Source: an uncultured Bacteroidales bacterium
GTDB taxonomy: Bacteria > Bacteroidota > Bacteroidia > Bacteroidales > UBA932
Assembly: GCA_944322925.1 (NCBI GenBank)
Contig: CALUQM010000003.1
Location: 48,288 to 112,287 of the forward strand
Direction of reading: 5' to 3'
DNA length: 64,000 bases
Of this stretch, positions 1 to 64,000 are shown in pieces. The notes under the pieces are model-generated. The model was not told where the DNA came from. It made no database searches and worked only from the letters and a program-made list of their open reading frames with translations. A program made the position numbers and the translations under genes. The stretch's first letter is position 1. Every line of letters begins with the position of its first letter.

Positions 1-1182
1 ACCTGCGACGGAAAGACCTCCCAGCCCCTTCCGGACGACATAGCCACTATCATCTACACATCCGGAACGACAGGCAACGCCAAGGGCGTGATGCTCAGCC
101 ACAGGAACCTGTGCCAGAACATCATGGCATCCCTGCATGCTCATAAATGCACGGAAAAGGACGTCTGGCTGTCCATACTTCCGATGGCGCATACCTATGA
201 ACTCAGCATAGGCGTGCTCTACCCTATCTTCGTCGGAGCCTGTGTCTATTACATACAGAAACCGCCTACTCCGTCAGTCCTGCTGTCTGCGATGAAGACA
301 GTAAGGCCTACGGTCATGCTGTCCGTACCTCTTATCATAGAAAAAATCTACAAGAACAGCGTCATCCCTACCATCCGGCGGAGCCGTGTGCTCAGATGGA
401 TGAGGAAACACACTCCTTCCCTGCTGTACAGGCTGATAGGGATGAAACTCAAGGCCACCTTCGGCGGAAGGCTCAAATTCTTCGGCATCGGGGGCTCCAA
501 GCTCGATATCAAGGTCGAGGAATTTCTCAAGAAGGCGAAATTCCCGTACGCCATCGGCTACGGGCTGACTGAAACAGCGCCTCTGATATGCAACGCCGGA
601 GTAAAATACACCAAGCCGGGCTCTACCGGAGTGGCGGCATACGGGGTGACAGTGAAACTGCTCGATGTCAATCCGGAGACCGGAGAAGGGGAGATAGTCT
701 GCAAGGGAGACAATGTGATGCTCGGCTATTACAAGGACCCGGAAAGGACGAGGGCCGCATTCACCGACGACGGATGGTTCAGGACGAACGATCTCGCCAC
801 AGTGGATGACAAGGGCCGCTACTATATCAAGGGCCGGCTCAACAATATGATTCTCGGTCCCTCAGGAGAGAACATCTATCCTGAAGAGATCGAGAATGTC
901 ATAAACAATATGGAAGAAGTCAACGAGTCTCTCGTACTCGAGCGCGACGGCCGTCTGGTAGCCCTGGTACAGTTCAACGACAATATCATAAACTGGAACC
1001 AGGAAGGGGAAGACCAGTTTTTCGAAAAGCTCCAGGCCCGCAAGGAGGCCATAATGAACTATGTGAACCGCCACGTAAACAAATCATCGAAAATCAATGA
1101 TGTGGAGGTAGTCAAGGAGCCTTTCGAAAAAACCGCCACCCAGAAAATCAGAAGATTCAAGTACAAGAAAGACACGAAATAA
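1..1182 (+). CDS. AMP-forming long-chain acyl-CoA synthetase, 5'-truncated by the window edge
   Basis: Activates a fatty or other carboxylic acid to acyl-AMP and then the CoA thioester. The frame is open from base 1. About 393 residues are visible, roughly the C-terminal two thirds of a 550-600 aa enzyme. Visible signatures are the P-loop-like TSGTTGNAKGVMLSHRN (bases 58-108), the GYGLTETAPL core (from base 556), the GWFRTNDLA and KGRLNNMIL segments that carry the ATP-ribose and hinge residues, and a C-terminal TATQKIRRFKYK with the likely catalytic lysine. The family is clear; chain-length preference cannot be read. The stop codon (1180-1182) directly abuts the stop of the convergent gene that begins at 1183, with no terminator between them. 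Confidence 0.92.
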   Translation, partial: TCDGKTSQPLPDDIATIIYTSGTTGNAKGVMLSHRNLCQNIMASLHAHKCTEKDVWLSILPMAHTYELSIGVLYPIFVGACVYYIQKPPTPSVLLSAMKTVRPTVMLSVPLIIEKIYKNSVIPTIRRSRVLRWMRKHTPSLLYRLIGMKLKATFGGRLKFFGIGGSKLDIKVEEFLKKAKFPYAIGYGLTETAPLICNAGVKYTKPGSTGVAAYGVTVKLLDVNPETGEGEIVCKGDNVMLGYYKDPERTRAAFTDDGWFRTNDLATVDDKGRYYIKGRLNNMILGPSGENIYPEEIENVINNMEEVNESLVLERDGRLVALVQFNDNIINWNQEGEDQFFEKLQARKEAIMNYVNRHVNKSSKINDVEVVKEPFEKTATQKIRRFKYKKDTK

Positions 1183-3063
1183 TCAGTACATGTACCCGGT
1201 CCTCTGAGGATTGCCTCCGAGCTGGGACCATGAATCGGCATGGCCTGAAGACTGGCCCTGGACTGCAAACAGCACAGGCTTGCCGTCTTTCATTCCGTTG
1301 ACATAGACAGTACCGTCAGCGGCGATTGCCGGAGACGTGCGCATTTCGTCGCAAAGTTCGATTTCGGCTACTCTGCTGCCGTCCGCACCGGACAGACGCA
1401 CGAGCTTGCCGAGAGCGGAGTCATTGTAATACACGCATCCGTCGCTGTCCACAGCCGCTACGCCGTTGATATTTCCGTCAGCAGCCGATTCCCAGAGTAC
1501 CGTACCGGAAGGCGATACTGCGGTAACGTATGCCTTCTCGCCGTTTCCGCTTGCAGTAGTGACATACACAGTCCCGCTTTCACCGACAACGCAGCCCAGG
1601 CCGCTCTGCGGCACATCTCCCCTGATACCGACTGTCCATTCAGGTTCGGAAAGCTCGTCGAATGCCGTAAAACTGCCGGAATCGAAGCAGTACAGGATAC
1701 CGCCGCCGGATACCGTTCCGGCAGTATTGTCGAGAAGAAGATATACCTTTCCGTCCTCCGACATTGCAGGCTGCGCTCCGTTCGGAGTGTCCTGCGTGCC
1801 GAGATTATAGTTGTTGCTGCCGGTCTTGTTGTCCGGTCCGAACTTCCATGCGCCTTCTCCGTCAGGATAATATAGCCTGTAGCCCCATTTTCCTCCGGTG
1901 CCGCAGATGATTTTCCCGTCACTCATTGCAAGTATTCCTCCATAGGAGCCTGCATTGGCGTGCATGTCGGTGACAAAGGCTCCGGATTCGCGTTCGAAGA
2001 CCTGGACCTGCCATTTGTTCCATTTTGAACAGTTCCTGTTGCTGATTATCACGTATTTGTCAGTCAGACACGGCGACATGAAGCGTGAACTTGTACCTGA
2101 GCCGAGGTCCACGTACCATTTCTGGGAACCGTTGTCATATACTGCATACAGAGCACCCTTCGCCGCTTTCGGCTCGTCGAAGCTCGAAGCGATATAGACT
2201 ACGCCGTTTTCATCCACTGAAGGAGTAGGAGACTGGTGTCTGATAGAGCCGTCGTTACCCATGGCGGAAGCTCCGTCCTTTCCGATGTCGAATCTCCAGT
2301 TTTCCTTGCCTTCCGTGTCGAAACTTACAAGATGATAGCCTGTGGATGACACGTAGATACTCTGTCCGTCAGGACTTACAGCCGGAGACGTTCCGAATAC
2401 ATAGGCATCCTCCGTGTCGTCATAAGCCTTTTCCCAGAGAAGTTCGAGATGGTTCGCGCCTTTGGCCACTTCCACGGTGACAGTCTTCGACGCAGTCCCC
2501 TTCTTGTCGTCGGTCACTGTCAGGGTCACGTCTACCTGCCCGTAGGATACGAACGTATATTCGATATCCTTGCCGTCGGCCTCGACGACAGTGGTCCCGA
2601 ATGTCCACTCGCGCTGCATGATGGTCCCGTCTTCGTCAGTGGAATTGTCGGTGAATACGACAGGCTCGCCTGCAACGATTTCCTGAGGCTCCCAGCTGAA
2701 ATCGGCCACAGGCTTGATATTGTTGTCCACGACGGAAATCTTCTTTTCGAACGTACCCTTGACGGAACCTGCGTCGGAAGTTACCGTCAGGCTTATGGTA
2801 TAGTCTCCCGGCGTCGAGAACGAGACATTTTCAGGGTTGAAATCGTACGAAGTCTTGCCTTCGCCGAGATTCCACTCGCAGATGGCTATCTGGGCATTCT
2901 CCACTACCGTGGTATTGGTTATCACTACAGGTTCGTACACTTCATAGACATCCTTGTCCGTAGTGAACGAAGCATGCACCTTCACCTCCATTGTCTTCTG
3001 ACAGGAGGCTGCAAGGACTGCAAGCGCCAGCAGTCCGGTCTTTAAAAATCCAGTTGTTTTCAT
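1183..3063 (-). CDS. PKD-domain / PQQ-like beta-propeller lipoprotein, last gene of locus 1
   Basis: A 626 aa probable surface lipoprotein. The signal peptide ends in the lipobox LAASC (Cys21). Two PKD/Ig-like domains follow (about residues 30-113 and 115-200, the second with VTLTVTDDKKGTASKTV). From about residue 205 to the end there are repeated YVSSTGYHLVSFDTEGKENW-type blades typical of PQQ-like beta-propellers. No catalytic motif is recognisable. It lies 15 nt after the EEP-fold lipoprotein and closes the sigma/FecR/SusCD transcription unit. The position and architecture suggest a surface ligand-binding protein in the role SusE/F play elsewhere (inference). Its stop touches the stop of the convergent acyl-CoA synthetase. 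Confidence 0.85.
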   Translation of the reverse strand: MKTTGFLKTGLLALAVLAASCQKTMEVKVHASFTTDKDVYEVYEPVVITNTTVVENAQIAICEWNLGEGKTSYDFNPENVSFSTPGDYTISLTVTSDAGSVKGTFEKKISVVDNNIKPVADFSWEPQEIVAGEPVVFTDNSTDEDGTIMQREWTFGTTVVEADGKDIEYTFVSYGQVDVTLTVTDDKKGTASKTVTVEVAKGANHLELLWEKAYDDTEDAYVFGTSPAVSPDGQSIYVSSTGYHLVSFDTEGKENWRFDIGKDGASAMGNDGSIRHQSPTPSVDENGVVYIASSFDEPKAAKGALYAVYDNGSQKWYVDLGSGTSSRFMSPCLTDKYVIISNRNCSKWNKWQVQVFERESGAFVTDMHANAGSYGGILAMSDGKIICGTGGKWGYRLYYPDGEGAWKFGPDNKTGSNNYNLGTQDTPNGAQPAMSEDGKVYLLLDNTAGTVSGGGILYCFDSGSFTAFDELSEPEWTVGIRGDVPQSGLGCVVGESGTVYVTTASGNGEKAYVTAVSPSGTVLWESAADGNINGVAAVDSDGCVYYNDSALGKLVRLSGADGSRVAEIELCDEMRTSPAIAADGTVYVNGMKDGKPVLFAVQGQSSGHADSWSQLGGNPQRTGYMY

Positions 3064-3078
3064 AAAATGCGGTCAGTA

Positions 3079-4008
3079 TTATTTTGTGAATTCCAGTATG
3101 GCATACACCGGATAATGGTCGGAAATGTACGGAACAGAAGCATACCTCTGCCTGATCGTCCGGTATTCTTCAGGTATGAAGTCCGAACAGAAGATATGAT
3201 CCACGACCTGGGAGGATTTGCCCCAGTTGTTGTATGTTCCGAAGTTGTCTGTTACGGGACTTTCGGCACGGACATCCGTCATGAATTCCTTGATCCCGTC
3301 AAAAATGGCATCCGTGGACTGGGTATTGAAATCTGCCGTCAGGAGCATCGGAAGAGAGTCCTTGTTCAGTTCAGCCATTTTCGACTCTATCAGTTCCATC
3401 GAACGCGCCCTCGCATTCCCGTTCAGGTCGAGATGGGTGTTGATATAGAAGAATCTCGTCCCTGTCGACTTTATCCTGAACACGGCCCAGGTTGCGCTTC
3501 TGTACGAACCGGCGCCCCAGCTGACAGCCTTGGACGGCTCATCTGGAGTGTCGGAAAGCCAGAACGTCCCCCATTTCTCGACAGCGACGTCTGCACTCCT
3601 GTAGAATATGGCCATGAACTCCCCTTTACGCTTCCCGTCTTCACGGCCGACTCCGATATAGTCGTATCCGTCGCAGTTTTCATCCAGATATTCTATCTGC
3701 TGCACCTCTGCTTCCTGAACGCCCATTACAAGAGGCTTCAGGTCTTCCATCATGGCGGGATAAGCGGCCTTGCGGTTGTCCCAGCTGTTGGAAGTTCCCA
3801 GATCGGAAGATGCCGAACCGTACCTTACATTGGAAGACATCACGCATATCGTCTCTCCCGTACCTTCGACTCCCGGATCATCGGGATCCGACGGGGATTC
3901 CTCTTCAGGAGCATACCACTGGGAATAATCCGGTGCAGTCTTGCCGCACCCCACTGCCATGGAGAGTATGACTCCCGCACTGAACAGCAATAGTTTTCTT
4001 TGTATCAT
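3079..4008 (-). CDS. Endonuclease/exonuclease/phosphatase (EEP)-fold lipoprotein
   Basis: A 309 aa exported metal-dependent phosphoesterase. The signal peptide ends in the lipobox MAVGC (Cys21), then an acidic linker to about residue 50. The EEP active-site elements are all present: SSN (N60), GVQEAE (E99), the INTHLDL block (H192, D194), TADFN (D226, N228) and a C-terminal ISDHYPV. This fold covers DNase-I-like nucleases, sphingomyelinase-C-like and inositol-phosphate phosphatases; sequence alone does not choose. Lipid anchoring and placement between SusD and the PKD/PQQ protein favour a nutrient-acquiring phosphodiesterase over DNA repair. It is the only enzyme-like gene of locus 1. Confidence 0.87.
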   Translation of the reverse strand: MIQRKLLLFSAGVILSMAVGCGKTAPDYSQWYAPEEESPSDPDDPGVEGTGETICVMSSNVRYGSASSDLGTSNSWDNRKAAYPAMMEDLKPLVMGVQEAEVQQIEYLDENCDGYDYIGVGREDGKRKGEFMAIFYRSADVAVEKWGTFWLSDTPDEPSKAVSWGAGSYRSATWAVFRIKSTGTRFFYINTHLDLNGNARARSMELIESKMAELNKDSLPMLLTADFNTQSTDAIFDGIKEFMTDVRAESPVTDNFGTYNNWGKSSQVVDHIFCSDFIPEEYRTIRQRYASVPYISDHYPVYAILEFTK

Positions 4009-4037
4009 AACCTTGAAATTTGAAACTTCGTCCTGCT

Positions 4038-5849
4038 CTACCAGCCCTCGTTCTGGGAAAGTTCATATCCTGCGTTGGCATAATCCCTTATCACCTGTGC
4101 AGGGACAGGATACAGATATTGCCTTCCGTCATCATACCAGTATCTGTCTCCCTGGCCGACCTTGTACACGAGATCGTATCCCGACACCGGGTTCGGCTCC
4201 AGATAAAGGCCAATATTGTCCTGATTCACCGAAATGGCGATATTCCTGTATGCGGCAGGGGCGTCGGAGGCATTCGATTCCGTGAAATAATAGTCATCGG
4301 TCCCGTCGCCGTCTATGTCGACCGGTTTGTCGAGCCCCTCGGCAATATGGATTCCGGTCCACGGCAGTTCCTGCATGAGTTCTCCGCAGGCCCAGCGTCT
4401 CAGATCATTGAAACGGAATCCTTCGGCGACAAGCTCTATCATTCTCTCCCTGCGTATTTCGAGGATGACGGGATCATTGATTTCCGGATAGAATGTCGAC
4501 TGAAGATACCCGTCGACCGATGCCGGCAGCGTTTCTGTACCTCCTTCGATTCCGGCCCTGCGCCTCAACGCACCGACGGTCCTGCTCCAGTCGGCATCCG
4601 TAAGACCGCCAAGCTCCGCCCTGGCTTCGGCATAGTTCAGCAGGACTTCAGCATAGCGGATCAGAGGGATGCTGTTGATATTCTTGGCTCCCCCGTCATA
4701 TTTCGAATCGTCCAGGGTATATTTTATGACCTGGTATCCTGTCAGGCTGACATCCTTTATGTTGGCTACGGCAGCCTTCCCGTCGTAGGTGAATCCCGGT
4801 GTGCGCACCGTCTGCGCAAGGCGTTCGTCCCTGCCGGAAACTTCCTCCCGGAAAGACTTTACGTCATACCCTTCCCTGGAAGTATAAGGCGTGCCGTCGA
4901 GCATGAGATACAGATTCATGAAAGGCCTTACAAGACTCCAGCACAGGCCGTACGACTTGTAATGGTACCACCAGTTCTGCTCCCCGAATATTCCGGCCGC
5001 CTCGTTGGCGCAGACGGCAAGTATCACTTCAGAAGTTATGGGTTCCTCCCTGTAGAACAGGTCGCGGTACGCGCCTTTCTGGCCTCTCGAAGTATTCAGG
5101 CTCAGTCCGCTGTCGTTCATTACGATTGCTGCTGCTTCGGCGGCGGCTGCATAAAGCTCCTCGGCGGAATACTCCATGCCGGTGATGCCATGATATTTCC
5201 TGTATGAGGCTTCGAAAAGGCATATCCTCGACTTCAGGGCCGCTGCCGCCCATTTCGTCAGAGTAGAGCTGCCTGTGGAAGACGTGGCTTCAATATGGTT
5301 GTACGCGAAATCGAGATCAGACATGATGTTCCTGATGATGACGTCGCGGCTGTCCCTGTTCTTGTACATCACATCGTACTGATAGGACTGTATCTCGTTC
5401 TCGAACCACGGCACCTCCCCGTAGGTCACAAGTTTGTCATAGTAGAACCAGGCCCTGAACCATTTTGCTATTCCTATGTAGTTGTCGCGGACTGAGGCTT
5501 CCACGGTGCAGTACCGCGGATCATTGCAGCCGTCGATGAAATAGTTGATGTTCCTCAACGCTCCCCAGCTCCAGTCCGTCGAGGTCTCGGAGTTGTATGC
5601 GCCCTGCTTTATGAACCTGTCGGTGTTGCTGACTGCAGCATAGTCGCACATTGCATCCTTCCTGAAGGCATTTGCAAGAGACGGCAATGCCTCATAGAAA
5701 GAATAGGCGTATGTCTTCAGTCCGGATTCGGAGCCGAAGATCGTTGCCTTGTCCGCCTGCACCTGCATATTTTCCGTCAGGTCGCACGACGGAAGCATGG
5801 CCGCGCATGACAGGATGCAGCATATTATGGATATTCTTGTTTTCATCAT
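4038..5849 (-). CDS. SusD/RagB family outer-membrane nutrient-binding lipoprotein (locus 1)
   Basis: A 603 aa surface lipoprotein that caps its partner SusC and binds substrate. It has a signal peptide with lipobox LPSC (Cys22) and the N-terminal SusD-like segment followed by alpha-helical repeats (NYFIDGCND, AKWFRAWFYYDKL). The C-terminal SusD block includes YAEVLLNYAEARAELGG and ILEIRRERMIELVAEGFRFNDLRRW, the most conserved stretch of the family. The SusC stop lies 8 nt upstream, so the two are co-transcribed. A second ATG directly after the first gives an equivalent start 3 nt downstream. The ligand cannot be inferred from the sequence. Confidence 0.95.
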   Translation of the reverse strand: MMKTRISIICCILSCAAMLPSCDLTENMQVQADKATIFGSESGLKTYAYSFYEALPSLANAFRKDAMCDYAAVSNTDRFIKQGAYNSETSTDWSWGALRNINYFIDGCNDPRYCTVEASVRDNYIGIAKWFRAWFYYDKLVTYGEVPWFENEIQSYQYDVMYKNRDSRDVIIRNIMSDLDFAYNHIEATSSTGSSTLTKWAAAALKSRICLFEASYRKYHGITGMEYSAEELYAAAAEAAAIVMNDSGLSLNTSRGQKGAYRDLFYREEPITSEVILAVCANEAAGIFGEQNWWYHYKSYGLCWSLVRPFMNLYLMLDGTPYTSREGYDVKSFREEVSGRDERLAQTVRTPGFTYDGKAAVANIKDVSLTGYQVIKYTLDDSKYDGGAKNINSIPLIRYAEVLLNYAEARAELGGLTDADWSRTVGALRRRAGIEGGTETLPASVDGYLQSTFYPEINDPVILEIRRERMIELVAEGFRFNDLRRWACGELMQELPWTGIHIAEGLDKPVDIDGDGTDDYYFTESNASDAPAAYRNIAISVNQDNIGLYLEPNPVSGYDLVYKVGQGDRYWYDDGRQYLYPVPAQVIRDYANAGYELSQNEGW

Positions 5850-5857
5850 CTTGTTCT

Positions 5858-8800
5858 TTAATAAGTAATGGAAATTCCTATGCTAAAACTTTTCATGCTC
5901 GGATAGTTGAATCCGTCGCCTCTCGAATCCGAAATGTCGGAATCCGAGCCTTTGGGAGCATTGGTTATGTCGAAATCACGCGTGTACCGGTACAGAGGAG
6001 ACCAGCTCCACAGGTTTTCTCCGGAAAAGTATATGCTGACATTGGAAAGGCGGAGCCTGTCCGTCCACCTCTTAGGCAGGTTGTAGCCTATCTGGATGTT
6101 TTTCAGCCTGATATAGGATATGTCCTGAAGGTATCTGCTGTTGATATTGGCGGTACCGGCATTCATCGGTCCGTAATAACCGACATATCTCGGCAGATAG
6201 GCATCCCTGTTGTCCTCGGTCCAGTAGTTCCCTACATGCCATGACGGGACCTGGTTGTAAGGCCTGTTGTACATTCCCCAGAAAAGGCTCTCGTCGCTCG
6301 GGAACCAGTCCTGTTTTCCGACACCTTCGAAGAAGGCCGAGAAGAATATGCCGTTCCAGTCGGCGTTGAGCGAAACCGAGTAAATGTACCGCGGCTCGGA
6401 ATTCCCTATTATCGTGCGGTCGCCCGGATCATCGACCGTATCGCTGCCGCGGTCGATCTTGTCATTGTTGTTGAGATCCTCGAAACGCATGTCGCCCGGG
6501 TAGGTTATGTATTTTTCTGAGGTCTGCATTATCTCGTTCTTGTAGCCCTTCCCGCCGAAGGCGTTGTCTATTTCCTCCTGGGTCTGGAAAAGGCCGTTGC
6601 AGACGAAGCCCCAGATTTCACCGATCCTCTGGCCTTCATAATAGTCGCTGAGTTCTCTCGAAGCATTGTTGTACTTGTCGATTACAGAGTAATAGTCGGC
6701 AAGGGTAGCCTTGATCCCGAAATGGAAGGGACGCCTTCCGACTGTCCACGTGTCATTGTAGCTCAGGGACAGTTCGTATCCGTACGTACTCATTTCGGCA
6801 TAGTTTCCCTTTGGCGCGCTTGCTCCGAAAGTACTCGGCAGTGTCGGGCCTACGGTGTACATGTCGAGGGTTTTCCTGATATAGTAATCGCCTGTAAACG
6901 ATATCCTGCCGTCCAGGAAGCCGAGGTCGAGTCCGACATCCAGAGTTCTCGACTTCTCCCAGCCGATATTGTCCGGAATCTGGCTCGGATTCTTCGTGTA
7001 CCTCTGCTTTGCGAGGCCGTCGAGATAGCGCGCCGACGAGCCGGAGCCGGTACCGAAGGTGCTGAACGAAAATTTTTCAAGGTAGGAGTACGGATCGACG
7101 TTGCTGTTGCCGAGTTCTCCGTAGGAAGCCCTGACTTTCAGGTTCGAGATGATTTTGGAATTCACCTTCCAGAAAGGCTCCTGAGACACCCTCCATGCTG
7201 CAGAAGCGGAAGGGAAAAAGCCCCACTGGGAATTGTTAGGGAATTTGGAGCTTCCGTCGTAACGGCCGTTCACTTCGACAAGGTATCTTTCGTCCCAGGC
7301 ATAGTTCAGTCTGAAAAACGCACCCACGTATCTCCACCTGCTGCCTCCGCTCGTAATGCTCATCAGGTCCCCGAGGGCGAAATTCACATGGTCGAGATCA
7401 GGCATGAGAAGTCCGTTCCTTTCGGCGTATGTCGACTTGTAGTCCTGCTGCTCGTAGTTGTATCCGAGGAGAGCCTTGAAATAATGTTTCGAGGCGAATG
7501 TGTCTTCGAATTCGGCATAGGCGTTGGTCGCTATGTAGTTCGTTATCTGGAGCGATTCCTTTATGCTGTCGTCCGACTCCGGCGTACCGAGATAGGTGAT
7601 CTCGTTTATGTATTCGCTGTACGGAATGGCCGTCTTCTTTCTGGTCTCGGTCCAGTCTTTCGACCTGTATGTGAAATCTCCGGTAAGCCTCAACCTGTTC
7701 TCCAGAAAAGCCGCATTGAGGGTGGTGGTAGTCTTGAATGTCTTTGTAGTTCTGTCCATCCAGTTGTTTCCGGACACGAGACCGCCGATTGCGTATGCCC
7801 CGGACTTGGTAAGTGTTCCGTCAGGATTGAATACCGGCACAGACGGATGGCCCTCGTCGTTTATGGATCGCCAGATCACTCCGGAACCTTCCTCCGACGA
7901 GCCGGTAGGCTGATGGTACTTGTCGTATGTGAAATCTATGTTGCTGGACAGGCGGAGCCACGGCAGAATCTGTGCGGTGACTTTGGAGCGAGTATTCATC
8001 GTCCTGTATTTGTCCGGATCGAAATTGAACAGACCGTCATAGTCGTAAAGCCTGCCCGAGAAATAGTAGCTCAGTTTTCCGGAAGTTCCGCTCACGGAAA
8101 TATTGTGAGTCTGGGCTATCGTGGTATTCTTGTAGATGACATCGTAATAGTCGGTATTTCCGTAGTAGACGTATTTCCCGTCAGGATCGACGGTGGTTTC
8201 TACTGTGTTGCCTGCCATCTTCCTCTCGCGGAAGGTCTCGAGCCATGCCTTGGAAAAATCCTGAGTCTTGTTCAGGGTCGTCGGATCGTTGAACCTGTAG
8301 TTGTACCAGGCATCGTAGAAAAGGGATGCGTAGACGTAACCGTCGGACACTACGTCTGGAACGGCTGTCGGCGACTGGATCGAAACGTTGCCGGTATAGT
8401 TGACGGTGAACTTCTCCTTGACGGACGAAGGGTCCTTGGTAGTTATCAGGACTACGCCGTAAGGGGCACGTGAACCGTAGATGGCGGAAGAAGCGGCATC
8501 CTTGAGCACCGATATGCTTTCGATGTCATCGGGATTGAGCATCGCTGGATCTCCTTCCACACCGTCGATAAGGACAAGGGCGCTTCCGCCGGCTCCGATG
8601 GAAGTAGTGCCTCTGATATTGTATGACGCCGACCTGTTGGGCTTTCCGTCGGCAAGGGAAATATTGAGGTTAGGCACTGAACCCAGAAGCATCTGCGTGA
8701 CATTGGCTACAGGCCTGTTCTCGAATCTGTCCGACGACACCTGGTCGACCGCACCGGTGAGATTGACTTTTCTGGCAGTTCCGTATCCTATCACCACTAC

Positions 8801-9379
8801 ATCATCGAGGAACTCCGCGGAAGCCTTCATACGGATTTTCAGATCGGAAGAAACCGCATTGACCTGATACTCATAGTCTTCATATCCGATGCATGAAAAA
8901 ACGAGAGTGCTCCCCGGAGTTATCTGCAGGATAAAGCGGCCGTCAAGATCGGATACGGCTCCGTTTGATGTACCCTTTTCCATGACGGATGCACCGATGA
9001 CGGGCTCTCCGGTATTCATGTCGGTTATCACGCCTTCAACCTGTACCGGAGCGCGGTCAGCAGCACCGGCATCATCGGAAGAGTATATGGTGACTAATTT
9101 TCCGTTGACCGCATAACCGAGATTTTTTCCCGCGAAGATACGGTCGAGGGCTTTCCTGAAATCGATATCGTCGAAATCAGCCGTTACAGTACCGGCTGCG
9201 GCGATGTCGCCCTTCTCGTAGACGAATGACAATGAGGTCTGCTGTTCGAAATCACGGATGACAGCAGCCATCGGGGCATCCTCGTACTGTCCGCTGACGG
9301 TCTGGGCATCCAGGCCCGCCCATGCCGTCAGCAGGACCAATATCGGAATGCACCTGCGCAAACACGAATTGGTAATCAT
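5858..9379 (-). CDS. SusC/RagA TonB-linked outer-membrane transporter with STN signalling domain (locus 1)
   Basis: A 1173 aa TonB-dependent transporter. After the signal peptide (to about residue 25, GLDAQ) comes an STN/secretin-TonB domain (about 30-105), the domain that contacts a FecR anti-sigma factor. Next is a carboxypeptidase-regulatory-like domain (VEGVITDMNTGEPVIGASV, about 113-190) with a TonB-box-like DDVVVIGYG, then the plug with the SusC signature IRGTTSIG and DIESISVLKDAASSAIYGSRAPYGV, then a long beta-barrel ending in aromatic SIGISITY. It lies 9 nt after fecR and 8 nt before susD. The STN domain and the upstream ECF sigma/FecR pair together indicate substrate-sensing autoregulation. 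Confidence 0.96.
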   Translation of the reverse strand: MITNSCLRRCIPILVLLTAWAGLDAQTVSGQYEDAPMAAVIRDFEQQTSLSFVYEKGDIAAAGTVTADFDDIDFRKALDRIFAGKNLGYAVNGKLVTIYSSDDAGAADRAPVQVEGVITDMNTGEPVIGASVMEKGTSNGAVSDLDGRFILQITPGSTLVFSCIGYEDYEYQVNAVSSDLKIRMKASAEFLDDVVVIGYGTARKVNLTGAVDQVSSDRFENRPVANVTQMLLGSVPNLNISLADGKPNRSASYNIRGTTSIGAGGSALVLIDGVEGDPAMLNPDDIESISVLKDAASSAIYGSRAPYGVVLITTKDPSSVKEKFTVNYTGNVSIQSPTAVPDVVSDGYVYASLFYDAWYNYRFNDPTTLNKTQDFSKAWLETFRERKMAGNTVETTVDPDGKYVYYGNTDYYDVIYKNTTIAQTHNISVSGTSGKLSYYFSGRLYDYDGLFNFDPDKYRTMNTRSKVTAQILPWLRLSSNIDFTYDKYHQPTGSSEEGSGVIWRSINDEGHPSVPVFNPDGTLTKSGAYAIGGLVSGNNWMDRTTKTFKTTTTLNAAFLENRLRLTGDFTYRSKDWTETRKKTAIPYSEYINEITYLGTPESDDSIKESLQITNYIATNAYAEFEDTFASKHYFKALLGYNYEQQDYKSTYAERNGLLMPDLDHVNFALGDLMSITSGGSRWRYVGAFFRLNYAWDERYLVEVNGRYDGSSKFPNNSQWGFFPSASAAWRVSQEPFWKVNSKIISNLKVRASYGELGNSNVDPYSYLEKFSFSTFGTGSGSSARYLDGLAKQRYTKNPSQIPDNIGWEKSRTLDVGLDLGFLDGRISFTGDYYIRKTLDMYTVGPTLPSTFGASAPKGNYAEMSTYGYELSLSYNDTWTVGRRPFHFGIKATLADYYSVIDKYNNASRELSDYYEGQRIGEIWGFVCNGLFQTQEEIDNAFGGKGYKNEIMQTSEKYITYPGDMRFEDLNNNDKIDRGSDTVDDPGDRTIIGNSEPRYIYSVSLNADWNGIFFSAFFEGVGKQDWFPSDESLFWGMYNRPYNQVPSWHVGNYWTEDNRDAYLPRYVGYYGPMNAGTANINSRYLQDISYIRLKNIQIGYNLPKRWTDRLRLSNVSIYFSGENLWSWSPLYRYTRDFDITNAPKGSDSDISDSRGDGFNYPSMKSFSIGISITY

Positions 9380-9388
9380 GATCAGCTG

Positions 9389-10390
9389 TTATTTATTGGT
9401 TACAAGTTGTTCAGACTGGCCGACCACATAGATCCCGCCGTTCATTTCCCCTGTAAAGGAAATCGGCACTATGAGAGACAGCGCATGCAGGATATCTTCG
9501 ATCGATTCGGAATTGTTCAGAAGGAGCCTGAACTCAGTATCCGCAAGCGGTCCGAGGTCATAGGTAATATTCACTCCGAACTGGGCGGAAAGCCTCCTGA
9601 ACAGGGCTTCAAGGGTAATCGACTCGAAATCTATCCGTCCGTCTATCCATGCCGCATACTGGCCTACCCTCTGCCTCGACACCGCTGTCGTACCGGAAGC
9701 GATATCGTAGTCCAGCAGTTCGCCCGCAGTCATGGCTGTCTCTGTCCCGTCATCGGATACGAAGCACACAGAACCTTCAAGCAGGGCGACCTGAATCTCG
9801 CCCGTCGTCTCATAGCATGATACGTTGAATCTGGTACCCGTCACCTTCACCGTTCCGGACGGAAGATGCACGTGGAACGGATGCTCCTTGTCGGGACTTA
9901 CTTCAAAGAAAGCCTCCCCTTCGACATACACGTCTCTGGACGAGGTCCCGAAGTCAGGGCCGTATCTGAGAACGGAAGCCGAATTGAGCCATACCGAAGA
10001 ACCGTCGGCAAGGACAATGTTTGTCCTCATCCTGTCGGGAACGGTTATCAGAGTTTCCTCGGGACTCATTCCGGAAGTATCCGGCCGCAACACCGAATAA
10101 ACCGTACCCGCAACGATAACGGCAGCCGCAACGGCAGCCGCTGCATACCGTATTCCGCTTAATATCCTCCTGTTCCTGCCGCGGCGTATTCCTGCGGTTA
10201 TCCTGTTGTACATGAGAAGGTCCGACCTTGATGCCGTCCTCCCGGCACGCCATTCTTCTTCCCAGGCTCTAAACTGTTTCCAATGTTCGGAATCAGTGCC
10301 GAGAAAGTCATTCAACAGTATTTCATCCTCAGGAGCAATCGTCCCTTCGAAATACAGGATTGCAAGGTTTTTTGGGGTTTTTCCGTTCAT
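9389..10390 (-). CDS. FecR-family anti-sigma factor (locus 1)
   Basis: Inner-membrane regulator that binds the ECF sigma factor in the cytoplasm and receives the signal from the STN domain of SusC in the periplasm. It has an N-terminal cytoplasmic domain (YFEGTIAPEDEILLNDFL), one membrane segment (about residues 70-92, RYAAAAVAAAVIVAGTVYSV), the FecR domain (IVLADGSSVWLNSASVLRYG ... VYVEGEAFFEVS ... FHVHLPSGTVKVTGTRFNVS) and a C-terminal STN-like DUF4974-type region. I chose the ATG at 10390 (333 aa) because homologous sequence begins there. An in-frame ATG at 10429 would add 13 unconserved residues. A perfect 8-bp inverted repeat (10389-10396/10403-10410) overlaps the chosen start. Confidence 0.93.
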   Translation of the reverse strand: MNGKTPKNLAILYFEGTIAPEDEILLNDFLGTDSEHWKQFRAWEEEWRAGRTASRSDLLMYNRITAGIRRGRNRRILSGIRYAAAAVAAAVIVAGTVYSVLRPDTSGMSPEETLITVPDRMRTNIVLADGSSVWLNSASVLRYGPDFGTSSRDVYVEGEAFFEVSPDKEHPFHVHLPSGTVKVTGTRFNVSCYETTGEIQVALLEGSVCFVSDDGTETAMTAGELLDYDIASGTTAVSRQRVGQYAAWIDGRIDFESITLEALFRRLSAQFGVNITYDLGPLADTEFRLLLNNSESIEDILHALSLIVPISFTGEMNGGIYVVGQSEQLVTNK

Positions 10391-10410
10391 GACAGATGGT
10401 TTTCTGTCAT
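10389..10410 (-). promoter_or_regulatory. Hairpin overlapping the probable fecR start codon
   Basis: Perfect inverted repeat ATGACAGA/TCTGTCAT with a 6-nt loop. On the minus-strand transcript the start codon at 10390 forms the 3' base of the stem. It could limit FecR translation relative to the upstream sigma factor. If translation begins at 10429 instead, the repeat is simply coding. Confidence 0.35.
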
Positions 10411-10455
10411 TATGACGACAAAAAGCCATCCGACCCTACCCCGGAAAAGGAAAAA

Positions 10456-11019
10456 TCAGGAAAACAGCAGAAGTACGACAGGGTTGAAGCCGGACGAAGA
10501 GAGTGAGGACGAAAGGATTTTCAGGGCTTTCGTGATATGCTTTTCCACGGCTTTTTCGGATATGCCGAGAAGAGCTGCGATTTCTCTGTTGCTTTTTCTG
10601 TCCGTCCTGCTCATCCGGAAAACTTCGAGACATCTCGGAGGCAGTGTGGATATGGCTTCACCGATACATTTTTCAAGGTCCCGGCAGATAAGCGGGACAT
10701 CGCCTGCCAGATCGGAGACAAGGTCGCGGTAGAGAAGTTCATCCGCCGGACGGAACTCAATGATGGAATCTATGGGGATATTGTCGAAGATGCAGGCGGA
10801 TTTCAGGAAATCCAGGCATTTGTTCCTGACTATCGTGTACAGCAATGCTTCCGCCTTGTAGACGACTTTTCCGCGGTAACGGTTCCACAGGCTGATCCAG
10901 CTTTCCTGAACGATGTCGCAGGCGCTTGCCCTGTCCGGGACATACCTTCCGGCATAATTCACAAGACGGGCGTTGACATCGAAGACAAGCTGTCTGAAAT
11001 TATCTTCGGTCAGAAGCAT
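10456..11019 (-). CDS. ECF-type RNA polymerase sigma factor (locus 1)
   Basis: A 187 aa sigma-70-family factor of the ECF group with only regions 2 and 4. Region 2 is about residues 10-75 (VNYAGRYVPDRASACDIVQESWISLWNRY, then LLYTIVRNKCLDFLK). Region 4 is about 120-170, with the helix-turn-helix KSNREIAALLGISEKAVEKHI. It heads locus 1 and lies 26-65 nt before fecR depending on the fecR start used. It presumably directs polymerase to the susC promoter when FecR is signalled by the STN-SusC. The protein ends in a short hydrophobic tail (NPVVLLLFS); the other ECF factor of the window has the same kind of tail. A TAnnTTTG-like element (TACATTTG, 11036-11043) lies just upstream. Confidence 0.94.
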   Translation of the reverse strand: MLLTEDNFRQLVFDVNARLVNYAGRYVPDRASACDIVQESWISLWNRYRGKVVYKAEALLYTIVRNKCLDFLKSACIFDNIPIDSIIEFRPADELLYRDLVSDLAGDVPLICRDLEKCIGEAISTLPPRCLEVFRMSRTDRKSNREIAALLGISEKAVEKHITKALKILSSSLSSSGFNPVVLLLFS

Positions 11020-11035
11020 ATACTCGTGTTTTGGG

Positions 11036-11043
11036 CAAATGTA
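11036..11043 (-). promoter_or_regulatory. Candidate -7 promoter element of the locus 1 sigma gene
   Basis: Minus-strand TACATTTG fits the Bacteroidota TAnnTTTG consensus. No good TTG lies 19-21 nt upstream, and the implied leader is only about 10 nt, so support is moderate. Confidence 0.35.
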
Positions 11044-11090
11044 TAAAATTTAGGTCAGACGGAAGTTAAATTTTTGTCAATTTGAAGAAC

Positions 11091-11124
11091 AAAAAAACGA
11101 GGGACCGGTTGTCCAGCCCCTCGT
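11091..11124 (-). terminator. Rho-independent terminator of the rpsF-rpsR-rplI operon
   Basis: On the minus strand, stem ACGAGGG/CCCTCGT (arms 11118-11124 and 11097-11103) is followed directly by a run of T residues (11091-11096). It sits 21 nt after the rplI stop codon and separates the ribosomal operon from locus 1. Confidence 0.85.
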
Positions 11125-11144
11125 CGGTTTCAATTGACCGTACC

Positions 11145-11591
11145 TTACTCGGCTACGACTTCGAACTTGAATGTGCCTTTGATTTCCTTGTAGCACTTCA
11201 CGGAAGCATCGTAAACTCCTACTTCCTTTACAGGCTCGGTTACGATCGTGATGTCTTTCTTGTCGACTTCGACACCTGCGGCAGCAAGAGCATCCGCAAT
11301 CTGCATTGTAGTCACCGAACCGTAGATCTTGCCGTTTTCGCTGACCTTTACGGCAACCTTTACGGTCATTTCAGCCAGTCTGGCTGCAAGAGCCTCGGCA
11401 TCAGCGCGCAGTTTGGCTTCCTTGTGGGCACGCTGGCGGATATTCTCGGCAAGCACCTTCTTTGCGGAAGGAGTGGCCAGAGTGGCGAATCCCTGAGGGA
11501 TAAGATAATTCACAGCGTAACCTGTCTTGACATTGACGATATCGTCGGCATGACCGAGATTGGCCACATCTTTTTTCAGTATAATCTCCAT
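11145..11591 (-). CDS. rplI: 50S ribosomal protein L9
   Basis: A 148 aa protein, the usual L9 length. It begins MEIILKKDVANLGHADDIVNVKTGYAVNYLIPQG, the strongly conserved N-terminal rRNA-binding domain, followed by the long connecting helix (ARLAEMTVKVAVKV region) and the C-terminal domain. It binds 23S rRNA at the base of the L1 stalk. It is the last gene of rpsF-rpsR-rplI, 15 nt after rpsR, and is followed by a strong terminator. Confidence 0.98.
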   Translation of the reverse strand: MEIILKKDVANLGHADDIVNVKTGYAVNYLIPQGFATLATPSAKKVLAENIRQRAHKEAKLRADAEALAARLAEMTVKVAVKVSENGKIYGSVTTMQIADALAAAGVEVDKKDITIVTEPVKEVGVYDASVKCYKEIKGTFKFEVVAE

Positions 11592-11606
11592 AAAGCTGTC
11601 CTCCTG

Positions 11607-11873
11607 CTATTTCAAAAGATCCGTTACGTATGGAAGGAGTGCGAGATACCTTGCTCTCTTCACTGCCTGTGCGACTTTCCTCTGGAATTTCAGGGAAGTA
11701 CCCGTGATACGGCGAGGAAGAATCTTGCCCTGCTCGTTGAGGAACTTCTTGAGGAATTCAGCGTCCTTGTAATCGACATATTTGATGCCTGCCTTCTTGA
11801 AACGGCAGTATTTCTTTCTTTTCACCTCGACTGTAGGAGGGTTAAGATAACGGATTTCATTGTTCTGTGCCAT
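11607..11873 (-). CDS. rpsR: 30S ribosomal protein S18
   Basis: An 88 aa protein with the S18 core [64 protein letters not shown] (quoted here by its recognisable parts [15 protein letters not shown] and [12 protein letters not shown]). It forms a heterodimer with S6 on the platform of the small subunit. It lies between rpsF (13 nt upstream) and rplI (15 nt downstream), the standard order. Confidence 0.97.
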
Positions 11874-11886
11874 AATTCATTCCTCC

Positions 11887-12225
11887 TTATTTAGCCTGTT
11901 TGTTAGCCCTTCTCTTTTCAGCGTATGCAATCGCATGCTTGTCCATTGCGAAAGTCAGATACCTGATGATTCTCTCATCGCGGCGATACTGGGTCTGAAG
12001 GACATCGATAAACTGTGAATCAGCCTTGAATTCGATCAGATAATAAAAACCCGAAGTCTTTTTCTGGATAGGGTAGGCAAGCTGTCTGAGTCCCCAATCC
12101 TCTTCGTACACGATCTCTCCACCATTTTCCTTGATGAAGCTGGTGTACTTGGCAACCGCTTCCTTCATCTGGGCCTCAGACAAAACGGGAGTTGCAATGA
12201 AAACGGTCTCGTACTGTTTAATCAT
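11887..12225 (-). CDS. rpsF: 30S ribosomal protein S6
   Basis: A 112 aa protein with the S6 fold pattern: [20 protein letters not shown] at the N terminus, [21 protein letters not shown] in the middle and [19 protein letters not shown] at the C terminus. First gene of the ribosomal operon. It is preceded by a good promoter (12298-12327) and a GC-rich structured leader (12261-12295) where S6:S18 feedback control is known in other bacteria. Confidence 0.97.
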
Positions 12226-12260
12226 TTTGCTTTTTATAATTAATTGTTAATAAATAAAAT

Positions 12261-12295
12261 GCCCGCCGGGGAATGACGTCTTTCCCCAAACGGGC
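12261..12295 (-). promoter_or_regulatory. Structured rpsF leader, candidate S6:S18 autoregulatory element
   Basis: Two nested stems: outer GCCCG/CGGGC (12291-12295 with 12261-12265) and inner GGGGAA/TTCCCC (12281-12286 with 12268-12273), with an internal loop between them and an 8-nt apical loop. It starts at about the predicted transcription start and ends 36 nt before rpsF. Known: S6:S18 complexes bind leader RNAs of rpsF in several phyla. Inference: this may be that element. It is followed by ATTTTATTTATT, so it could also attenuate or terminate transcription arriving from the galactosidase operon. Confidence 0.5.
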
Positions 12296-12297
12296 TG

Positions 12298-12327
12298 CAA
12301 ATATAGGAATAAAATTCTATAAAACAA
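12298..12327 (-). promoter_or_regulatory. Promoter of rpsF-rpsR-rplI
   Basis: On the minus strand, TTG (12325-12327), a 19-nt spacer and TATATTTG (12298-12305), an excellent match to the Bacteroidota -33/-7 consensus. Predicted start is near 12293. The -33 element is only about 11 nt from the end of the upstream beta-galactosidase gene. Confidence 0.8.
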
Positions 12328-12338
12328 GCGTCCGGGAC

Positions 12339-17644
<5,306 letters not shown>

Positions 17645-17687
17645 GATTTATTTCGTGTATGTATTATCCGTTAAAGACAGGCATTTT

Positions 17688-18977
17688 CTACTTGATGACT
17701 ATGTCGTCGAGGAAGAACCTGCATGACGGAGAGCCGTGGTCAGCACTGATCCTGACTTTCGTCGATGCTGTCGCACCGCTTATCTTCACCGTGTACGTTC
17801 CCCATGTAAGCGGATCGAGTGTCCTCAGGTCGGCAACCGCACCTTCGGTAACAGTACCGCCGCCGCTCACGGTTATGTCGAGAGTCACATTCTTGTCTAC
17901 GTAGTCTTCCGGAGCCGTACCAGGCTTCTTGTTCCACTCATAGAAAGGAGCAGCCTTGAAGGTGACGGTTATGTCCTTCGTTCCTGAAATCTTGCTGAGT
18001 TCAGGGGTCTCGAGCCATCCTGCACCGCTGGCGGTTCCGAATTTAGGAACACCGACACTGCCGTAAACCGCATTTCCTGCCCAGCCGTCGAGGATGTTGC
18101 TGTTCTTTCTGAACGCGGCGGTGAATGTGGCGAAATACGAACCTGTCGTAGTGTTCACTCCCTTGAACTCGTCTGCAGGGATGTCTATCGATTCCGCAGC
18201 CTTGCTTGCATCGTCGTTAGGCCTGAAACCGTAGCCGCCGTAGAAATAGTCGGCAGCCCAGATGAAGCCGTCGAAGTGCTCTTCGAGAATGGCGTCAGGA
18301 TCCGGCGTCCTTTCCGGAGATGTCGTAGCGGTAATCTCTACCCAGTCAGAAGGAAGCATTACCGACTCGTCCGTAGATTTCGCCCTTATCCTGAACTTGT
18401 ATTCAGTATTCGGATCGAGTCCTCCGAAAGCTATGACATTGTCGAACTTGTCGATTTGCGATGCCCCGGTCAGGGTGGCGGTAGTCACGTAATTCATTAC
18501 GGTACCTGCCGGATCGGTAAGCTCGAAATCGTATGTCTGGTTGAAATACTGGCTCGAAGCTATCTCGTCCCAGCCCACGGTGATGTGGACGTTGGAGATA
18601 TTCACGATTTCGAGTCCGGAAGGCGCATCTACCTGAGGAAGCGGCGGTTCCTCGGCCACCTCTACGCTCCTGGTCGCGGTAGCCTGGTCACCGTTGGCAT
18701 CGGTAACGGTAAGAGTGATGGTCTTCTGTCCTCCCGTAGTGTACGTCACAGTCTCCGTGTATTTCGAACCGGTGATCCCGTCTCCGAAATCCCAGGCATA
18801 TACATACGGGAAACGTCCGCCCTTGATGTCGACTGTCACCGTAAACGGCTCGTCCTTGACTATCGTAGGAGTCGACAGGGTGAAGTCGAGGGTGATAGGA
18901 TGAAGATAATCCTGTTCCTTGTTGCACCCGACAAGCACGGCTGCCAGGGCAAGTATGGGAAATAAAAACTTTTTCAT
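17688..18977 (-). CDS. PKD/fibronectin-III surface lipoprotein, probable glycan-binding protein of locus 2
   Basis: A 429 aa lipoprotein with lipobox LVGC (Cys18). A PKD domain (about 30-107, AWDFGDGITGSKYTETVTY) is followed by an FN3 domain (about 114-218, GLEIVNISNVHITVGWDEI) and a C-terminal beta-sandwich of about 200 residues ending CRFFLDDIVIK. That last part resembles the jelly-roll carbohydrate-binding or cleaved-adhesin-type domains common at the ends of Bacteroidota surface proteins. No catalytic motif. Placement after SusD and the phosphoesterase and before two galactosidases suggests a surface glycan-binding protein (inference). Confidence 0.82.
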   Translation of the reverse strand: MKKFLFPILALAAVLVGCNKEQDYLHPITLDFTLSTPTIVKDEPFTVTVDIKGGRFPYVYAWDFGDGITGSKYTETVTYTTGGQKTITLTVTDANGDQATATRSVEVAEEPPLPQVDAPSGLEIVNISNVHITVGWDEIASSQYFNQTYDFELTDPAGTVMNYVTTATLTGASQIDKFDNVIAFGGLDPNTEYKFRIRAKSTDESVMLPSDWVEITATTSPERTPDPDAILEEHFDGFIWAADYFYGGYGFRPNDDASKAAESIDIPADEFKGVNTTTGSYFATFTAAFRKNSNILDGWAGNAVYGSVGVPKFGTASGAGWLETPELSKISGTKDITVTFKAAPFYEWNKKPGTAPEDYVDKNVTLDITVSGGGTVTEGAVADLRTLDPLTWGTYTVKISGATASTKVRISADHGSPSCRFFLDDIVIK

Positions 18978-18996
18978 ATCATCGGATTGTTATTAA

Positions 18997-20925
18997 TTAT
19001 CTGTATTGTTCGAGACTGAACGGTCTCGGTCTTGTCATTTTCTCGGTATATACATTGCCGAAGCGGTCCGTAACCGTAATATTGAGGGTCGAATTCGGCT
19101 TGGAGGCCTGCACCCTGAAAAAGTGCAGATTCTCGGAAGTCGCGAATGTCGGATTGCTCATGCTCGGAGCCGTGTAGGCAATAAGGTGGAGAGGATCCTT
19201 CAGCTTCACCTGAGTCACCTCGAGGGCGCCGACACCTTCCTCCGTCACTTCCACTTTCCATTTCGGGTCCCAGTTCCATACATCGATGTAGACATAGTTG
19301 TCGCTGTTCTTTTCAGACCACTGCGAAGCGTAGTTGTTGAACTTCGACTTGTTCGACGACGATTCGTTCGGACAGTATATGTCGGCCGTAATCTGGATGC
19401 TGTTTCCGTCATAACACCTGAACTGGAAGTCTATCGGATGTCCGGTACCCTTGAACTGCCACTGCGGCTCGCCGCCGGTAAAGTCCACGATGGTATATCC
19501 GCCAGGAGCGCCGTCCTGGGCAATGTGGATGTCGGAATGATAGTCCGTCCACCACCAGGTCGCGCAGACCGCACCGCCGTTGTGTTCGAACATGGTATCA
19601 TCTTCGACATTGTAGACCAGATGCGTGTGTCCCGTAAATATGTGGATATTGGAGAAACTTCTGACACAGTCCATCACCTCCTCGTAATTTTCGAGAGAGA
19701 CCTTGCCGTCCTTGCTGTGGAACTGGGCATGCGAAGCCAGCACCAGAGTCTTGGTCCTGTCCACATAGCTCAGGTCCTTCTTCAGCCATTCCAGCTGGTC
19801 CTCCGGTACGCGGGTGTCATACGAGAAGGTGCCGTCGCCCGGATTGGTCGAATATATGTCATCGAGGACGACATAATGCACCCTGCCGATATTGAATGAA
19901 TAATAGGTAGGTCCCAATGAATTCCTGTACTTCACGGTAGTGGCGAATTCGCCTGCCGGATAGGCTCCGCGCTTTCCGAGCTCGTGGTCATGGTTGCCGA
20001 TAGTATGGTAGATCGGCAGGTTCTTGATCTGCGAGGCATCCTTGAGATAATCCTCGAAGAAATACAGATTGGTGTACCAGAACGAGTCGAAAGTCATGTC
20101 GCCCAGAGTCAGTCCGTATGCCGGGACGGAAGTCGAAGCTATGACTTCATTGATGTCGGCCACGAACTCACCGAACTGTTCGAGATCCCTGTTGCTCCTG
20201 TTTGCAAGGTGCATGTCTCCGAGAACGAAAAGCCTGTGGTTCGTCTGGTCCGGAGTGGCATTGAGTTCGAAATCGAGCCTTTCGACCATGCTTACCGGCT
20301 GTTTCAGGTACTGGAAATACCCCGGAAGGACACCGTTGCAGTTGCAGACATAGCCTTCAGGCGTGGATATGAACACCAGGCCGTAGGTCTTTTCGGAATT
20401 CAGCCAGTAACATCCGTCTATATCCGTCTCGGTCACCTGGACACCGTCGCTGACCACGACTCCTGACAGAGGCTCGCCGTTGCAGTGGACGATACCCTTG
20501 ACATTCATCCCAGACTTGTCCGGAATGTCCCCGGCCACGATAAGAGAAATATAAATGGACCCGAGCGTCCTGCTCTGGCTTCCGCGGGTCAGCACGAGAT
20601 CGTACATTCCCGTGACGATTCCCTCGGGAACCGTTATGGAAAACCTTGTAGGACTCAGAATTTCATAATCTACCGCAAAAGTCTCGGTCAGGCCCTTGAG
20701 CGACAGCTCGTCGGATTCGAGGATACCCTTGGCCCAACATGTCACCTGATCGCCTTCCCTGCCCACATATTCCGCCGGGACCGTAATGCCCGTAATGCCG
20801 AGGTCCGCGCCCGAAGTCTGACCTTCTTCCGACGCGCCCCCCTCTTTCGAGCAGGAGCACGCCAGGAGAATGAAAGACATTATATATAATACTAACCTTT
20901 TATTCATCATACGGCTATTATTCAT
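18997..20925 (-). CDS. Calcineurin-like metallophosphoesterase lipoprotein (locus 2)
   Basis: A 642 aa exported phosphoesterase with lipobox LLAC (Cys23). Order: an Ig/TIG-like domain (about 40-130), a MetallophosN-type beta domain (about 140-225), the calcineurin-like core and a MetallophosC-type beta domain (about 460-635, with GAPGGYTIVDF). All metal-ligand motifs are present: GDMH (236-239), GDMTFD (275-280), GNHDHE (310-315), SHAQFH (H399) and GHTH (432-435). It should hydrolyse a phosphomono- or diester at the cell surface or in the periplasm. Its start overlaps the susD stop by 8 nt; ATGs at 20910/20907 are alternatives. A close paralogue lies at 44890-46866 and a diverged one is fused to GDPD at 33004-35256. 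Confidence 0.92.
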   Translation of the reverse strand: MNNSRMMNKRLVLYIMSFILLACSCSKEGGASEEGQTSGADLGITGITVPAEYVGREGDQVTCWAKGILESDELSLKGLTETFAVDYEILSPTRFSITVPEGIVTGMYDLVLTRGSQSRTLGSIYISLIVAGDIPDKSGMNVKGIVHCNGEPLSGVVVSDGVQVTETDIDGCYWLNSEKTYGLVFISTPEGYVCNCNGVLPGYFQYLKQPVSMVERLDFELNATPDQTNHRLFVLGDMHLANRSNRDLEQFGEFVADINEVIASTSVPAYGLTLGDMTFDSFWYTNLYFFEDYLKDASQIKNLPIYHTIGNHDHELGKRGAYPAGEFATTVKYRNSLGPTYYSFNIGRVHYVVLDDIYSTNPGDGTFSYDTRVPEDQLEWLKKDLSYVDRTKTLVLASHAQFHSKDGKVSLENYEEVMDCVRSFSNIHIFTGHTHLVYNVEDDTMFEHNGGAVCATWWWTDYHSDIHIAQDGAPGGYTIVDFTGGEPQWQFKGTGHPIDFQFRCYDGNSIQITADIYCPNESSSNKSKFNNYASQWSEKNSDNYVYIDVWNWDPKWKVEVTEEGVGALEVTQVKLKDPLHLIAYTAPSMSNPTFATSENLHFFRVQASKPNSTLNITVTDRFGNVYTEKMTRPRPFSLEQYR

Positions 20926-22606
20926 ATCCAGGATTCTGCTTCAGTTTCGGATTCGCATCCAGCTCTGCCTGAAGAAGAGGGAACAGCAGCCTGCGAGGCA
21001 CGTCGAATTCTCCTCTGGTCTCGATCAGACGGTCAGCCCTCGGAGCATTGATATTGATCGTCGCCCTCATGTCTTCAGGAACGCTCGGATCCATGTTCAC
21101 TGTACCTACGGAACGGAGAAGATCACCGCCCATGACGGCCTGGGCCACCTTGCGTCCGGTCTTGTTTCCGGATTCGTCATATTCATCCCATCTCACGATA
21201 TCTTCATAGCGGAAACCTTCGCCGGCAAGTTCGATAGTCCTTTCGTTGCGCACGAGTTCGCGCACCTGTGCCTGAGTGGTATATCTCGACCTGTCGACAG
21301 GAATGTGCCCGCGGGTAGTCCTGATTTCATCGATGATATCCAGAGCCTCGTCGAGTTCGTTCAGTTCGGCGTATGCCTCAGCCTCTGACACCAGCACTTC
21401 ACCGTAGCGGAAAATTATAGGGCAGAAACTGTCGTTCCTCAGGTCGGCAGAATACTGGCCAGGTCCCGGCCATGCATATTTCGCGAACAGAAGTCCTGTC
21501 TTGGAAGCGTTGTCCGCTGCATTGTAGTAGTCGGCATTGTTCTCTCCGCCTATAGTCTTGTCGAGAGTATTGATTATCCTCTGACCGGTCTTTCCTTCCC
21601 AGTCCATACCTGAATAGATGACTGTCTGTTTCAGTCTCGGATCGCGGTTGGCGTACGGATGCTCGGGATCATAGCCTGAATCCGGATCATCGATAGGAAG
21701 ACCGTTGGCCATTTCGAACATGTTGACAAGGTTGTCGGTCGGAACGAAAGAAGCCCAGCCTCCGTCAGCATTGTTGAAATGACGGATGGCATCTGTGTAG
21801 GCGTATATAGTGGCCACCTGCTCGTACGTGGCTATGATCTCGCGGGAATTCTGCCCTGCAATGGTAAACATGTTCAGGAAATTAGGCTCGAGAGAATACT
21901 GGTTCAGAGCCTTGAGTCTTTCGGCATAGTCCACTACTGCATCCCAGTTGCCCCAGTAAAGGTTGAACCTGACGAGCATGGCATATACGGCGCCTTTTGC
22001 TATACGGCCTTTCTGTGCAGGCGATTCGTTGATATGGTCGGCAGCCCACTCGAGGTCCTCCAGGGCGAACGCCCTTATTTCTTCGGCATCGATTCTCTCT
22101 ACCTTTGCATCTTCGTCGGTATCAGGCACGAAGTCCATCTTGATTGCATCGCCGTACCAGTTCGTGACAAGTGCATGGCCGTAGCCCCTGATTGCACGCG
22201 CCTGTCCGAGGATATCGTTCTTCTGGTCTTCCGTAATCTTGTCGGCAGGGACCCTGTCGATATTTTCGATAACGAAATTGCAGCGGCGAATAGTCTCGTA
22301 CTGTTTCCATTTGTTCGGAGCTGCGGCGGCCGAAAGGCTGCCCTTGGCGACGTCCCTCATGTTTCCGGCATTGGTATAGTTGAAACCGATATCGGAATAG
22401 GCATCCTCGTAGAACATGGTCTTGGCGCCGTTGTCATTGGCGTACCACCAGTTGTAGCAGGCCGTCAGGGCCGAATATGCGTCATCCGCATCATTCCAGA
22501 ATGACTCGGAAGTCAGCCTGTCCTTCGGCGCAAGGTCGAAGAAACTGTCGCACGCCGACAGCATGCAGGCCGAAATTGCGATTGTCAATAAATATCTCGT
22601 TTTCAT
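20918..22606 (-). CDS. SusD/RagB family outer-membrane nutrient-binding lipoprotein (locus 2)
   Basis: About 562 aa, lipobox LSAC. The SusD hallmarks are present: FFDLAPKDRLTSESFWND, NFVIENIDRVPADKITEDQKNDILGQARAIRGY (in part), YGEVLVSEAEAYAELNELDEA, and a C-terminal LVRNERTIELAGEGFRYEDIVRW. I chose the ATG at 22606 because a GGAG sits 8 nt upstream and the signal peptide then begins MKTRYLL. An in-frame ATG at 22618 adds four residues. It lies directly after SusC and is translationally coupled to the phosphoesterase behind it. Confidence 0.95.
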   Translation of the reverse strand: MKTRYLLTIAISACMLSACDSFFDLAPKDRLTSESFWNDADDAYSALTACYNWWYANDNGAKTMFYEDAYSDIGFNYTNAGNMRDVAKGSLSAAAAPNKWKQYETIRRCNFVIENIDRVPADKITEDQKNDILGQARAIRGYGHALVTNWYGDAIKMDFVPDTDEDAKVERIDAEEIRAFALEDLEWAADHINESPAQKGRIAKGAVYAMLVRFNLYWGNWDAVVDYAERLKALNQYSLEPNFLNMFTIAGQNSREIIATYEQVATIYAYTDAIRHFNNADGGWASFVPTDNLVNMFEMANGLPIDDPDSGYDPEHPYANRDPRLKQTVIYSGMDWEGKTGQRIINTLDKTIGGENNADYYNAADNASKTGLLFAKYAWPGPGQYSADLRNDSFCPIIFRYGEVLVSEAEAYAELNELDEALDIIDEIRTTRGHIPVDRSRYTTQAQVRELVRNERTIELAGEGFRYEDIVRWDEYDESGNKTGRKVAQAVMGGDLLRSVGTVNMDPSVPEDMRATININAPRADRLIETRGEFDVPRRLLFPLLQAELDANPKLKQNPGYE

Positions 22607-22635
22607 TTTTATCTCCATGTTTTAATATTATCCCC

Positions 22636-25600
22636 TTAGAATGTGATATTCAAACCGATAGAATGCGTCCTGCTCGTAGGATAGTAGCTCGGATTTCCGG
22701 AAGAAACCTCAGGGTCGACATTGAATGGAAGAGAATCGAACGTGTAGAGGTTCTCTCCTGCATAGTAGATCTGGATCTTGTCGATACGGATTTTCTTCGT
22801 CCATTTCTTAGGGAAAGTATAGGAGAAGTTCACTGACTTGATTCTCAGATAGCTCGTATCCATGCACCAGAAGTCGCTGTAGACTTTCGAAGGGGCGCTG
22901 ACGGAATCCGTATTCTTGAATGCCCTCGGCCATGTGGCGTCAGGATTGTCAGGAGTCCAGGAATCGAGCCAGTTCGTGCTCGGGTGCGAAGTGTCGCCGC
23001 CGAAATATCCTACCACATCCGTATTGAAATACCTGCAGACTCCGGCAGCTCCCTGGAGGACTACTGAAAGGTCAAAGCCTTTCCAGCCTGCGCTTATGGA
23101 CGCTGCATAAGTATGTTCAGGATATCTGGAATCGGTCACGATCCTGTCGTCAGGAGTGATTTCGCCGTCGCCGTTCGTATCCACGATTCTCACGTCACCG
23201 CCCTTGTAAGGCACCTGGAACGGATTGCCGAAGAGCTCTTCGTATTCGGCAGCTTCTTCATCGCTCTTGAAAAGGCCGTCGGTCTTGTACACGTAGAATG
23301 CTCCGTACGAATTGCCCACCCTGTTGATGGAATAGCCGTCGACCATCTCGTCTACACCTGCAAGGTCGAGGATTTCGTTCTTGTTCAGAGAGTAGTTGGC
23401 GCTGATGCCGAGACGGAAATCATTTCTGAAATAATGATTCCATGCAAGAGAGAACTCGGCTCCCCTGTTCACCATCGAACCCTTGTTGTCCTGGAATGTT
23501 CCGGAAATACCGAAAGTCCAAGGCACGGATACTTCCATGATGATGTCGGTCGTCAGACGGTTGTACCAGTCGAAGGAGAATGAAAAGTCCTTGAGGAAAG
23601 TCATGTCGAGACCTACTCCGTAAGTTCTGGATTTCTCCCATGTGATGGAGTTCACCTTATGGTCGACAACAGTAATACCTGTAGCCACCTTGCCGTCGAA
23701 CGGGAAGTTCTTTCCGATATACAGGGTCGGGAGATAAGGGAAGTAGTCGTCCGCAAGTGCGTTCTGGTTTCCGAGCTTACCCCAGGAGGCCCTGAGCTTG
23801 ATGTTCTGCACGTATGGTTTCACTGAAGCCATCCACGGTTCTTCGGTAATTCTCCAACCGGCAGAGAATGAAGGGAAGTAACCCCAGCGGTATCCTTTGG
23901 CGAATCTCGACGAAGCATCGGAACGGAAATTGGCCTCGAACAGATATTTGCCCTTGTAGTCGTAGTTGAATCTTCCGAAATACGACATGAGGGCAAGGGC
24001 GCGGGTATAACCGCTGTTCTTCATGGTAGCGGCTTCTCCGGCGTTCATGTCCGTAAGGTTCGTATTGGTGAAGTTTTCTCTCGAAGCCGAAAGATTCCAG
24101 TAGTCGTATCTTTCCATGTTGTAACCGAGGAGAACCTTGAAATTGTGGTTTTCAGCAACGGTTTTCTCATAATTCAGGAGAAGGTCGAGAGTCTTGCGCT
24201 CCCAGTTGGACTTGGTTTCGGTAAGGGTGGTAGGTCCCTGCATCGAAACTTCGTCGAAGTACACCTCTTTCTGATAATTCTTGGTAAGTGCAAGGTTGGA
24301 TACATAAGCTCCCTGCGCCGTCAGGGTAAGTCCGTCGATGATATGGTAGTCGAATGCCACCGTACCGGAGAAATTGCGTTTGGTGTAGCGCGCCCTCGTA
24401 TCGGCGTCCAGCCAGGCTGCAGGGCTTCCGTCTCCGATATAGCCGTAAGTTCCGTCGCTGCGCTTGATAGGAATCCACGGCGCCATCCTGTTGGCGGTAA
24501 GTATGAGAATGCTCATGTCGCCCCTTGCCGAAGCGTTAGGACGCGAGTAGTTGTTGTTCAGGAAATTGAAATTGGACCTGAAACTGAACTTGTCGGAAAG
24601 CTTGATGTCGAAGTTCGCCCTGATATTGAACTGTTCCCTGTCGGAATTCTTGAGGGTTCCTTCCTGGTCGAGATAGCTTCCCGATACCATGTATTTGATA
24701 TTGTCATTACCTCCGGTAATGGAGAGATTGTGCTTGTGCGTCACACCGGTGCGGTAGATGTATCCCGTCCAGTCCGAATTAGGATGGTTGTCCGGGTCGA
24801 GACCATTCTGGAAAAGCTCGAGGTCGAGTTCAGAGAACTGAGGGGCGATTCCTTCCCTTTCATTAAGTTCGTTCATCATGCGGGCATAGTCGTACGACGA
24901 CAGGCGGTCGACAAGGGAGGTGACGTTCGAGAAGCTGACAAGTCCGCTGTAGGACACCTTAGGTGCGCTCTCGTAACCTCTTTTGGTGGTGACGAGGATG
25001 ACACCGTTTGATGCCTTGGAACCGTAGATGGCTGCCGAAGATGCGTCTTTCAGCACTGAAATGCTTTCGATATCGTTAGGGTCGATCTGGTCGAGAGTTC
25101 CGGTCTCGATACCGTCCACAAGAATATAAGGGGAAGAGGTATTCAGAGTACCTATACCGCGGATACGGATTGTAGCTCCGTCATCGCCCGGAGTACCCGA
25201 ACCCTGGGTCACCATAAGTCCCGGACTGAGGCCCTGCAAGGCCGTCGACACGTTAGGAGTCGGTCTGTCGGCGATTTCCGCATTGGTCACGGTAGCTACG
25301 GAACCGGTAAGGTTGACCTTGGTCTGTGTACCGTATCCGACTACGACCACCTCCTCAAGAAGACGGGCATCGGTTTCGAGCATAACGTTGAACACCGTCC
25401 TGCTTCCTACAGGGATTTCCTGTGTCTTGTAGCCGATTGAAGAAATTTCGAGGACATCGTCGGATTTCACTCCGCTCAGAGAGAAGTTTCCGTCGACGTC
25501 AGCTACGGAACCGGAGTTCGTATCCTGGATCATGATGGCTGCCCCGATCACCGGTGCACCCTCGGAGTCCGTGATCCGGCCCTTTACGGTAAAGGCGGTA

Positions 25601-25926
25601 ACCTTGCCCTGAGGCGGATTTTCATCTTCCGCCTTTGCTATCAGATAGACTTTCCTGTCCCTGATGTCATAAGTGATGTCCGACTTTGAAAAGAGAGCAT
25701 CCAGCACCGAAGTCAGTTCCTGATTCCTTGCGGAAACGGAACAGAGCGCATCCGGATCCACAGTCGGTCTGGAATAGTAGAAAGAAAATCCCGTCTGGTC
25801 GGAAATTTCATCCAGAATTTGTTCAAGACGCACCGATTGGGCGTCTATCGTCACCTGCTGTGCGGAGGCATAAATGCCTATCCCGCAAAGGGAGATGACC
25901 AACAATAGGATTCTTTTTAGTTTCAT
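22636..25926 (-). CDS. SusC/RagA TonB-linked outer-membrane transporter with STN domain (locus 2)
   Basis: A 1096 aa TonB-dependent transporter. It has a signal peptide to about residue 22 (IYASAQQ), an STN domain (about 25-92, LEQILDEISDQTGFSFYYS), a carboxypeptidase-regulatory-like domain (FTVKGRITDSEGAPVIGAAI), a TonB-box-like EEVVVVGYGTQ, a plug with IRGIGTLNTSSPYILVDGIE and DIESISVLKDASSAAIYGSKASNGV, then the beta-barrel ending SIGLNITF. The STN domain couples it to the FecR/sigma pair directly upstream. The 75-nt gap to fecR may hold a separate promoter for the high-level susCD transcript. Confidence 0.96.
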   Translation of the reverse strand: MKLKRILLLVISLCGIGIYASAQQVTIDAQSVRLEQILDEISDQTGFSFYYSRPTVDPDALCSVSARNQELTSVLDALFSKSDITYDIRDRKVYLIAKAEDENPPQGKVTAFTVKGRITDSEGAPVIGAAIMIQDTNSGSVADVDGNFSLSGVKSDDVLEISSIGYKTQEIPVGSRTVFNVMLETDARLLEEVVVVGYGTQTKVNLTGSVATVTNAEIADRPTPNVSTALQGLSPGLMVTQGSGTPGDDGATIRIRGIGTLNTSSPYILVDGIETGTLDQIDPNDIESISVLKDASSAAIYGSKASNGVILVTTKRGYESAPKVSYSGLVSFSNVTSLVDRLSSYDYARMMNELNEREGIAPQFSELDLELFQNGLDPDNHPNSDWTGYIYRTGVTHKHNLSITGGNDNIKYMVSGSYLDQEGTLKNSDREQFNIRANFDIKLSDKFSFRSNFNFLNNNYSRPNASARGDMSILILTANRMAPWIPIKRSDGTYGYIGDGSPAAWLDADTRARYTKRNFSGTVAFDYHIIDGLTLTAQGAYVSNLALTKNYQKEVYFDEVSMQGPTTLTETKSNWERKTLDLLLNYEKTVAENHNFKVLLGYNMERYDYWNLSASRENFTNTNLTDMNAGEAATMKNSGYTRALALMSYFGRFNYDYKGKYLFEANFRSDASSRFAKGYRWGYFPSFSAGWRITEEPWMASVKPYVQNIKLRASWGKLGNQNALADDYFPYLPTLYIGKNFPFDGKVATGITVVDHKVNSITWEKSRTYGVGLDMTFLKDFSFSFDWYNRLTTDIIMEVSVPWTFGISGTFQDNKGSMVNRGAEFSLAWNHYFRNDFRLGISANYSLNKNEILDLAGVDEMVDGYSINRVGNSYGAFYVYKTDGLFKSDEEAAEYEELFGNPFQVPYKGGDVRIVDTNGDGEITPDDRIVTDSRYPEHTYAASISAGWKGFDLSVVLQGAAGVCRYFNTDVVGYFGGDTSHPSTNWLDSWTPDNPDATWPRAFKNTDSVSAPSKVYSDFWCMDTSYLRIKSVNFSYTFPKKWTKKIRIDKIQIYYAGENLYTFDSLPFNVDPEVSSGNPSYYPTSRTHSIGLNITF

Positions 25927-26001
25927 CGATTATTGCAGTTAGTTTAACATTGTGTCTTTATAACACGAAGTCCGGACAAAAATGTTAATGTTCCTGCAAA
26001 A

Positions 26002-26997
26002 TTATTTTCGGGACACTTCGACAATATCCCCTTTCAGCTCGAATTTCATGTCGGAGATATACTCTATTTCCTCGAGAAGCGTATTTAAAGGAAGCTGGGT
26101 GGTTTTGAATGTAAAGGTGCGGGAAAGAAGGCTGCTGTCCCTGATTACGAACTGCACGTCATACCAGCGTCCGATAGTTTCCAGCACTTCCGACAAGGAG
26201 CTGTTCCTGAACCTGATGATATTCTTTGTCCACAGCATGTTGTCATCCGGCCTGTCGAGTCTGATCATGTTTACCGACCTGTCCGTCCTGTCGTAGGTGA
26301 GAAGCTGCGACGGCATCATGCAGTGCTCCTGCCCGTCGGCCTCGAATGAAACGGAACCTTCGAGCAGCGTCACATTGATGTCATTGTCCTCCGGATAAGC
26401 CTTGATGTTGAATTTCGTCCCGTGAACCTTGACTTTAGTATCGAATATGTCTACGGTAAACGGGCGGCGGGAGTTTTCCGCCACTTCGAAATATGCCTCG
26501 CCGACCAGTTTCACATGCCTCCTGTCCAGCCTCCACCATTTCGGGTAAGTGACTGTCGCTCCTGCATTGAGATAGACTTTGGTCCCGTCCTGGAATATCA
26601 CCACCTTGCGTTCTCCCATTTCCGAGGATTCGGCGACCATCTCCGGTTCGGAAAATACCGAGCCGCCGAGACGGGAATCCACCTCGAGCCAGAGGGAAAC
26701 TATCGCCGCTACGGGAATGAATACGGCCGCCACGCGCCACACGGCAGTCAGTCTTCTCAGCTTTCTGACACGACGGGCTATTTCAGCATGGATGTAGTCG
26801 AGCATGGTATCCGAAGGAACGTCCTCGTCGACTTTCAGTACGCCTTCCTCGACGAGCCTGAATATTTTTGAGGAATTCACGGACAGCCACAGACCGCCTT
26901 CTTCTGAGGAGAACCATTCGGCCACCCTCTGGGAGACATCATACGGAGCATCGTCATTCAACACACGCCATATTTCATTTTCCGTAGGCTTCAGCAT
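26002..26997 (-). CDS. FecR-family anti-sigma factor (locus 2)
   Basis: A 331 aa inner-membrane protein: cytoplasmic anti-sigma part (about 1-80), one membrane segment (about 85-105, VWRVAAVFIPVAAIVSLWL), FecR domain (about 125-220, VVIFQDGTKVYLNAGATVTY, VKLVGEAYFEVAENSRRPF, TKVKVHGTKFNIKAYP) and a C-terminal DUF4974-type domain (SSLSEVLETIGRWYDVQFVI). Its start codon overlaps the end of the sigma gene by 7 nt, giving translational coupling and a fixed sigma:anti-sigma ratio. It should respond to the STN domain of the SusC at 22636-25926. Confidence 0.95.
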   Translation of the reverse strand: MLKPTENEIWRVLNDDAPYDVSQRVAEWFSSEEGGLWLSVNSSKIFRLVEEGVLKVDEDVPSDTMLDYIHAEIARRVRKLRRLTAVWRVAAVFIPVAAIVSLWLEVDSRLGGSVFSEPEMVAESSEMGERKVVIFQDGTKVYLNAGATVTYPKWWRLDRRHVKLVGEAYFEVAENSRRPFTVDIFDTKVKVHGTKFNIKAYPEDNDINVTLLEGSVSFEADGQEHCMMPSQLLTYDRTDRSVNMIRLDRPDDNMLWTKNIIRFRNSSLSEVLETIGRWYDVQFVIRDSSLLSRTFTFKTTQLPLNTLLEEIEYISDMKFELKGDIVEVSRK

Positions 26998-27596
26998 AAG
27001 CAGAGTATAATCACCAGTACTATCAAATGTTTCAGTTTGTTTCTGAGGGCTTTAAGACCCAGCCTGTAATGCACGTTCACCGTGTTCAGCGACAAATCGA
27101 GTTTCTCTGCGATCTCGGCATTGCTCAGCCCATCCTTTCTGGAAGCGGCGACCTTCCTCTGCTGCGGAGGCAGGGATTCGATGGCGTCTTGAAGTTCGCC
27201 GTAAAGCGCTGCCCTGTCCTCTTTCTCCGCTTCCGGCTCCTCATACCCCCCCCTCAGACAAACTATTCTGTAATTGTTTATCAATCTTGTCCTGTTGTCT
27301 CTTATATAGTTCAGGACCCTGTTCCTGACCATGGCATACAGATAATTCCGTATGTTCAGCTCTTCAGGTATCCTGTCAGCCTGTTCCCAGAATCTGATGA
27401 AGATATCCTGAACGATATCGGCAGCATCTTCGTCATTCTTGATCATCTTCAAAGCATATACATACAGCCTGTAATGATATTTCAAGTATATGATGTCGAA
27501 AGCCTTTATGTCTTTCTGCCTGATTTTCGCAAGCAAATCCTTGTCAGACAGGGGTTCAAACTTTGACTTGTCCAAGTTGCTTTGTATTAATGACAC
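26991..27596 (-). CDS. ECF-type RNA polymerase sigma factor (locus 2)
   Basis: A 201 aa ECF sigma factor. Region 2 (about 25-95) has LKYHYRLYVYALKMIKNDEDAADIVQDIF-type sequence and NYLYAMVRNRVLNYIR. Region 4 (about 130-190) has ESLPPQQRKVAASRKDGLSN and the helix-turn-helix NAEIAEKLDLSLNTVNVHYR. It resembles the Bacteroidota sigma factors that pair with FecR and STN-SusC proteins. The C terminus LIVLVIILCLC is strongly hydrophobic and long enough to touch a membrane. A 12-bp inverted repeat lies just upstream. Confidence 0.95.
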   Translation of the reverse strand: MSLIQSNLDKSKFEPLSDKDLLAKIRQKDIKAFDIIYLKYHYRLYVYALKMIKNDEDAADIVQDIFIRFWEQADRIPEELNIRNYLYAMVRNRVLNYIRDNRTRLINNYRIVCLRGGYEEPEAEKEDRAALYGELQDAIESLPPQQRKVAASRKDGLSNAEIAEKLDLSLNTVNVHYRLGLKALRNKLKHLIVLVIILCLC

Positions 27597-27616
27597 TCTA
27601 AGATGGTAAAAATGTT

Positions 27617-27660
27617 AAGAAGTTGTTTAAATTTTCTGAAAAAAATCAAAACAACTTCTT
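27617..27660 (-). terminator. Long AT-rich inverted repeat between pepD and the locus 2 sigma gene
   Basis: Perfect 12-bp arms AAGAAGTTGTTT (27617-27628) and AAACAACTTCTT (27649-27660) around a 20-nt loop. On the minus strand it starts 25 nt after the pepD stop and is followed by ACATTTTTACC, so it may terminate pepD. It ends 21 nt before the sigma start, so it could instead be a regulatory site for locus 2. Confidence 0.5.
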
Positions 27661-27684
27661 ATCACAGTCGGAAATCTGCTGAAA

Positions 27685-29133
27685 TCAGATATTTTCGAGT
27701 ACCGTTTTGAGGAAATTCCAGCATTTTTCCACGGACGGGATATTCAGCCGCTCGTCCGGAGAATGCGGGCTCATGATGGTCGGGCCGCAGGACACCATGT
27801 CCAGATGAGGATATGCCCCGCTCAGAATGCCGCATTCGAGTCCGGCATGTATTGCCATAACAGCAGGCTCTTTCCCGTAGAGCTTTCCGTACACGGACCT
27901 CATGAGGGCGAGAATTTCCGACGAACTGTCCGGAGCCCAGCCGGAATAGCCTCCGGACATCGACACTTCCGCACCTGCAAGCTCGAATACGGAGCGGAAT
28001 TCTTCCGCCATCGCATCCTTGGCCGAATCGACAGAACTGCGCATCAGGGTCTTGACCACGAATTTTCCGTTTTCCGTCCTGGCTATGGCAGTATTGTTCG
28101 ATGTCTCGACAAGCCCCGGCATCTGGTCGCTCATTCTCCACACTCCCTCAGGACAGGCGTTCAGAGCCCTTACCGCATTCAGGGCCGTCTTCCCGTCGAT
28201 ATACGACTCGGGAACTTCAGACAGGGCCTCCATGAAAATATCAGCCTCAGGATCGGTAACGGCATATTCGGCCTTGACTATCTTCCCGATTCGGGCTATG
28301 GTCTCCTCCGCCAGAGCGATTCTGTCTTCTGGAAGGAGTATTTCGGCAAAAGCCTCTCTCGGAATCGCATTCCTGAGATTTCCGCCGGACATCGAAACCA
28401 GGAGGGCGCCGCAGTCTCTCAACAAAGGCAGGAGCACGCGCGCCATCACCTTGTTGGCATTTGCCCTGTACAGAATGATGTCCATTCCCGAATGACCGCC
28501 CTTGAGGCCCTTCACGTTAAGTCTGAAAGCCTTGCAGCCTGCCGGGACAGCGCATGTGACATACGGTATTTCGGCAGTAAGATCAAGACCTCCGGCACAG
28601 CCGATATAGAGTTCGCCTTCCGTCTCGGAATCGAGATTGATAAGGATACTGCCGTCCAGAAGACCAGGCTTCAAGGCCCTGGCCCCCGTCATGCCGGTTT
28701 CCTCGTCCACAGTCACGAGGACCTCTATCGGGCCGTGCTTGATGTCGTCCGACTGGAGAACGGCCAGAGCCATCGACACACCGATACCGTTGTCGGCGCC
28801 GAGGGTCGTTCCCTTTGCCTTTACCCAGTCCCCGTCGATCCATGTCTCGATAGGGTCATTTTCGAAATCGTGGACGGTATCCTCATTCTTCTGCGGGACC
28901 ATGTCCATGTGTCCCTGAAGGATCACGCCTTTCCTGTCTTCCATTCCCGGAGTGGCTGGCTTCTTTATGATAATATTCCCGACTTCGTCCTTTATGGTCT
29001 CCAGGCCGAGCGACCTGCCGAATTCGTAAAGATATTCCACTGCTTTCGCTTCCTTTTTCGAAGGCCTCGGTATTCTGGTCAGTCCGTAAAAGTTCTTCCA
29101 CACCGATGATGGCTGCAAATCTCTGATTGTCAT
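27685..29133 (-). CDS. pepD: Aminoacyl-histidine dipeptidase (PepD, M20 family)
   Basis: A 482 aa cytosolic zinc dipeptidase that hydrolyses Xaa-His and other dipeptides. M20 landmarks: LQGHMDMVPQ (H75, D77), LGADNGIGVSMA (D115), VDEETGMTGA (E144/E145), and GGHSGMDI in the lid domain. The length matches the PepD family (about 485 aa). It is the last gene of a minus-strand group, 21 nt after the DUF4831 gene. The POT peptide importer lies about 2.2 kb away in the opposite orientation, so both may serve peptide nutrition. Confidence 0.95.
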   Translation of the reverse strand: MTIRDLQPSSVWKNFYGLTRIPRPSKKEAKAVEYLYEFGRSLGLETIKDEVGNIIIKKPATPGMEDRKGVILQGHMDMVPQKNEDTVHDFENDPIETWIDGDWVKAKGTTLGADNGIGVSMALAVLQSDDIKHGPIEVLVTVDEETGMTGARALKPGLLDGSILINLDSETEGELYIGCAGGLDLTAEIPYVTCAVPAGCKAFRLNVKGLKGGHSGMDIILYRANANKVMARVLLPLLRDCGALLVSMSGGNLRNAIPREAFAEILLPEDRIALAEETIARIGKIVKAEYAVTDPEADIFMEALSEVPESYIDGKTALNAVRALNACPEGVWRMSDQMPGLVETSNNTAIARTENGKFVVKTLMRSSVDSAKDAMAEEFRSVFELAGAEVSMSGGYSGWAPDSSSEILALMRSVYGKLYGKEPAVMAIHAGLECGILSGAYPHLDMVSCGPTIMSPHSPDERLNIPSVEKCWNFLKTVLENI

Positions 29134-29154
29134 GATTATATGGTTTTATTCCTG

Positions 29155-30237
29155 TTATCGCGTCTCGATATTTACCGGCAGGGATTCCGTGATGCCGAGC
29201 TGGTATATCTGCACCCTGCCCTGCATTATGACATCCATACCGTCGCTCAGTTTCACCTGGCAGGTGGCCGGAATCCTGTACCTGAGCACCTGCACCTTGG
29301 ATTCCTTCGTTTTTTTCGGCACTTCCGGCACGGCGAATGTTTCCGGCACTATCTCGAGGACCACCGGTTTTCCCGACAGGTTGTCGGCCGGAAGCAGGCC
29401 TGCAGAGTCAGAAATCCTGAATGCTATGTATATCTGATTGTCCCTGTCCTTGTCCGGGACCAGTTCGAAACCGAGCTTCTGCGTCCCGTATTCCGAATAA
29501 CCGGTAAACAGGGTAAGATATTCCTCCTCGAGACGCCTCATCTCCCGGATGGCGGCATCCATAGCCTCACCGCTGTATGTGGCGTCCGTATTGCCTGTGA
29601 TTATATCCATCCGCTGTTTCCTCAGGGAGAAGATGATATCGGCGATCTCGGCCGCCCTTTTCTCCTCGGACTTCTCCACGAGCATGTCCTGCCTTACGGC
29701 CATCCTGCCATGCGATACCGCGTCTTTTCTGTATAATGTGGCTGCTTCTGTCGTAAGGTTGGCCGTCAGGCCCTTCCCTGCATAGTCGCTGTCCGCCACA
29801 ATCGGGAAACGCCACTCGAAATCCCTGTCCGTACCCTGGTCGACTGCGGAGACCAGGCCGGCCGAAGTAAGTTTCAGGAAAGACGCCTTTGCGGCCGTGC
29901 CCTTGAAATCCAGCAGATAGCGTTCGGAATGGTCGGCTTCTACATGCGGAGTCATGGTTACTCCTGAAAGCCGGTACGACACCGCATCTTTCTGGCGGAC
30001 TTCCATCCCCAGATATTTTGCCGCATACCTGGCATACGGCCCGGCATAGAATTTCTCCTGCACCGCTTCCACTTCGAATGAAAGGGAGGTGGAAGGAAGG
30101 GAATATGTGACAGTCCCTGCCGGCGGCATCTGCGGCCCGGCGGGAGGCGTATCCGGTCCTGCAGCGGATTCCCCGGCCCATACGGGGCCGAACCGGAGCG
30201 CTGCCATGACCGATGCCATAATAAAGACTTTTCTCAT
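29155..30237 (-). CDS. DUF4831-type exported protein of unknown function
   Basis: A 360 aa protein with an N-terminal signal sequence (MRKVFIMASVMAALRFGPVWAGE) and a Pro-rich linker (PDTPPAGPQMPPAG). The rest looks like a compact globular domain, with TVTYSLPSTSLSFEVEAVQE, a predicted long helix near KRAAEIADIIFSLRKQRMDI, and EEYLTLFTGYSEYGTQKLGF. I recognise the pattern as the Bacteroidota family DUF4831; no function is established. It sits between lpxL (85-nt gap with a good -7 element) and pepD. Confidence 0.75.
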   Translation of the reverse strand: MRKVFIMASVMAALRFGPVWAGESAAGPDTPPAGPQMPPAGTVTYSLPSTSLSFEVEAVQEKFYAGPYARYAAKYLGMEVRQKDAVSYRLSGVTMTPHVEADHSERYLLDFKGTAAKASFLKLTSAGLVSAVDQGTDRDFEWRFPIVADSDYAGKGLTANLTTEAATLYRKDAVSHGRMAVRQDMLVEKSEEKRAAEIADIIFSLRKQRMDIITGNTDATYSGEAMDAAIREMRRLEEEYLTLFTGYSEYGTQKLGFELVPDKDRDNQIYIAFRISDSAGLLPADNLSGKPVVLEIVPETFAVPEVPKKTKESKVQVLRYRIPATCQVKLSDGMDVIMQGRVQIYQLGITESLPVNIETR

Positions 30238-30304
30238 ACTGCAAATACTTTAGGTAATATGCGGCGAAGCCGGATATACTCAACAATATATGTGGCCGTC
30301 AGGC

Positions 30305-30312
30305 CAAATATA
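30305..30312 (-). promoter_or_regulatory. Candidate -7 promoter element for the DUF4831 gene and pepD
   Basis: Minus-strand TATATTTG, 67 nt before the start codon, fits TAnnTTTG exactly. A matching TTG at the expected distance is not visible. Confidence 0.45.
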
Positions 30313-30322
30313 GGAAAAATTC

Positions 30323-31225
30323 TCAATGTTTCCACCTTTTGTGGCTCCACAGCCAGTTCGACGGAGATTCCCTGATTTCTTCCTCGAGCAGGTCGAAATA
30401 TCTTCTCATTATGGCCTCGGGAGCCATTTGCGAAGCATCCCTGCATATCGGAATGAATGTCATCTCGTAATGGCCACGGGAAATATTCTTCATCTTCATG
30501 TAAAGTACGCTCATTCCGAGCTTGTGAGCCAGTCCAGCGCTTCCGAGCATCACCTTGGTCTTCTGGTGCATGAACGGGCCGACATCATGCGATACTGCAT
30601 AGGGGAACTGATCGGTAGGATAGATATAGATGAATTTTTTGTCCCGGTTCCTTATCGCATAGCGCAGCACCTGCCTCGTCTCGAGTTCCCCTTCGAATTT
30701 TATCTTTATGGGGTAGCAGCGGTTGCGCTTGAATACCTCGTTCCAGATATGGCTCGTCAGATCTCGGTAGATTACCTTGACGCAGTTCTCGTCCCCCGGA
30801 TAGCTTGTCTGCGGGTCGTAATTGTAGCACCACGCCCCTCCGAGAAGTTCCCAGTTTCCGCAATGCGAGAACAGCACCGTAACGCTCGGAGAAGACTCGT
30901 ATGCCTCTTTCAGGACTTCGAAATTCGTATAGCGGCAAATCTGCGAATCATGGATTCTCCTGTAATCCGAACCGCTGAACCATACCGCCTCCGCAATCAC
31001 CTCTCCGAGATGACGGTAAAATCCGTCGACTACCGGCCTTATCTCCGAATAGTCCTTTTCCGGAAACGAGCGGGCGATATTCGTGACCACCACGTCCCGC
31101 CTGTAATGGATGACGTCCTTCAGCAGCCACGAGATGATGTCCCCGCAGAAATAATGGAATTTCAGAGGCAGCTTCGCGAACAGCCTCATCACTCCGAGAA
31201 TCAGCCGGATGACGGCTTCTGACAT
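30323..31225 (-). CDS. Lysophospholipid/lipid A acyltransferase (LpxL/HtrB family)
   Basis: A 300 aa membrane-associated acyltransferase of the LpxL/LpxM type, which adds a secondary acyl chain to a lipid A precursor. Visible: an N-terminal hydrophobic helix (AVIRLILGVMRLFAKLPL), the catalytic block LFSHCGNWELLGG (H121, E126), YPTDQFPYA and the C-terminal WLWSHKRWKH. An earlier in-frame ATG exists at 31252, but the promoter predicted at 31259-31288 puts the transcript start at about 31254, so the ATG at 31225 with a leader of about 28 nt is preferred. A still longer frame opens at 31279 and is unlikely. Confidence 0.9.
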   Translation of the reverse strand: MSEAVIRLILGVMRLFAKLPLKFHYFCGDIISWLLKDVIHYRRDVVVTNIARSFPEKDYSEIRPVVDGFYRHLGEVIAEAVWFSGSDYRRIHDSQICRYTNFEVLKEAYESSPSVTVLFSHCGNWELLGGAWCYNYDPQTSYPGDENCVKVIYRDLTSHIWNEVFKRNRCYPIKIKFEGELETRQVLRYAIRNRDKKFIYIYPTDQFPYAVSHDVGPFMHQKTKVMLGSAGLAHKLGMSVLYMKMKNISRGHYEMTFIPICRDASQMAPEAIMRRYFDLLEEEIRESPSNWLWSHKRWKH

Positions 31226-31258
31226 TATGTTTTTCTTTTTCCCGTCGCGCATATCCTG

Positions 31259-31288
31259 CAAAATTACACAGAAAAGCATTTATTTCAA
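31259..31288 (-). promoter_or_regulatory. Promoter of the LpxL-type acyltransferase gene
   Basis: Minus-strand TTG (31286-31288), 19-nt spacer, TAATTTTG (31259-31266). A good consensus match. It lies back to back with the peptide-transporter promoter; the two -33 elements are separated by 2 nt. Confidence 0.7.
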
Positions 31289-31290
31289 AA

Positions 31291-31321
31291 TTGCGCGTCC
31301 GCCATTATTTTCTTACCTTTG
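31291..31321 (+). promoter_or_regulatory. Promoter of the POT peptide transporter gene
   Basis: TTG (31291-31293), 20-nt spacer, TACCTTTG (31314-31321). Near-perfect Bacteroidota promoter. Predicted start near 31326, leaving a leader of about 35 nt. Confidence 0.8.
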
Positions 31322-31360
31322 CACGGTTCTGACGGAAATCATAATTAAAACGATAAAAAA

Positions 31361-32905
31361 ATGTTCAAAGGTCATCCAAAAGGATTAATTGCAGCCGCAC
31401 TGAGCAATATGGGCGAAAGGTTCGGCTATTACATCATGAACGCCGTACTCCTGCTCTTCCTGTGCTCGAAATTCGGACTGAGCGATGAGACAAGCGGCAT
31501 CATCTACGCGGTATTCTATGCGCTTATCTACGTATTGAGCCTTATAGGAGGCTATATCGCCGACAAGAGCCAGAACTACAAGGGCACCATCATGTCGGGA
31601 CTGGTAACGATGGCGGTTGGATACGCCCTCCTTTCCATCCCTATCCTCGCCACTCCGGACAACACGGGCTGGCTGCTGCCTTTCACCTGCGGCGCCCTCC
31701 TGCTGATCGCATTCGGAAACGGACTGTTCAAAGGCAATCTCCAGGCTATCGTAGGCCAGATGTACGATGATCCGAAATATTCAGACAAGAGAGACTCGGG
31801 ATTCCAGATTTTCTATGTTTTCATCAATATAGGCGGTCTCGTGGCCCCGTTCATCGCCCCGATGCTCAGAAGCTGGTGGCTCGGAGTGAACAACATGGCC
31901 TACAACGCCGGTCTTCCTGAAATCTGCCACGACTATATCAACTCCGCAGGCGCGCTTGCTCCGGACCAGCTGGCCAAGTTCCAGGAACTCGCCGCAAGCG
32001 TGATGCAGAACGGAGCTCCCGTGGGCGACCTGATGACATTCTCGCAGCACTATCTCGACGTATTCAACACCGGAGTCCACTATTCGTTCTTCGCATCCGT
32101 GGCCGCCATGCTGATATCCCTGCTTATCTTCGTATTTACAAAGAAGAGCATGCCGAATCCTGCAAGAAAGGAAGCCGCCGTGGTCGAACAGTACACAAAG
32201 GAAGAAAAACTCGCCATGGCGAAGGAAATCAGGCAGAGACTCTACGCCCTCTTCGCAGTACTCGGCATCGCCATCTTCTTCTGGTTCTCCTTCCACCAGA
32301 ACGGTCAGTCGCTTTCGGTATTCGCCCGTGACTTCGTGACTACGGAATCCATTGCTCCGGAAATCTGGCAGGCTGTAAATCCGTTCTTCGTGATTGTCCT
32401 CACCCCTGTAGTAATGTTCGTGTTTGCAGCTCTCAGAAAGAGAAACGGAAAGGACATCTCGACACCGCGCAAGATTGCCATCGGCATGCTTATCGCAGGC
32501 CTTGCATATCTATTCCTCACGGTATTTGCCGCTGTCAAGGGCTATCCTTCGGGAGAAGAATTCAGAAGCTGGGACGTTGCCGCCCAGGATGCAGTGAAGG
32601 CAGGACCGTGGGTGCTGATCGTCACATATTTCTTCCTCACGGTAGCCGAGCTGTTCATATCGCCTCTCGGACTGTCTTTCGTGTCAAAGGTAGCGCCGAA
32701 GAACCTTCAGGGTATCTGCCAGGGTCTCTGGCTCGGAGCTACGGCCGTCGGCAACCTTCTCATCTGGATAGGTCCTCTGATGTACAACAGCTTCAGCAGC
32801 CAGTGGATGTGCTGGTTTGTATTCATGGTCATCTGCCTTATATCCATGGGCGTGATGCTCGGCATGGTGAAATGGCTGGAAAGGATCACGGCAGGAAAAG
32901 AATAA
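31361..32905 (+). CDS. Proton-dependent oligopeptide transporter (POT/PTR family MFS)
   Basis: A 514 aa inner-membrane protein with about 14 hydrophobic segments that imports di- and tripeptides with protons. The N terminus carries the POT signature as SNMGERFGYYIMNAVLLLFL: the usual ExxERFxYY motif, but with Asn16 where the first Glu is expected. GGYIADK and FFWFSFHQNGQSLSVF segments are also typical. It is a single-gene unit with a clear promoter upstream and a bidirectional hairpin terminator downstream, divergent from the lpxL-DUF4831-pepD group. Confidence 0.93.
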   Translation: MFKGHPKGLIAAALSNMGERFGYYIMNAVLLLFLCSKFGLSDETSGIIYAVFYALIYVLSLIGGYIADKSQNYKGTIMSGLVTMAVGYALLSIPILATPDNTGWLLPFTCGALLLIAFGNGLFKGNLQAIVGQMYDDPKYSDKRDSGFQIFYVFINIGGLVAPFIAPMLRSWWLGVNNMAYNAGLPEICHDYINSAGALAPDQLAKFQELAASVMQNGAPVGDLMTFSQHYLDVFNTGVHYSFFASVAAMLISLLIFVFTKKSMPNPARKEAAVVEQYTKEEKLAMAKEIRQRLYALFAVLGIAIFFWFSFHQNGQSLSVFARDFVTTESIAPEIWQAVNPFFVIVLTPVVMFVFAALRKRNGKDISTPRKIAIGMLIAGLAYLFLTVFAAVKGYPSGEEFRSWDVAAQDAVKAGPWVLIVTYFFLTVAELFISPLGLSFVSKVAPKNLQGICQGLWLGATAVGNLLIWIGPLMYNSFSSQWMCWFVFMVICLISMGVMLGMVKWLERITAGKE

Positions 32906-32950
32906 TCGCTGCGCAAAACTCAGCTGACTGCAGGCTGAAAACAAAATAAA

Positions 32951-32980
32951 TGGGGTGGGTCTTACTTTTGACCCGCCCCA
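32951..32980. terminator. Bidirectional hairpin terminator between convergent genes
   Basis: Stem TGGGGTGGGTC (32951-32961) with GACCCGCCCCA (32970-32980), one G-T wobble, 8-nt loop. It lies between the stops of the peptide transporter (32905) and the phosphoesterase-GDPD gene (33004), flanked by A/T-rich sequence on both sides. Confidence 0.75.
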
Positions 32981-33003
32981 TTACTGTTTCAATGACAGGC
33001 AGA

Positions 33004-35256
33004 CTATTTGTCCACCTTGTTGTCGTCGGTCAGGAAGCCGCGGGTGATTTTCAGTACGCGGTCCGGATAATTGGAAATGATGGCATCGACTTTCAGATCG
33101 ACAAGCCTCTGTATGTCTTCCGGCTCGTCGGCAGTCCACGGAACGATTTTCATTCCCCTTTCCCTGCACTTCTGACACAGGTCGGCATCGGTTCTCGTAT
33201 AATGAGGACTCAGCCAGTCCGGAGTAAAGTCGAGCAAAGCCATGTACTTGTCGAAATCCACGTCATCCGCATCCACGAGATAAGACAGCTTGAGCTGAGG
33301 ATATTTCTCGTGCATGTAGTTCAAAGCCCTCGTATCGAAACACTGGACGACAAGCCTGTCGCCGAGATCTTTCGAAAGCAGGAGCTCGATGCACTTGTCC
33401 ACGAACTCATGGTATTCCGGCCAGTTCTTGCCTTCGGTCTTTCCTGTCTTGGATTTAACCTCGATATTGTACCTTACAGGAGTAAGGCCGTTCTCCTCGA
33501 CATAATTCTCCACGAAGTCGATAAGTTCGTTTGCCAGAGGCTTGTATGCCGGGATGCAGGCCTTGTCCGGCCATACTGTGCCCGGACGCTTGCCGACGTC
33601 GTATTTGCGCACCTGTTCGTACGGCATGGTATAGATATACTCCTTAGGATCATCCGGCTGCACTTCCGTTCCGTCCGGTCTGGTAGCATACCTTGAATGG
33701 AAATAGGCGTCATGGGACACGACTACCTGTCCGTCGGCGCTGACCTGCAGATCCAGTTCGAGAGTATTCACGCCCAGATCGAGGGCATTCTTCATCGCTT
33801 CAATGGTATTTTCAGGCATAAGGCCTGCACCTCCCCTGTGAGCCTGGACATCCACATAGCCGTGCATGTCCACCGTATCCCTGTATTCGTTTCCGAATCT
33901 GTCCTCGACGACTACGACTACTTCATCGGCATACTGCGACGGCACTGCAATGAAATAATGGTTGTTCGGTCTCGGATTCTTGTATTCAGGAGTAGCCTTG
34001 CCCTTGTCGAAATATCTCGCGTTGAGTTCCCTTATGTAATATGGGGAATAGTCGTAGACCTGCTGCATTTCACCCTGGTATTCCCCGTCGCAGTACCATT
34101 CGACAGACCATTCGGAATCATAGTCCCAGACATTGGCGATGACAGCGTTTGGATGGATGAAAGACTCGCCCGGATTGAAGACCTCTATCTGGAAATCCCT
34201 GTCATGGCCTATCGACTTGTAATACCATTCAAGGTCCCCGTCCTCCATTTCGAATACCTTGTATCCGCCAGGAGTTCCGTCGTTGCAGTGGTCGGTAATC
34301 CACCATGATCCGCAGATGGCAGCGACATTGTGCTCGGTGACATTCGGAGCGATTTCATGATTGTTGTTTATATGCGTATGCCCCGAAAGGACGGTCACAT
34401 TCCTTCCTTCAAGGATGTCGAGTACCTCCGAAGCCTTGCCTGTCAGGGAATTGCCGATATACCACCTTTTCATCGGGCAGTGCTGTGCGACAAATATCTC
34501 CGCATCCTCCGGAATGTACTCCATGAGATCCTTCAGCCACTTGATCTGTTTCTGGGTATAGGACTCCTTGTACTGCTTCTGCGTATCGTAAATCACGGTG
34601 TCGAACACAATGAAATAATCCCCGCCTATGGAAAAGGCGTAGTATTCCGGACCGAAACTTTCGCGATAAGCGGCGGAAGTCTGCCAGTCGCCCTTGGAAT
34701 CTTTCAGATGGTCGTGATTGCCTATCACCGGATAAACAGGGATTCCGAACCTGACATATTCATTCTTGAACTGCGGATAAAAATCCATCCTGTCCCATGA
34801 TATGTCGCCGAGAATGATGGCGAATGCCGGATTCTCTTCCTCTATTGTAGCCAGGACGTCAGGGACGGCCTTTGTCTGGAAAAGTCCGAAATGCTTTTCA
34901 GTCGCGGTCTGGGAATCCGCAATGGCGATGAAAGTATAGTCTTCTGAATCGGAAATCTTCTTCAGATCGAAGACGAACTTCCCTTCATGGGAGGCCGGAA
35001 GATAGAAAGCGGGCGTTCCGCTGTCGAATGGTGCCACATAGCCAGACGGAGTGACGATATAGACGAAATCCGCCTTGTCATCGATATCGAACCTGAATTT
35101 TCCCTTCTTGTCGGTAAGGGTAAAATTCTTTCCGTCCGTGACAACGACTCCGGAAAGTTTCTCTTTTCCGGAAATGACGCTGCCCTTCACTTCCCTGGCC
35201 TGCATTCCTGCACAGATGGCAAGAAGCATGGCCGACAAAATCAATGTTTTTTTCAT
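33004..35256 (-). CDS. Exported metallophosphoesterase - glycerophosphodiester phosphodiesterase fusion
   Basis: A 750 aa two-enzyme polypeptide. Signal peptide (AICAGMQA/RE), no lipobox Cys, so probably periplasmic. Residues about 22-100 form a MetallophosN-type domain. About 105-300 is the calcineurin-like core with ADSQ (113-116, Gln where the DxH His is usual), GDISWD (150-155), GNHDH (179-183), AQHCP (H259) and GHTH (292-295). About 310-460 is a MetallophosC-type domain. About 468-740 is a GDPD domain with AHRGG (472-476), PENT (481-484), LELDLQVS, VVVSHD and YNIEVKS. GDPD releases glycerol-3-phosphate from glycerophosphodiesters; the first half could then act on the phosphoester. It lies 17 nt after the GH31 gene, in one operon. 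Confidence 0.93.
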   Translation of the reverse strand: MKKTLILSAMLLAICAGMQAREVKGSVISGKEKLSGVVVTDGKNFTLTDKKGKFRFDIDDKADFVYIVTPSGYVAPFDSGTPAFYLPASHEGKFVFDLKKISDSEDYTFIAIADSQTATEKHFGLFQTKAVPDVLATIEEENPAFAIILGDISWDRMDFYPQFKNEYVRFGIPVYPVIGNHDHLKDSKGDWQTSAAYRESFGPEYYAFSIGGDYFIVFDTVIYDTQKQYKESYTQKQIKWLKDLMEYIPEDAEIFVAQHCPMKRWYIGNSLTGKASEVLDILEGRNVTVLSGHTHINNNHEIAPNVTEHNVAAICGSWWITDHCNDGTPGGYKVFEMEDGDLEWYYKSIGHDRDFQIEVFNPGESFIHPNAVIANVWDYDSEWSVEWYCDGEYQGEMQQVYDYSPYYIRELNARYFDKGKATPEYKNPRPNNHYFIAVPSQYADEVVVVVEDRFGNEYRDTVDMHGYVDVQAHRGGAGLMPENTIEAMKNALDLGVNTLELDLQVSADGQVVVSHDAYFHSRYATRPDGTEVQPDDPKEYIYTMPYEQVRKYDVGKRPGTVWPDKACIPAYKPLANELIDFVENYVEENGLTPVRYNIEVKSKTGKTEGKNWPEYHEFVDKCIELLLSKDLGDRLVVQCFDTRALNYMHEKYPQLKLSYLVDADDVDFDKYMALLDFTPDWLSPHYTRTDADLCQKCRERGMKIVPWTADEPEDIQRLVDLKVDAIISNYPDRVLKITRGFLTDDNKVDK

Positions 35257-35273
35257 AATATAGGCAATAAATT

Positions 35274-38003
35274 TTATTTGGTAACCTGACTTTCAAGCTT
35301 TTTCATGAACTCCTCCGGGAATCCTCCGTATTCCGCAAAAGACTTCAGCATTCCATCTGTGTCGACTGCTTCCAGATACTCCGGCGCCCCGTACGGATCC
35401 TCGGTAATAAGGCTGGAGCACTGTGCGACTTTAAGGAAAGGCACCGGAAGAAGCAGGTACGAATCCACGTATTCCCCGAAGACATATTTGACTTCAGGCG
35501 TAATGGCGGCCATTCTCTTCAGAATACCTTTTTTCCCGTAAATGAGATCGCGGCAGGCTGCGGACGATTCCCCGTAGGTACATTCGAGTACGAGCTCTTC
35601 GGAAGCCGGGGTATGAGGCAGAATCACCTTTACGGCAAGCTCTTTCCCGTCATAGGTCCATGTACCCTCTCCGGCAAACCTGTCGTAAGGGATTTCTTCC
35701 CCGTTGACCTTCACTTTCTGTGGAGCGAAAACGCCTTCGAGCACGAAGGTTATCTTCCTTTCCTCCGGCATGCCACTGTACTTTCCTTCACGGGCGCCGA
35801 CCTTCACCGTAATATGATCCGCATCCGAAGTCTTGTCTATTCTGGTCGTCGCGTATTCCTCGGCATAGGCCTGGCTCTTGCCGTCATCCTCATAAGTGAC
35901 CGTGCTGCTCGTGCCGTCTCCCGGAGCTATGAAGACAATGAGTTCGTCGGACTGTTCCTGAAGGGAGCCTATCCTGTCGGAAGCCATCGGGATGATGGAA
36001 CCGGCCTTGACATAGTACGGATTTTCATTCATCGTATAATAAAGCGTATCGCACTGGCCTCCGGCTATCATGCGGCCTGTAGCCATGTCGTACCAGTCAT
36101 TGCCCTCAGGAAACCATACCGCCCTCTCGGTAAGTCCGGAAACGGTGTCGGCAGGTTCGCAGAGCACTGTCGCAAGGATATTGTCGCCGAACATGTACTG
36201 CTGCTTCCATGTGTACGAATTCTCCTCCTCGGGATAATCGTAATACATCGGGCGGCACATCGATATGCCCGTATCGTATGTCTGGCGCGCCGCATCGTAA
36301 ATATACGGAGACAAAGTATATCTCAGCCTTATCGCAGCCCTCATGGCATCGAAATATTCCGGGAAGACCCATATCCTCCTTTCGAGGAAACGGGTTTTGG
36401 TGGAGTGTGTCTTGAAAATAGGCGTGAACACTCCGTACTGCAGCCATCTCGTATAAAGTTCCGGATCAGTGTCATGGTCTTCGAGCTGCATGTGTCCTCC
36501 TATGTCATGGCCCCAGTAACCGTAGCCTACATTGGAAGAAGTCGAGGTAAAATACGGCAGATAGCCGAGCACTGTCCATGTGTCGTAAGTATCGCCCGAA
36601 AAGCCTATCTGATATCTGTGGCTTCCGAGGCCTCCCCAGCGGTGATAAATCATCGGACGCTCGGCGTAGATGCCCTCGTCCGCACTCTGGCGCACCTTGT
36701 CGTTGAAGAAAGTCCAGTTGAGCCAGAAAGTGTTGCTGACTTCCGGCATATACTTGCACTGTCTCCACTGCTGCCAGTCGAGCCACCAGAAATCCACACC
36801 CATATCCTGAAGGGGATGGATGACCGAGTTGAAATAGGCCTCGGTCCAGTCCCTGTCGGTAATTCTGAACGGCACGGAAACTTTCTTCCCGTCGCTGTCC
36901 ACATAACCTTCCGGTCCGTCGTATTCATCGGTACGTGAAAGATAGTCGGCCACGAAACGGTCGTAGCAGTCCTCGTACGGCTGTATTCCGGATGCCGGAT
37001 GCAGGTTCAGTGAAGTCTTCATCCCGAGATTGTGTATATCCCGGAGGAAGTTGGAAGGATTCGGGAAAAGCTGCTTCTGCCATGTATAGCCTGTCCACCC
37101 TATCCTCTGCCCGTACTCGTCTTTCGGGGCGTTTTTCTTGCGGAGAGTCCATGTCTCGTGCCAGTCCATGTCCACGACCATCACGTCTATCGGGATGTCG
37201 AGAGAACGCATCTGCCTGGCAAGATCCACGAATTCGAAATCGGAATACTGCCAGTAGCGGGACCACCAGTAGCCGAAAGCGAATTTTGGCGGCAGCGGAA
37301 TTCTTCCTCCTATCTTCGTAAAGTCGGAGACGGCAGCCTTGTAGTCATGGCCGTAGGCGAATATATACAGATCGAGCCTGTCTGTACTGTCGCGCTCTTC
37401 GACCCAGCCGCCCCAGTCAGTGTCTTCCGCCGTGATGACAGGCCTGCGGCTTTCATCTATGACGGCCCATCCGTCCCTGGATATCACACCCGGATCGTAC
37501 GGTTCCTTGGTCTTGACCCCGTCGCAGCCGTCGAGTGTCCTCGTCGTCCCGAGAAGGTTTCCCGAGGCATCGAGTCCCGGATGCCATTCCACTTTCCTGA
37601 TCCTGGTCTTGCCGTTCTCGGTATACGGCATGCCGAAAGTCACAGAGAGATTCCCGCTGTCGAACTTCCCGCTGCCCCTGTATGTCAGAGTCAGCCCGCC
37701 GGTCTTTATCGTCAGCTTTCCGGAAGTCCTGGTGACCTTGAATTCAGGCACGGGGAGGCGGCGGTTGACTACTGCGAATGTAGCCCTGTCCTCGAACTGC
37801 CCGTCGGCACTCCACTCCATACGCACGAGTCTGTCGGTCAGGACTGTGAATCTGGCGTTGCCGTACACTACGACCGCCTCTTCCGAAGCCTTGGGATCGT
37901 ACCCGTCTTCAGCTGCCTGCGATATGAAACTCATAGAAAGAAAAGCCGTAAACGGCAAAAGAATCCATTTAAGGATACAAGTCGGTAAATGTGGTTTTGA
38001 CAT
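35274..38003 (-). CDS. Glycoside hydrolase family 31 enzyme (alpha-glycosidase), exported
   Basis: A 909 aa retaining alpha-glycosidase (alpha-glucosidase, alpha-xylosidase or alpha-galactosidase/GalNAcase-type activities occur in GH31). Signal peptide to about residue 30 (FISQAAEDG). N-terminal beta-sandwich (about 45-230), TIM barrel (about 235-590) with FGYWWSRYWQYSDFEFVDL and VVDMDWHETW, nucleophile D409 in FWWLDWQQWR and acid/base D471 in GFSGDTYDTW, then C-terminal beta domains. The nucleophile motif has DWQQ rather than the DMNE/DMTE of classic alpha-glucosidases, so the sugar specificity may differ. First gene of a two-gene operon with the phosphoesterase-GDPD fusion. Confidence 0.93.
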   Translation of the reverse strand: MSKPHLPTCILKWILLPFTAFLSMSFISQAAEDGYDPKASEEAVVVYGNARFTVLTDRLVRMEWSADGQFEDRATFAVVNRRLPVPEFKVTRTSGKLTIKTGGLTLTYRGSGKFDSGNLSVTFGMPYTENGKTRIRKVEWHPGLDASGNLLGTTRTLDGCDGVKTKEPYDPGVISRDGWAVIDESRRPVITAEDTDWGGWVEERDSTDRLDLYIFAYGHDYKAAVSDFTKIGGRIPLPPKFAFGYWWSRYWQYSDFEFVDLARQMRSLDIPIDVMVVDMDWHETWTLRKKNAPKDEYGQRIGWTGYTWQKQLFPNPSNFLRDIHNLGMKTSLNLHPASGIQPYEDCYDRFVADYLSRTDEYDGPEGYVDSDGKKVSVPFRITDRDWTEAYFNSVIHPLQDMGVDFWWLDWQQWRQCKYMPEVSNTFWLNWTFFNDKVRQSADEGIYAERPMIYHRWGGLGSHRYQIGFSGDTYDTWTVLGYLPYFTSTSSNVGYGYWGHDIGGHMQLEDHDTDPELYTRWLQYGVFTPIFKTHSTKTRFLERRIWVFPEYFDAMRAAIRLRYTLSPYIYDAARQTYDTGISMCRPMYYDYPEEENSYTWKQQYMFGDNILATVLCEPADTVSGLTERAVWFPEGNDWYDMATGRMIAGGQCDTLYYTMNENPYYVKAGSIIPMASDRIGSLQEQSDELIVFIAPGDGTSSTVTYEDDGKSQAYAEEYATTRIDKTSDADHITVKVGAREGKYSGMPEERKITFVLEGVFAPQKVKVNGEEIPYDRFAGEGTWTYDGKELAVKVILPHTPASEELVLECTYGESSAACRDLIYGKKGILKRMAAITPEVKYVFGEYVDSYLLLPVPFLKVAQCSSLITEDPYGAPEYLEAVDTDGMLKSFAEYGGFPEEFMKKLESQVTK

Positions 38004-38072
38004 TTCGATAAATAATATTTGGTATTAAACAATTCCTGAAACTGTCTTTGCGTTTCAGTGTCGTCAATCGTT

Positions 38073-38080
38073 CAAATTTA
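38073..38080 (-). promoter_or_regulatory. Candidate -7 promoter element of the GH31 / phosphoesterase-GDPD operon
   Basis: Minus-strand TAAATTTG, 69 nt upstream of the GH31 start, matches TAnnTTTG. The -33 region is not clear. Confidence 0.45.
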
Positions 38081-38103
38081 AGGCATTTTTTCCGATTTTC
38101 ATA

Positions 38104-38150
38104 AGAAAGAGGCCGGCCAAAAAGCGGAATTTCCTTTTAGCCGGCCCTTT
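38104..38150 (-). terminator. Hairpin terminator after locus 3
   Basis: Stem GGCCGGC (38111-38117) with GCCGGCC (38140-38146), extended by A/G-T/C pairs on the outside (AAAGA with CTTT). On the minus strand it is followed by TCTTTCTTAT. It separates the BACON lipoprotein gene (ends 38206) from the GH31 operon. Confidence 0.7.
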
Positions 38151-38205
38151 CACATATTTCATGAAAGAGGACGATCGGTCATCATCCCCTCATGCAGTCA
38201 GGAGA

Positions 38206-39720
38206 TTATTCTGCAGCGCTGTAGATCCTGATATTGTCGAGGAACCAGCGGTTGGCAGTTTTAACGCCCCATTCCTGCTGCTTGATGGTAATGCGAGTCG
38301 TCTCGTCGAACTTGACTGCAGACAGATCGACAGTAGCATGTATCCACTCGAGCTTGTGGTCGTTCTCCCATCCGTGAGTAGGAACTTCGAACTGATTGTT
38401 GCCTACCTCTACGATAAGATTCACAGGGTCTACCTTTCCGGAACCCTGTTTCATAGGGCACCAGTCGAATTCGAGGGTTACACCGGCTCCCTGCTCAGGG
38501 ATAACGTCGAGAACAGGCAAGGTAATGCCAGCCTGATATCCGGTCTTTCCGAACTTGAGGTAATTCATCTGCAGGTAAATACATTCTGATTCGTTCTTAC
38601 CATCAGCCCATACTCTCAGGAATTCATATCCGGCCTCCTCCAGAGCATCGAGGGTGGATTTTCCGTCGATCTTGGATGTAGGAAGCTGAGGGCAGTATGC
38701 ATCGAGATTGTTTTCTTCAACAGTCTTTCCGGCAGGTTTGCCTTCATTGTCACCCTGAGTAGCCCATGGCTGCAGCCACTCGAAATCATCGGAGAAGTAG
38801 ATGATCTCGCGCGAACCCTTGTCCTCGAATTCGGTCATCATCAGGTTCAGGTACGGTGTGGCGACACCTGCGAAATATCCCTTGACCTCGATTTCGTGAC
38901 CGTTGTACGGTGCAAGATCCGTGGATGCAGGAATATCGATGATGGCAACGGAGATCTTCGCTGCACCCTCGACTGTGACTGTAGTTCCCTGAAGGACACC
39001 GGTCACGCTGACATACGTTCTCTTGTCCGACGTATAGGTATCTACGGAAGAAGTGATATCCGTAGCTGCAGGATAAGTGAACTCTCCGGCAGCACCTGCT
39101 TCGAACTGGTCGCAGGACATAATGGCTGGAAGTCCGCTGCTCCTGGTTACCGTACCGCTGAGCGATACCTTGGTTCCAACGGCTACTGTGGAAGGATCAT
39201 GCTCCACGTAAATGCTTCCCGTACCGTCCGAAATGATGAAGCCCTTTGCCGTAAGAGCTGCAACCTGTGCCTCAGGTATGATGACCACCGTGCCGCTTTC
39301 CACTGCTTCGGCTTCAGTCACCGTATAATCCTTGGCTCCCTTGTATTCATCACCGTCCTGATTTATGACCACTACGGCACGGCTTGCATGTGTACTGCCC
39401 TTGAACACCAGTTCGGCGCTGCGCGGATTGTCCATCGCGCCGTCTACCATATTTTCAGTCACGGACACCGTAACATCCGTCGTACCGGAACCTGTAGTAG
39501 GATCGATAGTCACCCATTCAGGGACTTCTGCCGTCCACTGGGCGTCAGAATAGACAGTAATCAACTGAGGCTGTGGATTCTCGGCCGGAAAATCAAGGGA
39601 TTCCACACTTGCCAGTACAGCCTTGGCCGTATCATCGCCTTTTTCCTGACAGCCTGCAACCAGAGCCGTAACGCCTGATGCAAGAATCAGGATCTGCAAA
39701 AAGTTTTTTAAATTTTTCAT
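38206..39720 (-). CDS. BACON / OB-like domain surface lipoprotein, last gene of locus 3
   Basis: A 504 aa lipoprotein with lipobox VAGC (Cys24). A BACON domain spans about 37-122 (LDFPAENPQPQLITVYSDAQ, then WTAEVPEWVTIDP). About 130-300 is an OB-like region as in DUF5689-type proteins (GFIISDGTGSIYVEHDPSTV, VGTKVSLSGTV). About 305-504 is a C-terminal beta-sandwich ending NRWFLDNIRIYSAAE, similar in layout to the PKD/FN3 lipoprotein of locus 2. No catalytic signature. A surface glycan-binding role is inferred from its place after susD. It lies 23 nt after susD and is followed by a terminator. Confidence 0.82.
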   Translation of the reverse strand: MKNLKNFLQILILASGVTALVAGCQEKGDDTAKAVLASVESLDFPAENPQPQLITVYSDAQWTAEVPEWVTIDPTTGSGTTDVTVSVTENMVDGAMDNPRSAELVFKGSTHASRAVVVINQDGDEYKGAKDYTVTEAEAVESGTVVIIPEAQVAALTAKGFIISDGTGSIYVEHDPSTVAVGTKVSLSGTVTRSSGLPAIMSCDQFEAGAAGEFTYPAATDITSSVDTYTSDKRTYVSVTGVLQGTTVTVEGAAKISVAIIDIPASTDLAPYNGHEIEVKGYFAGVATPYLNLMMTEFEDKGSREIIYFSDDFEWLQPWATQGDNEGKPAGKTVEENNLDAYCPQLPTSKIDGKSTLDALEEAGYEFLRVWADGKNESECIYLQMNYLKFGKTGYQAGITLPVLDVIPEQGAGVTLEFDWCPMKQGSGKVDPVNLIVEVGNNQFEVPTHGWENDHKLEWIHATVDLSAVKFDETTRITIKQQEWGVKTANRWFLDNIRIYSAAE

Positions 39721-39743
39721 GTCAGTATAATTATGTTATACTT

Positions 39744-41531
39744 TTAAAATTCGAGTCCGTCATTCCATCCCGGATTCTGGGCAAGGGCGCCGTTGGTCAG
39801 CGAACGCTCGTCGCTCGGAATAGGATAGAGATAATCTCGCGCAGGATTGAAGCCCTGACGCTGGGAAGTACCGGCAGGAGTAACATATCCGCGGGAACCC
39901 TCGCTGAGGAAAATCTCCTTTCCTATCTGGAATGAAGCAGAGGCTTCGGTAGCCGGTTTCGCGCCTTCGTACAGGCAGATGTCAGGCTTGCCGTCACCGG
40001 TCAGGTCATATTCGCCCGGACCGTCGAAATACATTCCGTACATCTCCTGGTCTATGCAGTCTCCTGCAGCCCAGCGCATCAGGTCGAAATACCTGAAACC
40101 TTCCATGGCAAGCTCTATGGTCCTCTCGCGCCGTATTTCGAGAATAACACCCTCGTCCGGTCCGGTGACATTAGGATAGCCGTACTCCTCGCTCTGAAGA
40201 TACCAGTCCGCATTGCCGTTGGCGTCGGAAAGGACGAGATCAGGCATTCCGGCCCTGTCCCTGAGTTTATTTATCGAGATGTCCAGATCCGACTGGTCGA
40301 TGTCTCCGAGTTCAGCCTTGGCCTCAGCATAATTCAGCATCACCTCGCCGAGTCTGAAGACAGGGAGATCGTTTGTGGATCTATCGTTTCTGTCGACCTG
40401 ACCGCCGGAAGCCGAAGGTTCCTGGGTGAACTTGATCGGATGATAACCTGTAACGCACCTCGTAAAGTCAGGGGCCTGCACCGTGCTGGTACCTATCCTT
40501 ATGTAGCCGGTAGACCTTATGGTCTGGGCAAGACGGGGATCCCTGTCGGCCATCTCGTCCTTGAATTCCATGGTCGCCCATCCCTGCCTGTCCGTATATC
40601 TCGATCCGTCCTTCATGAGGTAGGAGTCGATGATCTTTTTCGTAAATCCCGGACAGCCCTGCGTTTCGACTATCGTATATGCCGTACCGTTATGATGGAT
40701 GGCCAGACCGTAATCGAATTTCAGGGCAAGGATGTATTCGTCGGTATTCGCGTCTTCTGCCGTAAACAGGTTGAGATAGTCCTTCTCCGGATCTCCTGTA
40801 TTATAGAGTTTGTAAGGACCGTCGCGGAGAATCTCCTCGGCCGCTTCAGCTGCCTGATTGAGATAATATTCGTATCCGTTGCCCTCGAGAGTCAGCCCGT
40901 GATATTTCCTGTAAGTACCCTCGAAAAGGCAGAAACGGGATTTCAGAGCAAGGGCAGCCCACCTGTTGGCACGGTAAACGCTCGGCTCGGAAGGAAGATT
41001 CTCTATGGCATAGTCGATATCCTTGATCATGTTCTGCATCACGAGCTCCCTCGAATCGCGCGGCTTGTACAGATCGGGATCTGCAGAACCGAGCTGCTTG
41101 TCGTACCATGGCACGTCGCCGTATCTCTTGACCTTTTCATAATAGAAATACGCCCTGAAAAATCTTGTCAGCGCCGTATATTTTACAAGGGCTGCCGGAT
41201 CCTCGCACTGCTCCGGAGCCAGTTCCAGCAGAGTGTTCATTTTCCTGAGATCGACCCAGTCCCACGCAGTGCTGGTTTTCGGGACTGTTCTCTTGGTTCC
41301 TCCGATCAGGGCATCAGAAAGTACGTCTTCTATCAGCTGGTCGCTCTGCTCGTCGAAAGGAGACTTGTCGAGGAGATTGTTGTAGAAGGTATTGCTGAAA
41401 AGCTGGAGATCGGTCTCGGTCTTGAAAAAGGCATCCGGAGACATGGTGTCCAGAGGCGTCTTGTCGAGCATGTCGCAAGCAGAAAAGACCGGGAACAGTA
41501 TAGTGATAATCGCTATTAAATATTTTTTCAT
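39744..41531 (-). CDS. SusD/RagB family outer-membrane nutrient-binding lipoprotein (locus 3)
   Basis: About 595 aa with lipobox FSAC. SusD signatures: DMLDKTPLDTMSPDAFF, ALTRFFRAYFYYEKVKRYGDV, FRLGEVMLNYAEAKAELGD and ILEIRRERTIELAMEGFRYF. In layout it is closest to the locus 1 SusD. I chose the ATG at 41531 (MKKYLIAIITILFPVFSAC) as the natural signal-peptide start; an in-frame ATG at 41543 adds four residues. It is coupled to the SusC gene 10-20 nt upstream. Confidence 0.95.
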   Translation of the reverse strand: MKKYLIAIITILFPVFSACDMLDKTPLDTMSPDAFFKTETDLQLFSNTFYNNLLDKSPFDEQSDQLIEDVLSDALIGGTKRTVPKTSTAWDWVDLRKMNTLLELAPEQCEDPAALVKYTALTRFFRAYFYYEKVKRYGDVPWYDKQLGSADPDLYKPRDSRELVMQNMIKDIDYAIENLPSEPSVYRANRWAALALKSRFCLFEGTYRKYHGLTLEGNGYEYYLNQAAEAAEEILRDGPYKLYNTGDPEKDYLNLFTAEDANTDEYILALKFDYGLAIHHNGTAYTIVETQGCPGFTKKIIDSYLMKDGSRYTDRQGWATMEFKDEMADRDPRLAQTIRSTGYIRIGTSTVQAPDFTRCVTGYHPIKFTQEPSASGGQVDRNDRSTNDLPVFRLGEVMLNYAEAKAELGDIDQSDLDISINKLRDRAGMPDLVLSDANGNADWYLQSEEYGYPNVTGPDEGVILEIRRERTIELAMEGFRYFDLMRWAAGDCIDQEMYGMYFDGPGEYDLTGDGKPDICLYEGAKPATEASASFQIGKEIFLSEGSRGYVTPAGTSQRQGFNPARDYLYPIPSDERSLTNGALAQNPGWNDGLEF

Positions 41532-41552
41532 TTCATCAGTCATTTTAAGATG

Positions 41553-44500
41553 TTAGAAAGTGATGTCTATACCGAACATATACGTCTTCTGCCAAGGATA
41601 GTAAGCATTGTTGTAAGCATCATCCCTATCGATAGCAGCCTCCGGGTCCATATAAACAGTATTCTTCTTGAGAGGAGACCAGTAGCAGAGATTCTCTCCG
41701 GAGAAATAGACCCTGATCTGGTCTACGCCTATCTTTCTGGTGAGTTTCACAGGAATGGTATAGCCCACAGTAAGATTCTTGAATCTCAGATAGCGGATAT
41801 TCTGAAGATAACGGTCGTTTACCTTCGACAGAGGTCCTGAAGTGGCAGAATATGCCATAGGTCTCGTAAAGTAGGCGTCGGTATTGTCCACATCCCAGAC
41901 TTTGTCGAGGAAGTTCTTGGGAAGATATGACAGATACGGGTATGAATACGGTCCCCAGAACGGCATGCTCTGTCCTGACGGATACCAGTAATGGTTTCCT
42001 ACGCCCTGGAAGAAGGCGGATACGTCGAAGCCGTACCAGTTGAATCCGAGGGTGATACCGTATGAAAGGCTCGGCAGAGAGTTTCCGAGAATCTCGCGGT
42101 CACCGGGATCGTCTACCGTATCTGAACCGATGTCGAGCCTGTTATTGTTGTTCAGATCGAGGAATTTAAGGTCACCTGCCTGCCATCCTCCGGTCACCCT
42201 GTTATTGATATAGCTGAGGTCGACCTGGGAAGCGTAAGCCTGCGCTTCTTCCGTAGTCTGGAAAAGTCCGTCCGTGCGGAATCCCCAGATTTCTCCGATT
42301 CTCATGCCTTCATAGTAATCGAGGGCAAAGGACTTGTTAGGATTGTCGAATTTGGTGACTATGGATCTGTAGTCGCTGAGATTGAAGCCTACATTATAGC
42401 TGAACGGCTTTCCGCCCAGGGTGAATCCGTCCCTCCAGCTGAATGATATCTCATAGCCGGACGTACGCAGGTCGGCGACATTCATGTCAGGAGATGACGC
42501 TCCGTAAACGCTCGGAAGAGCGATACCTGCGGTAAGCATGTTCAGGGTGTTCCTGACATAGCCCTCTACCGTAAGGTTGAGCCTGTCGTTGAACATTCCG
42601 AGGTCGATACCGACATTCCACTGCTGGGCGGTCTCCCAGGTCAGGTCGGAAGCCACAGGCTTGGACAAGGTGGCATATTTCGCCATGGAAGAACCTTCTC
42701 CGAAAGAGAATGCGTCGAAATCTTCGATAGATATCTCTCTGAGGAATGCATAATAGGATGAGACATTCTGATTGCCGAGGCTACCGAAAGATGCCCTGAG
42801 CTTGAGGTTGTTGACGACATCCTTGGCAGGAGCGAAGAACGGCTCCTCGGAAATTCTCCAGCCCACCGAAGCCGAAGGGAAGAAGCCCCAGCGGCCGCTG
42901 CTTGCGAATCTCGACGTACCGTCATAACGTCCGCTGACTTCGAACAGATATCTGCCCTTGTAGTCATAGTTGACACGGGCGAAGACTCCGAAGAGGGCGT
43001 ATTCGTTCTGGCCTCCGTTTACTTCAGTCATGATTTCACCGTTCTCGTTAGGCACCACGAGATCGAGGTCGTTGAGTTCCGTTGTGATAAGGTTCTCGCC
43101 GTAGGCCCTTATGTCCTTTCGGTATTCGGACTCATAGTTGATACCTGCCACGGCCGTAAGATGATGGGCATTGTTGTATGTCTCGTCATACGTGGCGTAG
43201 ACATTCGTGGAATAATAGTTCCATGTGTCAGCCGTTTCTTCCAGAGAGTCCTTGCCGGCACCGGTATCGTAGACACCGAGTTCCTCGCCAGGATTTTCCC
43301 TGTAGTAGAACGGAGCCTTGCGCTCGGTATTCCTGTTCTGGTGAAGCCTGTATGTGAAGTTGGCGGTGATCTTGAAGGTCTCTATCGGAGATATCACGAG
43401 TTCCGTAGTATTGGCGAAATCGGTCTTCCTGTGAAGATTCTGGTCCTTGCCTTCGCTCAGGATAATATGACGTCCGTTTGCGACGTTATAGTTTCCGTTA
43501 AACCACGGTGAAGCGTAAAGCCATGAACCGTCAGGGTTTTTCATAGGGAAACATGCAAGGGCGTGACGGGCACCGTAGGCCAGGGCGTTCTGGATATTAC
43601 CTTCGGCTCCTACGAAATCGTATGTGGAGCTGTAGAAGGAGGTGTTGTTGGACATGGTAGCCCACTTGTTGATACGGAAATCGATCTTGGACCTGAGATT
43701 GTATTTCTGGTAAACGTCAGGATTTTCCTTGAGAATACCCACCTGACGGTCGTAGGCTCCGGAAAGCATGTACTTGATATCCTTGTTTCCGCCGCTGAGA
43801 GATATGCTGTGCTGCTGTACAGGCCTCTTGTCGTTGTACATCATGTGCCACCAGTCGTAGTTTCCGTAGTAGGCCCAGCGTTTCTGTCCGTTGCGCTCGA
43901 CTTCCATTACCCACGGACGGTCAGGATGTTCTGTCTTGTCGTTCACGCGGGCAAGAAGCTGCTGCATGTCGTATTCGTTGTAGTCGAGATACGTTGAAGA
44001 ACCTGTTTCAGCCTGCCAGAACTTGTTGATAGTGTACACGGACCAGTAACCTGTGGTCTCGTAATCCGTGGAAGTTGTCGGTTCCTGCCATCCGAAACGG
44101 CCGCTGTAACGGACTGTAGCCTTGCCGTCCTCGGAAGTACCGCTCTTGGTAGTGACGAGAATCACACCGAATGCGGCACGCGCTCCGTACACGGCGGCAG
44201 CGGATGCGTCCTTGATCACGGAGATGGATTCCACGTCATTCGGATTGACCCTGTCGAGCTCTCCCACAGCACCGTCGATCAGGACGAGAGGAGAGGTGGA
44301 GTTGATGGATGCGGTACCACGGATATTGATGGTAGGAGTGGCGCTCGGGTCGCCCGACGATGTGGTGATGTTGAGACCGGCAACTGAACCCTGGAGCATG
44401 TTGGTAACGGAATGCGCCACCCTGTTCTCGAGCTGCTTGTTGCTTACCGTAGCGACAGCACCGGTCAGGTTCACTTTCTTCTGAACGCCGTATCCGACGA

Positions 44501-44828
44501 CGACGGTCTCGTCGAGCATCAGGTTGTCTTCCTGCAGATAGATATCGATGGCACTCCTCGATGCAGGGAGATTGACTTTCTGTTCCATATAGCCAAGACA
44601 GGAAACCACGAGAGTGACATCACCGTCCGGGACACTGAGTGTGAAGGAACCGTCGTCGGAAGTCATGCTGCCGACCGTCGTTCCTTCTACCATTACCGCT
44701 GCACCTATGACGGGCAGCTCATCGGCATCAAGAACCTTTCCTGATACTTGTCTATCCTGTGCAGACAGGGAGATACCCCCCCTTATCAGCAATGTCAGGA
44801 CAAGAATGAAAGATTGGAATTTTCCCAT
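41553..44828 (-). CDS. SusC/RagA TonB-linked outer-membrane transporter without STN domain (locus 3)
   Basis: A 1091 aa TonB-dependent transporter. The signal peptide (MGKFQSFILVLTLLIRGGIS, cleavage after LSAQ) leads straight into the carboxypeptidase-regulatory-like domain (VSGKVLDADELPVIGAAVMV), then a TonB-box-like DETVVVGYGVQ, a plug with IRGTASINSTSPLVLIDGAV and VESISVIKDASAAAVYGARA, and a barrel ending MFGIDITF. The open frame extends to 44960, but those 44 residues look non-coding and the ATG at 44828 starts the signal peptide. It has no STN domain and no sigma/FecR gene nearby, so regulation must differ from loci 1 and 2. Confidence 0.96.
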   Translation of the reverse strand: MGKFQSFILVLTLLIRGGISLSAQDRQVSGKVLDADELPVIGAAVMVEGTTVGSMTSDDGSFTLSVPDGDVTLVVSCLGYMEQKVNLPASRSAIDIYLQEDNLMLDETVVVGYGVQKKVNLTGAVATVSNKQLENRVAHSVTNMLQGSVAGLNITTSSGDPSATPTINIRGTASINSTSPLVLIDGAVGELDRVNPNDVESISVIKDASAAAVYGARAAFGVILVTTKSGTSEDGKATVRYSGRFGWQEPTTSTDYETTGYWSVYTINKFWQAETGSSTYLDYNEYDMQQLLARVNDKTEHPDRPWVMEVERNGQKRWAYYGNYDWWHMMYNDKRPVQQHSISLSGGNKDIKYMLSGAYDRQVGILKENPDVYQKYNLRSKIDFRINKWATMSNNTSFYSSTYDFVGAEGNIQNALAYGARHALACFPMKNPDGSWLYASPWFNGNYNVANGRHIILSEGKDQNLHRKTDFANTTELVISPIETFKITANFTYRLHQNRNTERKAPFYYRENPGEELGVYDTGAGKDSLEETADTWNYYSTNVYATYDETYNNAHHLTAVAGINYESEYRKDIRAYGENLITTELNDLDLVVPNENGEIMTEVNGGQNEYALFGVFARVNYDYKGRYLFEVSGRYDGTSRFASSGRWGFFPSASVGWRISEEPFFAPAKDVVNNLKLRASFGSLGNQNVSSYYAFLREISIEDFDAFSFGEGSSMAKYATLSKPVASDLTWETAQQWNVGIDLGMFNDRLNLTVEGYVRNTLNMLTAGIALPSVYGASSPDMNVADLRTSGYEISFSWRDGFTLGGKPFSYNVGFNLSDYRSIVTKFDNPNKSFALDYYEGMRIGEIWGFRTDGLFQTTEEAQAYASQVDLSYINNRVTGGWQAGDLKFLDLNNNNRLDIGSDTVDDPGDREILGNSLPSLSYGITLGFNWYGFDVSAFFQGVGNHYWYPSGQSMPFWGPYSYPYLSYLPKNFLDKVWDVDNTDAYFTRPMAYSATSGPLSKVNDRYLQNIRYLRFKNLTVGYTIPVKLTRKIGVDQIRVYFSGENLCYWSPLKKNTVYMDPEAAIDRDDAYNNAYYPWQKTYMFGIDITF

Positions 44829-44889
44829 AAAAGCAGTTTTTGGTGTTAATAAAAGGTATAGTATTATAATGTTTTCTACATGCGGTCCG

Positions 44890-46866
44890 TTATTTATAGG
44901 CATCAGTGGAGAACGGCTTTGGCCTGACCATGTTCTCTGTCCAGGTGTGTCCGAATTCATCCTTTACGGTTATAGTCAGATCTTCGTCGGCCGAAGCGGC
45001 TGTAACCTTGAAGAAATGGGTGAATTTTTCGGTTATGAAATTAGGACTCGACGTTATCGTGCTGCTGTTGAACCTCTTGACTGTCAGCGCGGCTATGTGC
45101 AGAGGGTCGTATGCCCATTCCTCGGTGTATTCCAGAGTCCTGCCGTCCTCGCCGGTGACCGTAAGGGTCCAGTCCGGATTCCAGTTCCAGATATTGATCA
45201 GCACCTTGTTGTCGCTCTGTCCCGGATAGGCGCTTATATACTTCTGGAATGCAAGTTTTGGAAGGGTGTTGGTCAGGTTCGGAACGTCGTCCATCGAGAA
45301 GGCCACATTGTTCAGGTCATAGCTGCGGAACTGGTAGTCCTCGTCCTTGCCTGTAGCCTTGTACAGCCACTCCATGTCGGTGCCGTTTATATCCCAGATG
45401 GAATATCCGCCCGGGGCTCCGTCGAGACTTATGTTTATGCCTGAAGTCAGATGTCCCGACCACCACCAGGATGCGCACACGGAACCTGCATTATGCTCGA
45501 AAATATCCCTTCCGCCTACTATGTTCTCCTCCGGCACTACATTGAAGATCATGTGTGTATGTCCGGTAAGGAAATGAACCTTGTACCCGTCGAGGATATC
45601 GAAAAGCTGATTCGTGTTGGACGTGTCGTGGTCGATTCTGAACCTTGAAGAAGTAGTCACAGGATAGAAGATCTGGGCATGGGTGGATATGATAAGAGGG
45701 GTATCCTTGCTTACGTACGAAAGATCCTTTCTCAGCCATGCAAGCTGTTCCGATGACAGGGTCTTCTTGTAGTTGCGGGAATCGGTGCCGTCATAATTGC
45801 TGCAATCTATGTCGTCGATGACGACGAAATGGACTTTTCCGATATTGAACGAATAGAATGTAGGCGCTATGTTGTTCACATACTGGGTAGCGGCATCGAA
45901 GTCCGAAAATGTCTTCATGTCATTGTCATGATTGCCCATCGTATGGAATATCTGCAGTCCGTCTATGGCCTGGTTCATGGTGAACAGGTAATCAGGGAAA
46001 GCATACGAATTGCTGTACCAGTACAGATCCCAGGTCATGTCTCCGAGGGTAAGGGCGTAGATGTTTTCGCTGCTGTGTGCGGCGAGATAGTCGCTCACGT
46101 CATTCGTGAAATTCCTGAACTGGGAGAGATCGCTCGTCCTGTTGGCAAGGTGCATGTCACCGAACACGAGGAGTTTGAAGTCATCCTGGCCCGGGACCTC
46201 GGTAAGGACGAAGTCAGCCCGCTCGGCCTCATTCTTCGCAGCCTTCAGATAATGGTGGAACTGCGGAAGTATGCCGTCAGAAGGCACTTCATAGCCGCTC
46301 GGGACGGAGATGAACACATATCCCCATTTCTTGTCGGAAGCCATCTGATAGAATCCGTCCGCGTCGGTAACAGTCACTTCTACTCCGTCGGACACCACGA
46401 CTCCCGGGATTCCGTCCCCGTCGCAGGTCACAAGACCGTAAACCGTGGATTCAGGATCCGGTTCGACAGGAATGACTCCGGAAACAATCGTGACATACAG
46501 CTGGTTCCTGTTTCCTATCTGCTTGCGGTTTCCGTCCCTTCTTATGAAAACGGTATAGCTGCCCTGAGGAAGGGAGCTTGTGAAAACTGCGGAAAACGAT
46601 GATGAAGAAAGGTCCGTAATCTTGCCGAGAATCATGGTTCCGGCCTCGGACTCGAGGAGAATCTCATCGGTTTCGAGAGGAGCCTTGCCGTCGAGGATCT
46701 GGAATGTCAGGGTAGTCACGCCGTCATCTTCGGTCGCCTCCACATATTCAGGTATGGCGAACGACACATCGATTCCCGAAGCCGTGGTTTCCTCCGGCTC
46801 CTGACACGAATATGCTCCCAACAGGACGAACAGTACGGAGATTGTCAGACAGAATATTTTTCTCAT
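44890..46866 (-). CDS. Calcineurin-like metallophosphoesterase lipoprotein (locus 3)
   Basis: A 658 aa paralogue of the locus 2 phosphoesterase with the same architecture: lipobox AYSC (Cys21), Ig-like domain (about 30-135), MetallophosN-type domain (about 145-230), catalytic core and MetallophosC-type domain. Metal-binding motifs are intact: FGDMHL, LGDMTWD, MGNHDND, STHAQIF and TGHTHM, then HNAGSVCASWWWSG and DGAPGGYSIWDI. The start at 46866 is chosen because the signal peptide begins there (MRKIFCLTISVLFVLLGAYS); the longer frame to 46953 overlaps the upstream transporter gene. It is the only enzyme-like gene of locus 3, between the GlpT-type transporter and SusC. Confidence 0.92.
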   Translation of the reverse strand: MRKIFCLTISVLFVLLGAYSCQEPEETTASGIDVSFAIPEYVEATEDDGVTTLTFQILDGKAPLETDEILLESEAGTMILGKITDLSSSSFSAVFTSSLPQGSYTVFIRRDGNRKQIGNRNQLYVTIVSGVIPVEPDPESTVYGLVTCDGDGIPGVVVSDGVEVTVTDADGFYQMASDKKWGYVFISVPSGYEVPSDGILPQFHHYLKAAKNEAERADFVLTEVPGQDDFKLLVFGDMHLANRTSDLSQFRNFTNDVSDYLAAHSSENIYALTLGDMTWDLYWYSNSYAFPDYLFTMNQAIDGLQIFHTMGNHDNDMKTFSDFDAATQYVNNIAPTFYSFNIGKVHFVVIDDIDCSNYDGTDSRNYKKTLSSEQLAWLRKDLSYVSKDTPLIISTHAQIFYPVTTSSRFRIDHDTSNTNQLFDILDGYKVHFLTGHTHMIFNVVPEENIVGGRDIFEHNAGSVCASWWWSGHLTSGINISLDGAPGGYSIWDINGTDMEWLYKATGKDEDYQFRSYDLNNVAFSMDDVPNLTNTLPKLAFQKYISAYPGQSDNKVLINIWNWNPDWTLTVTGEDGRTLEYTEEWAYDPLHIAALTVKRFNSSTITSSPNFITEKFTHFFKVTAASADEDLTITVKDEFGHTWTENMVRPKPFSTDAYK

Positions 46867-46927
46867 GATGATTTTCACTACTTTGCTTTGACGATTCTGT
46901 TTTTTTGTTATTTCCAACACTTTTTGT

Positions 46928-48364
46928 TTATGCTTCAGCCATTTTCTTCTCACTGCTCCATGTCAGGCCGCAAAGCAGGATTGCAAGTACGCTTGCGACG
47001 GACAGGAGAATGAAAGTGAAATGCCAGCCCATCGACTCGGACATCGTTCCCATGACCATCTTGGAAAGAATGGCGTCGCCGAGAAGATAGCCGAACAAGC
47101 CGACGAAACCGGCTGCAGTACCTGCTGCATTCTTAGGTACGAGATTCAGCGCCTGGATACCGATAAGGGCTACCGGACCGTAAATGCAGAAACCTATGAG
47201 GCAGAGTGCGAAATACACGAGGCCTTTCATGGTAGCCGTAACGGCTTCAGGAGAATTTCCGGCAAGGAAGGTCGCGATAGGCTCGGCCTGCCAGTAGATC
47301 AGGGTTCCTATAAGGACAGCCGCCATGAATATTATATTAGGAGGCGTACATCTTCCCTTGAAGAATTTGGAAGATATCCATCCGCAGATGATGGTTCCAG
47401 GGATTCCGGCATAGTTGTGAAGGGCGAACGCAAGGTTGCTCTCCTTGTCGTTCATTATGTTCATTTCCTGAAGGTAGGTAGGAGCCCAGTCGCCAACACC
47501 GTACCTTACCATATATACGAAGGCATTTGCGAATGCAATGACCCAGAGGAACTTGTTTTTGAACACATAGTCCACGAAAAGAGTCTTGAACGGGATCTTC
47601 TCCCCTGTCTTGTCGGCTTTCTTGACTCCGGTATAGTCATTCCTCCAGTCCTGCACGGAAGGAAGGCCGCAGGCTTCCGGCCTGTCCCTGAGGGCCCACC
47701 AGCAGAATATGGCTATCAGTATCGCCACGGCCGAAGGCACGATGAAAGCAGCCCTCCAGGTCTGTTCTATGCCGATTCCTGCAAAAATAACGACTCCGAG
47801 GGAAACAAGGAGTCCGAGAGTACCGCCTCCGAGAGTATGGGAGGTGTTCCATATCGACATCTTGAAACTGCGTTCATTCTGCGAGAACCAGTATGCCATG
47901 ACCCTGCCGCATGGAGGCCATCCCATACCGGAAAGCCAGCCTATGATAAGCATCAGGGCGAAGACTATGCCCACATTCAGGGCCTGGTTCAGTCCGAACG
48001 GGATGAAGCCGACGCACATCATCGTGATGGCGGACAGCAAAAGTCCCACAACCAGGAATTTCCTTGCATCCGAACGGTCGGACACGCTGCCCATGATGAA
48101 CTTGCTGAACGCATAGGCTATGGAGACCGCCGACATGGCGATGCCGACTCCGGCCTTGTCCATCAGCCCCTGTTCTATCATGTCCGGAGCAGCAAGCGAA
48201 AGGTTTTTTCTAACGAGATAATAAGCGGCATAGCCGAGAAACGCTCCCATGAAGACCTTGAAACGCATAGACTTGTAGACTTTGTCTATCTTGTCTTTGG
48301 GAAGAAGTGGCTTAGCCACCGGTGGATCGAAAAATCTTGACATTTTTTTAGCAGTTAGTTTCAT
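46928..48364 (-). CDS. GlpT-family organophosphate:phosphate antiporter (MFS)
   Basis: About 478 aa with 12 predicted membrane segments. The N-terminal KVFMGAFLGYAAYYLVRKNL, the motif MGWPPCGRVMAYWFSQNER and the segment WNTSHTLGGG are characteristic of the organophosphate:Pi antiporters (GlpT, UhpT, UhpC). It probably imports glycerol-3-phosphate or a sugar phosphate in exchange for phosphate. The start is at 48364 (MKLTAKKM, AAGG upstream) or 48343 (MSRFFDPP, which matches usual family starts). It lies 61 nt before the phosphoesterase gene on the same strand, with a good -7 promoter element upstream, so it likely heads the locus 3 transcript. Confidence 0.9.
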   Translation of the reverse strand: MKLTAKKMSRFFDPPVAKPLLPKDKIDKVYKSMRFKVFMGAFLGYAAYYLVRKNLSLAAPDMIEQGLMDKAGVGIAMSAVSIAYAFSKFIMGSVSDRSDARKFLVVGLLLSAITMMCVGFIPFGLNQALNVGIVFALMLIIGWLSGMGWPPCGRVMAYWFSQNERSFKMSIWNTSHTLGGGTLGLLVSLGVVIFAGIGIEQTWRAAFIVPSAVAILIAIFCWWALRDRPEACGLPSVQDWRNDYTGVKKADKTGEKIPFKTLFVDYVFKNKFLWVIAFANAFVYMVRYGVGDWAPTYLQEMNIMNDKESNLAFALHNYAGIPGTIICGWISSKFFKGRCTPPNIIFMAAVLIGTLIYWQAEPIATFLAGNSPEAVTATMKGLVYFALCLIGFCIYGPVALIGIQALNLVPKNAAGTAAGFVGLFGYLLGDAILSKMVMGTMSESMGWHFTFILLSVASVLAILLCGLTWSSEKKMAEA

Positions 48365-48400
48365 AGTCCCTTCCAGACGGCCTGTCACAGGGTTCCGGCT

Positions 48401-48408
48401 GCAAAGGT
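48401..48408 (-). promoter_or_regulatory. Promoter -7 element for the GlpT-type gene and probably locus 3
   Basis: Minus-strand TACCTTTG, exact TAnnTTTG match, 36 nt before the start at 48364. The -33 region has no clean TTG at 19-21 nt. Confidence 0.6.
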
Positions 48409-48501
48409 AATTCTACGTTTTGACTACTAAATTACAAATTTTTTCCGATTGCGTTAACATATTGTTAAAATTTTATTAACAACAGGGGAAAATCATCATT
48501 C

Positions 48502-48523
48502 GCCGTTTCTTTCAGAAAACGGC
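48502..48523 (-). terminator. Hairpin after the LacI-type regulator
   Basis: Stem GCCGTTT/AAACGGC (48502-48508, 48517-48523) with an 8-nt loop, 37 nt after the regulator stop. The T run is weak (GATTTTCC on the minus strand), so termination is only probable. Confidence 0.45.
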
Positions 48524-48559
48524 TGAAAATCTGTCATCCGTATGTCGGAAATCTGTCAA

Positions 48560-49618
48560 TCAGATATAATAATCGCAGTTGTACCTGTTCAGAATATCCA
48601 TCTGCGTGTAGTTGTCCTTCTTCTGCGGAGGGGCATGCAGAATGAGAAGGTCGGTAATGGCGGTAATGGCGGCGGCCGCCTGCCTGTCGGAATGCTGCGC
48701 TATCAGAGCCTGTACGTATCCTTCGCGCAATGCCGAAAGATTCCTTTCGAGGACGTCGAATCCGACTACGCGGCAGGTCATGATGCCCCGGTCCTTCAGG
48801 TAATCTGCGACGAAATGCACTCTGGAGTTGCACATCACGATATATTTTTCCGTATCGGGATCCGCCTCGAACATCCGGTCAAGCTTTTCGTATCTGGCAT
48901 CCCTATTCTTCGGATCGAGGAAGATGTTGGAAATCCTGCAGTCCGGATAATGTTCGGCGATATAGTCTATGAATCCTGTCCGCCTGGTGACCGTCGGGTC
49001 GGAAAGGCCTCTCTTGTCTCTCTCTATCCTTATGATATGCACATTCCGCACTTCCCTGCCGTCAGTAAGGATATCGGCGCACAGGTAGCCGCTCTGGTAC
49101 ATCGGCATGCCGTAGTAGGCAAGGTAGCCGTCATCCTCGAGCTTCGAGTCTATGTAGACGTACGGTATCTGTCTGTCCGAAAGTTCCTTGACGAATTTCA
49201 GAGTCTCGTTCCTGAACATCGGGGCGATGACCACCCCGGAAGGACCTGAGGAAAGAACTTTCGCACAGGCGTTCTGGAAAGAATCCAGATCATACTGATC
49301 GTACATGTAGGCATTGACAGTAATGCCGAATCTGGACGCATAATCCTGCCCCTGCAGTATCCCCTTTTCGGTCAGTTCCCAGAATTCGCCTTCATTGAAT
49401 TCGGGAATAATGCAGGCTATGCTGTAATTTTTCCTCAATGCAAGAATGGAGGCGTAAAAATTCGGACGGTAGCCGAGTTCCTCGATCACCCGCAGGATTT
49501 TCTCCCTGCTCTTTGCGGAGACTTCCCCCCTGTCGTGAAGCACCCTGTCTACTGTCCCTTTCGAAACTCCGGCCGCCCTGGCCACGTCGTTTATGGTTAT
49601 CTTGCAGTTTTCCTTCAT
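48560..49618 (-). CDS. LacI-family transcriptional regulator
   Basis: A 352 aa DNA-binding regulator. The N-terminal helix-turn-helix (ITINDVARAAGVSKGTVDRV, residues about 8-27) and the hinge (SAKSREKILRVIEELGYRPN) are typical of LacI. A periplasmic-binding-protein-like sensor domain runs from about 65 to 335 (YSIACIIPEFNEGEFW, VVIAPMFRNE, CRVVGFDVLERNLSALREGY). It is divergent from kdgK-eda-transporter with a 202-bp intergenic region holding two palindromes, so it most likely represses that ketodeoxygluconate operon and perhaps itself. The effector, probably a uronate-derived sugar acid, is inferred. Confidence 0.93.
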   Translation of the reverse strand: MKENCKITINDVARAAGVSKGTVDRVLHDRGEVSAKSREKILRVIEELGYRPNFYASILALRKNYSIACIIPEFNEGEFWELTEKGILQGQDYASRFGITVNAYMYDQYDLDSFQNACAKVLSSGPSGVVIAPMFRNETLKFVKELSDRQIPYVYIDSKLEDDGYLAYYGMPMYQSGYLCADILTDGREVRNVHIIRIERDKRGLSDPTVTRRTGFIDYIAEHYPDCRISNIFLDPKNRDARYEKLDRMFEADPDTEKYIVMCNSRVHFVADYLKDRGIMTCRVVGFDVLERNLSALREGYVQALIAQHSDRQAAAAITAITDLLILHAPPQKKDNYTQMDILNRYNCDYYI

Positions 49619-49663
49619 AATAACAACAATATTTCATGTCTGCATGCCTCCCGCCGACGGTAC

Positions 49664-49691
49664 GTTCCGGAACCGTTAACCTTTCCGGAGC
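49664..49691. promoter_or_regulatory. Imperfect 28-bp palindrome, candidate second operator
   Basis: Centred between 49677 and 49678 on GTT|AAC. 12 of 14 positions are symmetric, with outer half-sites containing TTCCGG. It lies between the LacI-type gene and its predicted -7 element, so it would sit in the regulator leader. Confidence 0.45.
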
Positions 49692-49716
49692 GACCTGCTG
49701 CGTCTGAAGCGGCTTT

Positions 49717-49724
49717 CAAATATA
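49717..49724 (-). promoter_or_regulatory. Candidate -7 promoter element of the LacI-type gene
   Basis: Minus-strand TATATTTG, 98 nt upstream of the start codon. The -33 region overlaps the operator-like palindrome at 49731-49752. Confidence 0.45.
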
Positions 49725-49730
49725 CGATTT

Positions 49731-49752
49731 TTTCCGTTACCGAGCACGGAAA
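49731..49752. promoter_or_regulatory. Candidate LacI-family operator with central CG
   Basis: Perfect 7-bp arms TTTCCGT (49731-49737) and ACGGAAA (49746-49752) around an 8-nt centre whose midpoint is a CG step (49741/49742), the layout expected for LacI-family operators. It overlaps the -33 regions of both divergent promoters. Confidence 0.6.
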
Positions 49753-49766
49753 TGAAAAATTATTTC

Positions 49767-49774
49767 TATCTTTG
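49767..49774 (+). promoter_or_regulatory. Promoter -7 element of kdgK-eda-transporter operon
   Basis: TATCTTTG, exact TAnnTTTG match, 46 nt before kdgK. The -33 region has no TTG and is covered by the palindrome at 49731-49752, fitting a regulated promoter. Confidence 0.6.
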
Positions 49775-49820
49775 CACAGATTAGCACTAACGACTATCTA
49801 ACATTCAAAATTATATAAAA

Positions 49821-50861
49821 ATGCCTAAAGTTATTACATTCGGCGAGATTATGCTCAGGCTTTCCACTCCTGGATATCTGAGATTTTCTCAGGCCAGGGA
49901 ATTTGCAGCCACATTCGGTGGCGGGGAAGCAAATGTAGCGGTATCTCTTGCCAATTACGGGATAGAGACCGAGTTCGTGACACGTTTTCCGAAGAACGAC
50001 ATAGCGGCAAGCTGCATAAAGGACCTGCACGGCTACGGTGTAGGAACAAGGCACTGCGTCTTCGGCGGTGACAGACTCGGAATATATTTTCTGGAGACAG
50101 GAGCCGTCGCCCGCCCGAGCAAGGTGGTCTATGACAGGGCGCATTCGTCCATTGCAGAGATCGAGAAAGGCATGATCGACTGGGAAAAGGTCTTCGAAGG
50201 AGCCGACTGGTTCCACTGGACAGGCATCACCCCGGCAATCAGCCAGGGAGCCGCCGATGTATGTCTTGAAGCCATCAAGGCTGCGAACAGACTCGGAGTG
50301 ACCGTCTCATGCGACCTCAACTACAGAAAGAATCTCTGGAAATACGGCAAGACCGCATCCGAAGTAATGCCCGCCCTCGTGGAAGGCTGCGATGTCATCC
50401 TCGGCAATGAAGAAGATGCGGAAAAAGTGTTCGGCATCAAACCGGAAGGCTTCGACGTGACTGCAACCAAAGGCGAAGTGAATGCGGCCGAATTCGAAAG
50501 CGTATGCAGGCAGCTCATGGCAAGGTTCCCTCGTGCGAAAAAAATAATAGTGACCCTCCGCGGCTCGATCAATGCGAACCACAACACCTGGGGAGGCGTG
50601 CTTTATGACGGGAAGAAACTCTACCAGTCTCCGAGATATGACATCACCCACATTGTCGACCGCGTCGGCGGAGGCGACTCATTCATGGGCGGTCTCATTT
50701 ACGGTCTTCTCACATACAGGGACGACGACCAGAAAGCTCTCAATTTCGCCGTTGCGGCATCATGTCTCAAGCATACGATTTTCGGAGACTACAACCAGGT
50801 GACCGTGGCCGAAGTGGAAAATCTCATGAAAGGGGACGGTTCCGGCAGGGTTTCCAGATAA
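49821..50861 (+). CDS. kdgK: 2-keto-3-deoxygluconate kinase (PfkB family)
   Basis: A 346 aa PfkB/ribokinase-fold sugar kinase. Substrate-side motif [16 protein letters not shown] (about 32-47) and the ATP/anion-hole motif [13 protein letters not shown] with catalytic base D286. It phosphorylates 2-keto-3-deoxygluconate to KDPG, the last step but one of hexuronate catabolism. The KDG assignment rests on the next gene being KDPG aldolase and the third being a hexuronate-type transporter; another keto-sugar is possible. First gene of the operon, 23 nt before eda. Confidence 0.9.
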
Positions 50862-50884
50862 AATATATTAATAGGTGTATCATT

Positions 50885-51556
50885 ATGGCAAAATACAGCA
50901 AACTCGAAGTTCTTGCGGCAGTAAAGGAGACAGGCATGGTGCCTGTTTTCTACAATGCCGATCCTGAAATATCCAAAAATGTAGTCAGGGCCTGCTATGA
51001 AGGCGGCGTCAGGGCATTCGAATTTACGAACCGCGGGGATTTCGCCCAGGAAGTGTTCGGAGAACTCGTAAAATATGCCAACAGCGAACTTCCAGGAATG
51101 ATTCTCGGAGTAGGTTCCGTCGTGGACCCTGCTACGGCAGCCCTCTATATCCAGCTCGGAGCCAATTTCGTGGTGGGGCCTCTGTTCAATCCTGAAATAG
51201 CCCCGATATGCAACCGCAGACTTATCCCTTACTGCCCCGGATGCGGCACGGTGTCGGAAATAGGCAAGGCTCAGGAACTCGGATGCGACCTGTGCAAGGT
51301 CTTCCCGGGAGACGTGCTCGGTCCGGCCTTCGTCAAGGGGCTGCGTGCACCGATGCCATGGAGCCAGATCATGGTGACGGGAGGCGTCAAGCCGGTGAAG
51401 GAAAATCTCGAAGGCTGGTTCAAGGCCGGAGTGACCTGCGTGGGTATGGGAAGCAATCTTTTCCCCAAGGACGTAATCGCAGCAAAGGACTGGGGCAGGA
51501 TTACAGAACTGTGCCGGGATGCGCTCGGAATAATCAAGGAAGTTAGAGGAAAATAA
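50885..51556 (+). CDS. eda: 2-dehydro-3-deoxy-phosphogluconate (KDPG) / 4-hydroxy-2-oxoglutarate aldolase
   Basis: A 223 aa class I aldolase that splits KDPG into pyruvate and glyceraldehyde-3-phosphate. The active site is visible: FEFTNR (E46, R50), [16 protein letters not shown] and the Schiff-base lysine K138 in LCKVFPGDV. The length fits the family. The open frame reaches back to 50762 inside kdgK, but the ATG at 50885 starts the conserved sequence. It is 14 nt before the transporter gene. Confidence 0.95.
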
Positions 51557-51570
51557 TATTTATACACATA

Positions 51571-53055
51571 ATGGGACAAACAACGACTAAAAAACTGATG
51601 ACCAACTGGAGATGGTGGATGGTAGTGCTTCTTTTCGTAGCCACCACGGTCAACTATCTCGACAGGCAGGTGCTCTCGCTGACCTGGAAAGACTTTATCG
51701 CTCCTGAATTCCACTGGACGGACGATCATTACGGTACGATTACGGCGATATTCTCTCTCGTATATGCCGTCTGCATGCTGTTCGCCGGAAAATTCGTGGA
51801 CTGGATGGGTACAAAGAAAGGTTATCTCTGGTCCATAGGGATATGGTCTACCGGAGCCTGTCTCCATGCCATCTGCGGCTGGCTTACCGTGCATATAGAA
51901 GGCTATGACAATGCTGCGGCCATGACAGCAGTCCAGGCCGGCACCGACGCGGCTTTGATGATAGCGTCCACAAGCGTGTGGCTCTTCATAGCGGCAAGAT
52001 GCGTGCTTGCTCTCGGAGAGGCGGGCAACTTCCCTGCAGCCATCAAGGTGACTGCGGAGTATTTCCCTAAGAAAGACAGGGCATTCGCCACTTCGATCTT
52101 CAATTCCGGAGCATCTATCGGAGCCCTCATCGCTCCGGCTTCGATTCCGCTTCTCGCCCAGTATTTCAAGGATCAGGGAATCGGCGGCGGCTGGGAGATG
52201 GCATTCGTCATCATCGGTGCCCTCGGATATATCTGGATGGGATTCTGGGTGTTCATGTACAACAAGCCTGAAAAGTCGAAATTCGTAAACAAGGCGGAAC
52301 TCGAATATATCAACCAGGACTACACCGAGGAGGAAAATGCCGTTGCGGCAAAGGCAGACGAGGGAAAGAAAGAAAAGACGATTTCTCTCTGGAAATGCTT
52401 TACATACAGACAGACATGGTCATTCATCGTCGGAAAATTCTTCACCGACGGAGTATGGTGGTTCTACCTGTTCTGGGCTCCGGCCTACTTCTCCGACCAG
52501 TACGGCTACGCCTCGAGTTCGACAATGGGCGTTCTCCTTATCACCGCACTTTATGCAATTGTAACCGTGCTCTCGATATTCGGAGGCTACCTGCCAAAAC
52601 TGTTCGTTGAAAAGAAAGGCATGAACCCGTACAACGGGCGTATGCTGGCAATGCTTATTTTCGCTTTCCTGCCGCTGCCTGCCCTTCTGGCGCAAAGCGC
52701 GGGACAACTGTCAGTATGGTGGCCTGCAATCATCATAGGTCTGGCGGGAGCAGGACATCAGGCATGGTCGGCCAACCTGTTCTCGACTATCGGCGACATG
52801 TTCCCGAAATCGGCAATCTCCACCATCACCGGTATCGGCGGAATGGCCGGAGGTATCGGCTCCTTCTTCATACAGAAAGGCGCCGGAGCACTGTTCACAT
52901 ATTCGGAAGAAGCCGGTTCCGCATTCCAGTTCCTCGGATTCGAGGGAAAACCTGCCGGATACATGATCGTATTCTGCGGCTGCGCCGTTGCCTACCTTAT
53001 CGCCTGGACTATAATGAAAGCCCTTGTACCGCGCTACAAGAAGATCGAGGCTTGA
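51571..53055 (+). CDS. MFS hexuronate-type transporter (anion:cation symporter family)
   Basis: A 494 aa inner-membrane permease with 12 predicted segments. The N-terminal WRWWMVVLLFVATTVNYLDR is a signature of the ACS family that includes ExuT and other sugar-acid carriers, and ALGEAGNFPAAIKVTAEYFP is the conserved loop/TM4 segment. A charged cytoplasmic stretch near 245-265 (EENAVAAKADEGKKEKT) separates the halves. With kdgK and eda in front, hexuronate or a related aldonate is the likely cargo. Last gene of the operon, followed by a hairpin. Confidence 0.92.
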   Translation: MGQTTTKKLMTNWRWWMVVLLFVATTVNYLDRQVLSLTWKDFIAPEFHWTDDHYGTITAIFSLVYAVCMLFAGKFVDWMGTKKGYLWSIGIWSTGACLHAICGWLTVHIEGYDNAAAMTAVQAGTDAALMIASTSVWLFIAARCVLALGEAGNFPAAIKVTAEYFPKKDRAFATSIFNSGASIGALIAPASIPLLAQYFKDQGIGGGWEMAFVIIGALGYIWMGFWVFMYNKPEKSKFVNKAELEYINQDYTEEENAVAAKADEGKKEKTISLWKCFTYRQTWSFIVGKFFTDGVWWFYLFWAPAYFSDQYGYASSSTMGVLLITALYAIVTVLSIFGGYLPKLFVEKKGMNPYNGRMLAMLIFAFLPLPALLAQSAGQLSVWWPAIIIGLAGAGHQAWSANLFSTIGDMFPKSAISTITGIGGMAGGIGSFFIQKGAGALFTYSEEAGSAFQFLGFEGKPAGYMIVFCGCAVAYLIAWTIMKALVPRYKKIEA

Positions 53056-53108
53056 CATTCAATACCAAATCCTTAATACATCAGATCCGGAATCAGATCC
53101 GGGAAAAA

Positions 53109-53141
53109 GAGGGTGGCCAGAAATGTATTTTGGCCACCCTC
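53109..53141 (+). terminator. Hairpin after the hexuronate operon
   Basis: Perfect 10-bp stem GAGGGTGGCC (53109-53118) with GGCCACCCTC (53132-53141) and a 13-nt loop. It lacks a clear T run on the + strand, but position and stability fit a terminator. Just before it, TCAGATCCGG occurs twice in tandem (53081-53090, 53093-53102). Confidence 0.6.
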
Positions 53142-53194
53142 AAACGTCTTTCTTCGAAAGACTATACCTCTTTTTTTGCCTGCCGCATGACAAT

Positions 53195-53226
53195 TTGGCA
53201 GTGATTGTACGGTGGCAGATAATTTG
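53195..53226 (+). promoter_or_regulatory. Weak promoter-like sequence upstream of grpE
   Basis: TTG at 53195-53197 and TAATTTG at 53220-53226, one base short of the TAnnTTTG consensus and with a 22-nt spacer. No CIRCE-type heat-shock palindrome was seen. Confidence 0.3.
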
Positions 53227-53271
53227 TAACTCCGCTGGAGTCGTATTATACCCGAACAAGAAAAAAAAGAA

Positions 53272-53886
53272 ATGAAAGATATGTCACAGGAACAGAAAAA
53301 AACACAGGAAAAGGAACTTGAAACCGAGGTTCAGGCTACTCCGGAGGCGGAAAACGAGAGCAGGGAAGAGTCTTCGGCACAGAAGCATGAATCGAAAAAA
53401 GACAAAAAGGAAAAGAGCAGAATCGAAGCTCTTGAAAAGGAAGTCAGGGAACTGACTGACAAAATTGCAAAGGAAAAGGACGATTATATAAGACTGATGG
53501 CAGAGTTCGACAACTTCCGCAGAAGGACCTCGCAGGAAAAGCTCGATCTCGTGAGTGTCGCTGCCGAAGAGACCATCAAGGGACTTCTGCCAGTACTCGA
53601 TGACTGCGAAAGGGCCATGGAAGCATTGGCCAAATCCGAAGACAGCCAGGCTGCCAAAGAGGGTACGGAACTGATTTACAACAAGCTGACAGGATACCTG
53701 CAGTCCAAGGGGCTGAACCGCATCGAGGCCAAGGGGACGGAATTCGACACCGATCTCCATGAAGCCGTGGCCCAGTTCCCGGTACAGGAGGAAGAGATGA
53801 AAGGCAAGGTTTACGATGTCGTCCAGACAGGCTACACATTGAACGGCAAGGTAGTACGCTTTGCAAAAGTCGTTGTCGGCATCTAA
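53272..53886 (+). CDS. grpE: Nucleotide exchange factor GrpE
   Basis: A 204 aa co-chaperone that releases ADP from DnaK. An unstructured, very charged N terminus (about 1-50) is followed by the long coiled coil (EALEKEVRELTDKIAKEKDD, then DYIRLMAEFDNFRRRTSQEK) and the C-terminal beta domain with VLDDCERAMEAL, GTEFDTDLHEAVAQ and YTLNGKVVRFAKVVVG. An ATG 9 nt downstream (53281) is an alternative start. It is followed 25 nt later by dnaJ in the same operon. Confidence 0.96.
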   Translation: MKDMSQEQKKTQEKELETEVQATPEAENESREESSAQKHESKKDKKEKSRIEALEKEVRELTDKIAKEKDDYIRLMAEFDNFRRRTSQEKLDLVSVAAEETIKGLLPVLDDCERAMEALAKSEDSQAAKEGTELIYNKLTGYLQSKGLNRIEAKGTEFDTDLHEAVAQFPVQEEEMKGKVYDVVQTGYTLNGKVVRFAKVVVGI

Positions 53887-53911
53887 TCTGAGAAGGAGGA
53901 GGTGAAACATT

Positions 53912-55078
53912 ATGGCTGAAAAAAGGGATTATTACGAAGTGCTCGGAGTCAGCAGGAATGCCACTGACGAAGAAATAAAGAAGGCTTACAGAAAGAAAGC
54001 CATCCAGTACCATCCCGACAAGAATCCGGGCAACAAGGAAGCCGAGGAAAAATTCAAGGAGGCGGCTGAGGCATACGACGTCCTTAGCAACAAGGAAAAG
54101 AGGGCCAAATACGACCAGTTCGGGCACGCAGGTCTGGACGGTCAGGCAGGACCTGACTTCAGCGGAGGCTTCGGGAACCTGAACGACATTCTCAGGGACT
54201 TGTTCGGAGGCGGCTTCAGCGGAGGTTTCGGAAGTTTCGGAGGCTTCGGAGGTTTCGGAGGCGAAAACCAGAGACAGGGCGAAAGGGTGTACAAGGGCAG
54301 AGATATCCGCGTAAGGGTAAGGCTCACCCTCGATGAAATAGCAAGGGGCGTCGAAAAGGACATCCAGATAGAAAGAAATGTACCTTGTCCCGACTGCAAC
54401 GGCAAAGGGGCAAAAAACAGTTCGGACATAAAGGTCTGCCCGTCATGCAAGGGCACCGGCCAGATCAGACGGGTCGTCAACAGCTTTTTCGGACAGTCAG
54501 TCACTTATTCTACATGCCAGCAGTGCAACGGTGAGGGAAAAATCATTTCCAATCCATGCCGCAGCTGCGGAGGTACCGGACTCGTGCGCAAGAAAGAAAC
54601 CGTCAGAGTCAAGATACCTGCAGGAGTGGAAGACGGAATGCAGCTCACGATGCGCGGTCAGGGACATTGCGCCAAAAACAACGGAATCAACGGAGATCTG
54701 CTGATTGTCATAAATGAGGAAGAGCATCCGGATATAAAGAGAGAGGGCAGCAACCTCATGTACACCAAGATCATATCCGTGTCCCAGGCGATTCTCGGCG
54801 CGACAGTGGAAGTCCCTTGCCTGGACGGAAAATACAATGTCAAGGTAGATCCCGGCACCCAGTCCGGAACAGTGATAAGACTCAAGGGGAAAGGCCTTCC
54901 CAATATCAACAGCTACGGTAACGGGGACATGTACGTCAAGTTCATCGTATGGATTCCGAAAAAGATCAGCAGGGACGAAAAGGAGATGATGGAAAAACTC
55001 GGCGCGAGCGCAAACTTCAAACCGGATCCATCCAAGGAAGACAAGAGTTTCTTCGACAGACTGAGAGACATGTTTTAA
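53912..55078 (+). CDS. dnaJ: Chaperone protein DnaJ
   Basis: A 388 aa type I J-protein, DnaK co-chaperone. J domain (about 4-70) with YHPDKNPG, Gly/Phe-rich linker (about 80-125), zinc-binding domain with all four CxxCxGxG repeats ([32 protein letters not shown]), then two C-terminal peptide-binding domains. It has a strong Shine-Dalgarno (AAGGAGGAGGT) 8 nt before the ATG, notable because most genes here lack one. Confidence 0.98.
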
Positions 55079-55096
55079 ATGTTTTTTCAAAAAAAT

Positions 55097-55126
55097 TTGT
55101 CAAGTAAAAAATAATTTGTACTTTTG
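55097..55126 (+). promoter_or_regulatory. Promoter of rplS
   Basis: TTG (55097-55099), 19-nt spacer, TACTTTTG (55119-55126). Consensus match. Predicted start near 55131, giving a leader of about 70 nt. Confidence 0.8.
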
Positions 55127-55201
55127 CAGTCCCAAAATCAAAGCAACCTCTTACGCGGACAGACAGAATTGACGTAACGTTGCCATTAAAACATTAAAGC
55201 G

Positions 55202-55582
55202 ATGGATTTGATTAAAGTTGTAGAGCAGGCTTTTGCCAACGAGAAAGTAGCTTCATATCCCAAGTTCAAGGCAGGCGACACTATCACTGTCACTTACAGG
55301 ATCAAGGAAGGCGACAAGGAAAGACTCCAGAAATTCAGAGGAGTAGTCATCCAGATCAAGGGTGCGTCTCCGGCTACCAAGACTTTTACCGTAAGAAAGA
55401 TATCGAGCGGAATAGGTGTCGAGAGAATTTTCCCGTTCGCATCTCCGTTTATCGACTCGATAGAGCTTAACAAGATCGGTAAGGTACGCAGGGCAAGGAT
55501 CTTCTATCTGAGAGAACTTTCAGGCAAGAAAGCCAGAATCAAGGAGAAAAAACTCGCTATCCTCAAAGAGGAAAACGCATAA
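55202..55582 (+). CDS. rplS: 50S ribosomal protein L19
   Basis: A 126 aa protein with the L19 core: [60 protein letters not shown] and [20 protein letters not shown]. It sits at the 30S-50S interface. Single ribosomal gene with its own promoter; a tRNA-Arg gene follows 20 nt after the stop and shares the terminator at 55685-55713. Confidence 0.98.
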
Positions 55583-55602
55583 CACGGGCATAGTCCCTTT
55601 TC

Positions 55603-55676
55603 GGCCCCATAGCTCAACTGAATAGAGCATTTGACTACGGATCAAAAGGTTACAGGTTTGAATCCTGTTGGGGTCA
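55603..55676 (+). tRNA. tRNA-Arg (anticodon ACG)
   Basis: A 74-nt cloverleaf: acceptor GGCCCCA/TGGGGTC, D stem GCTC/GAGC, anticodon stem TTTGA/TCAAA with loop CTACGGA (anticodon ACG, reads CGN after A-to-I editing), T stem ACAGG/CCTGT with loop TTTGAAT, discriminator A676. The 3' CCA is not encoded. Confidence 0.95.
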
Positions 55677-55684
55677 CGAAACAG

Positions 55685-55713
55685 CGTTCTGATTTTCAGA
55701 ACGTTGTTTTTTT
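55685..55713 (+). terminator. Rho-independent terminator after rplS / tRNA-Arg
   Basis: Stem CGTTCTGA (55685-55692) with TCAGAACG (55696-55703), 3-nt loop, followed by TTGTTTTTTT. A strong intrinsic terminator. Confidence 0.85.
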
Positions 55714-55718
55714 ATGTA

Positions 55719-55810
55719 CGCTCGGCACGAGCGTGGTCTAACGGGTGCAAGTCCCGTCACTCCCTGAAAAATTCACGAGGCAATCACATCGCTGTGACCG
55801 CCCCGCTACT
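55719..55810 (+). other. Structured intergenic element of unknown identity
   Basis: Hairpins in a row: CGCTCG/CGAGCG (55719-55733), ACGGG/CCCGT with 7-nt loop TGCAAGT (55741-55757), and TCACA/TGTGA (55784-55797). GTCAC (55756-55760) can also pair with GTGAC (55794-55798). GGTGCAAGTCC (55744-55754) and CCCGCTACT (55802-55810) recall the conserved core of cobalamin riboswitches, while the middle hairpin also resembles a tRNA T arm. No + strand gene follows, so it may be a remnant. Confidence 0.35.
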
Positions 55811-55860
55811 TAACCTAAACTTAAACTATGAAAAACTTCGGAGACAAATATAAGGGTTTT

Positions 55861-58218
55861 TCACTTTCCGTCAATACCCACGATGCGTATTTTTGCATAA
55901 TTCAGCATAAGAATCTTCTCTCCGAAATCATCGAACATTATTCTTGCCTTTCTGTCCGAGACGCCTCCGGTAATCTCCCTGATCTGGCCGAAACCGAACC
56001 TGTTGTGTTCAATTCTCTGGCCGGCTGCAAGCTGCATGATCGGAGAAGGTTCGAAATCATAATCCGAACTCCGGGGTTTCACCACCTGAAGAGGTTTGCG
56101 GAACGGCGTCACCCCTGAATGCCTGACATCCCTCTCACGGCGGAACTGTCCCCTGCCCTCTTCGGCCGGCTGCCCTGATTCGATCGGATTCAGGATATAA
56201 CTCCTGTCGATTTCGCGGATAAAACGGCTCGGATAATTCGATTCGTGCTTGCCGTTCCTCATCCTCGTAGCCGCAAAGGTAAGCCACAGGGCCTTTTTCG
56301 CCCTTGTCATGGCCACATAGAAAAGACGTCTTTCCTCTTCGATATCGCTTTCGGAAGCGAGGAAACCGCCTGACGGGAAAAGATTTTCCTCCATCCCGGT
56401 GACAAAGACATAAGGGAATTCGAGCCCTTTCGAAGAATGCACTGTCATAAGGGTGATCTTATTGTCGGAATCTTCGTCATCATCGATATCCACGGCGCTC
56501 AGAAGCGATACATTTTCCAGGAAATCCCCGAGAGTCACGACAGGAAGGTCGGCAGACCCGATTTCGATGTCATCAGAGGCGGAATCGACTATCATTTCTT
56601 CGAAATACTCGTTCTTCTTCTCTTCCGAATAAGTCTTCACGCTGTTCAGCAATTCCTCGATATTCGCCACCTTGGAAAGGCCTTCTATGCTGTTGTCTTC
56701 CTTGTAAAGTCCGAGGATACCGGACTCGACGGCGATGGATACTGCAAGATCACCTGCTTCTTCTTTCACCGCCCTCGATGCGAAACCGGCAATCATGCGG
56801 CAGAACGCAGCGAGTCTGTCGGCCGCAGCCGCTTTCAGCCCGCAATTCGCGAGATCTTCCGAAAAGACGGTCCTGAACAGCGAAGTCTTCCTGTCGGCCG
56901 CAGCCGCCGTGAGGACGGCCAAAGTGGTATTCCCTATCCCTCTTGCAGGCTTGTTCACTATTCTTTTGAATGATTCGTCATCGTCGATGTTGACGGCCAG
57001 TTTGAAATACGCCATCACATCCTTCACTTCCATTCTGTCGAAGAATGAATTTCCTGAATATATCCTGTACGGAAGATTTCTTCTCCGCAGGGCTTCCTCC
57101 AGCGCACGCGACTGGGAGTTTGTCCTGTAAAGGACCGCAAAATCCCTGTATGACGCAGAATCGGTATGGATTCTGGAAAGTATTTCCGAAGACACGAGCA
57201 GGGCTTCTTCCTGCTCCGTATATGCGCTGACCAGCTTTATCTTGTCTCCTGTCTCCCCTCCCGACCAGCATTTTTTCGGGATCCTGGCCGAGTTTCTGGC
57301 AATGAGGGAATTGGCAGCGTCTACGATGGTTTTCGTGGAACGGTAATTCTGTTCGAGCCTGAAAATCCGGCACTCGGGGTAATCCTTGCGGAAATTCAGG
57401 ATATTCTCTATCTTGGCTCCGCGGAAAGCATATATGGACTGGGAATCGTCACCTACGACACATATATTGTGATGGGCAGAACCCAGTCTTTTCAATATCA
57501 GGTACTGGGAAAGGTTCGTATCCTGGTACTCGTCCACGAGTATGAACATGAACCGCCCTGAAATGGCTTCAAGGGCCTCGGGACAGTCTCTCAACAGGAT
57601 ATTCATGTTCAGGAGGATGTCATCGAAGTCCATGACATTGGACTGGCGGCATTTTTCCGCATACAGCCGGTAGACGAGATAAAGTTTAGGCTTTTTCGCG
57701 GCCGCGTCATTCTGGATTGCCTGGGAATTCCTCGAGTAGACTTCGGCCGTGGTGAGATTGTTCTTGGCCATAGAAATGCGGCTGAGGACATCTTTCGGCT
57801 TGTAGACCTTCTCGTCGAGCTGAAGTTCCTTCAGGCAGGTCCTTATGGCGCTTACGGAATCGCCGGTATCGTAAATGGTAAAATCTTTCCTGTATCCGAG
57901 TTTTTCGGCAAATTCCCGGAGGAACCGGATGAAAACCGAGTGGAAAGTCCCCATATACAGTTTTCTCGCGGCTTTCTCCCCTACCATCGACGCTATCCTC
58001 TCCTTCATCTCGGATGCCGCCTTTTTCGTGAATGTCAGGGCGAGGACCTTCTCCGGAGGACAGCCTTTGGACAATATGTTGGCAATTCTGCTCGTCAGCA
58101 CCCTCGTCTTTCCCGACCCGGCTCCGGCAACTATCAGCACAGGTCCGTCTACACAGGCTACAGCCTTCTTCTGCTCATCGTTAAGCCCCTCGAAAATCGC
58201 ACTCATTTTGTTTTCCAT
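55861..58218 (-). CDS. UvrD/PcrA-type ATP-dependent 3'-5' DNA helicase
   Basis: A 785 aa superfamily 1A helicase. Motifs in order: Q motif GLNDEQKKAV, Walker A VAGAGSGKTRVLT (from about 31), motif Ia LALTFTKKAASEM, motif II DEYQDTNLSQY, motif III VGDDSQSIYAFRGA, motif IV RLEQNYRSTKTI, motif V TVHSSKGLEFPYVFV and motif VI EERRLFYVAMTRAK. The C-terminal tail ends with the PcrA-type domain (GQRIEHNRFGFGQI). It unwinds DNA in repair and replication restart. It is divergent from nqrA with a 73-bp intergenic region. Confidence 0.95.
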   Translation of the reverse strand: MENKMSAIFEGLNDEQKKAVACVDGPVLIVAGAGSGKTRVLTSRIANILSKGCPPEKVLALTFTKKAASEMKERIASMVGEKAARKLYMGTFHSVFIRFLREFAEKLGYRKDFTIYDTGDSVSAIRTCLKELQLDEKVYKPKDVLSRISMAKNNLTTAEVYSRNSQAIQNDAAAKKPKLYLVYRLYAEKCRQSNVMDFDDILLNMNILLRDCPEALEAISGRFMFILVDEYQDTNLSQYLILKRLGSAHHNICVVGDDSQSIYAFRGAKIENILNFRKDYPECRIFRLEQNYRSTKTIVDAANSLIARNSARIPKKCWSGGETGDKIKLVSAYTEQEEALLVSSEILSRIHTDSASYRDFAVLYRTNSQSRALEEALRRRNLPYRIYSGNSFFDRMEVKDVMAYFKLAVNIDDDESFKRIVNKPARGIGNTTLAVLTAAAADRKTSLFRTVFSEDLANCGLKAAAADRLAAFCRMIAGFASRAVKEEAGDLAVSIAVESGILGLYKEDNSIEGLSKVANIEELLNSVKTYSEEKKNEYFEEMIVDSASDDIEIGSADLPVVTLGDFLENVSLLSAVDIDDDEDSDNKITLMTVHSSKGLEFPYVFVTGMEENLFPSGGFLASESDIEEERRLFYVAMTRAKKALWLTFAATRMRNGKHESNYPSRFIREIDRSYILNPIESGQPAEEGRGQFRRERDVRHSGVTPFRKPLQVVKPRSSDYDFEPSPIMQLAAGQRIEHNRFGFGQIREITGGVSDRKARIMFDDFGEKILMLNYAKIRIVGIDGK

Positions 58219-58225
58219 AATGTCG

Positions 58226-58253
58226 CGAAATTACGAAAATTTTAATATATTCG
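58226..58253. promoter_or_regulatory. AT-rich divergent promoter region with imperfect palindrome
   Basis: Between the helicase and nqrA starts lies CGAAAATTTT|AATATATTCG (58234-58253), 8 of 10 positions symmetric. It includes TATATTCG (+ strand, 58246-58253); the minus strand has TAATTTCG (58226-58233). Both are one base off the TAnnTTTG consensus. No good -33 element is visible. Confidence 0.3.
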
Positions 58254-58291
58254 CGGCGGTTTTCAGAAAATACGCAAAAACGGTTAAAATA

Positions 58292-59650
58292 ATGTCTAAC
58301 ATCATCGAATTGAAAAAGGGTCTGGACATTCCCATATCGGGAAATGCAGCCCAGAAAACGAAAAAGGTGATAATTCCTGATGTTGTCGCTGTCAAGCCTA
58401 CCGATTTCAGAGGCCTCGTTCCGAAGCTTCTCGTGCGGGAAGGAGATGAAGTGCTTGCAGGTTCACCTGTTTTCGCCGACAAGTTATCTCCTGAGATCCT
58501 TTTCACTTCTCCTGTAAGCGGTACTGTCACGGAGATAGTCCGCGGAGAAAAGAGAAAGCTTCTTGAAGTCCGCATCAAGGCCGACAAGGAGCAGCGTTAC
58601 GAAGACTTCGGGATATCGAAAGTTTCGGGTCTCGACGCCGAAAGTATCAGGAAAACACTCCTTAAAAGCGGTCTGTGGCCGTCTATCGTAAAAAGGCCTT
58701 ACGGCATCATCGCAAACCCTTCCGAACAGCCGAAGGAAATTTTCATCTCCGCATTCTCGACTGCCCCTCTTGCAGCCAATCCGGAATATACTCTGAGAGA
58801 TGAATTCGCCAATATCCAGACAGGAATCGATGCCTTGAAAAAGCTGACCAAAGGGGCTGTCCATGTTTCCTTCAGCAGCGCCAATTATTCCGGCACACAG
58901 CTTCACAAGCTCGAGAACATACATCCGCACATATTCAGCGGAAAACATCCGGCAGGGAACGTAGGTGTGCAGATCAGCCATATTTCCCCTATCGTCAAGG
59001 GAGACGTGGTCTGGACTGTCTCGCTTTCCATGACAGCCGCAATCGGCAAACTCTTCAACACCGGCAGATACGACATGAGCAGACTTGTCGCAGTAACCGG
59101 TCCTGCAGCGATCGACCCGTCGTACGTCAAGGGAATTGCAGGAATGTCGATGAAGGATATCGCCGAATATTACGACAACTCCAAAGAAGACATCCGTTTC
59201 ATCAGCGGTGATGTGCTCACAGGTACAAATGTAGGGAAAGACGGCTTCCTCGGCTTTTTCGACAATCAGATATCCCTTCTCAGGGAAGGTACCGACTGCG
59301 AGATTCTCGGATGGGCAAAACCGTTCAGGACAAAGCAGTTCAGCGCATCGAAAGCATATTTCTCATGGCTTTCACCGAACAAAAAATACGATATGGACAC
59401 GAATACCCACGGCGAACCGCGCGCATTCGTGCTTTCTAACGTATATTCAAAGGTACTCCCTATGGATATCTACCCTGTGTACCTTCTCAAGGCATGCCTT
59501 GCTTCCGACATCGACAAGATGGAGCAGTTCGGCATTTATGAAGTGATAGAGGAAGATCTCGCCCTCTGCGAATTCGTGTGCCCGTCGAAAATAGGCATCC
59601 AGTCCATATTGTCCGACGGCATCGGTCTTATGTTGAAAGAAATGGCTTAA
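58292..59650 (+). CDS. nqrA: Na+-translocating NADH:quinone oxidoreductase subunit A
   Basis: A 452 aa peripheral cytoplasmic subunit of the six-subunit sodium-pumping complex that oxidises NADH and reduces quinone. It begins MSNIIELKKGLDIPISGNAA, includes VKPTDFRGLVPKLLVREGDE and the biotinyl-like hammerhead region (LSPEILFTSPVSGTVTEIVR), and ends PSKIGIQSILSDGIGLMLKE. The open frame reaches back into the helicase region, but this ATG matches the family start. First gene of nqrABCDEF, 10 nt before nqrB. Confidence 0.97.
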   Translation: MSNIIELKKGLDIPISGNAAQKTKKVIIPDVVAVKPTDFRGLVPKLLVREGDEVLAGSPVFADKLSPEILFTSPVSGTVTEIVRGEKRKLLEVRIKADKEQRYEDFGISKVSGLDAESIRKTLLKSGLWPSIVKRPYGIIANPSEQPKEIFISAFSTAPLAANPEYTLRDEFANIQTGIDALKKLTKGAVHVSFSSANYSGTQLHKLENIHPHIFSGKHPAGNVGVQISHISPIVKGDVVWTVSLSMTAAIGKLFNTGRYDMSRLVAVTGPAAIDPSYVKGIAGMSMKDIAEYYDNSKEDIRFISGDVLTGTNVGKDGFLGFFDNQISLLREGTDCEILGWAKPFRTKQFSASKAYFSWLSPNKKYDMDTNTHGEPRAFVLSNVYSKVLPMDIYPVYLLKACLASDIDKMEQFGIYEVIEEDLALCEFVCPSKIGIQSILSDGIGLMLKEMA

Positions 59651-59660
59651 AACCAGAGGT

Positions 59661-60863
59661 ATGAACGGATTAGTCAAATTTATGCACAAAATAAAGCCGA
59701 TCTTCAGCGAAGGCGGCAAACTGAGCTTCCTGCATTCTACTTTCGAAGCTTTCGAATCTTTCCTTTACGTCCCGGGCACGGTGACAGTCAAGGGAACACA
59801 TGTAAAGGACGCTCTCGATCTGAAGAGGGTCATGATCATAGTGGTACTTGCGCTCGTGCCGAGCCTTCTTTTCGGTATCTGGAATACAGGATACCAGCAC
59901 AACGAGGCTTTCGGTCTCGGCTGGGGCTTCTGGCAGATGGTATGGTACGGACTCGTGAAGATTATACCCCTTTATCTGGTTTCGTATATCGTAGGTCTCG
60001 GAATCGAATTCATTTCGGCTCAGATCAGAGGCCATCAGGTCAATGAAGGCTATCTGGTGACAGGTATGCTTATCCCTCTTATAGTTCCTGTGGACGTTCC
60101 ACTGTGGATGCTTGCGATTGCAGTGGCATTTGCGGTAATTCTCGGCAAGGAAATCTTCGGAGGCACAGGCATGAATATCTGGAACCCGGCCCTTCTCTGC
60201 CGCGCATTCCTGTTCTTCTCGTATCCGAGCAAAATGTCCGGTGACACGATCTGGACCGGAGGCCTGACAAGATATCTGAGCGACGGCACCGCCTACGCAT
60301 GCGGCGAGGGTGTAGTCGACGGTTTCTCCGGAGCGACTCCTCTTGTCCACGCCGGACAGGGAATCCAGGGACTCGACAGCGCAGGTCTGTCATTCATGGA
60401 CCTTTTCATAGGAAACATAGGCGGAGCAGTGGGAGAGACTTCGGTCATCGCCATTCTTCTGGGAGCCATCCTCCTTATCTGGACAGGCGTTGCAAGCTGG
60501 AAGATCATGTTCTCTTCCGTAATCGGAGCCCTTGCGATAGGCTTCCTTGCGAACGCACTCGCAACTGACGCCACTCCGTATCTGCAGCTTCCTGCCTACT
60601 ATCATCTCGTACTCGGCGGTTTTGCCTTCGGTACCGTGTTCATGGCTACCGACCCTGTCACTTCGGCACAGACCGAAACCGGGAAATGGATCTACGGCTT
60701 CCTCGTAGGCGCGCTGACCGTGACCGTAAGGCTGTTCAATCCGGGCTACATGGAAGGCATGATGCTCGCCATACTGCTGATGAACACCTTTGCACCTCTG
60801 ATCGACCACTATGTAGTCGAGGTTTCCCTGAAGAGAAAGGCTAAAAAAGTTAAAATCGCTTAA
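59661..60863 (+). CDS. nqrB: Na+-translocating NADH:quinone oxidoreductase subunit B
   Basis: A 400 aa integral membrane subunit, about 10 membrane segments. It carries the covalent FMN attachment motif DGFSGATPLVHA with Thr226 (S-G-A-T). KEIFGGTGMNIWNPALLCRA and FMATDPVTSAQTETGKWIYG are conserved family segments. It holds FMN, takes part in Na+ transport and is the likely quinone site. 10-11 nt gaps to nqrA and nqrC. Confidence 0.97.
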   Translation: MNGLVKFMHKIKPIFSEGGKLSFLHSTFEAFESFLYVPGTVTVKGTHVKDALDLKRVMIIVVLALVPSLLFGIWNTGYQHNEAFGLGWGFWQMVWYGLVKIIPLYLVSYIVGLGIEFISAQIRGHQVNEGYLVTGMLIPLIVPVDVPLWMLAIAVAFAVILGKEIFGGTGMNIWNPALLCRAFLFFSYPSKMSGDTIWTGGLTRYLSDGTAYACGEGVVDGFSGATPLVHAGQGIQGLDSAGLSFMDLFIGNIGGAVGETSVIAILLGAILLIWTGVASWKIMFSSVIGALAIGFLANALATDATPYLQLPAYYHLVLGGFAFGTVFMATDPVTSAQTETGKWIYGFLVGALTVTVRLFNPGYMEGMMLAILLMNTFAPLIDHYVVEVSLKRKAKKVKIA

Positions 60864-60874
60864 ACTACACAGGT

Positions 60875-61756
60875 ATGAATACTAACGGTAATACATATAC
60901 AGTAATATATTCGACCGTACTTGTCGTACTGGTCGCTGCGATTCTGGCTTTTGTAGCTATGAGCCTGCAGGACAAACAGAACGAAAATGTCAAGCTCGAA
61001 ACCATCAGCAAGCTCCTCGGAGCCGCTTCCCAGGTCGATACGACATTCACTATCGAAGAAGACGCCGATGTTCTCGGACTTTATGCCGACAATGTAGTGG
61101 CAGCATTCTTCGTTGACGGCAACGGAGAGAAAGTCCAGGACATGAATACCGGAAAGGAGGACAAGAACAAAATCGAAGTGACCACCACTTCCGACCTCAA
61201 GGCCCAGAACGACAAGTTCAAGAAACTTGAGGAAGGACAGAGCGAACTTCTTTCCGAGCTCAGGCTGCCTGTCTACATTTTCGACATCAAGGGCCACAAG
61301 GTGACCGTAATACCTTGCTACGGCGCAGGTCTCTGGGGGCCAATCTGGGGTTATCTCGCTCTGGACGAGGACGGGAAGACCATCGACGGCGCAATTTTCG
61401 ACCACAAGGGAGAAACTCCGGGTCTGGGATCAAAAATCGCCGACAAGCCTTTCTACGGCAAATTCCATGGAAAGACGTTCAATATGACCGGAGAAGACAT
61501 GTTCACCGTAGCCAAGATCACGGCGATTACGGAACCTGAACACAGCGTAGATGCAATAAGCGGAGCCACGATCACATCGCAGGCACTCGGGAAAAGCATC
61601 AATCTCTGGGCGAAATACTACAAACCATATCTTGTCAAAGCTGCTGCAGCCTCTCAGGCAAATACAGTCTCCGCTCCTGAAGAGATGACAGAGGCCGCCG
61701 ACAGTACGTTCGCCGGCAATACGGCAGCCGCAACAAATGTAAACGTGGAGGAATAG
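60875..61756 (+). CDS. nqrC: Na+-translocating NADH:quinone oxidoreductase subunit C, with extended C terminus
   Basis: A 293 aa single-pass subunit with a periplasmic FMN domain. N-terminal membrane segment (about 10-30, YSTVLVVLVAAILAFVAM), then the FMN_bind domain with YGAGLWGPIWGYLALD, GLGSKIADKPFYGKF and the FMN-Thr motif DAISGATITSQALGKSI (Thr232). The usual family ends near residue 255. Here about 38 extra residues follow, rich in Ala, Thr and Glu (AAAASQANTVSAPEEMTEAA onward). 4 nt before nqrD. Confidence 0.96.
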   Translation: MNTNGNTYTVIYSTVLVVLVAAILAFVAMSLQDKQNENVKLETISKLLGAASQVDTTFTIEEDADVLGLYADNVVAAFFVDGNGEKVQDMNTGKEDKNKIEVTTTSDLKAQNDKFKKLEEGQSELLSELRLPVYIFDIKGHKVTVIPCYGAGLWGPIWGYLALDEDGKTIDGAIFDHKGETPGLGSKIADKPFYGKFHGKTFNMTGEDMFTVAKITAITEPEHSVDAISGATITSQALGKSINLWAKYYKPYLVKAAAASQANTVSAPEEMTEAADSTFAGNTAAATNVNVEE

Positions 61757-61760
61757 AGCT

Positions 61761-62384
<624 letters not shown>

Positions 62385-62402
62385 CATCAAACTCGAATCG
62401 AT

Positions 62403-63020
62403 ATGGAATATATAAGCTTGTTTGTAAAGTCAATTTTCGTTGACAACATGATATTCGCCTACTTCCTCGGTATGTGCTCATACCTGGCGGTATCGAAGAA
62501 TGTGAAGACGGCTACCGGTTTGGGTATTGCTGTTGTATTCGTGTTGCTTGTCACCCTCCCGATAAATTATCTGCTCAATGAATTCGTGCTGAAACCGGGA
62601 GCCCTGTCAAGATGGCTCGGGGAATCTTTTGCGGATATAGATCTGAGTTTCCTCAGTTTCATAGTATTTATCGCAGTCGTTGCGGCATTCACCCAGATCG
62701 TCGAGATGGTAGTGGAGAAATTCGCTCCAGCGCTGTATTCGTCCCTGGGTATCTTCCTGCCTCTGATTGCAGTGAACTGCGCCATTCTGGGAGGTTCGCT
62801 TTTCATGCAGGAAAGGGATTTCGTGAATGTCGGCGAGGCTACTGTCTATGCTCTCGGTTCCGGTCTCGGCTGGTTCCTCGCCATAGTCACTCTGGCAGCG
62901 ATCAGGGAGAAACTCACATATTCGAATGTTCCGGCGCCGCTTCGCGGTCTGGGCATAACTTTCATCACAGTCGGACTCATGGCCATCTCGTTCATGACCT
63001 TTATGGGTATCCAACTTTAA
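62403..63020 (+). CDS. nqrE: Na+-translocating NADH:quinone oxidoreductase subunit E
   Basis: A 205 aa membrane protein of six helices, paralogous to NqrD and Rnf[21 protein letters not shown] and [20 protein letters not shown] contain the conserved cysteines that help ligate the iron centre with NqrD. 18 nt after nqrD and 18 nt before nqrF. Confidence 0.97.
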
Positions 63021-63038
63021 TTCAGGAGGTTACTAAAA

Positions 63039-64000
63039 ATGGACAATTTGATTCCTACCATAATAATAGCGGTGATCGCAATAGTTGTTGTCACCCTGAT
63101 TCTTGTGGCGCTGCTTCTGTATGTAAAGATCAAGCTGACCCCGTCAGGGACAGTCAAGATCAACATCAATGACGGACAGAAAGAAGTGGAGGTAACCCCA
63201 GGCGGGTCTCTCCTCGCCACTCTTGCAGAGAAAAAGATTTTCCTGCCTTCAGCCTGCGGCGGAAAAGGCAGCTGCGGCCAGTGCAAGTGCCGCGTAGTAG
63301 AAGGCGGCGGCACCATTCTTCCTACGGAAGTGGGATTCTTCAGCAGGAAGCAGATCCTGGATCACTGGAGGCTCGGCTGCCAGGTGAAAGTCAAGGAAAA
63401 TCTGAAGATCATCGTGCCTGAGTCCGCTCTGAGTGTCAAGAAATGGGAGTGCGAAGTGGTATCCAACCATAACGTGGCTACCTTCATAAAGGAATTCGTG
63501 GTGAAGCTGCCTGAAGGCGAACACCTCAAATTCAAGTCAGGAGGATATATCCAGGTCGATGTTCCGGCCATAACCGTGAATTTCAAGGATTTCGACATAG
63601 ATGAACAGTATCGTGAAGACTGGGAGAAGATGGGGGCGTTCGACCTCAAGATGGTCAATACGACACCGACACTGAGAGCCTACTCGATGGCCTGCTATCC
63701 AGCAGAGGGCGATATCATAAAGCTGAATGTCAGAATCGCGACTCCGCCGATAGACCGCGCCACGAGGAAATTCCTCCCTGTAAATCCGGGCGTATGTTCA
63801 TCCTATATCTACTCGCTGAAGCCAGGGGACAAGGTAATGATTTCCGGACCTTACGGAGAGTTCTTCCTGCCGGACAATCTTCCTGCAGAACAGGAACTGA
63901 TATTCATCGGAGGCGGCGCAGGTATGGCACCTATGAGAAGCCACATCATGCACCTGTTCAAAACAGAGAACACGACAAGGAAAGTCAACTTCTTCTACGG
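63039..64000 (+). CDS. nqrF: Na+-translocating NADH:quinone oxidoreductase subunit F, 3'-truncated by the window edge
   Basis: NADH-oxidising entry subunit; 320 complete codons are visible of a protein usually about 410-425 aa. N-terminal membrane anchor (about 5-30, IIIAVIAIVVVTLILVALLL), [2Fe-2S] ferredoxin domain with CGGKGSCGQCKC (about 75-86) and the fourth ligand in RLGCQ, FAD domain with RAYSMACYP, and the start of the NADH domain with FIGGGAGMAPMRSHI. AGGAGGT lies 8 nt before the ATG. The reading frame is open to base 64000. Confidence 0.96.
   Translation, partial: MDNLIPTIIIAVIAIVVVTLILVALLLYVKIKLTPSGTVKININDGQKEVEVTPGGSLLATLAEKKIFLPSACGGKGSCGQCKCRVVEGGGTILPTEVGFFSRKQILDHWRLGCQVKVKENLKIIVPESALSVKKWECEVVSNHNVATFIKEFVVKLPEGEHLKFKSGGYIQVDVPAITVNFKDFDIDEQYREDWEKMGAFDLKMVNTTPTLRAYSMACYPAEGDIIKLNVRIATPPIDRATRKFLPVNPGVCSSYIYSLKPGDKVMISGPYGEFFLPDNLPAEQELIFIGGGAGMAPMRSHIMHLFKTENTTRKVNFFY

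Follow-up and report, generated by a model that had tools for sequence, protein, structure and literature searches.

In E. coli, glpTQ and glpABC encode the GlpT transporter, an exported glycerophosphodiester phosphodiesterase, and an anaerobic sn-glycerol-3-phosphate (G3P) dehydrogenase. SusCD systems with phosphodiesterases are also already known, as PusCD of Flavobacterium. In the portion of the PusCD report available to us, a SusCD pair lies beside calcineurin-like and other phosphodiesterases, and inner-membrane transporters for organic phosphorus are reported nearby (Lidbury et al. 2020, PMC8115612). A third point of comparison is the GlpQ/PhoD pair of the Gram-positive B. subtilis, described in the accessible part of its report as a self-recycling system with a GDPD, a second phosphodiesterase, and G3P as product (Walter et al. 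2020, PMC7086022).

We compared these systems with a stretch of 64,000 nucleotides from an uncultured Bacteroidales bacterium (the window, at its full length), which holds three SusCD loci. As in PusCD, SusCD genes are co-located here with predicted exported phosphodiesterases or monoesterases. Set against what the available portion of that report describes, the window differs in coming from the Bacteroidales, in its MetallophosN/MetallophosC lipoprotein, its metallophosphoesterase (MPE)-GDPD fusion, and its GlpT, and in the glpABC genes of its relatives. It shares with E. coli a GlpT-family transporter, an exported GDPD, and GlpABC, encoded in its own genome as a GlpA-GlpB-GlpC operon on another contig; unlike glpTQ, it adds SusCD, two calcineurin-like phosphoesterase domains, and a lipoprotein. 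With the B. subtilis pair, as far as the accessible text goes, it has in common a GDPD with identical catalytic residues, a second phosphodiesterase, and G3P as the predicted product, but it would act on a foreign polymer taken up via SusCD. On balance, we favor reading locus 3 as the equivalent of glpTQ with SusCD added, locus 1 as a sister phosphoester SusCD locus, and locus 2 as a separate alpha-galactoside locus.

Gene content of the three SusCD loci

All window features described below lie on the reverse strand. Locus 3 is headed, as originally predicted, by a GlpT-family organophosphate transporter (MFS; 46928..48364). Its best NCBIfam match is the GlpT equivalog TIGR00712 at 503.9 bits, under the cut-off of 632.55, ahead of the PgtP equivalog (287.9) and UhpT (214.5), and it is the sole match in its own genome at E<=1e-90. 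A LacI-family regulator gene (48560..49618; PF00356/PF13407) adjoins it; such a gene also adjoins GlpT and PfkB in one related locus (L207). The run continues with MPE3, a calcineurin-like phosphoesterase lipoprotein (44890..46866; MetallophosN/Metallophos/MetallophosC, i.e., PF16371, PF00149, PF16370), and with SusC3, a TonB-dependent outer-membrane transporter in which Pfam found no STN domain (41553..44828; the start is taken to be the Met at 44828, the first in frame after the MPE3 stop, and computations used 44834). Then come the lipoprotein SusD3 (39744..41543; PF07980/PF14322) and a BACON lipoprotein (38206..39720; PF13004 at 22.6 bits, under the cut-off of 25). Between the BACON gene and a GH31 gene (35274..38003; alpha-glucosidase/xylosidase family, PF01055, E 1e-59, signal peptide by eye) lies a terminator-like hairpin of 15 pairs (38110..38147), from a scan that found 13 sites overall versus a shuffle mean of 14.0. 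A promoter scan gave no usable result (19 sites versus a shuffle mean of 16.4). After a gap of 17 bp, the MPE-GDPD fusion (33004..35256; PF16371+PF00149+PF16370+PF03009), whose signal peptide has no Cys, closes the strand run. The exported fusion had been placed between the loci; it exists, with four Pfam domains, but it ends the locus-3 run.

Locus 2 comprises an ECF sigma factor (26991..27596), a FecR anti-sigma factor (26002..26997), SusC2 with a weak STN match (22636..25926), SusD2 (20918..22618), MPE2 (18997..20925), and a PKD/fn3 lipoprotein (17688..18977), followed after 43 bp by a GH36 gene of the alpha-galactosidase family (15458..17644) and, 2 bp further on, by a GH2 gene of the beta-galactosidase family (12339..15455). 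Locus 1 likewise has an ECF sigma factor (10456..11019) and a FecR anti-sigma factor (9389..10429), then SusC1, again with a weak STN match (5858..9379), SusD1 (4038..5849), an EEP-fold lipoprotein phosphoesterase (3079..4008; PF03372, E 4e-8), and a PKD lipoprotein with a weak beta-propeller match (1183..3063; PF18911), which had no NCBIfam match and no relative above 100 bits in 144 related loci, a set that includes overlapping stretches. The Pfam scan thus bore out the prediction of a phosphoesterase-fold gene in each of the three SusCD runs, including the EEP lipoprotein and the paralogy of MPE2 and MPE3, which share the same three domains and are 40-43% identical. It had also been held that two of the three loci lack a glycosidase. 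With GH36 and GH2 in locus 2, and GH31 behind the hairpin in the locus-3 run ending in MPE-GDPD, only locus 1 lacks one.

Locus 3 as a recurrent module

The prediction of a route for phosphodiester-containing glycoconjugates found support in locus 3, where MPE, SusCD, and lipoprotein genes recur together with GlpT, GDPD, and, in one case examined closely, glpABC. We examined 59 named relatives of MPE3 from 57 genomes (L043/L061 and L054/L057 share one each). SusC lay directly downstream in 49 of the 56 with room, SusC and SusD in 46/54, and SusC, SusD, and the BACON lipoprotein in 42/51; the genomes are related, so these counts are not independent. A GlpT-family gene (>150 bits) lay near 10 of the 59 and was absent from the other 49 within the stretch examined. 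In L015, GlpA, GlpB, and GlpC (all over cut-off), a GlpT-like MFS protein (under cut-off), and a GDPD are encoded directly upstream of the module, and L014 has the same layout by eye. L026 carries GlpT, MPE, and MPE-GDPD in that order without SusCD.

The association was also seen from the side of GlpT. Across 249 family genomes, 12 of 17 GlpT copies at least 60% identical lay within 5 kb of a MetallophosC gene, compared with 3/43 other copies (p 1.5e-6); restricted to genomes with any MetallophosC gene, the contrast was 12/15 versus 3/11 (p 0.015). The locus set and the family-genome set overlap in three contigs (L026=G394:C14, L018=G025:C34, L056=G270:C6). A tree of 82 MPEs, of which 15 are GlpT linked, requires at least 10 changes to account for the linkage, a count that contig ends hiding GlpT can raise; the tree came from a quick search with some long branches, and its score filter kept 3 GDPD-fused rows only.

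Gene families and gene order together suggest that locus 3 most likely imports glycerophosphodiesters or glycerol-phosphate polymers, delivering sn-glycerol-3-phosphate. Phosphate, rather than glycerol, might nevertheless be the point of such a system, with phosphate taken from any phosphodiester as in PusCD-type systems and glycerol incidental. GlpT is a Pi-linked antiporter, in keeping with this possibility. So is the Pi-depletion-induced PUSI of F. johnsoniae, which in the available portion of its report pairs SusCD with PF00149 and PF16670 phosphodiesterases (Lidbury et al. 2020, PMC8115612). No pho-type regulator, however, was found among the 30 window proteins scanned. ECF/FecR pairs serve loci 1 and 2 and a LacI gene adjoins locus 3, both being regulators usual at carbon loci, and glpABC beside the module in L014/L015 points to carbon use. 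We consider phosphate scavenging unlikely.

Deacylated phospholipids, such as glycerophosphocholine, are another conceivable substrate. GDPD, GlpT, and glpABC, the classic route for these compounds, are all represented here by family. Against head-group scavenging, SusCD points to a larger ligand, as does a lipoprotein whose fold weakly matches carbohydrate-binding proteins, and NAGPA and EEP neighbors of the SusD clade described below suggest sugar phosphodiesters; this reading too seems improbable to us. The alternatives overlap with the favored reading and with one another, so their likelihoods do not sum to one. The lipoprotein concerned is the BACON protein, whose model (pLDDT 83.8, pTM 0.56) gave no sharp fold assignment, with weak matches to SGBP-B (7k44), 3zmr, and CBM4 and CBM22 entries; by its model, it is perhaps akin to surface glycan-binding proteins.

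The motifs of MPE3 and of the GDPD half of the fusion are intact. All three Pfam domains are over cut-off in MPE2 and MPE3, with metal-ligand positions present, and D237, H239, D276, N312, H313, H396, H436, and H438 of MPE3 do not vary in an alignment of 28 proteins, made up of both window MPEs and 26 of 49 listed relatives. MPE3 had no PDB sequence match up to E 0.1, and the best Foldseek matches of its model (pLDDT 86.6) were purple acid phosphatases, which are mainly monoesterases. A search for a surface-export signal gave no usable result: at least two acidic residues followed the Cys in 14/70 MPE lipoproteins. The GDPD half of the fusion reaches the PF03009 score, has 3ch0 (1e-53) and GlpQ of B. 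subtilis (5t91) as matches, and shows its catalytic H, R, E, D, H, and E conserved across 14 rows, a count that includes repeats (residue roles as given in the accessible text of PMC7086022). Its MPE half has D-S-Q, with Gln in the first metal motif, versus D-x-H in MPE2 and MPE3. The signal peptide without Cys suggests that the fusion is periplasmic. In a plasmid search, the best matches were 36% identical, and calcineurin-like and GDPD genes were adjacent in two Hymenobacter plasmids.

SusCD loci abound, as do genes of the phosphoesterase fold, and finding them together could be due to chance. From 120 MetallophosC places in the 249 family genomes, 40 were drawn and 3 in the window set aside. 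SusC or SusD lay within 6 kb of 18 of the remaining 37 and within 2.5 kb of 12. With 23 SusD genes in the 2.25 Mb own genome, a random point has a chance of about 12-14% of lying within 6 kb of such a gene (binomial p about 4e-7), a background that rests on SusD in one genome while the sample counts SusC too and scores contig ends as no. Conversely, 19/37 places had no SusC/SusD within 6 kb (short contigs counting as no), 16 of the 20 EEP regions examined had no match to the SusC/SusD proteins of the window, and EEP adjoins a dnaE-like gene in 3 of 5 regions inspected closely. The order conserved across 42-49 loci and the SusD clade argue against coincidence, which we regard as very improbable; it is largely refuted for locus 3 and could stand for locus 2.

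A SusD clade linked to phosphoester enzymes, and loci 1 and 2

SusD1 and SusD3 are 36% identical and form one supported clade, with SusD2 outside it, in a tree from a quick search with some long branches. Among 28 full-length SusD3-like rows at >=45% identity (at most 5 candidates scored per genome; partial row G394:C9 left out), 21 loci were examined, 8 from coordinate lists and 13 of the other 20 hand-picked before their content was known; 19 of these 21 adjoin a calcineurin-like, EEP, or NAGPA gene. L228 is outside this count, its EEP being already known. Since many rows entered the tree through searches with MPE or EEP, selection bias is absent only for L216-L227, L229, and the own-genome SusDs. 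In the own genome, where no NAGPA was found, a phosphoester gene lay within 6 kb of 3/3 clade SusDs versus 1/20 others (p 0.002); the 6 kb limit was our choice, and C23 at 6.6 kb would make the others 2/20. MPE genes also lie beside other SusD types (in locus 2, in L193/L195 outside the clade, and with SusD-like_2 proteins in L020 and L173), so MPE alone is not a marker of the clade. What is new here, judged by sequence comparison, is this SusD1/SusD3 clade linked to phosphoester enzyme genes.

Locus 1 fits the phosphodiester prediction through SusD1, whose clade is associated with genes for EEP, calcineurin-like, and phosphodiester-glycosidase proteins. Its EEP protein matches PDB entries 3mpr and 4c1r, the latter a "mannosyl-6-phosphatase" of the same fold, over the EEP domain (E about 1e-38). 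We take 4c1r to belong to the B. thetaiotaomicron mannan locus. Unlike that setting, the locus-1 run has no glycosidase in the Pfam scan, alpha-mannan glycosidases included, and in the related loci L161 and L162 a neighbor of 708 residues is encoded, identified by Pfam in L161 as a His-phosphatase/NAGPA protein. In another locus, L164, EEP is fused to GDPD.

For locus 2, the prediction is weak. Its SusCD is of a different type, and GH36 is kept in both orthologous loci found (L127 and L128) among 20 examined of 34 places from the MPE2 search. Nor did a single region-wide pathway stand: in the draft assemblies G347 and G253, three separate contigs carry the locus-2 genes, the MPE-SusCD cassette, and GlpT, each piece lying about 13 kb or more from any contig end. 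The three loci do not form a single conserved unit.

These could instead be glycan loci of the ordinary kind, whose phosphoesterase does no more than remove a phosphate ornament, in the manner of the mannosyl-6-phosphatase of the yeast-mannan locus in B. thetaiotaomicron. The likeness of the locus-1 EEP to 4c1r, the retention of GH36 in locus 2, and the varied partners of MetallophosC genes, which in the own genome also adjoin neuraminidase-like and NanA-like genes, are consistent with this explanation. GH31 and GH2 were rejected as conserved core genes, with relatives above 100 bits in 1/144 related loci (L205, in the order GH31, GlpT, MPE-GDPD) and 0/144, respectively. None of the three glycosidases of the window, to which the search was limited, is conserved among MPE3 relatives, which speaks against ornament clipping, as does the lack of any glycosidase from GlpT to BACON or in the locus-1 run. 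It also leaves the GlpT, GDPD, and glpABC links unexplained, and we regard it as possible but doubtful.

Proposed route and its meaning

The gene families, the MPE3 and GDPD-half motifs, the gene order, and the SusD clade come from comparison; from them we infer the substrate, enzyme activity, surface location, pathway flow, and role of GH31 in the favored glpTQ-like reading. At the outer membrane, the MPE3 and BACON lipoproteins would bind and trim a phosphodiester substrate, and SusC3/SusD3 would bring in the pieces. Periplasmic MPE-GDPD would free sn-glycerol-3-phosphate, which GlpT would move into the cytoplasm in exchange for phosphate and GlpABC would oxidize. GH31 may strip alpha-glucosyl groups that would otherwise block GDPD; GlpQ, in the accessible text, halts at alpha-glucosylated glycerol phosphate (Walter et al. 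2020, PMC7086022). In locus 1, an EEP phosphatase would serve a different phosphorylated glycan together with a sister SusCD from the phosphoester-linked clade, and locus 2 would be a separate alpha-galactoside locus with another SusCD type and an MPE3 paralogue.

A wider reading, which we offer tentatively and think rather unlikely, is that of a monophyletic Bacteroidales SusCD clade dedicated to phosphodiester glycoconjugates, in which calcineurin-like, EEP, and NAGPA enzymes can stand in for one another. Its teichoic-acid branch would then be locus 3, feeding gut Bacteroidales on Gram-positive polyglycerolphosphate, and GH31 (in locus 2, GH36) would take off the alpha-glycosyl groups that hold up GDPD.

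Our open-access literature search turned up no SusCD locus from the gut with glycerophosphodiesters or teichoic acid as its assigned substrate, and for MetallophosN/C names and accessions it returned plant purple acid phosphatases only, so the module would offer a handle on the activity of this family. SusCD loci are usually assigned to glycans via their glycosidases, and those without glycosidases therefore stay unassigned. With a SusD clade from which a nearby phosphoester enzyme can be predicted, a substrate class can be proposed and tested for such loci. The clade also suggests a route by which Bacteroidales may draw on teichoic acids, lipids, or phosphoglycans for glycerol phosphate.

Layout of the three SusCD loci

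All three SusCD loci of the window lie on the minus strand, and domain annotation of each confirmed the coordinates and gene families of the original prediction. Locus 1 (1183-11019, minus strand) encodes an ECF sigma factor, FecR, SusC, SusD, an EEP-fold phosphoesterase (EEP) lipoprotein, and a PKD lipoprotein. Locus 2 (12339-27596, minus strand) encodes an ECF sigma factor, FecR, SusC, SusD, the calcineurin-like lipoprotein MPE2, a PKD/fn3 lipoprotein, GH36, and GH2. Locus 3 (33004-48364, minus strand) comprises a GlpT-family MFS protein, the calcineurin-like lipoprotein MPE3, SusC, SusD, a BACON lipoprotein, GH31, and a fusion of a phosphoesterase with a glycerophosphodiester phosphodiesterase (MPE-GDPD), with a 202-bp gap containing a terminator-like hairpin between the BACON lipoprotein gene and GH31 plus MPE-GDPD. 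Two earlier statements were incorrect: locus 2 (GH36 and GH2) and the locus 3 run (GH31) both carry glycosidases, so that two of the three loci are not devoid of them, and MPE-GDPD is a member of the locus 3 run and not a gene between loci. The host genome is a 2.25-Mb draft in 78 contigs.

Locus 3 and its association with GlpT

Locus 3 is a conserved module. MPE3 has its closest named relatives in Alistipes (59 to 61% identity), and the remaining named relatives are all from Bacteroidota. A scan of a genome collection with one genome per species yielded 59 MPE3-type loci. Among those with enough downstream DNA, the MPE3 relative was followed immediately by SusC in 49 of 56, by SusC and SusD in 46 of 54, and by SusC, SusD, and the BACON lipoprotein in 42 of 51; no SusC was found at this position in seven (L026, L054, L056, L058, L061, L062, and L063). 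In L010 to L012, a related extra protein sits between MPE and SusC; the copy scanned, that of L010, has a PHP domain. L010 and L012 belong to Bacteroides caecigallinarum, a cultured relative that has the cassette.

A GlpT-family gene was present in 10 of the 59 loci. Upstream of the MPE gene in L015 are GlpA, GlpB, and GlpC, all above curated cutoffs, together with a GlpT-like MFS protein (below its cutoff) and a GDPD; by eye, the layout of L014 is the same. GlpT, MPE, and MPE-GDPD are retained without SusCD in L026 and around another SusCD type in L020, indicating that the three can persist together despite loss or exchange of SusCD. Across 249 genomes from the window's family, a gene with MetallophosC, one of the domains of MPE2 and MPE3, lay within 5 kb of 12 of the 17 GlpT copies that are ≥60% identical to that of locus 3, versus 3 of the 43 other GlpT copies (Fisher P = 1.5e-6). 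With the count restricted to genomes having a MetallophosC gene, the contrast was 12/15 versus 3/11 (P = 0.015). When GlpT linkage, seen for 15 MPEs, was mapped onto a tree of 82, it required at least 10 changes, a count that contig ends may inflate, indicating that it was gained or lost repeatedly. The locus 3 GlpT is the only GlpT match of its own genome at an E value of ≤1e-90, and the glpA-glpB-glpC operon of that genome lies on a different contig from the window.

Beside GlpT, at 48560-53055, are genes for a LacI regulator, a PfkB kinase, a KDPG aldolase, and an MFS protein closest to the galactonate-transporter subfamily. The same block adjoins GlpT in L207, a stretch containing no MPE or SusCD.

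In an alignment of 28 MPE proteins, D237, H239, D276, N312, H313, H396, H436, and H438 were invariant; we take these to be the positions that bind two metals. The first metal motif of the MPE half of MPE-GDPD (33004-35256) reads D-S-Q and not D-x-H, with Gln in place of His. The predicted MPE3 model (pLDDT, 86.6) most resembles purple acid phosphatases, with the dimetal phosphatase 2nxf and CD73 as lower-ranked fold matches. The GDPD half of the fusion aligns with Bacillus subtilis GlpQ (5t91) and retains all six GlpQ residues named in PMC7086022. According to the same paper, the substrate of GlpQ is glycerol phosphate without substituents, and alpha-glucosyl groups halt the enzyme. Proximity of GH31 to a GDPD, found in the window and, in the order GH31, GlpT, MPE-GDPD, in L205, would be sensible for an alpha-glucosylated polymer, such as wall teichoic acid; GH31 is rare among related loci.

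Locus 1 and the SusD1/SusD3 clade

A search of the window's family with SusD3 returned 28 full-length rows from outside the window at ≥45% identity. From coordinate lists, eight adjoin MetallophosC (seven) or EEP (one). Thirteen of the remaining 20 loci were fetched and read, and 11 had an EEP gene, a gene for a phosphodiester-glycosidase (NAGPA) domain, or both near SusCD. L224 had neither among its frames, and L229, which stops at a contig edge, gave no Pfam match in the single neighbor scanned. Thus, a phosphoester gene (MetallophosC, EEP, or NAGPA) lies beside 19 of the 21 loci examined, of 28.

Of 23 SusD genes found in the window's own genome, those most like SusD3 are SusD1 and one on contig C9; all others scored ≤120 bits against SusD3. 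EEP genes flank the SusCD of the C9 locus (L230; C9:50000-69900), one on each side, making this a fourth phosphoester-linked SusCD locus in the genome. MetallophosC or EEP was within 6 kb of all three of these SusDs (SusD1, SusD3, and C9) versus 1 of the 20 others (P = 0.002), a count that leaves out a further case on contig C23 at 6.6 kb; the single positive was SusD2. A rapidly built tree with 61 SusDs placed SusD1, SusD3, and the C9 protein in a 35-row clade (SH-aLRT, 100) that includes none of the 20 others. Because many rows were fetched through phosphoesterase queries, the tree by itself does not prove a link between clade and phosphoester genes; this selection bias does not affect the loci fetched with SusD3 or the tally for the window's own genome. 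Some SusDs linked to MPE fall outside the clade, namely those of locus 2, L127, and L128 and those of L193 and L195, which argues against an exclusive link.

The locus 1 EEP resembles PDB entries 3mpr and 4c1r; mannosyl-6-phosphatase is the name given to 4c1r. In the locus 1 relatives L161 and L162, SusC, SusD, EEP, and a 708-residue protein form a single run, and the L161 copy of this protein has His-phosphatase and NAGPA domains (Pfam). In loci of this type, NAGPA may uncap a sugar phosphodiester, after which EEP would remove the phosphate; NAGPA was not found in the window's own genome. EEP occupies the position of MPE in L147, which has a locus 3-type SusCD and a BACON/DUF5689 protein. Among 20 EEP regions fetched, EEP accompanied a SusD1- or SusD3-type SusCD in three (L147, L161, and L162). 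In a fourth region, L164, a SusCD of another type lies about 3 kb away on the opposite strand, and the EEP domain is fused to GDPD in one frame (8700-10421). The other 16 had no match to the window's SusC or SusD, so that EEP without SusCD is a background.

Several EEP neighborhoods had other features. The L164 fusion is near a ROK-kinase-like protein and a second GDPD-like protein, an exported-looking EEP gene adjoins a dnaE-like gene in L148, L149, and L151 (all judged by sequence appearance), and in L228 (11412-14751) two tandem EEP genes precede a GlpT-like MFS gene (27% identical), beside a SusC1-type SusCD.

Locus 2 and the proposed phosphodiester route

The SusCD of locus 2 is of a different type from the SusD1/SusD3 clade in the SusD tree. 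Apart from GH2, the locus has counterparts in L127 and L128, from two further genomes, both with GH36; an alpha-galactoside is the probable substrate of the locus. Of 37 randomly sampled MetallophosC places, 18 had SusC or SusD within 6 kb, and 12 of them within 2.5 kb. MetallophosC thus shows enrichment in the vicinity of SusCD; its partners were varied, so it does not mark a single substrate. Our search of the open-access literature listed no publication on MetallophosN/C function.

MetallophosC also occurs inside larger open frames of about 1,080 to 1,430 residues (L183, L185, L190, L201, and L203). In L168 (C57:1-8760 of the window's own genome), it is beside neuraminidase-like, NanA-like, and, judged by appearance, sulfatase-like genes, odd company for a phosphoesterase.

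The original prediction of a phosphodiester route was partly supported, though not as one route for the region as a whole. Support is good at locus 3, where the route would be one for glycerol phosphate, comes through the SusD clade at locus 1, and is weak at locus 2. On balance, we favor the explanation that locus 3 is a SusCD-equipped counterpart of glpTQ, locus 1 a sister SusCD locus, and locus 2 separate. Two points slightly lower our confidence in it: MPE-GDPD carries a Gln in its MPE half, and some SusDs linked to MPE lie outside the clade. In our search of the open-access literature, we saw no report that assigns a gut SusCD locus to glycerophosphodiesters or teichoic acids. The closest precedent is PusCD of Flavobacterium, described by Lidbury et al. 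2020 (PMC8115612): SusCD pairs that are accompanied by phosphodiesterases and are induced when phosphate is depleted. On this account, SusCD systems with phosphodiesterases were already known, and the loci described here are a variant of them.
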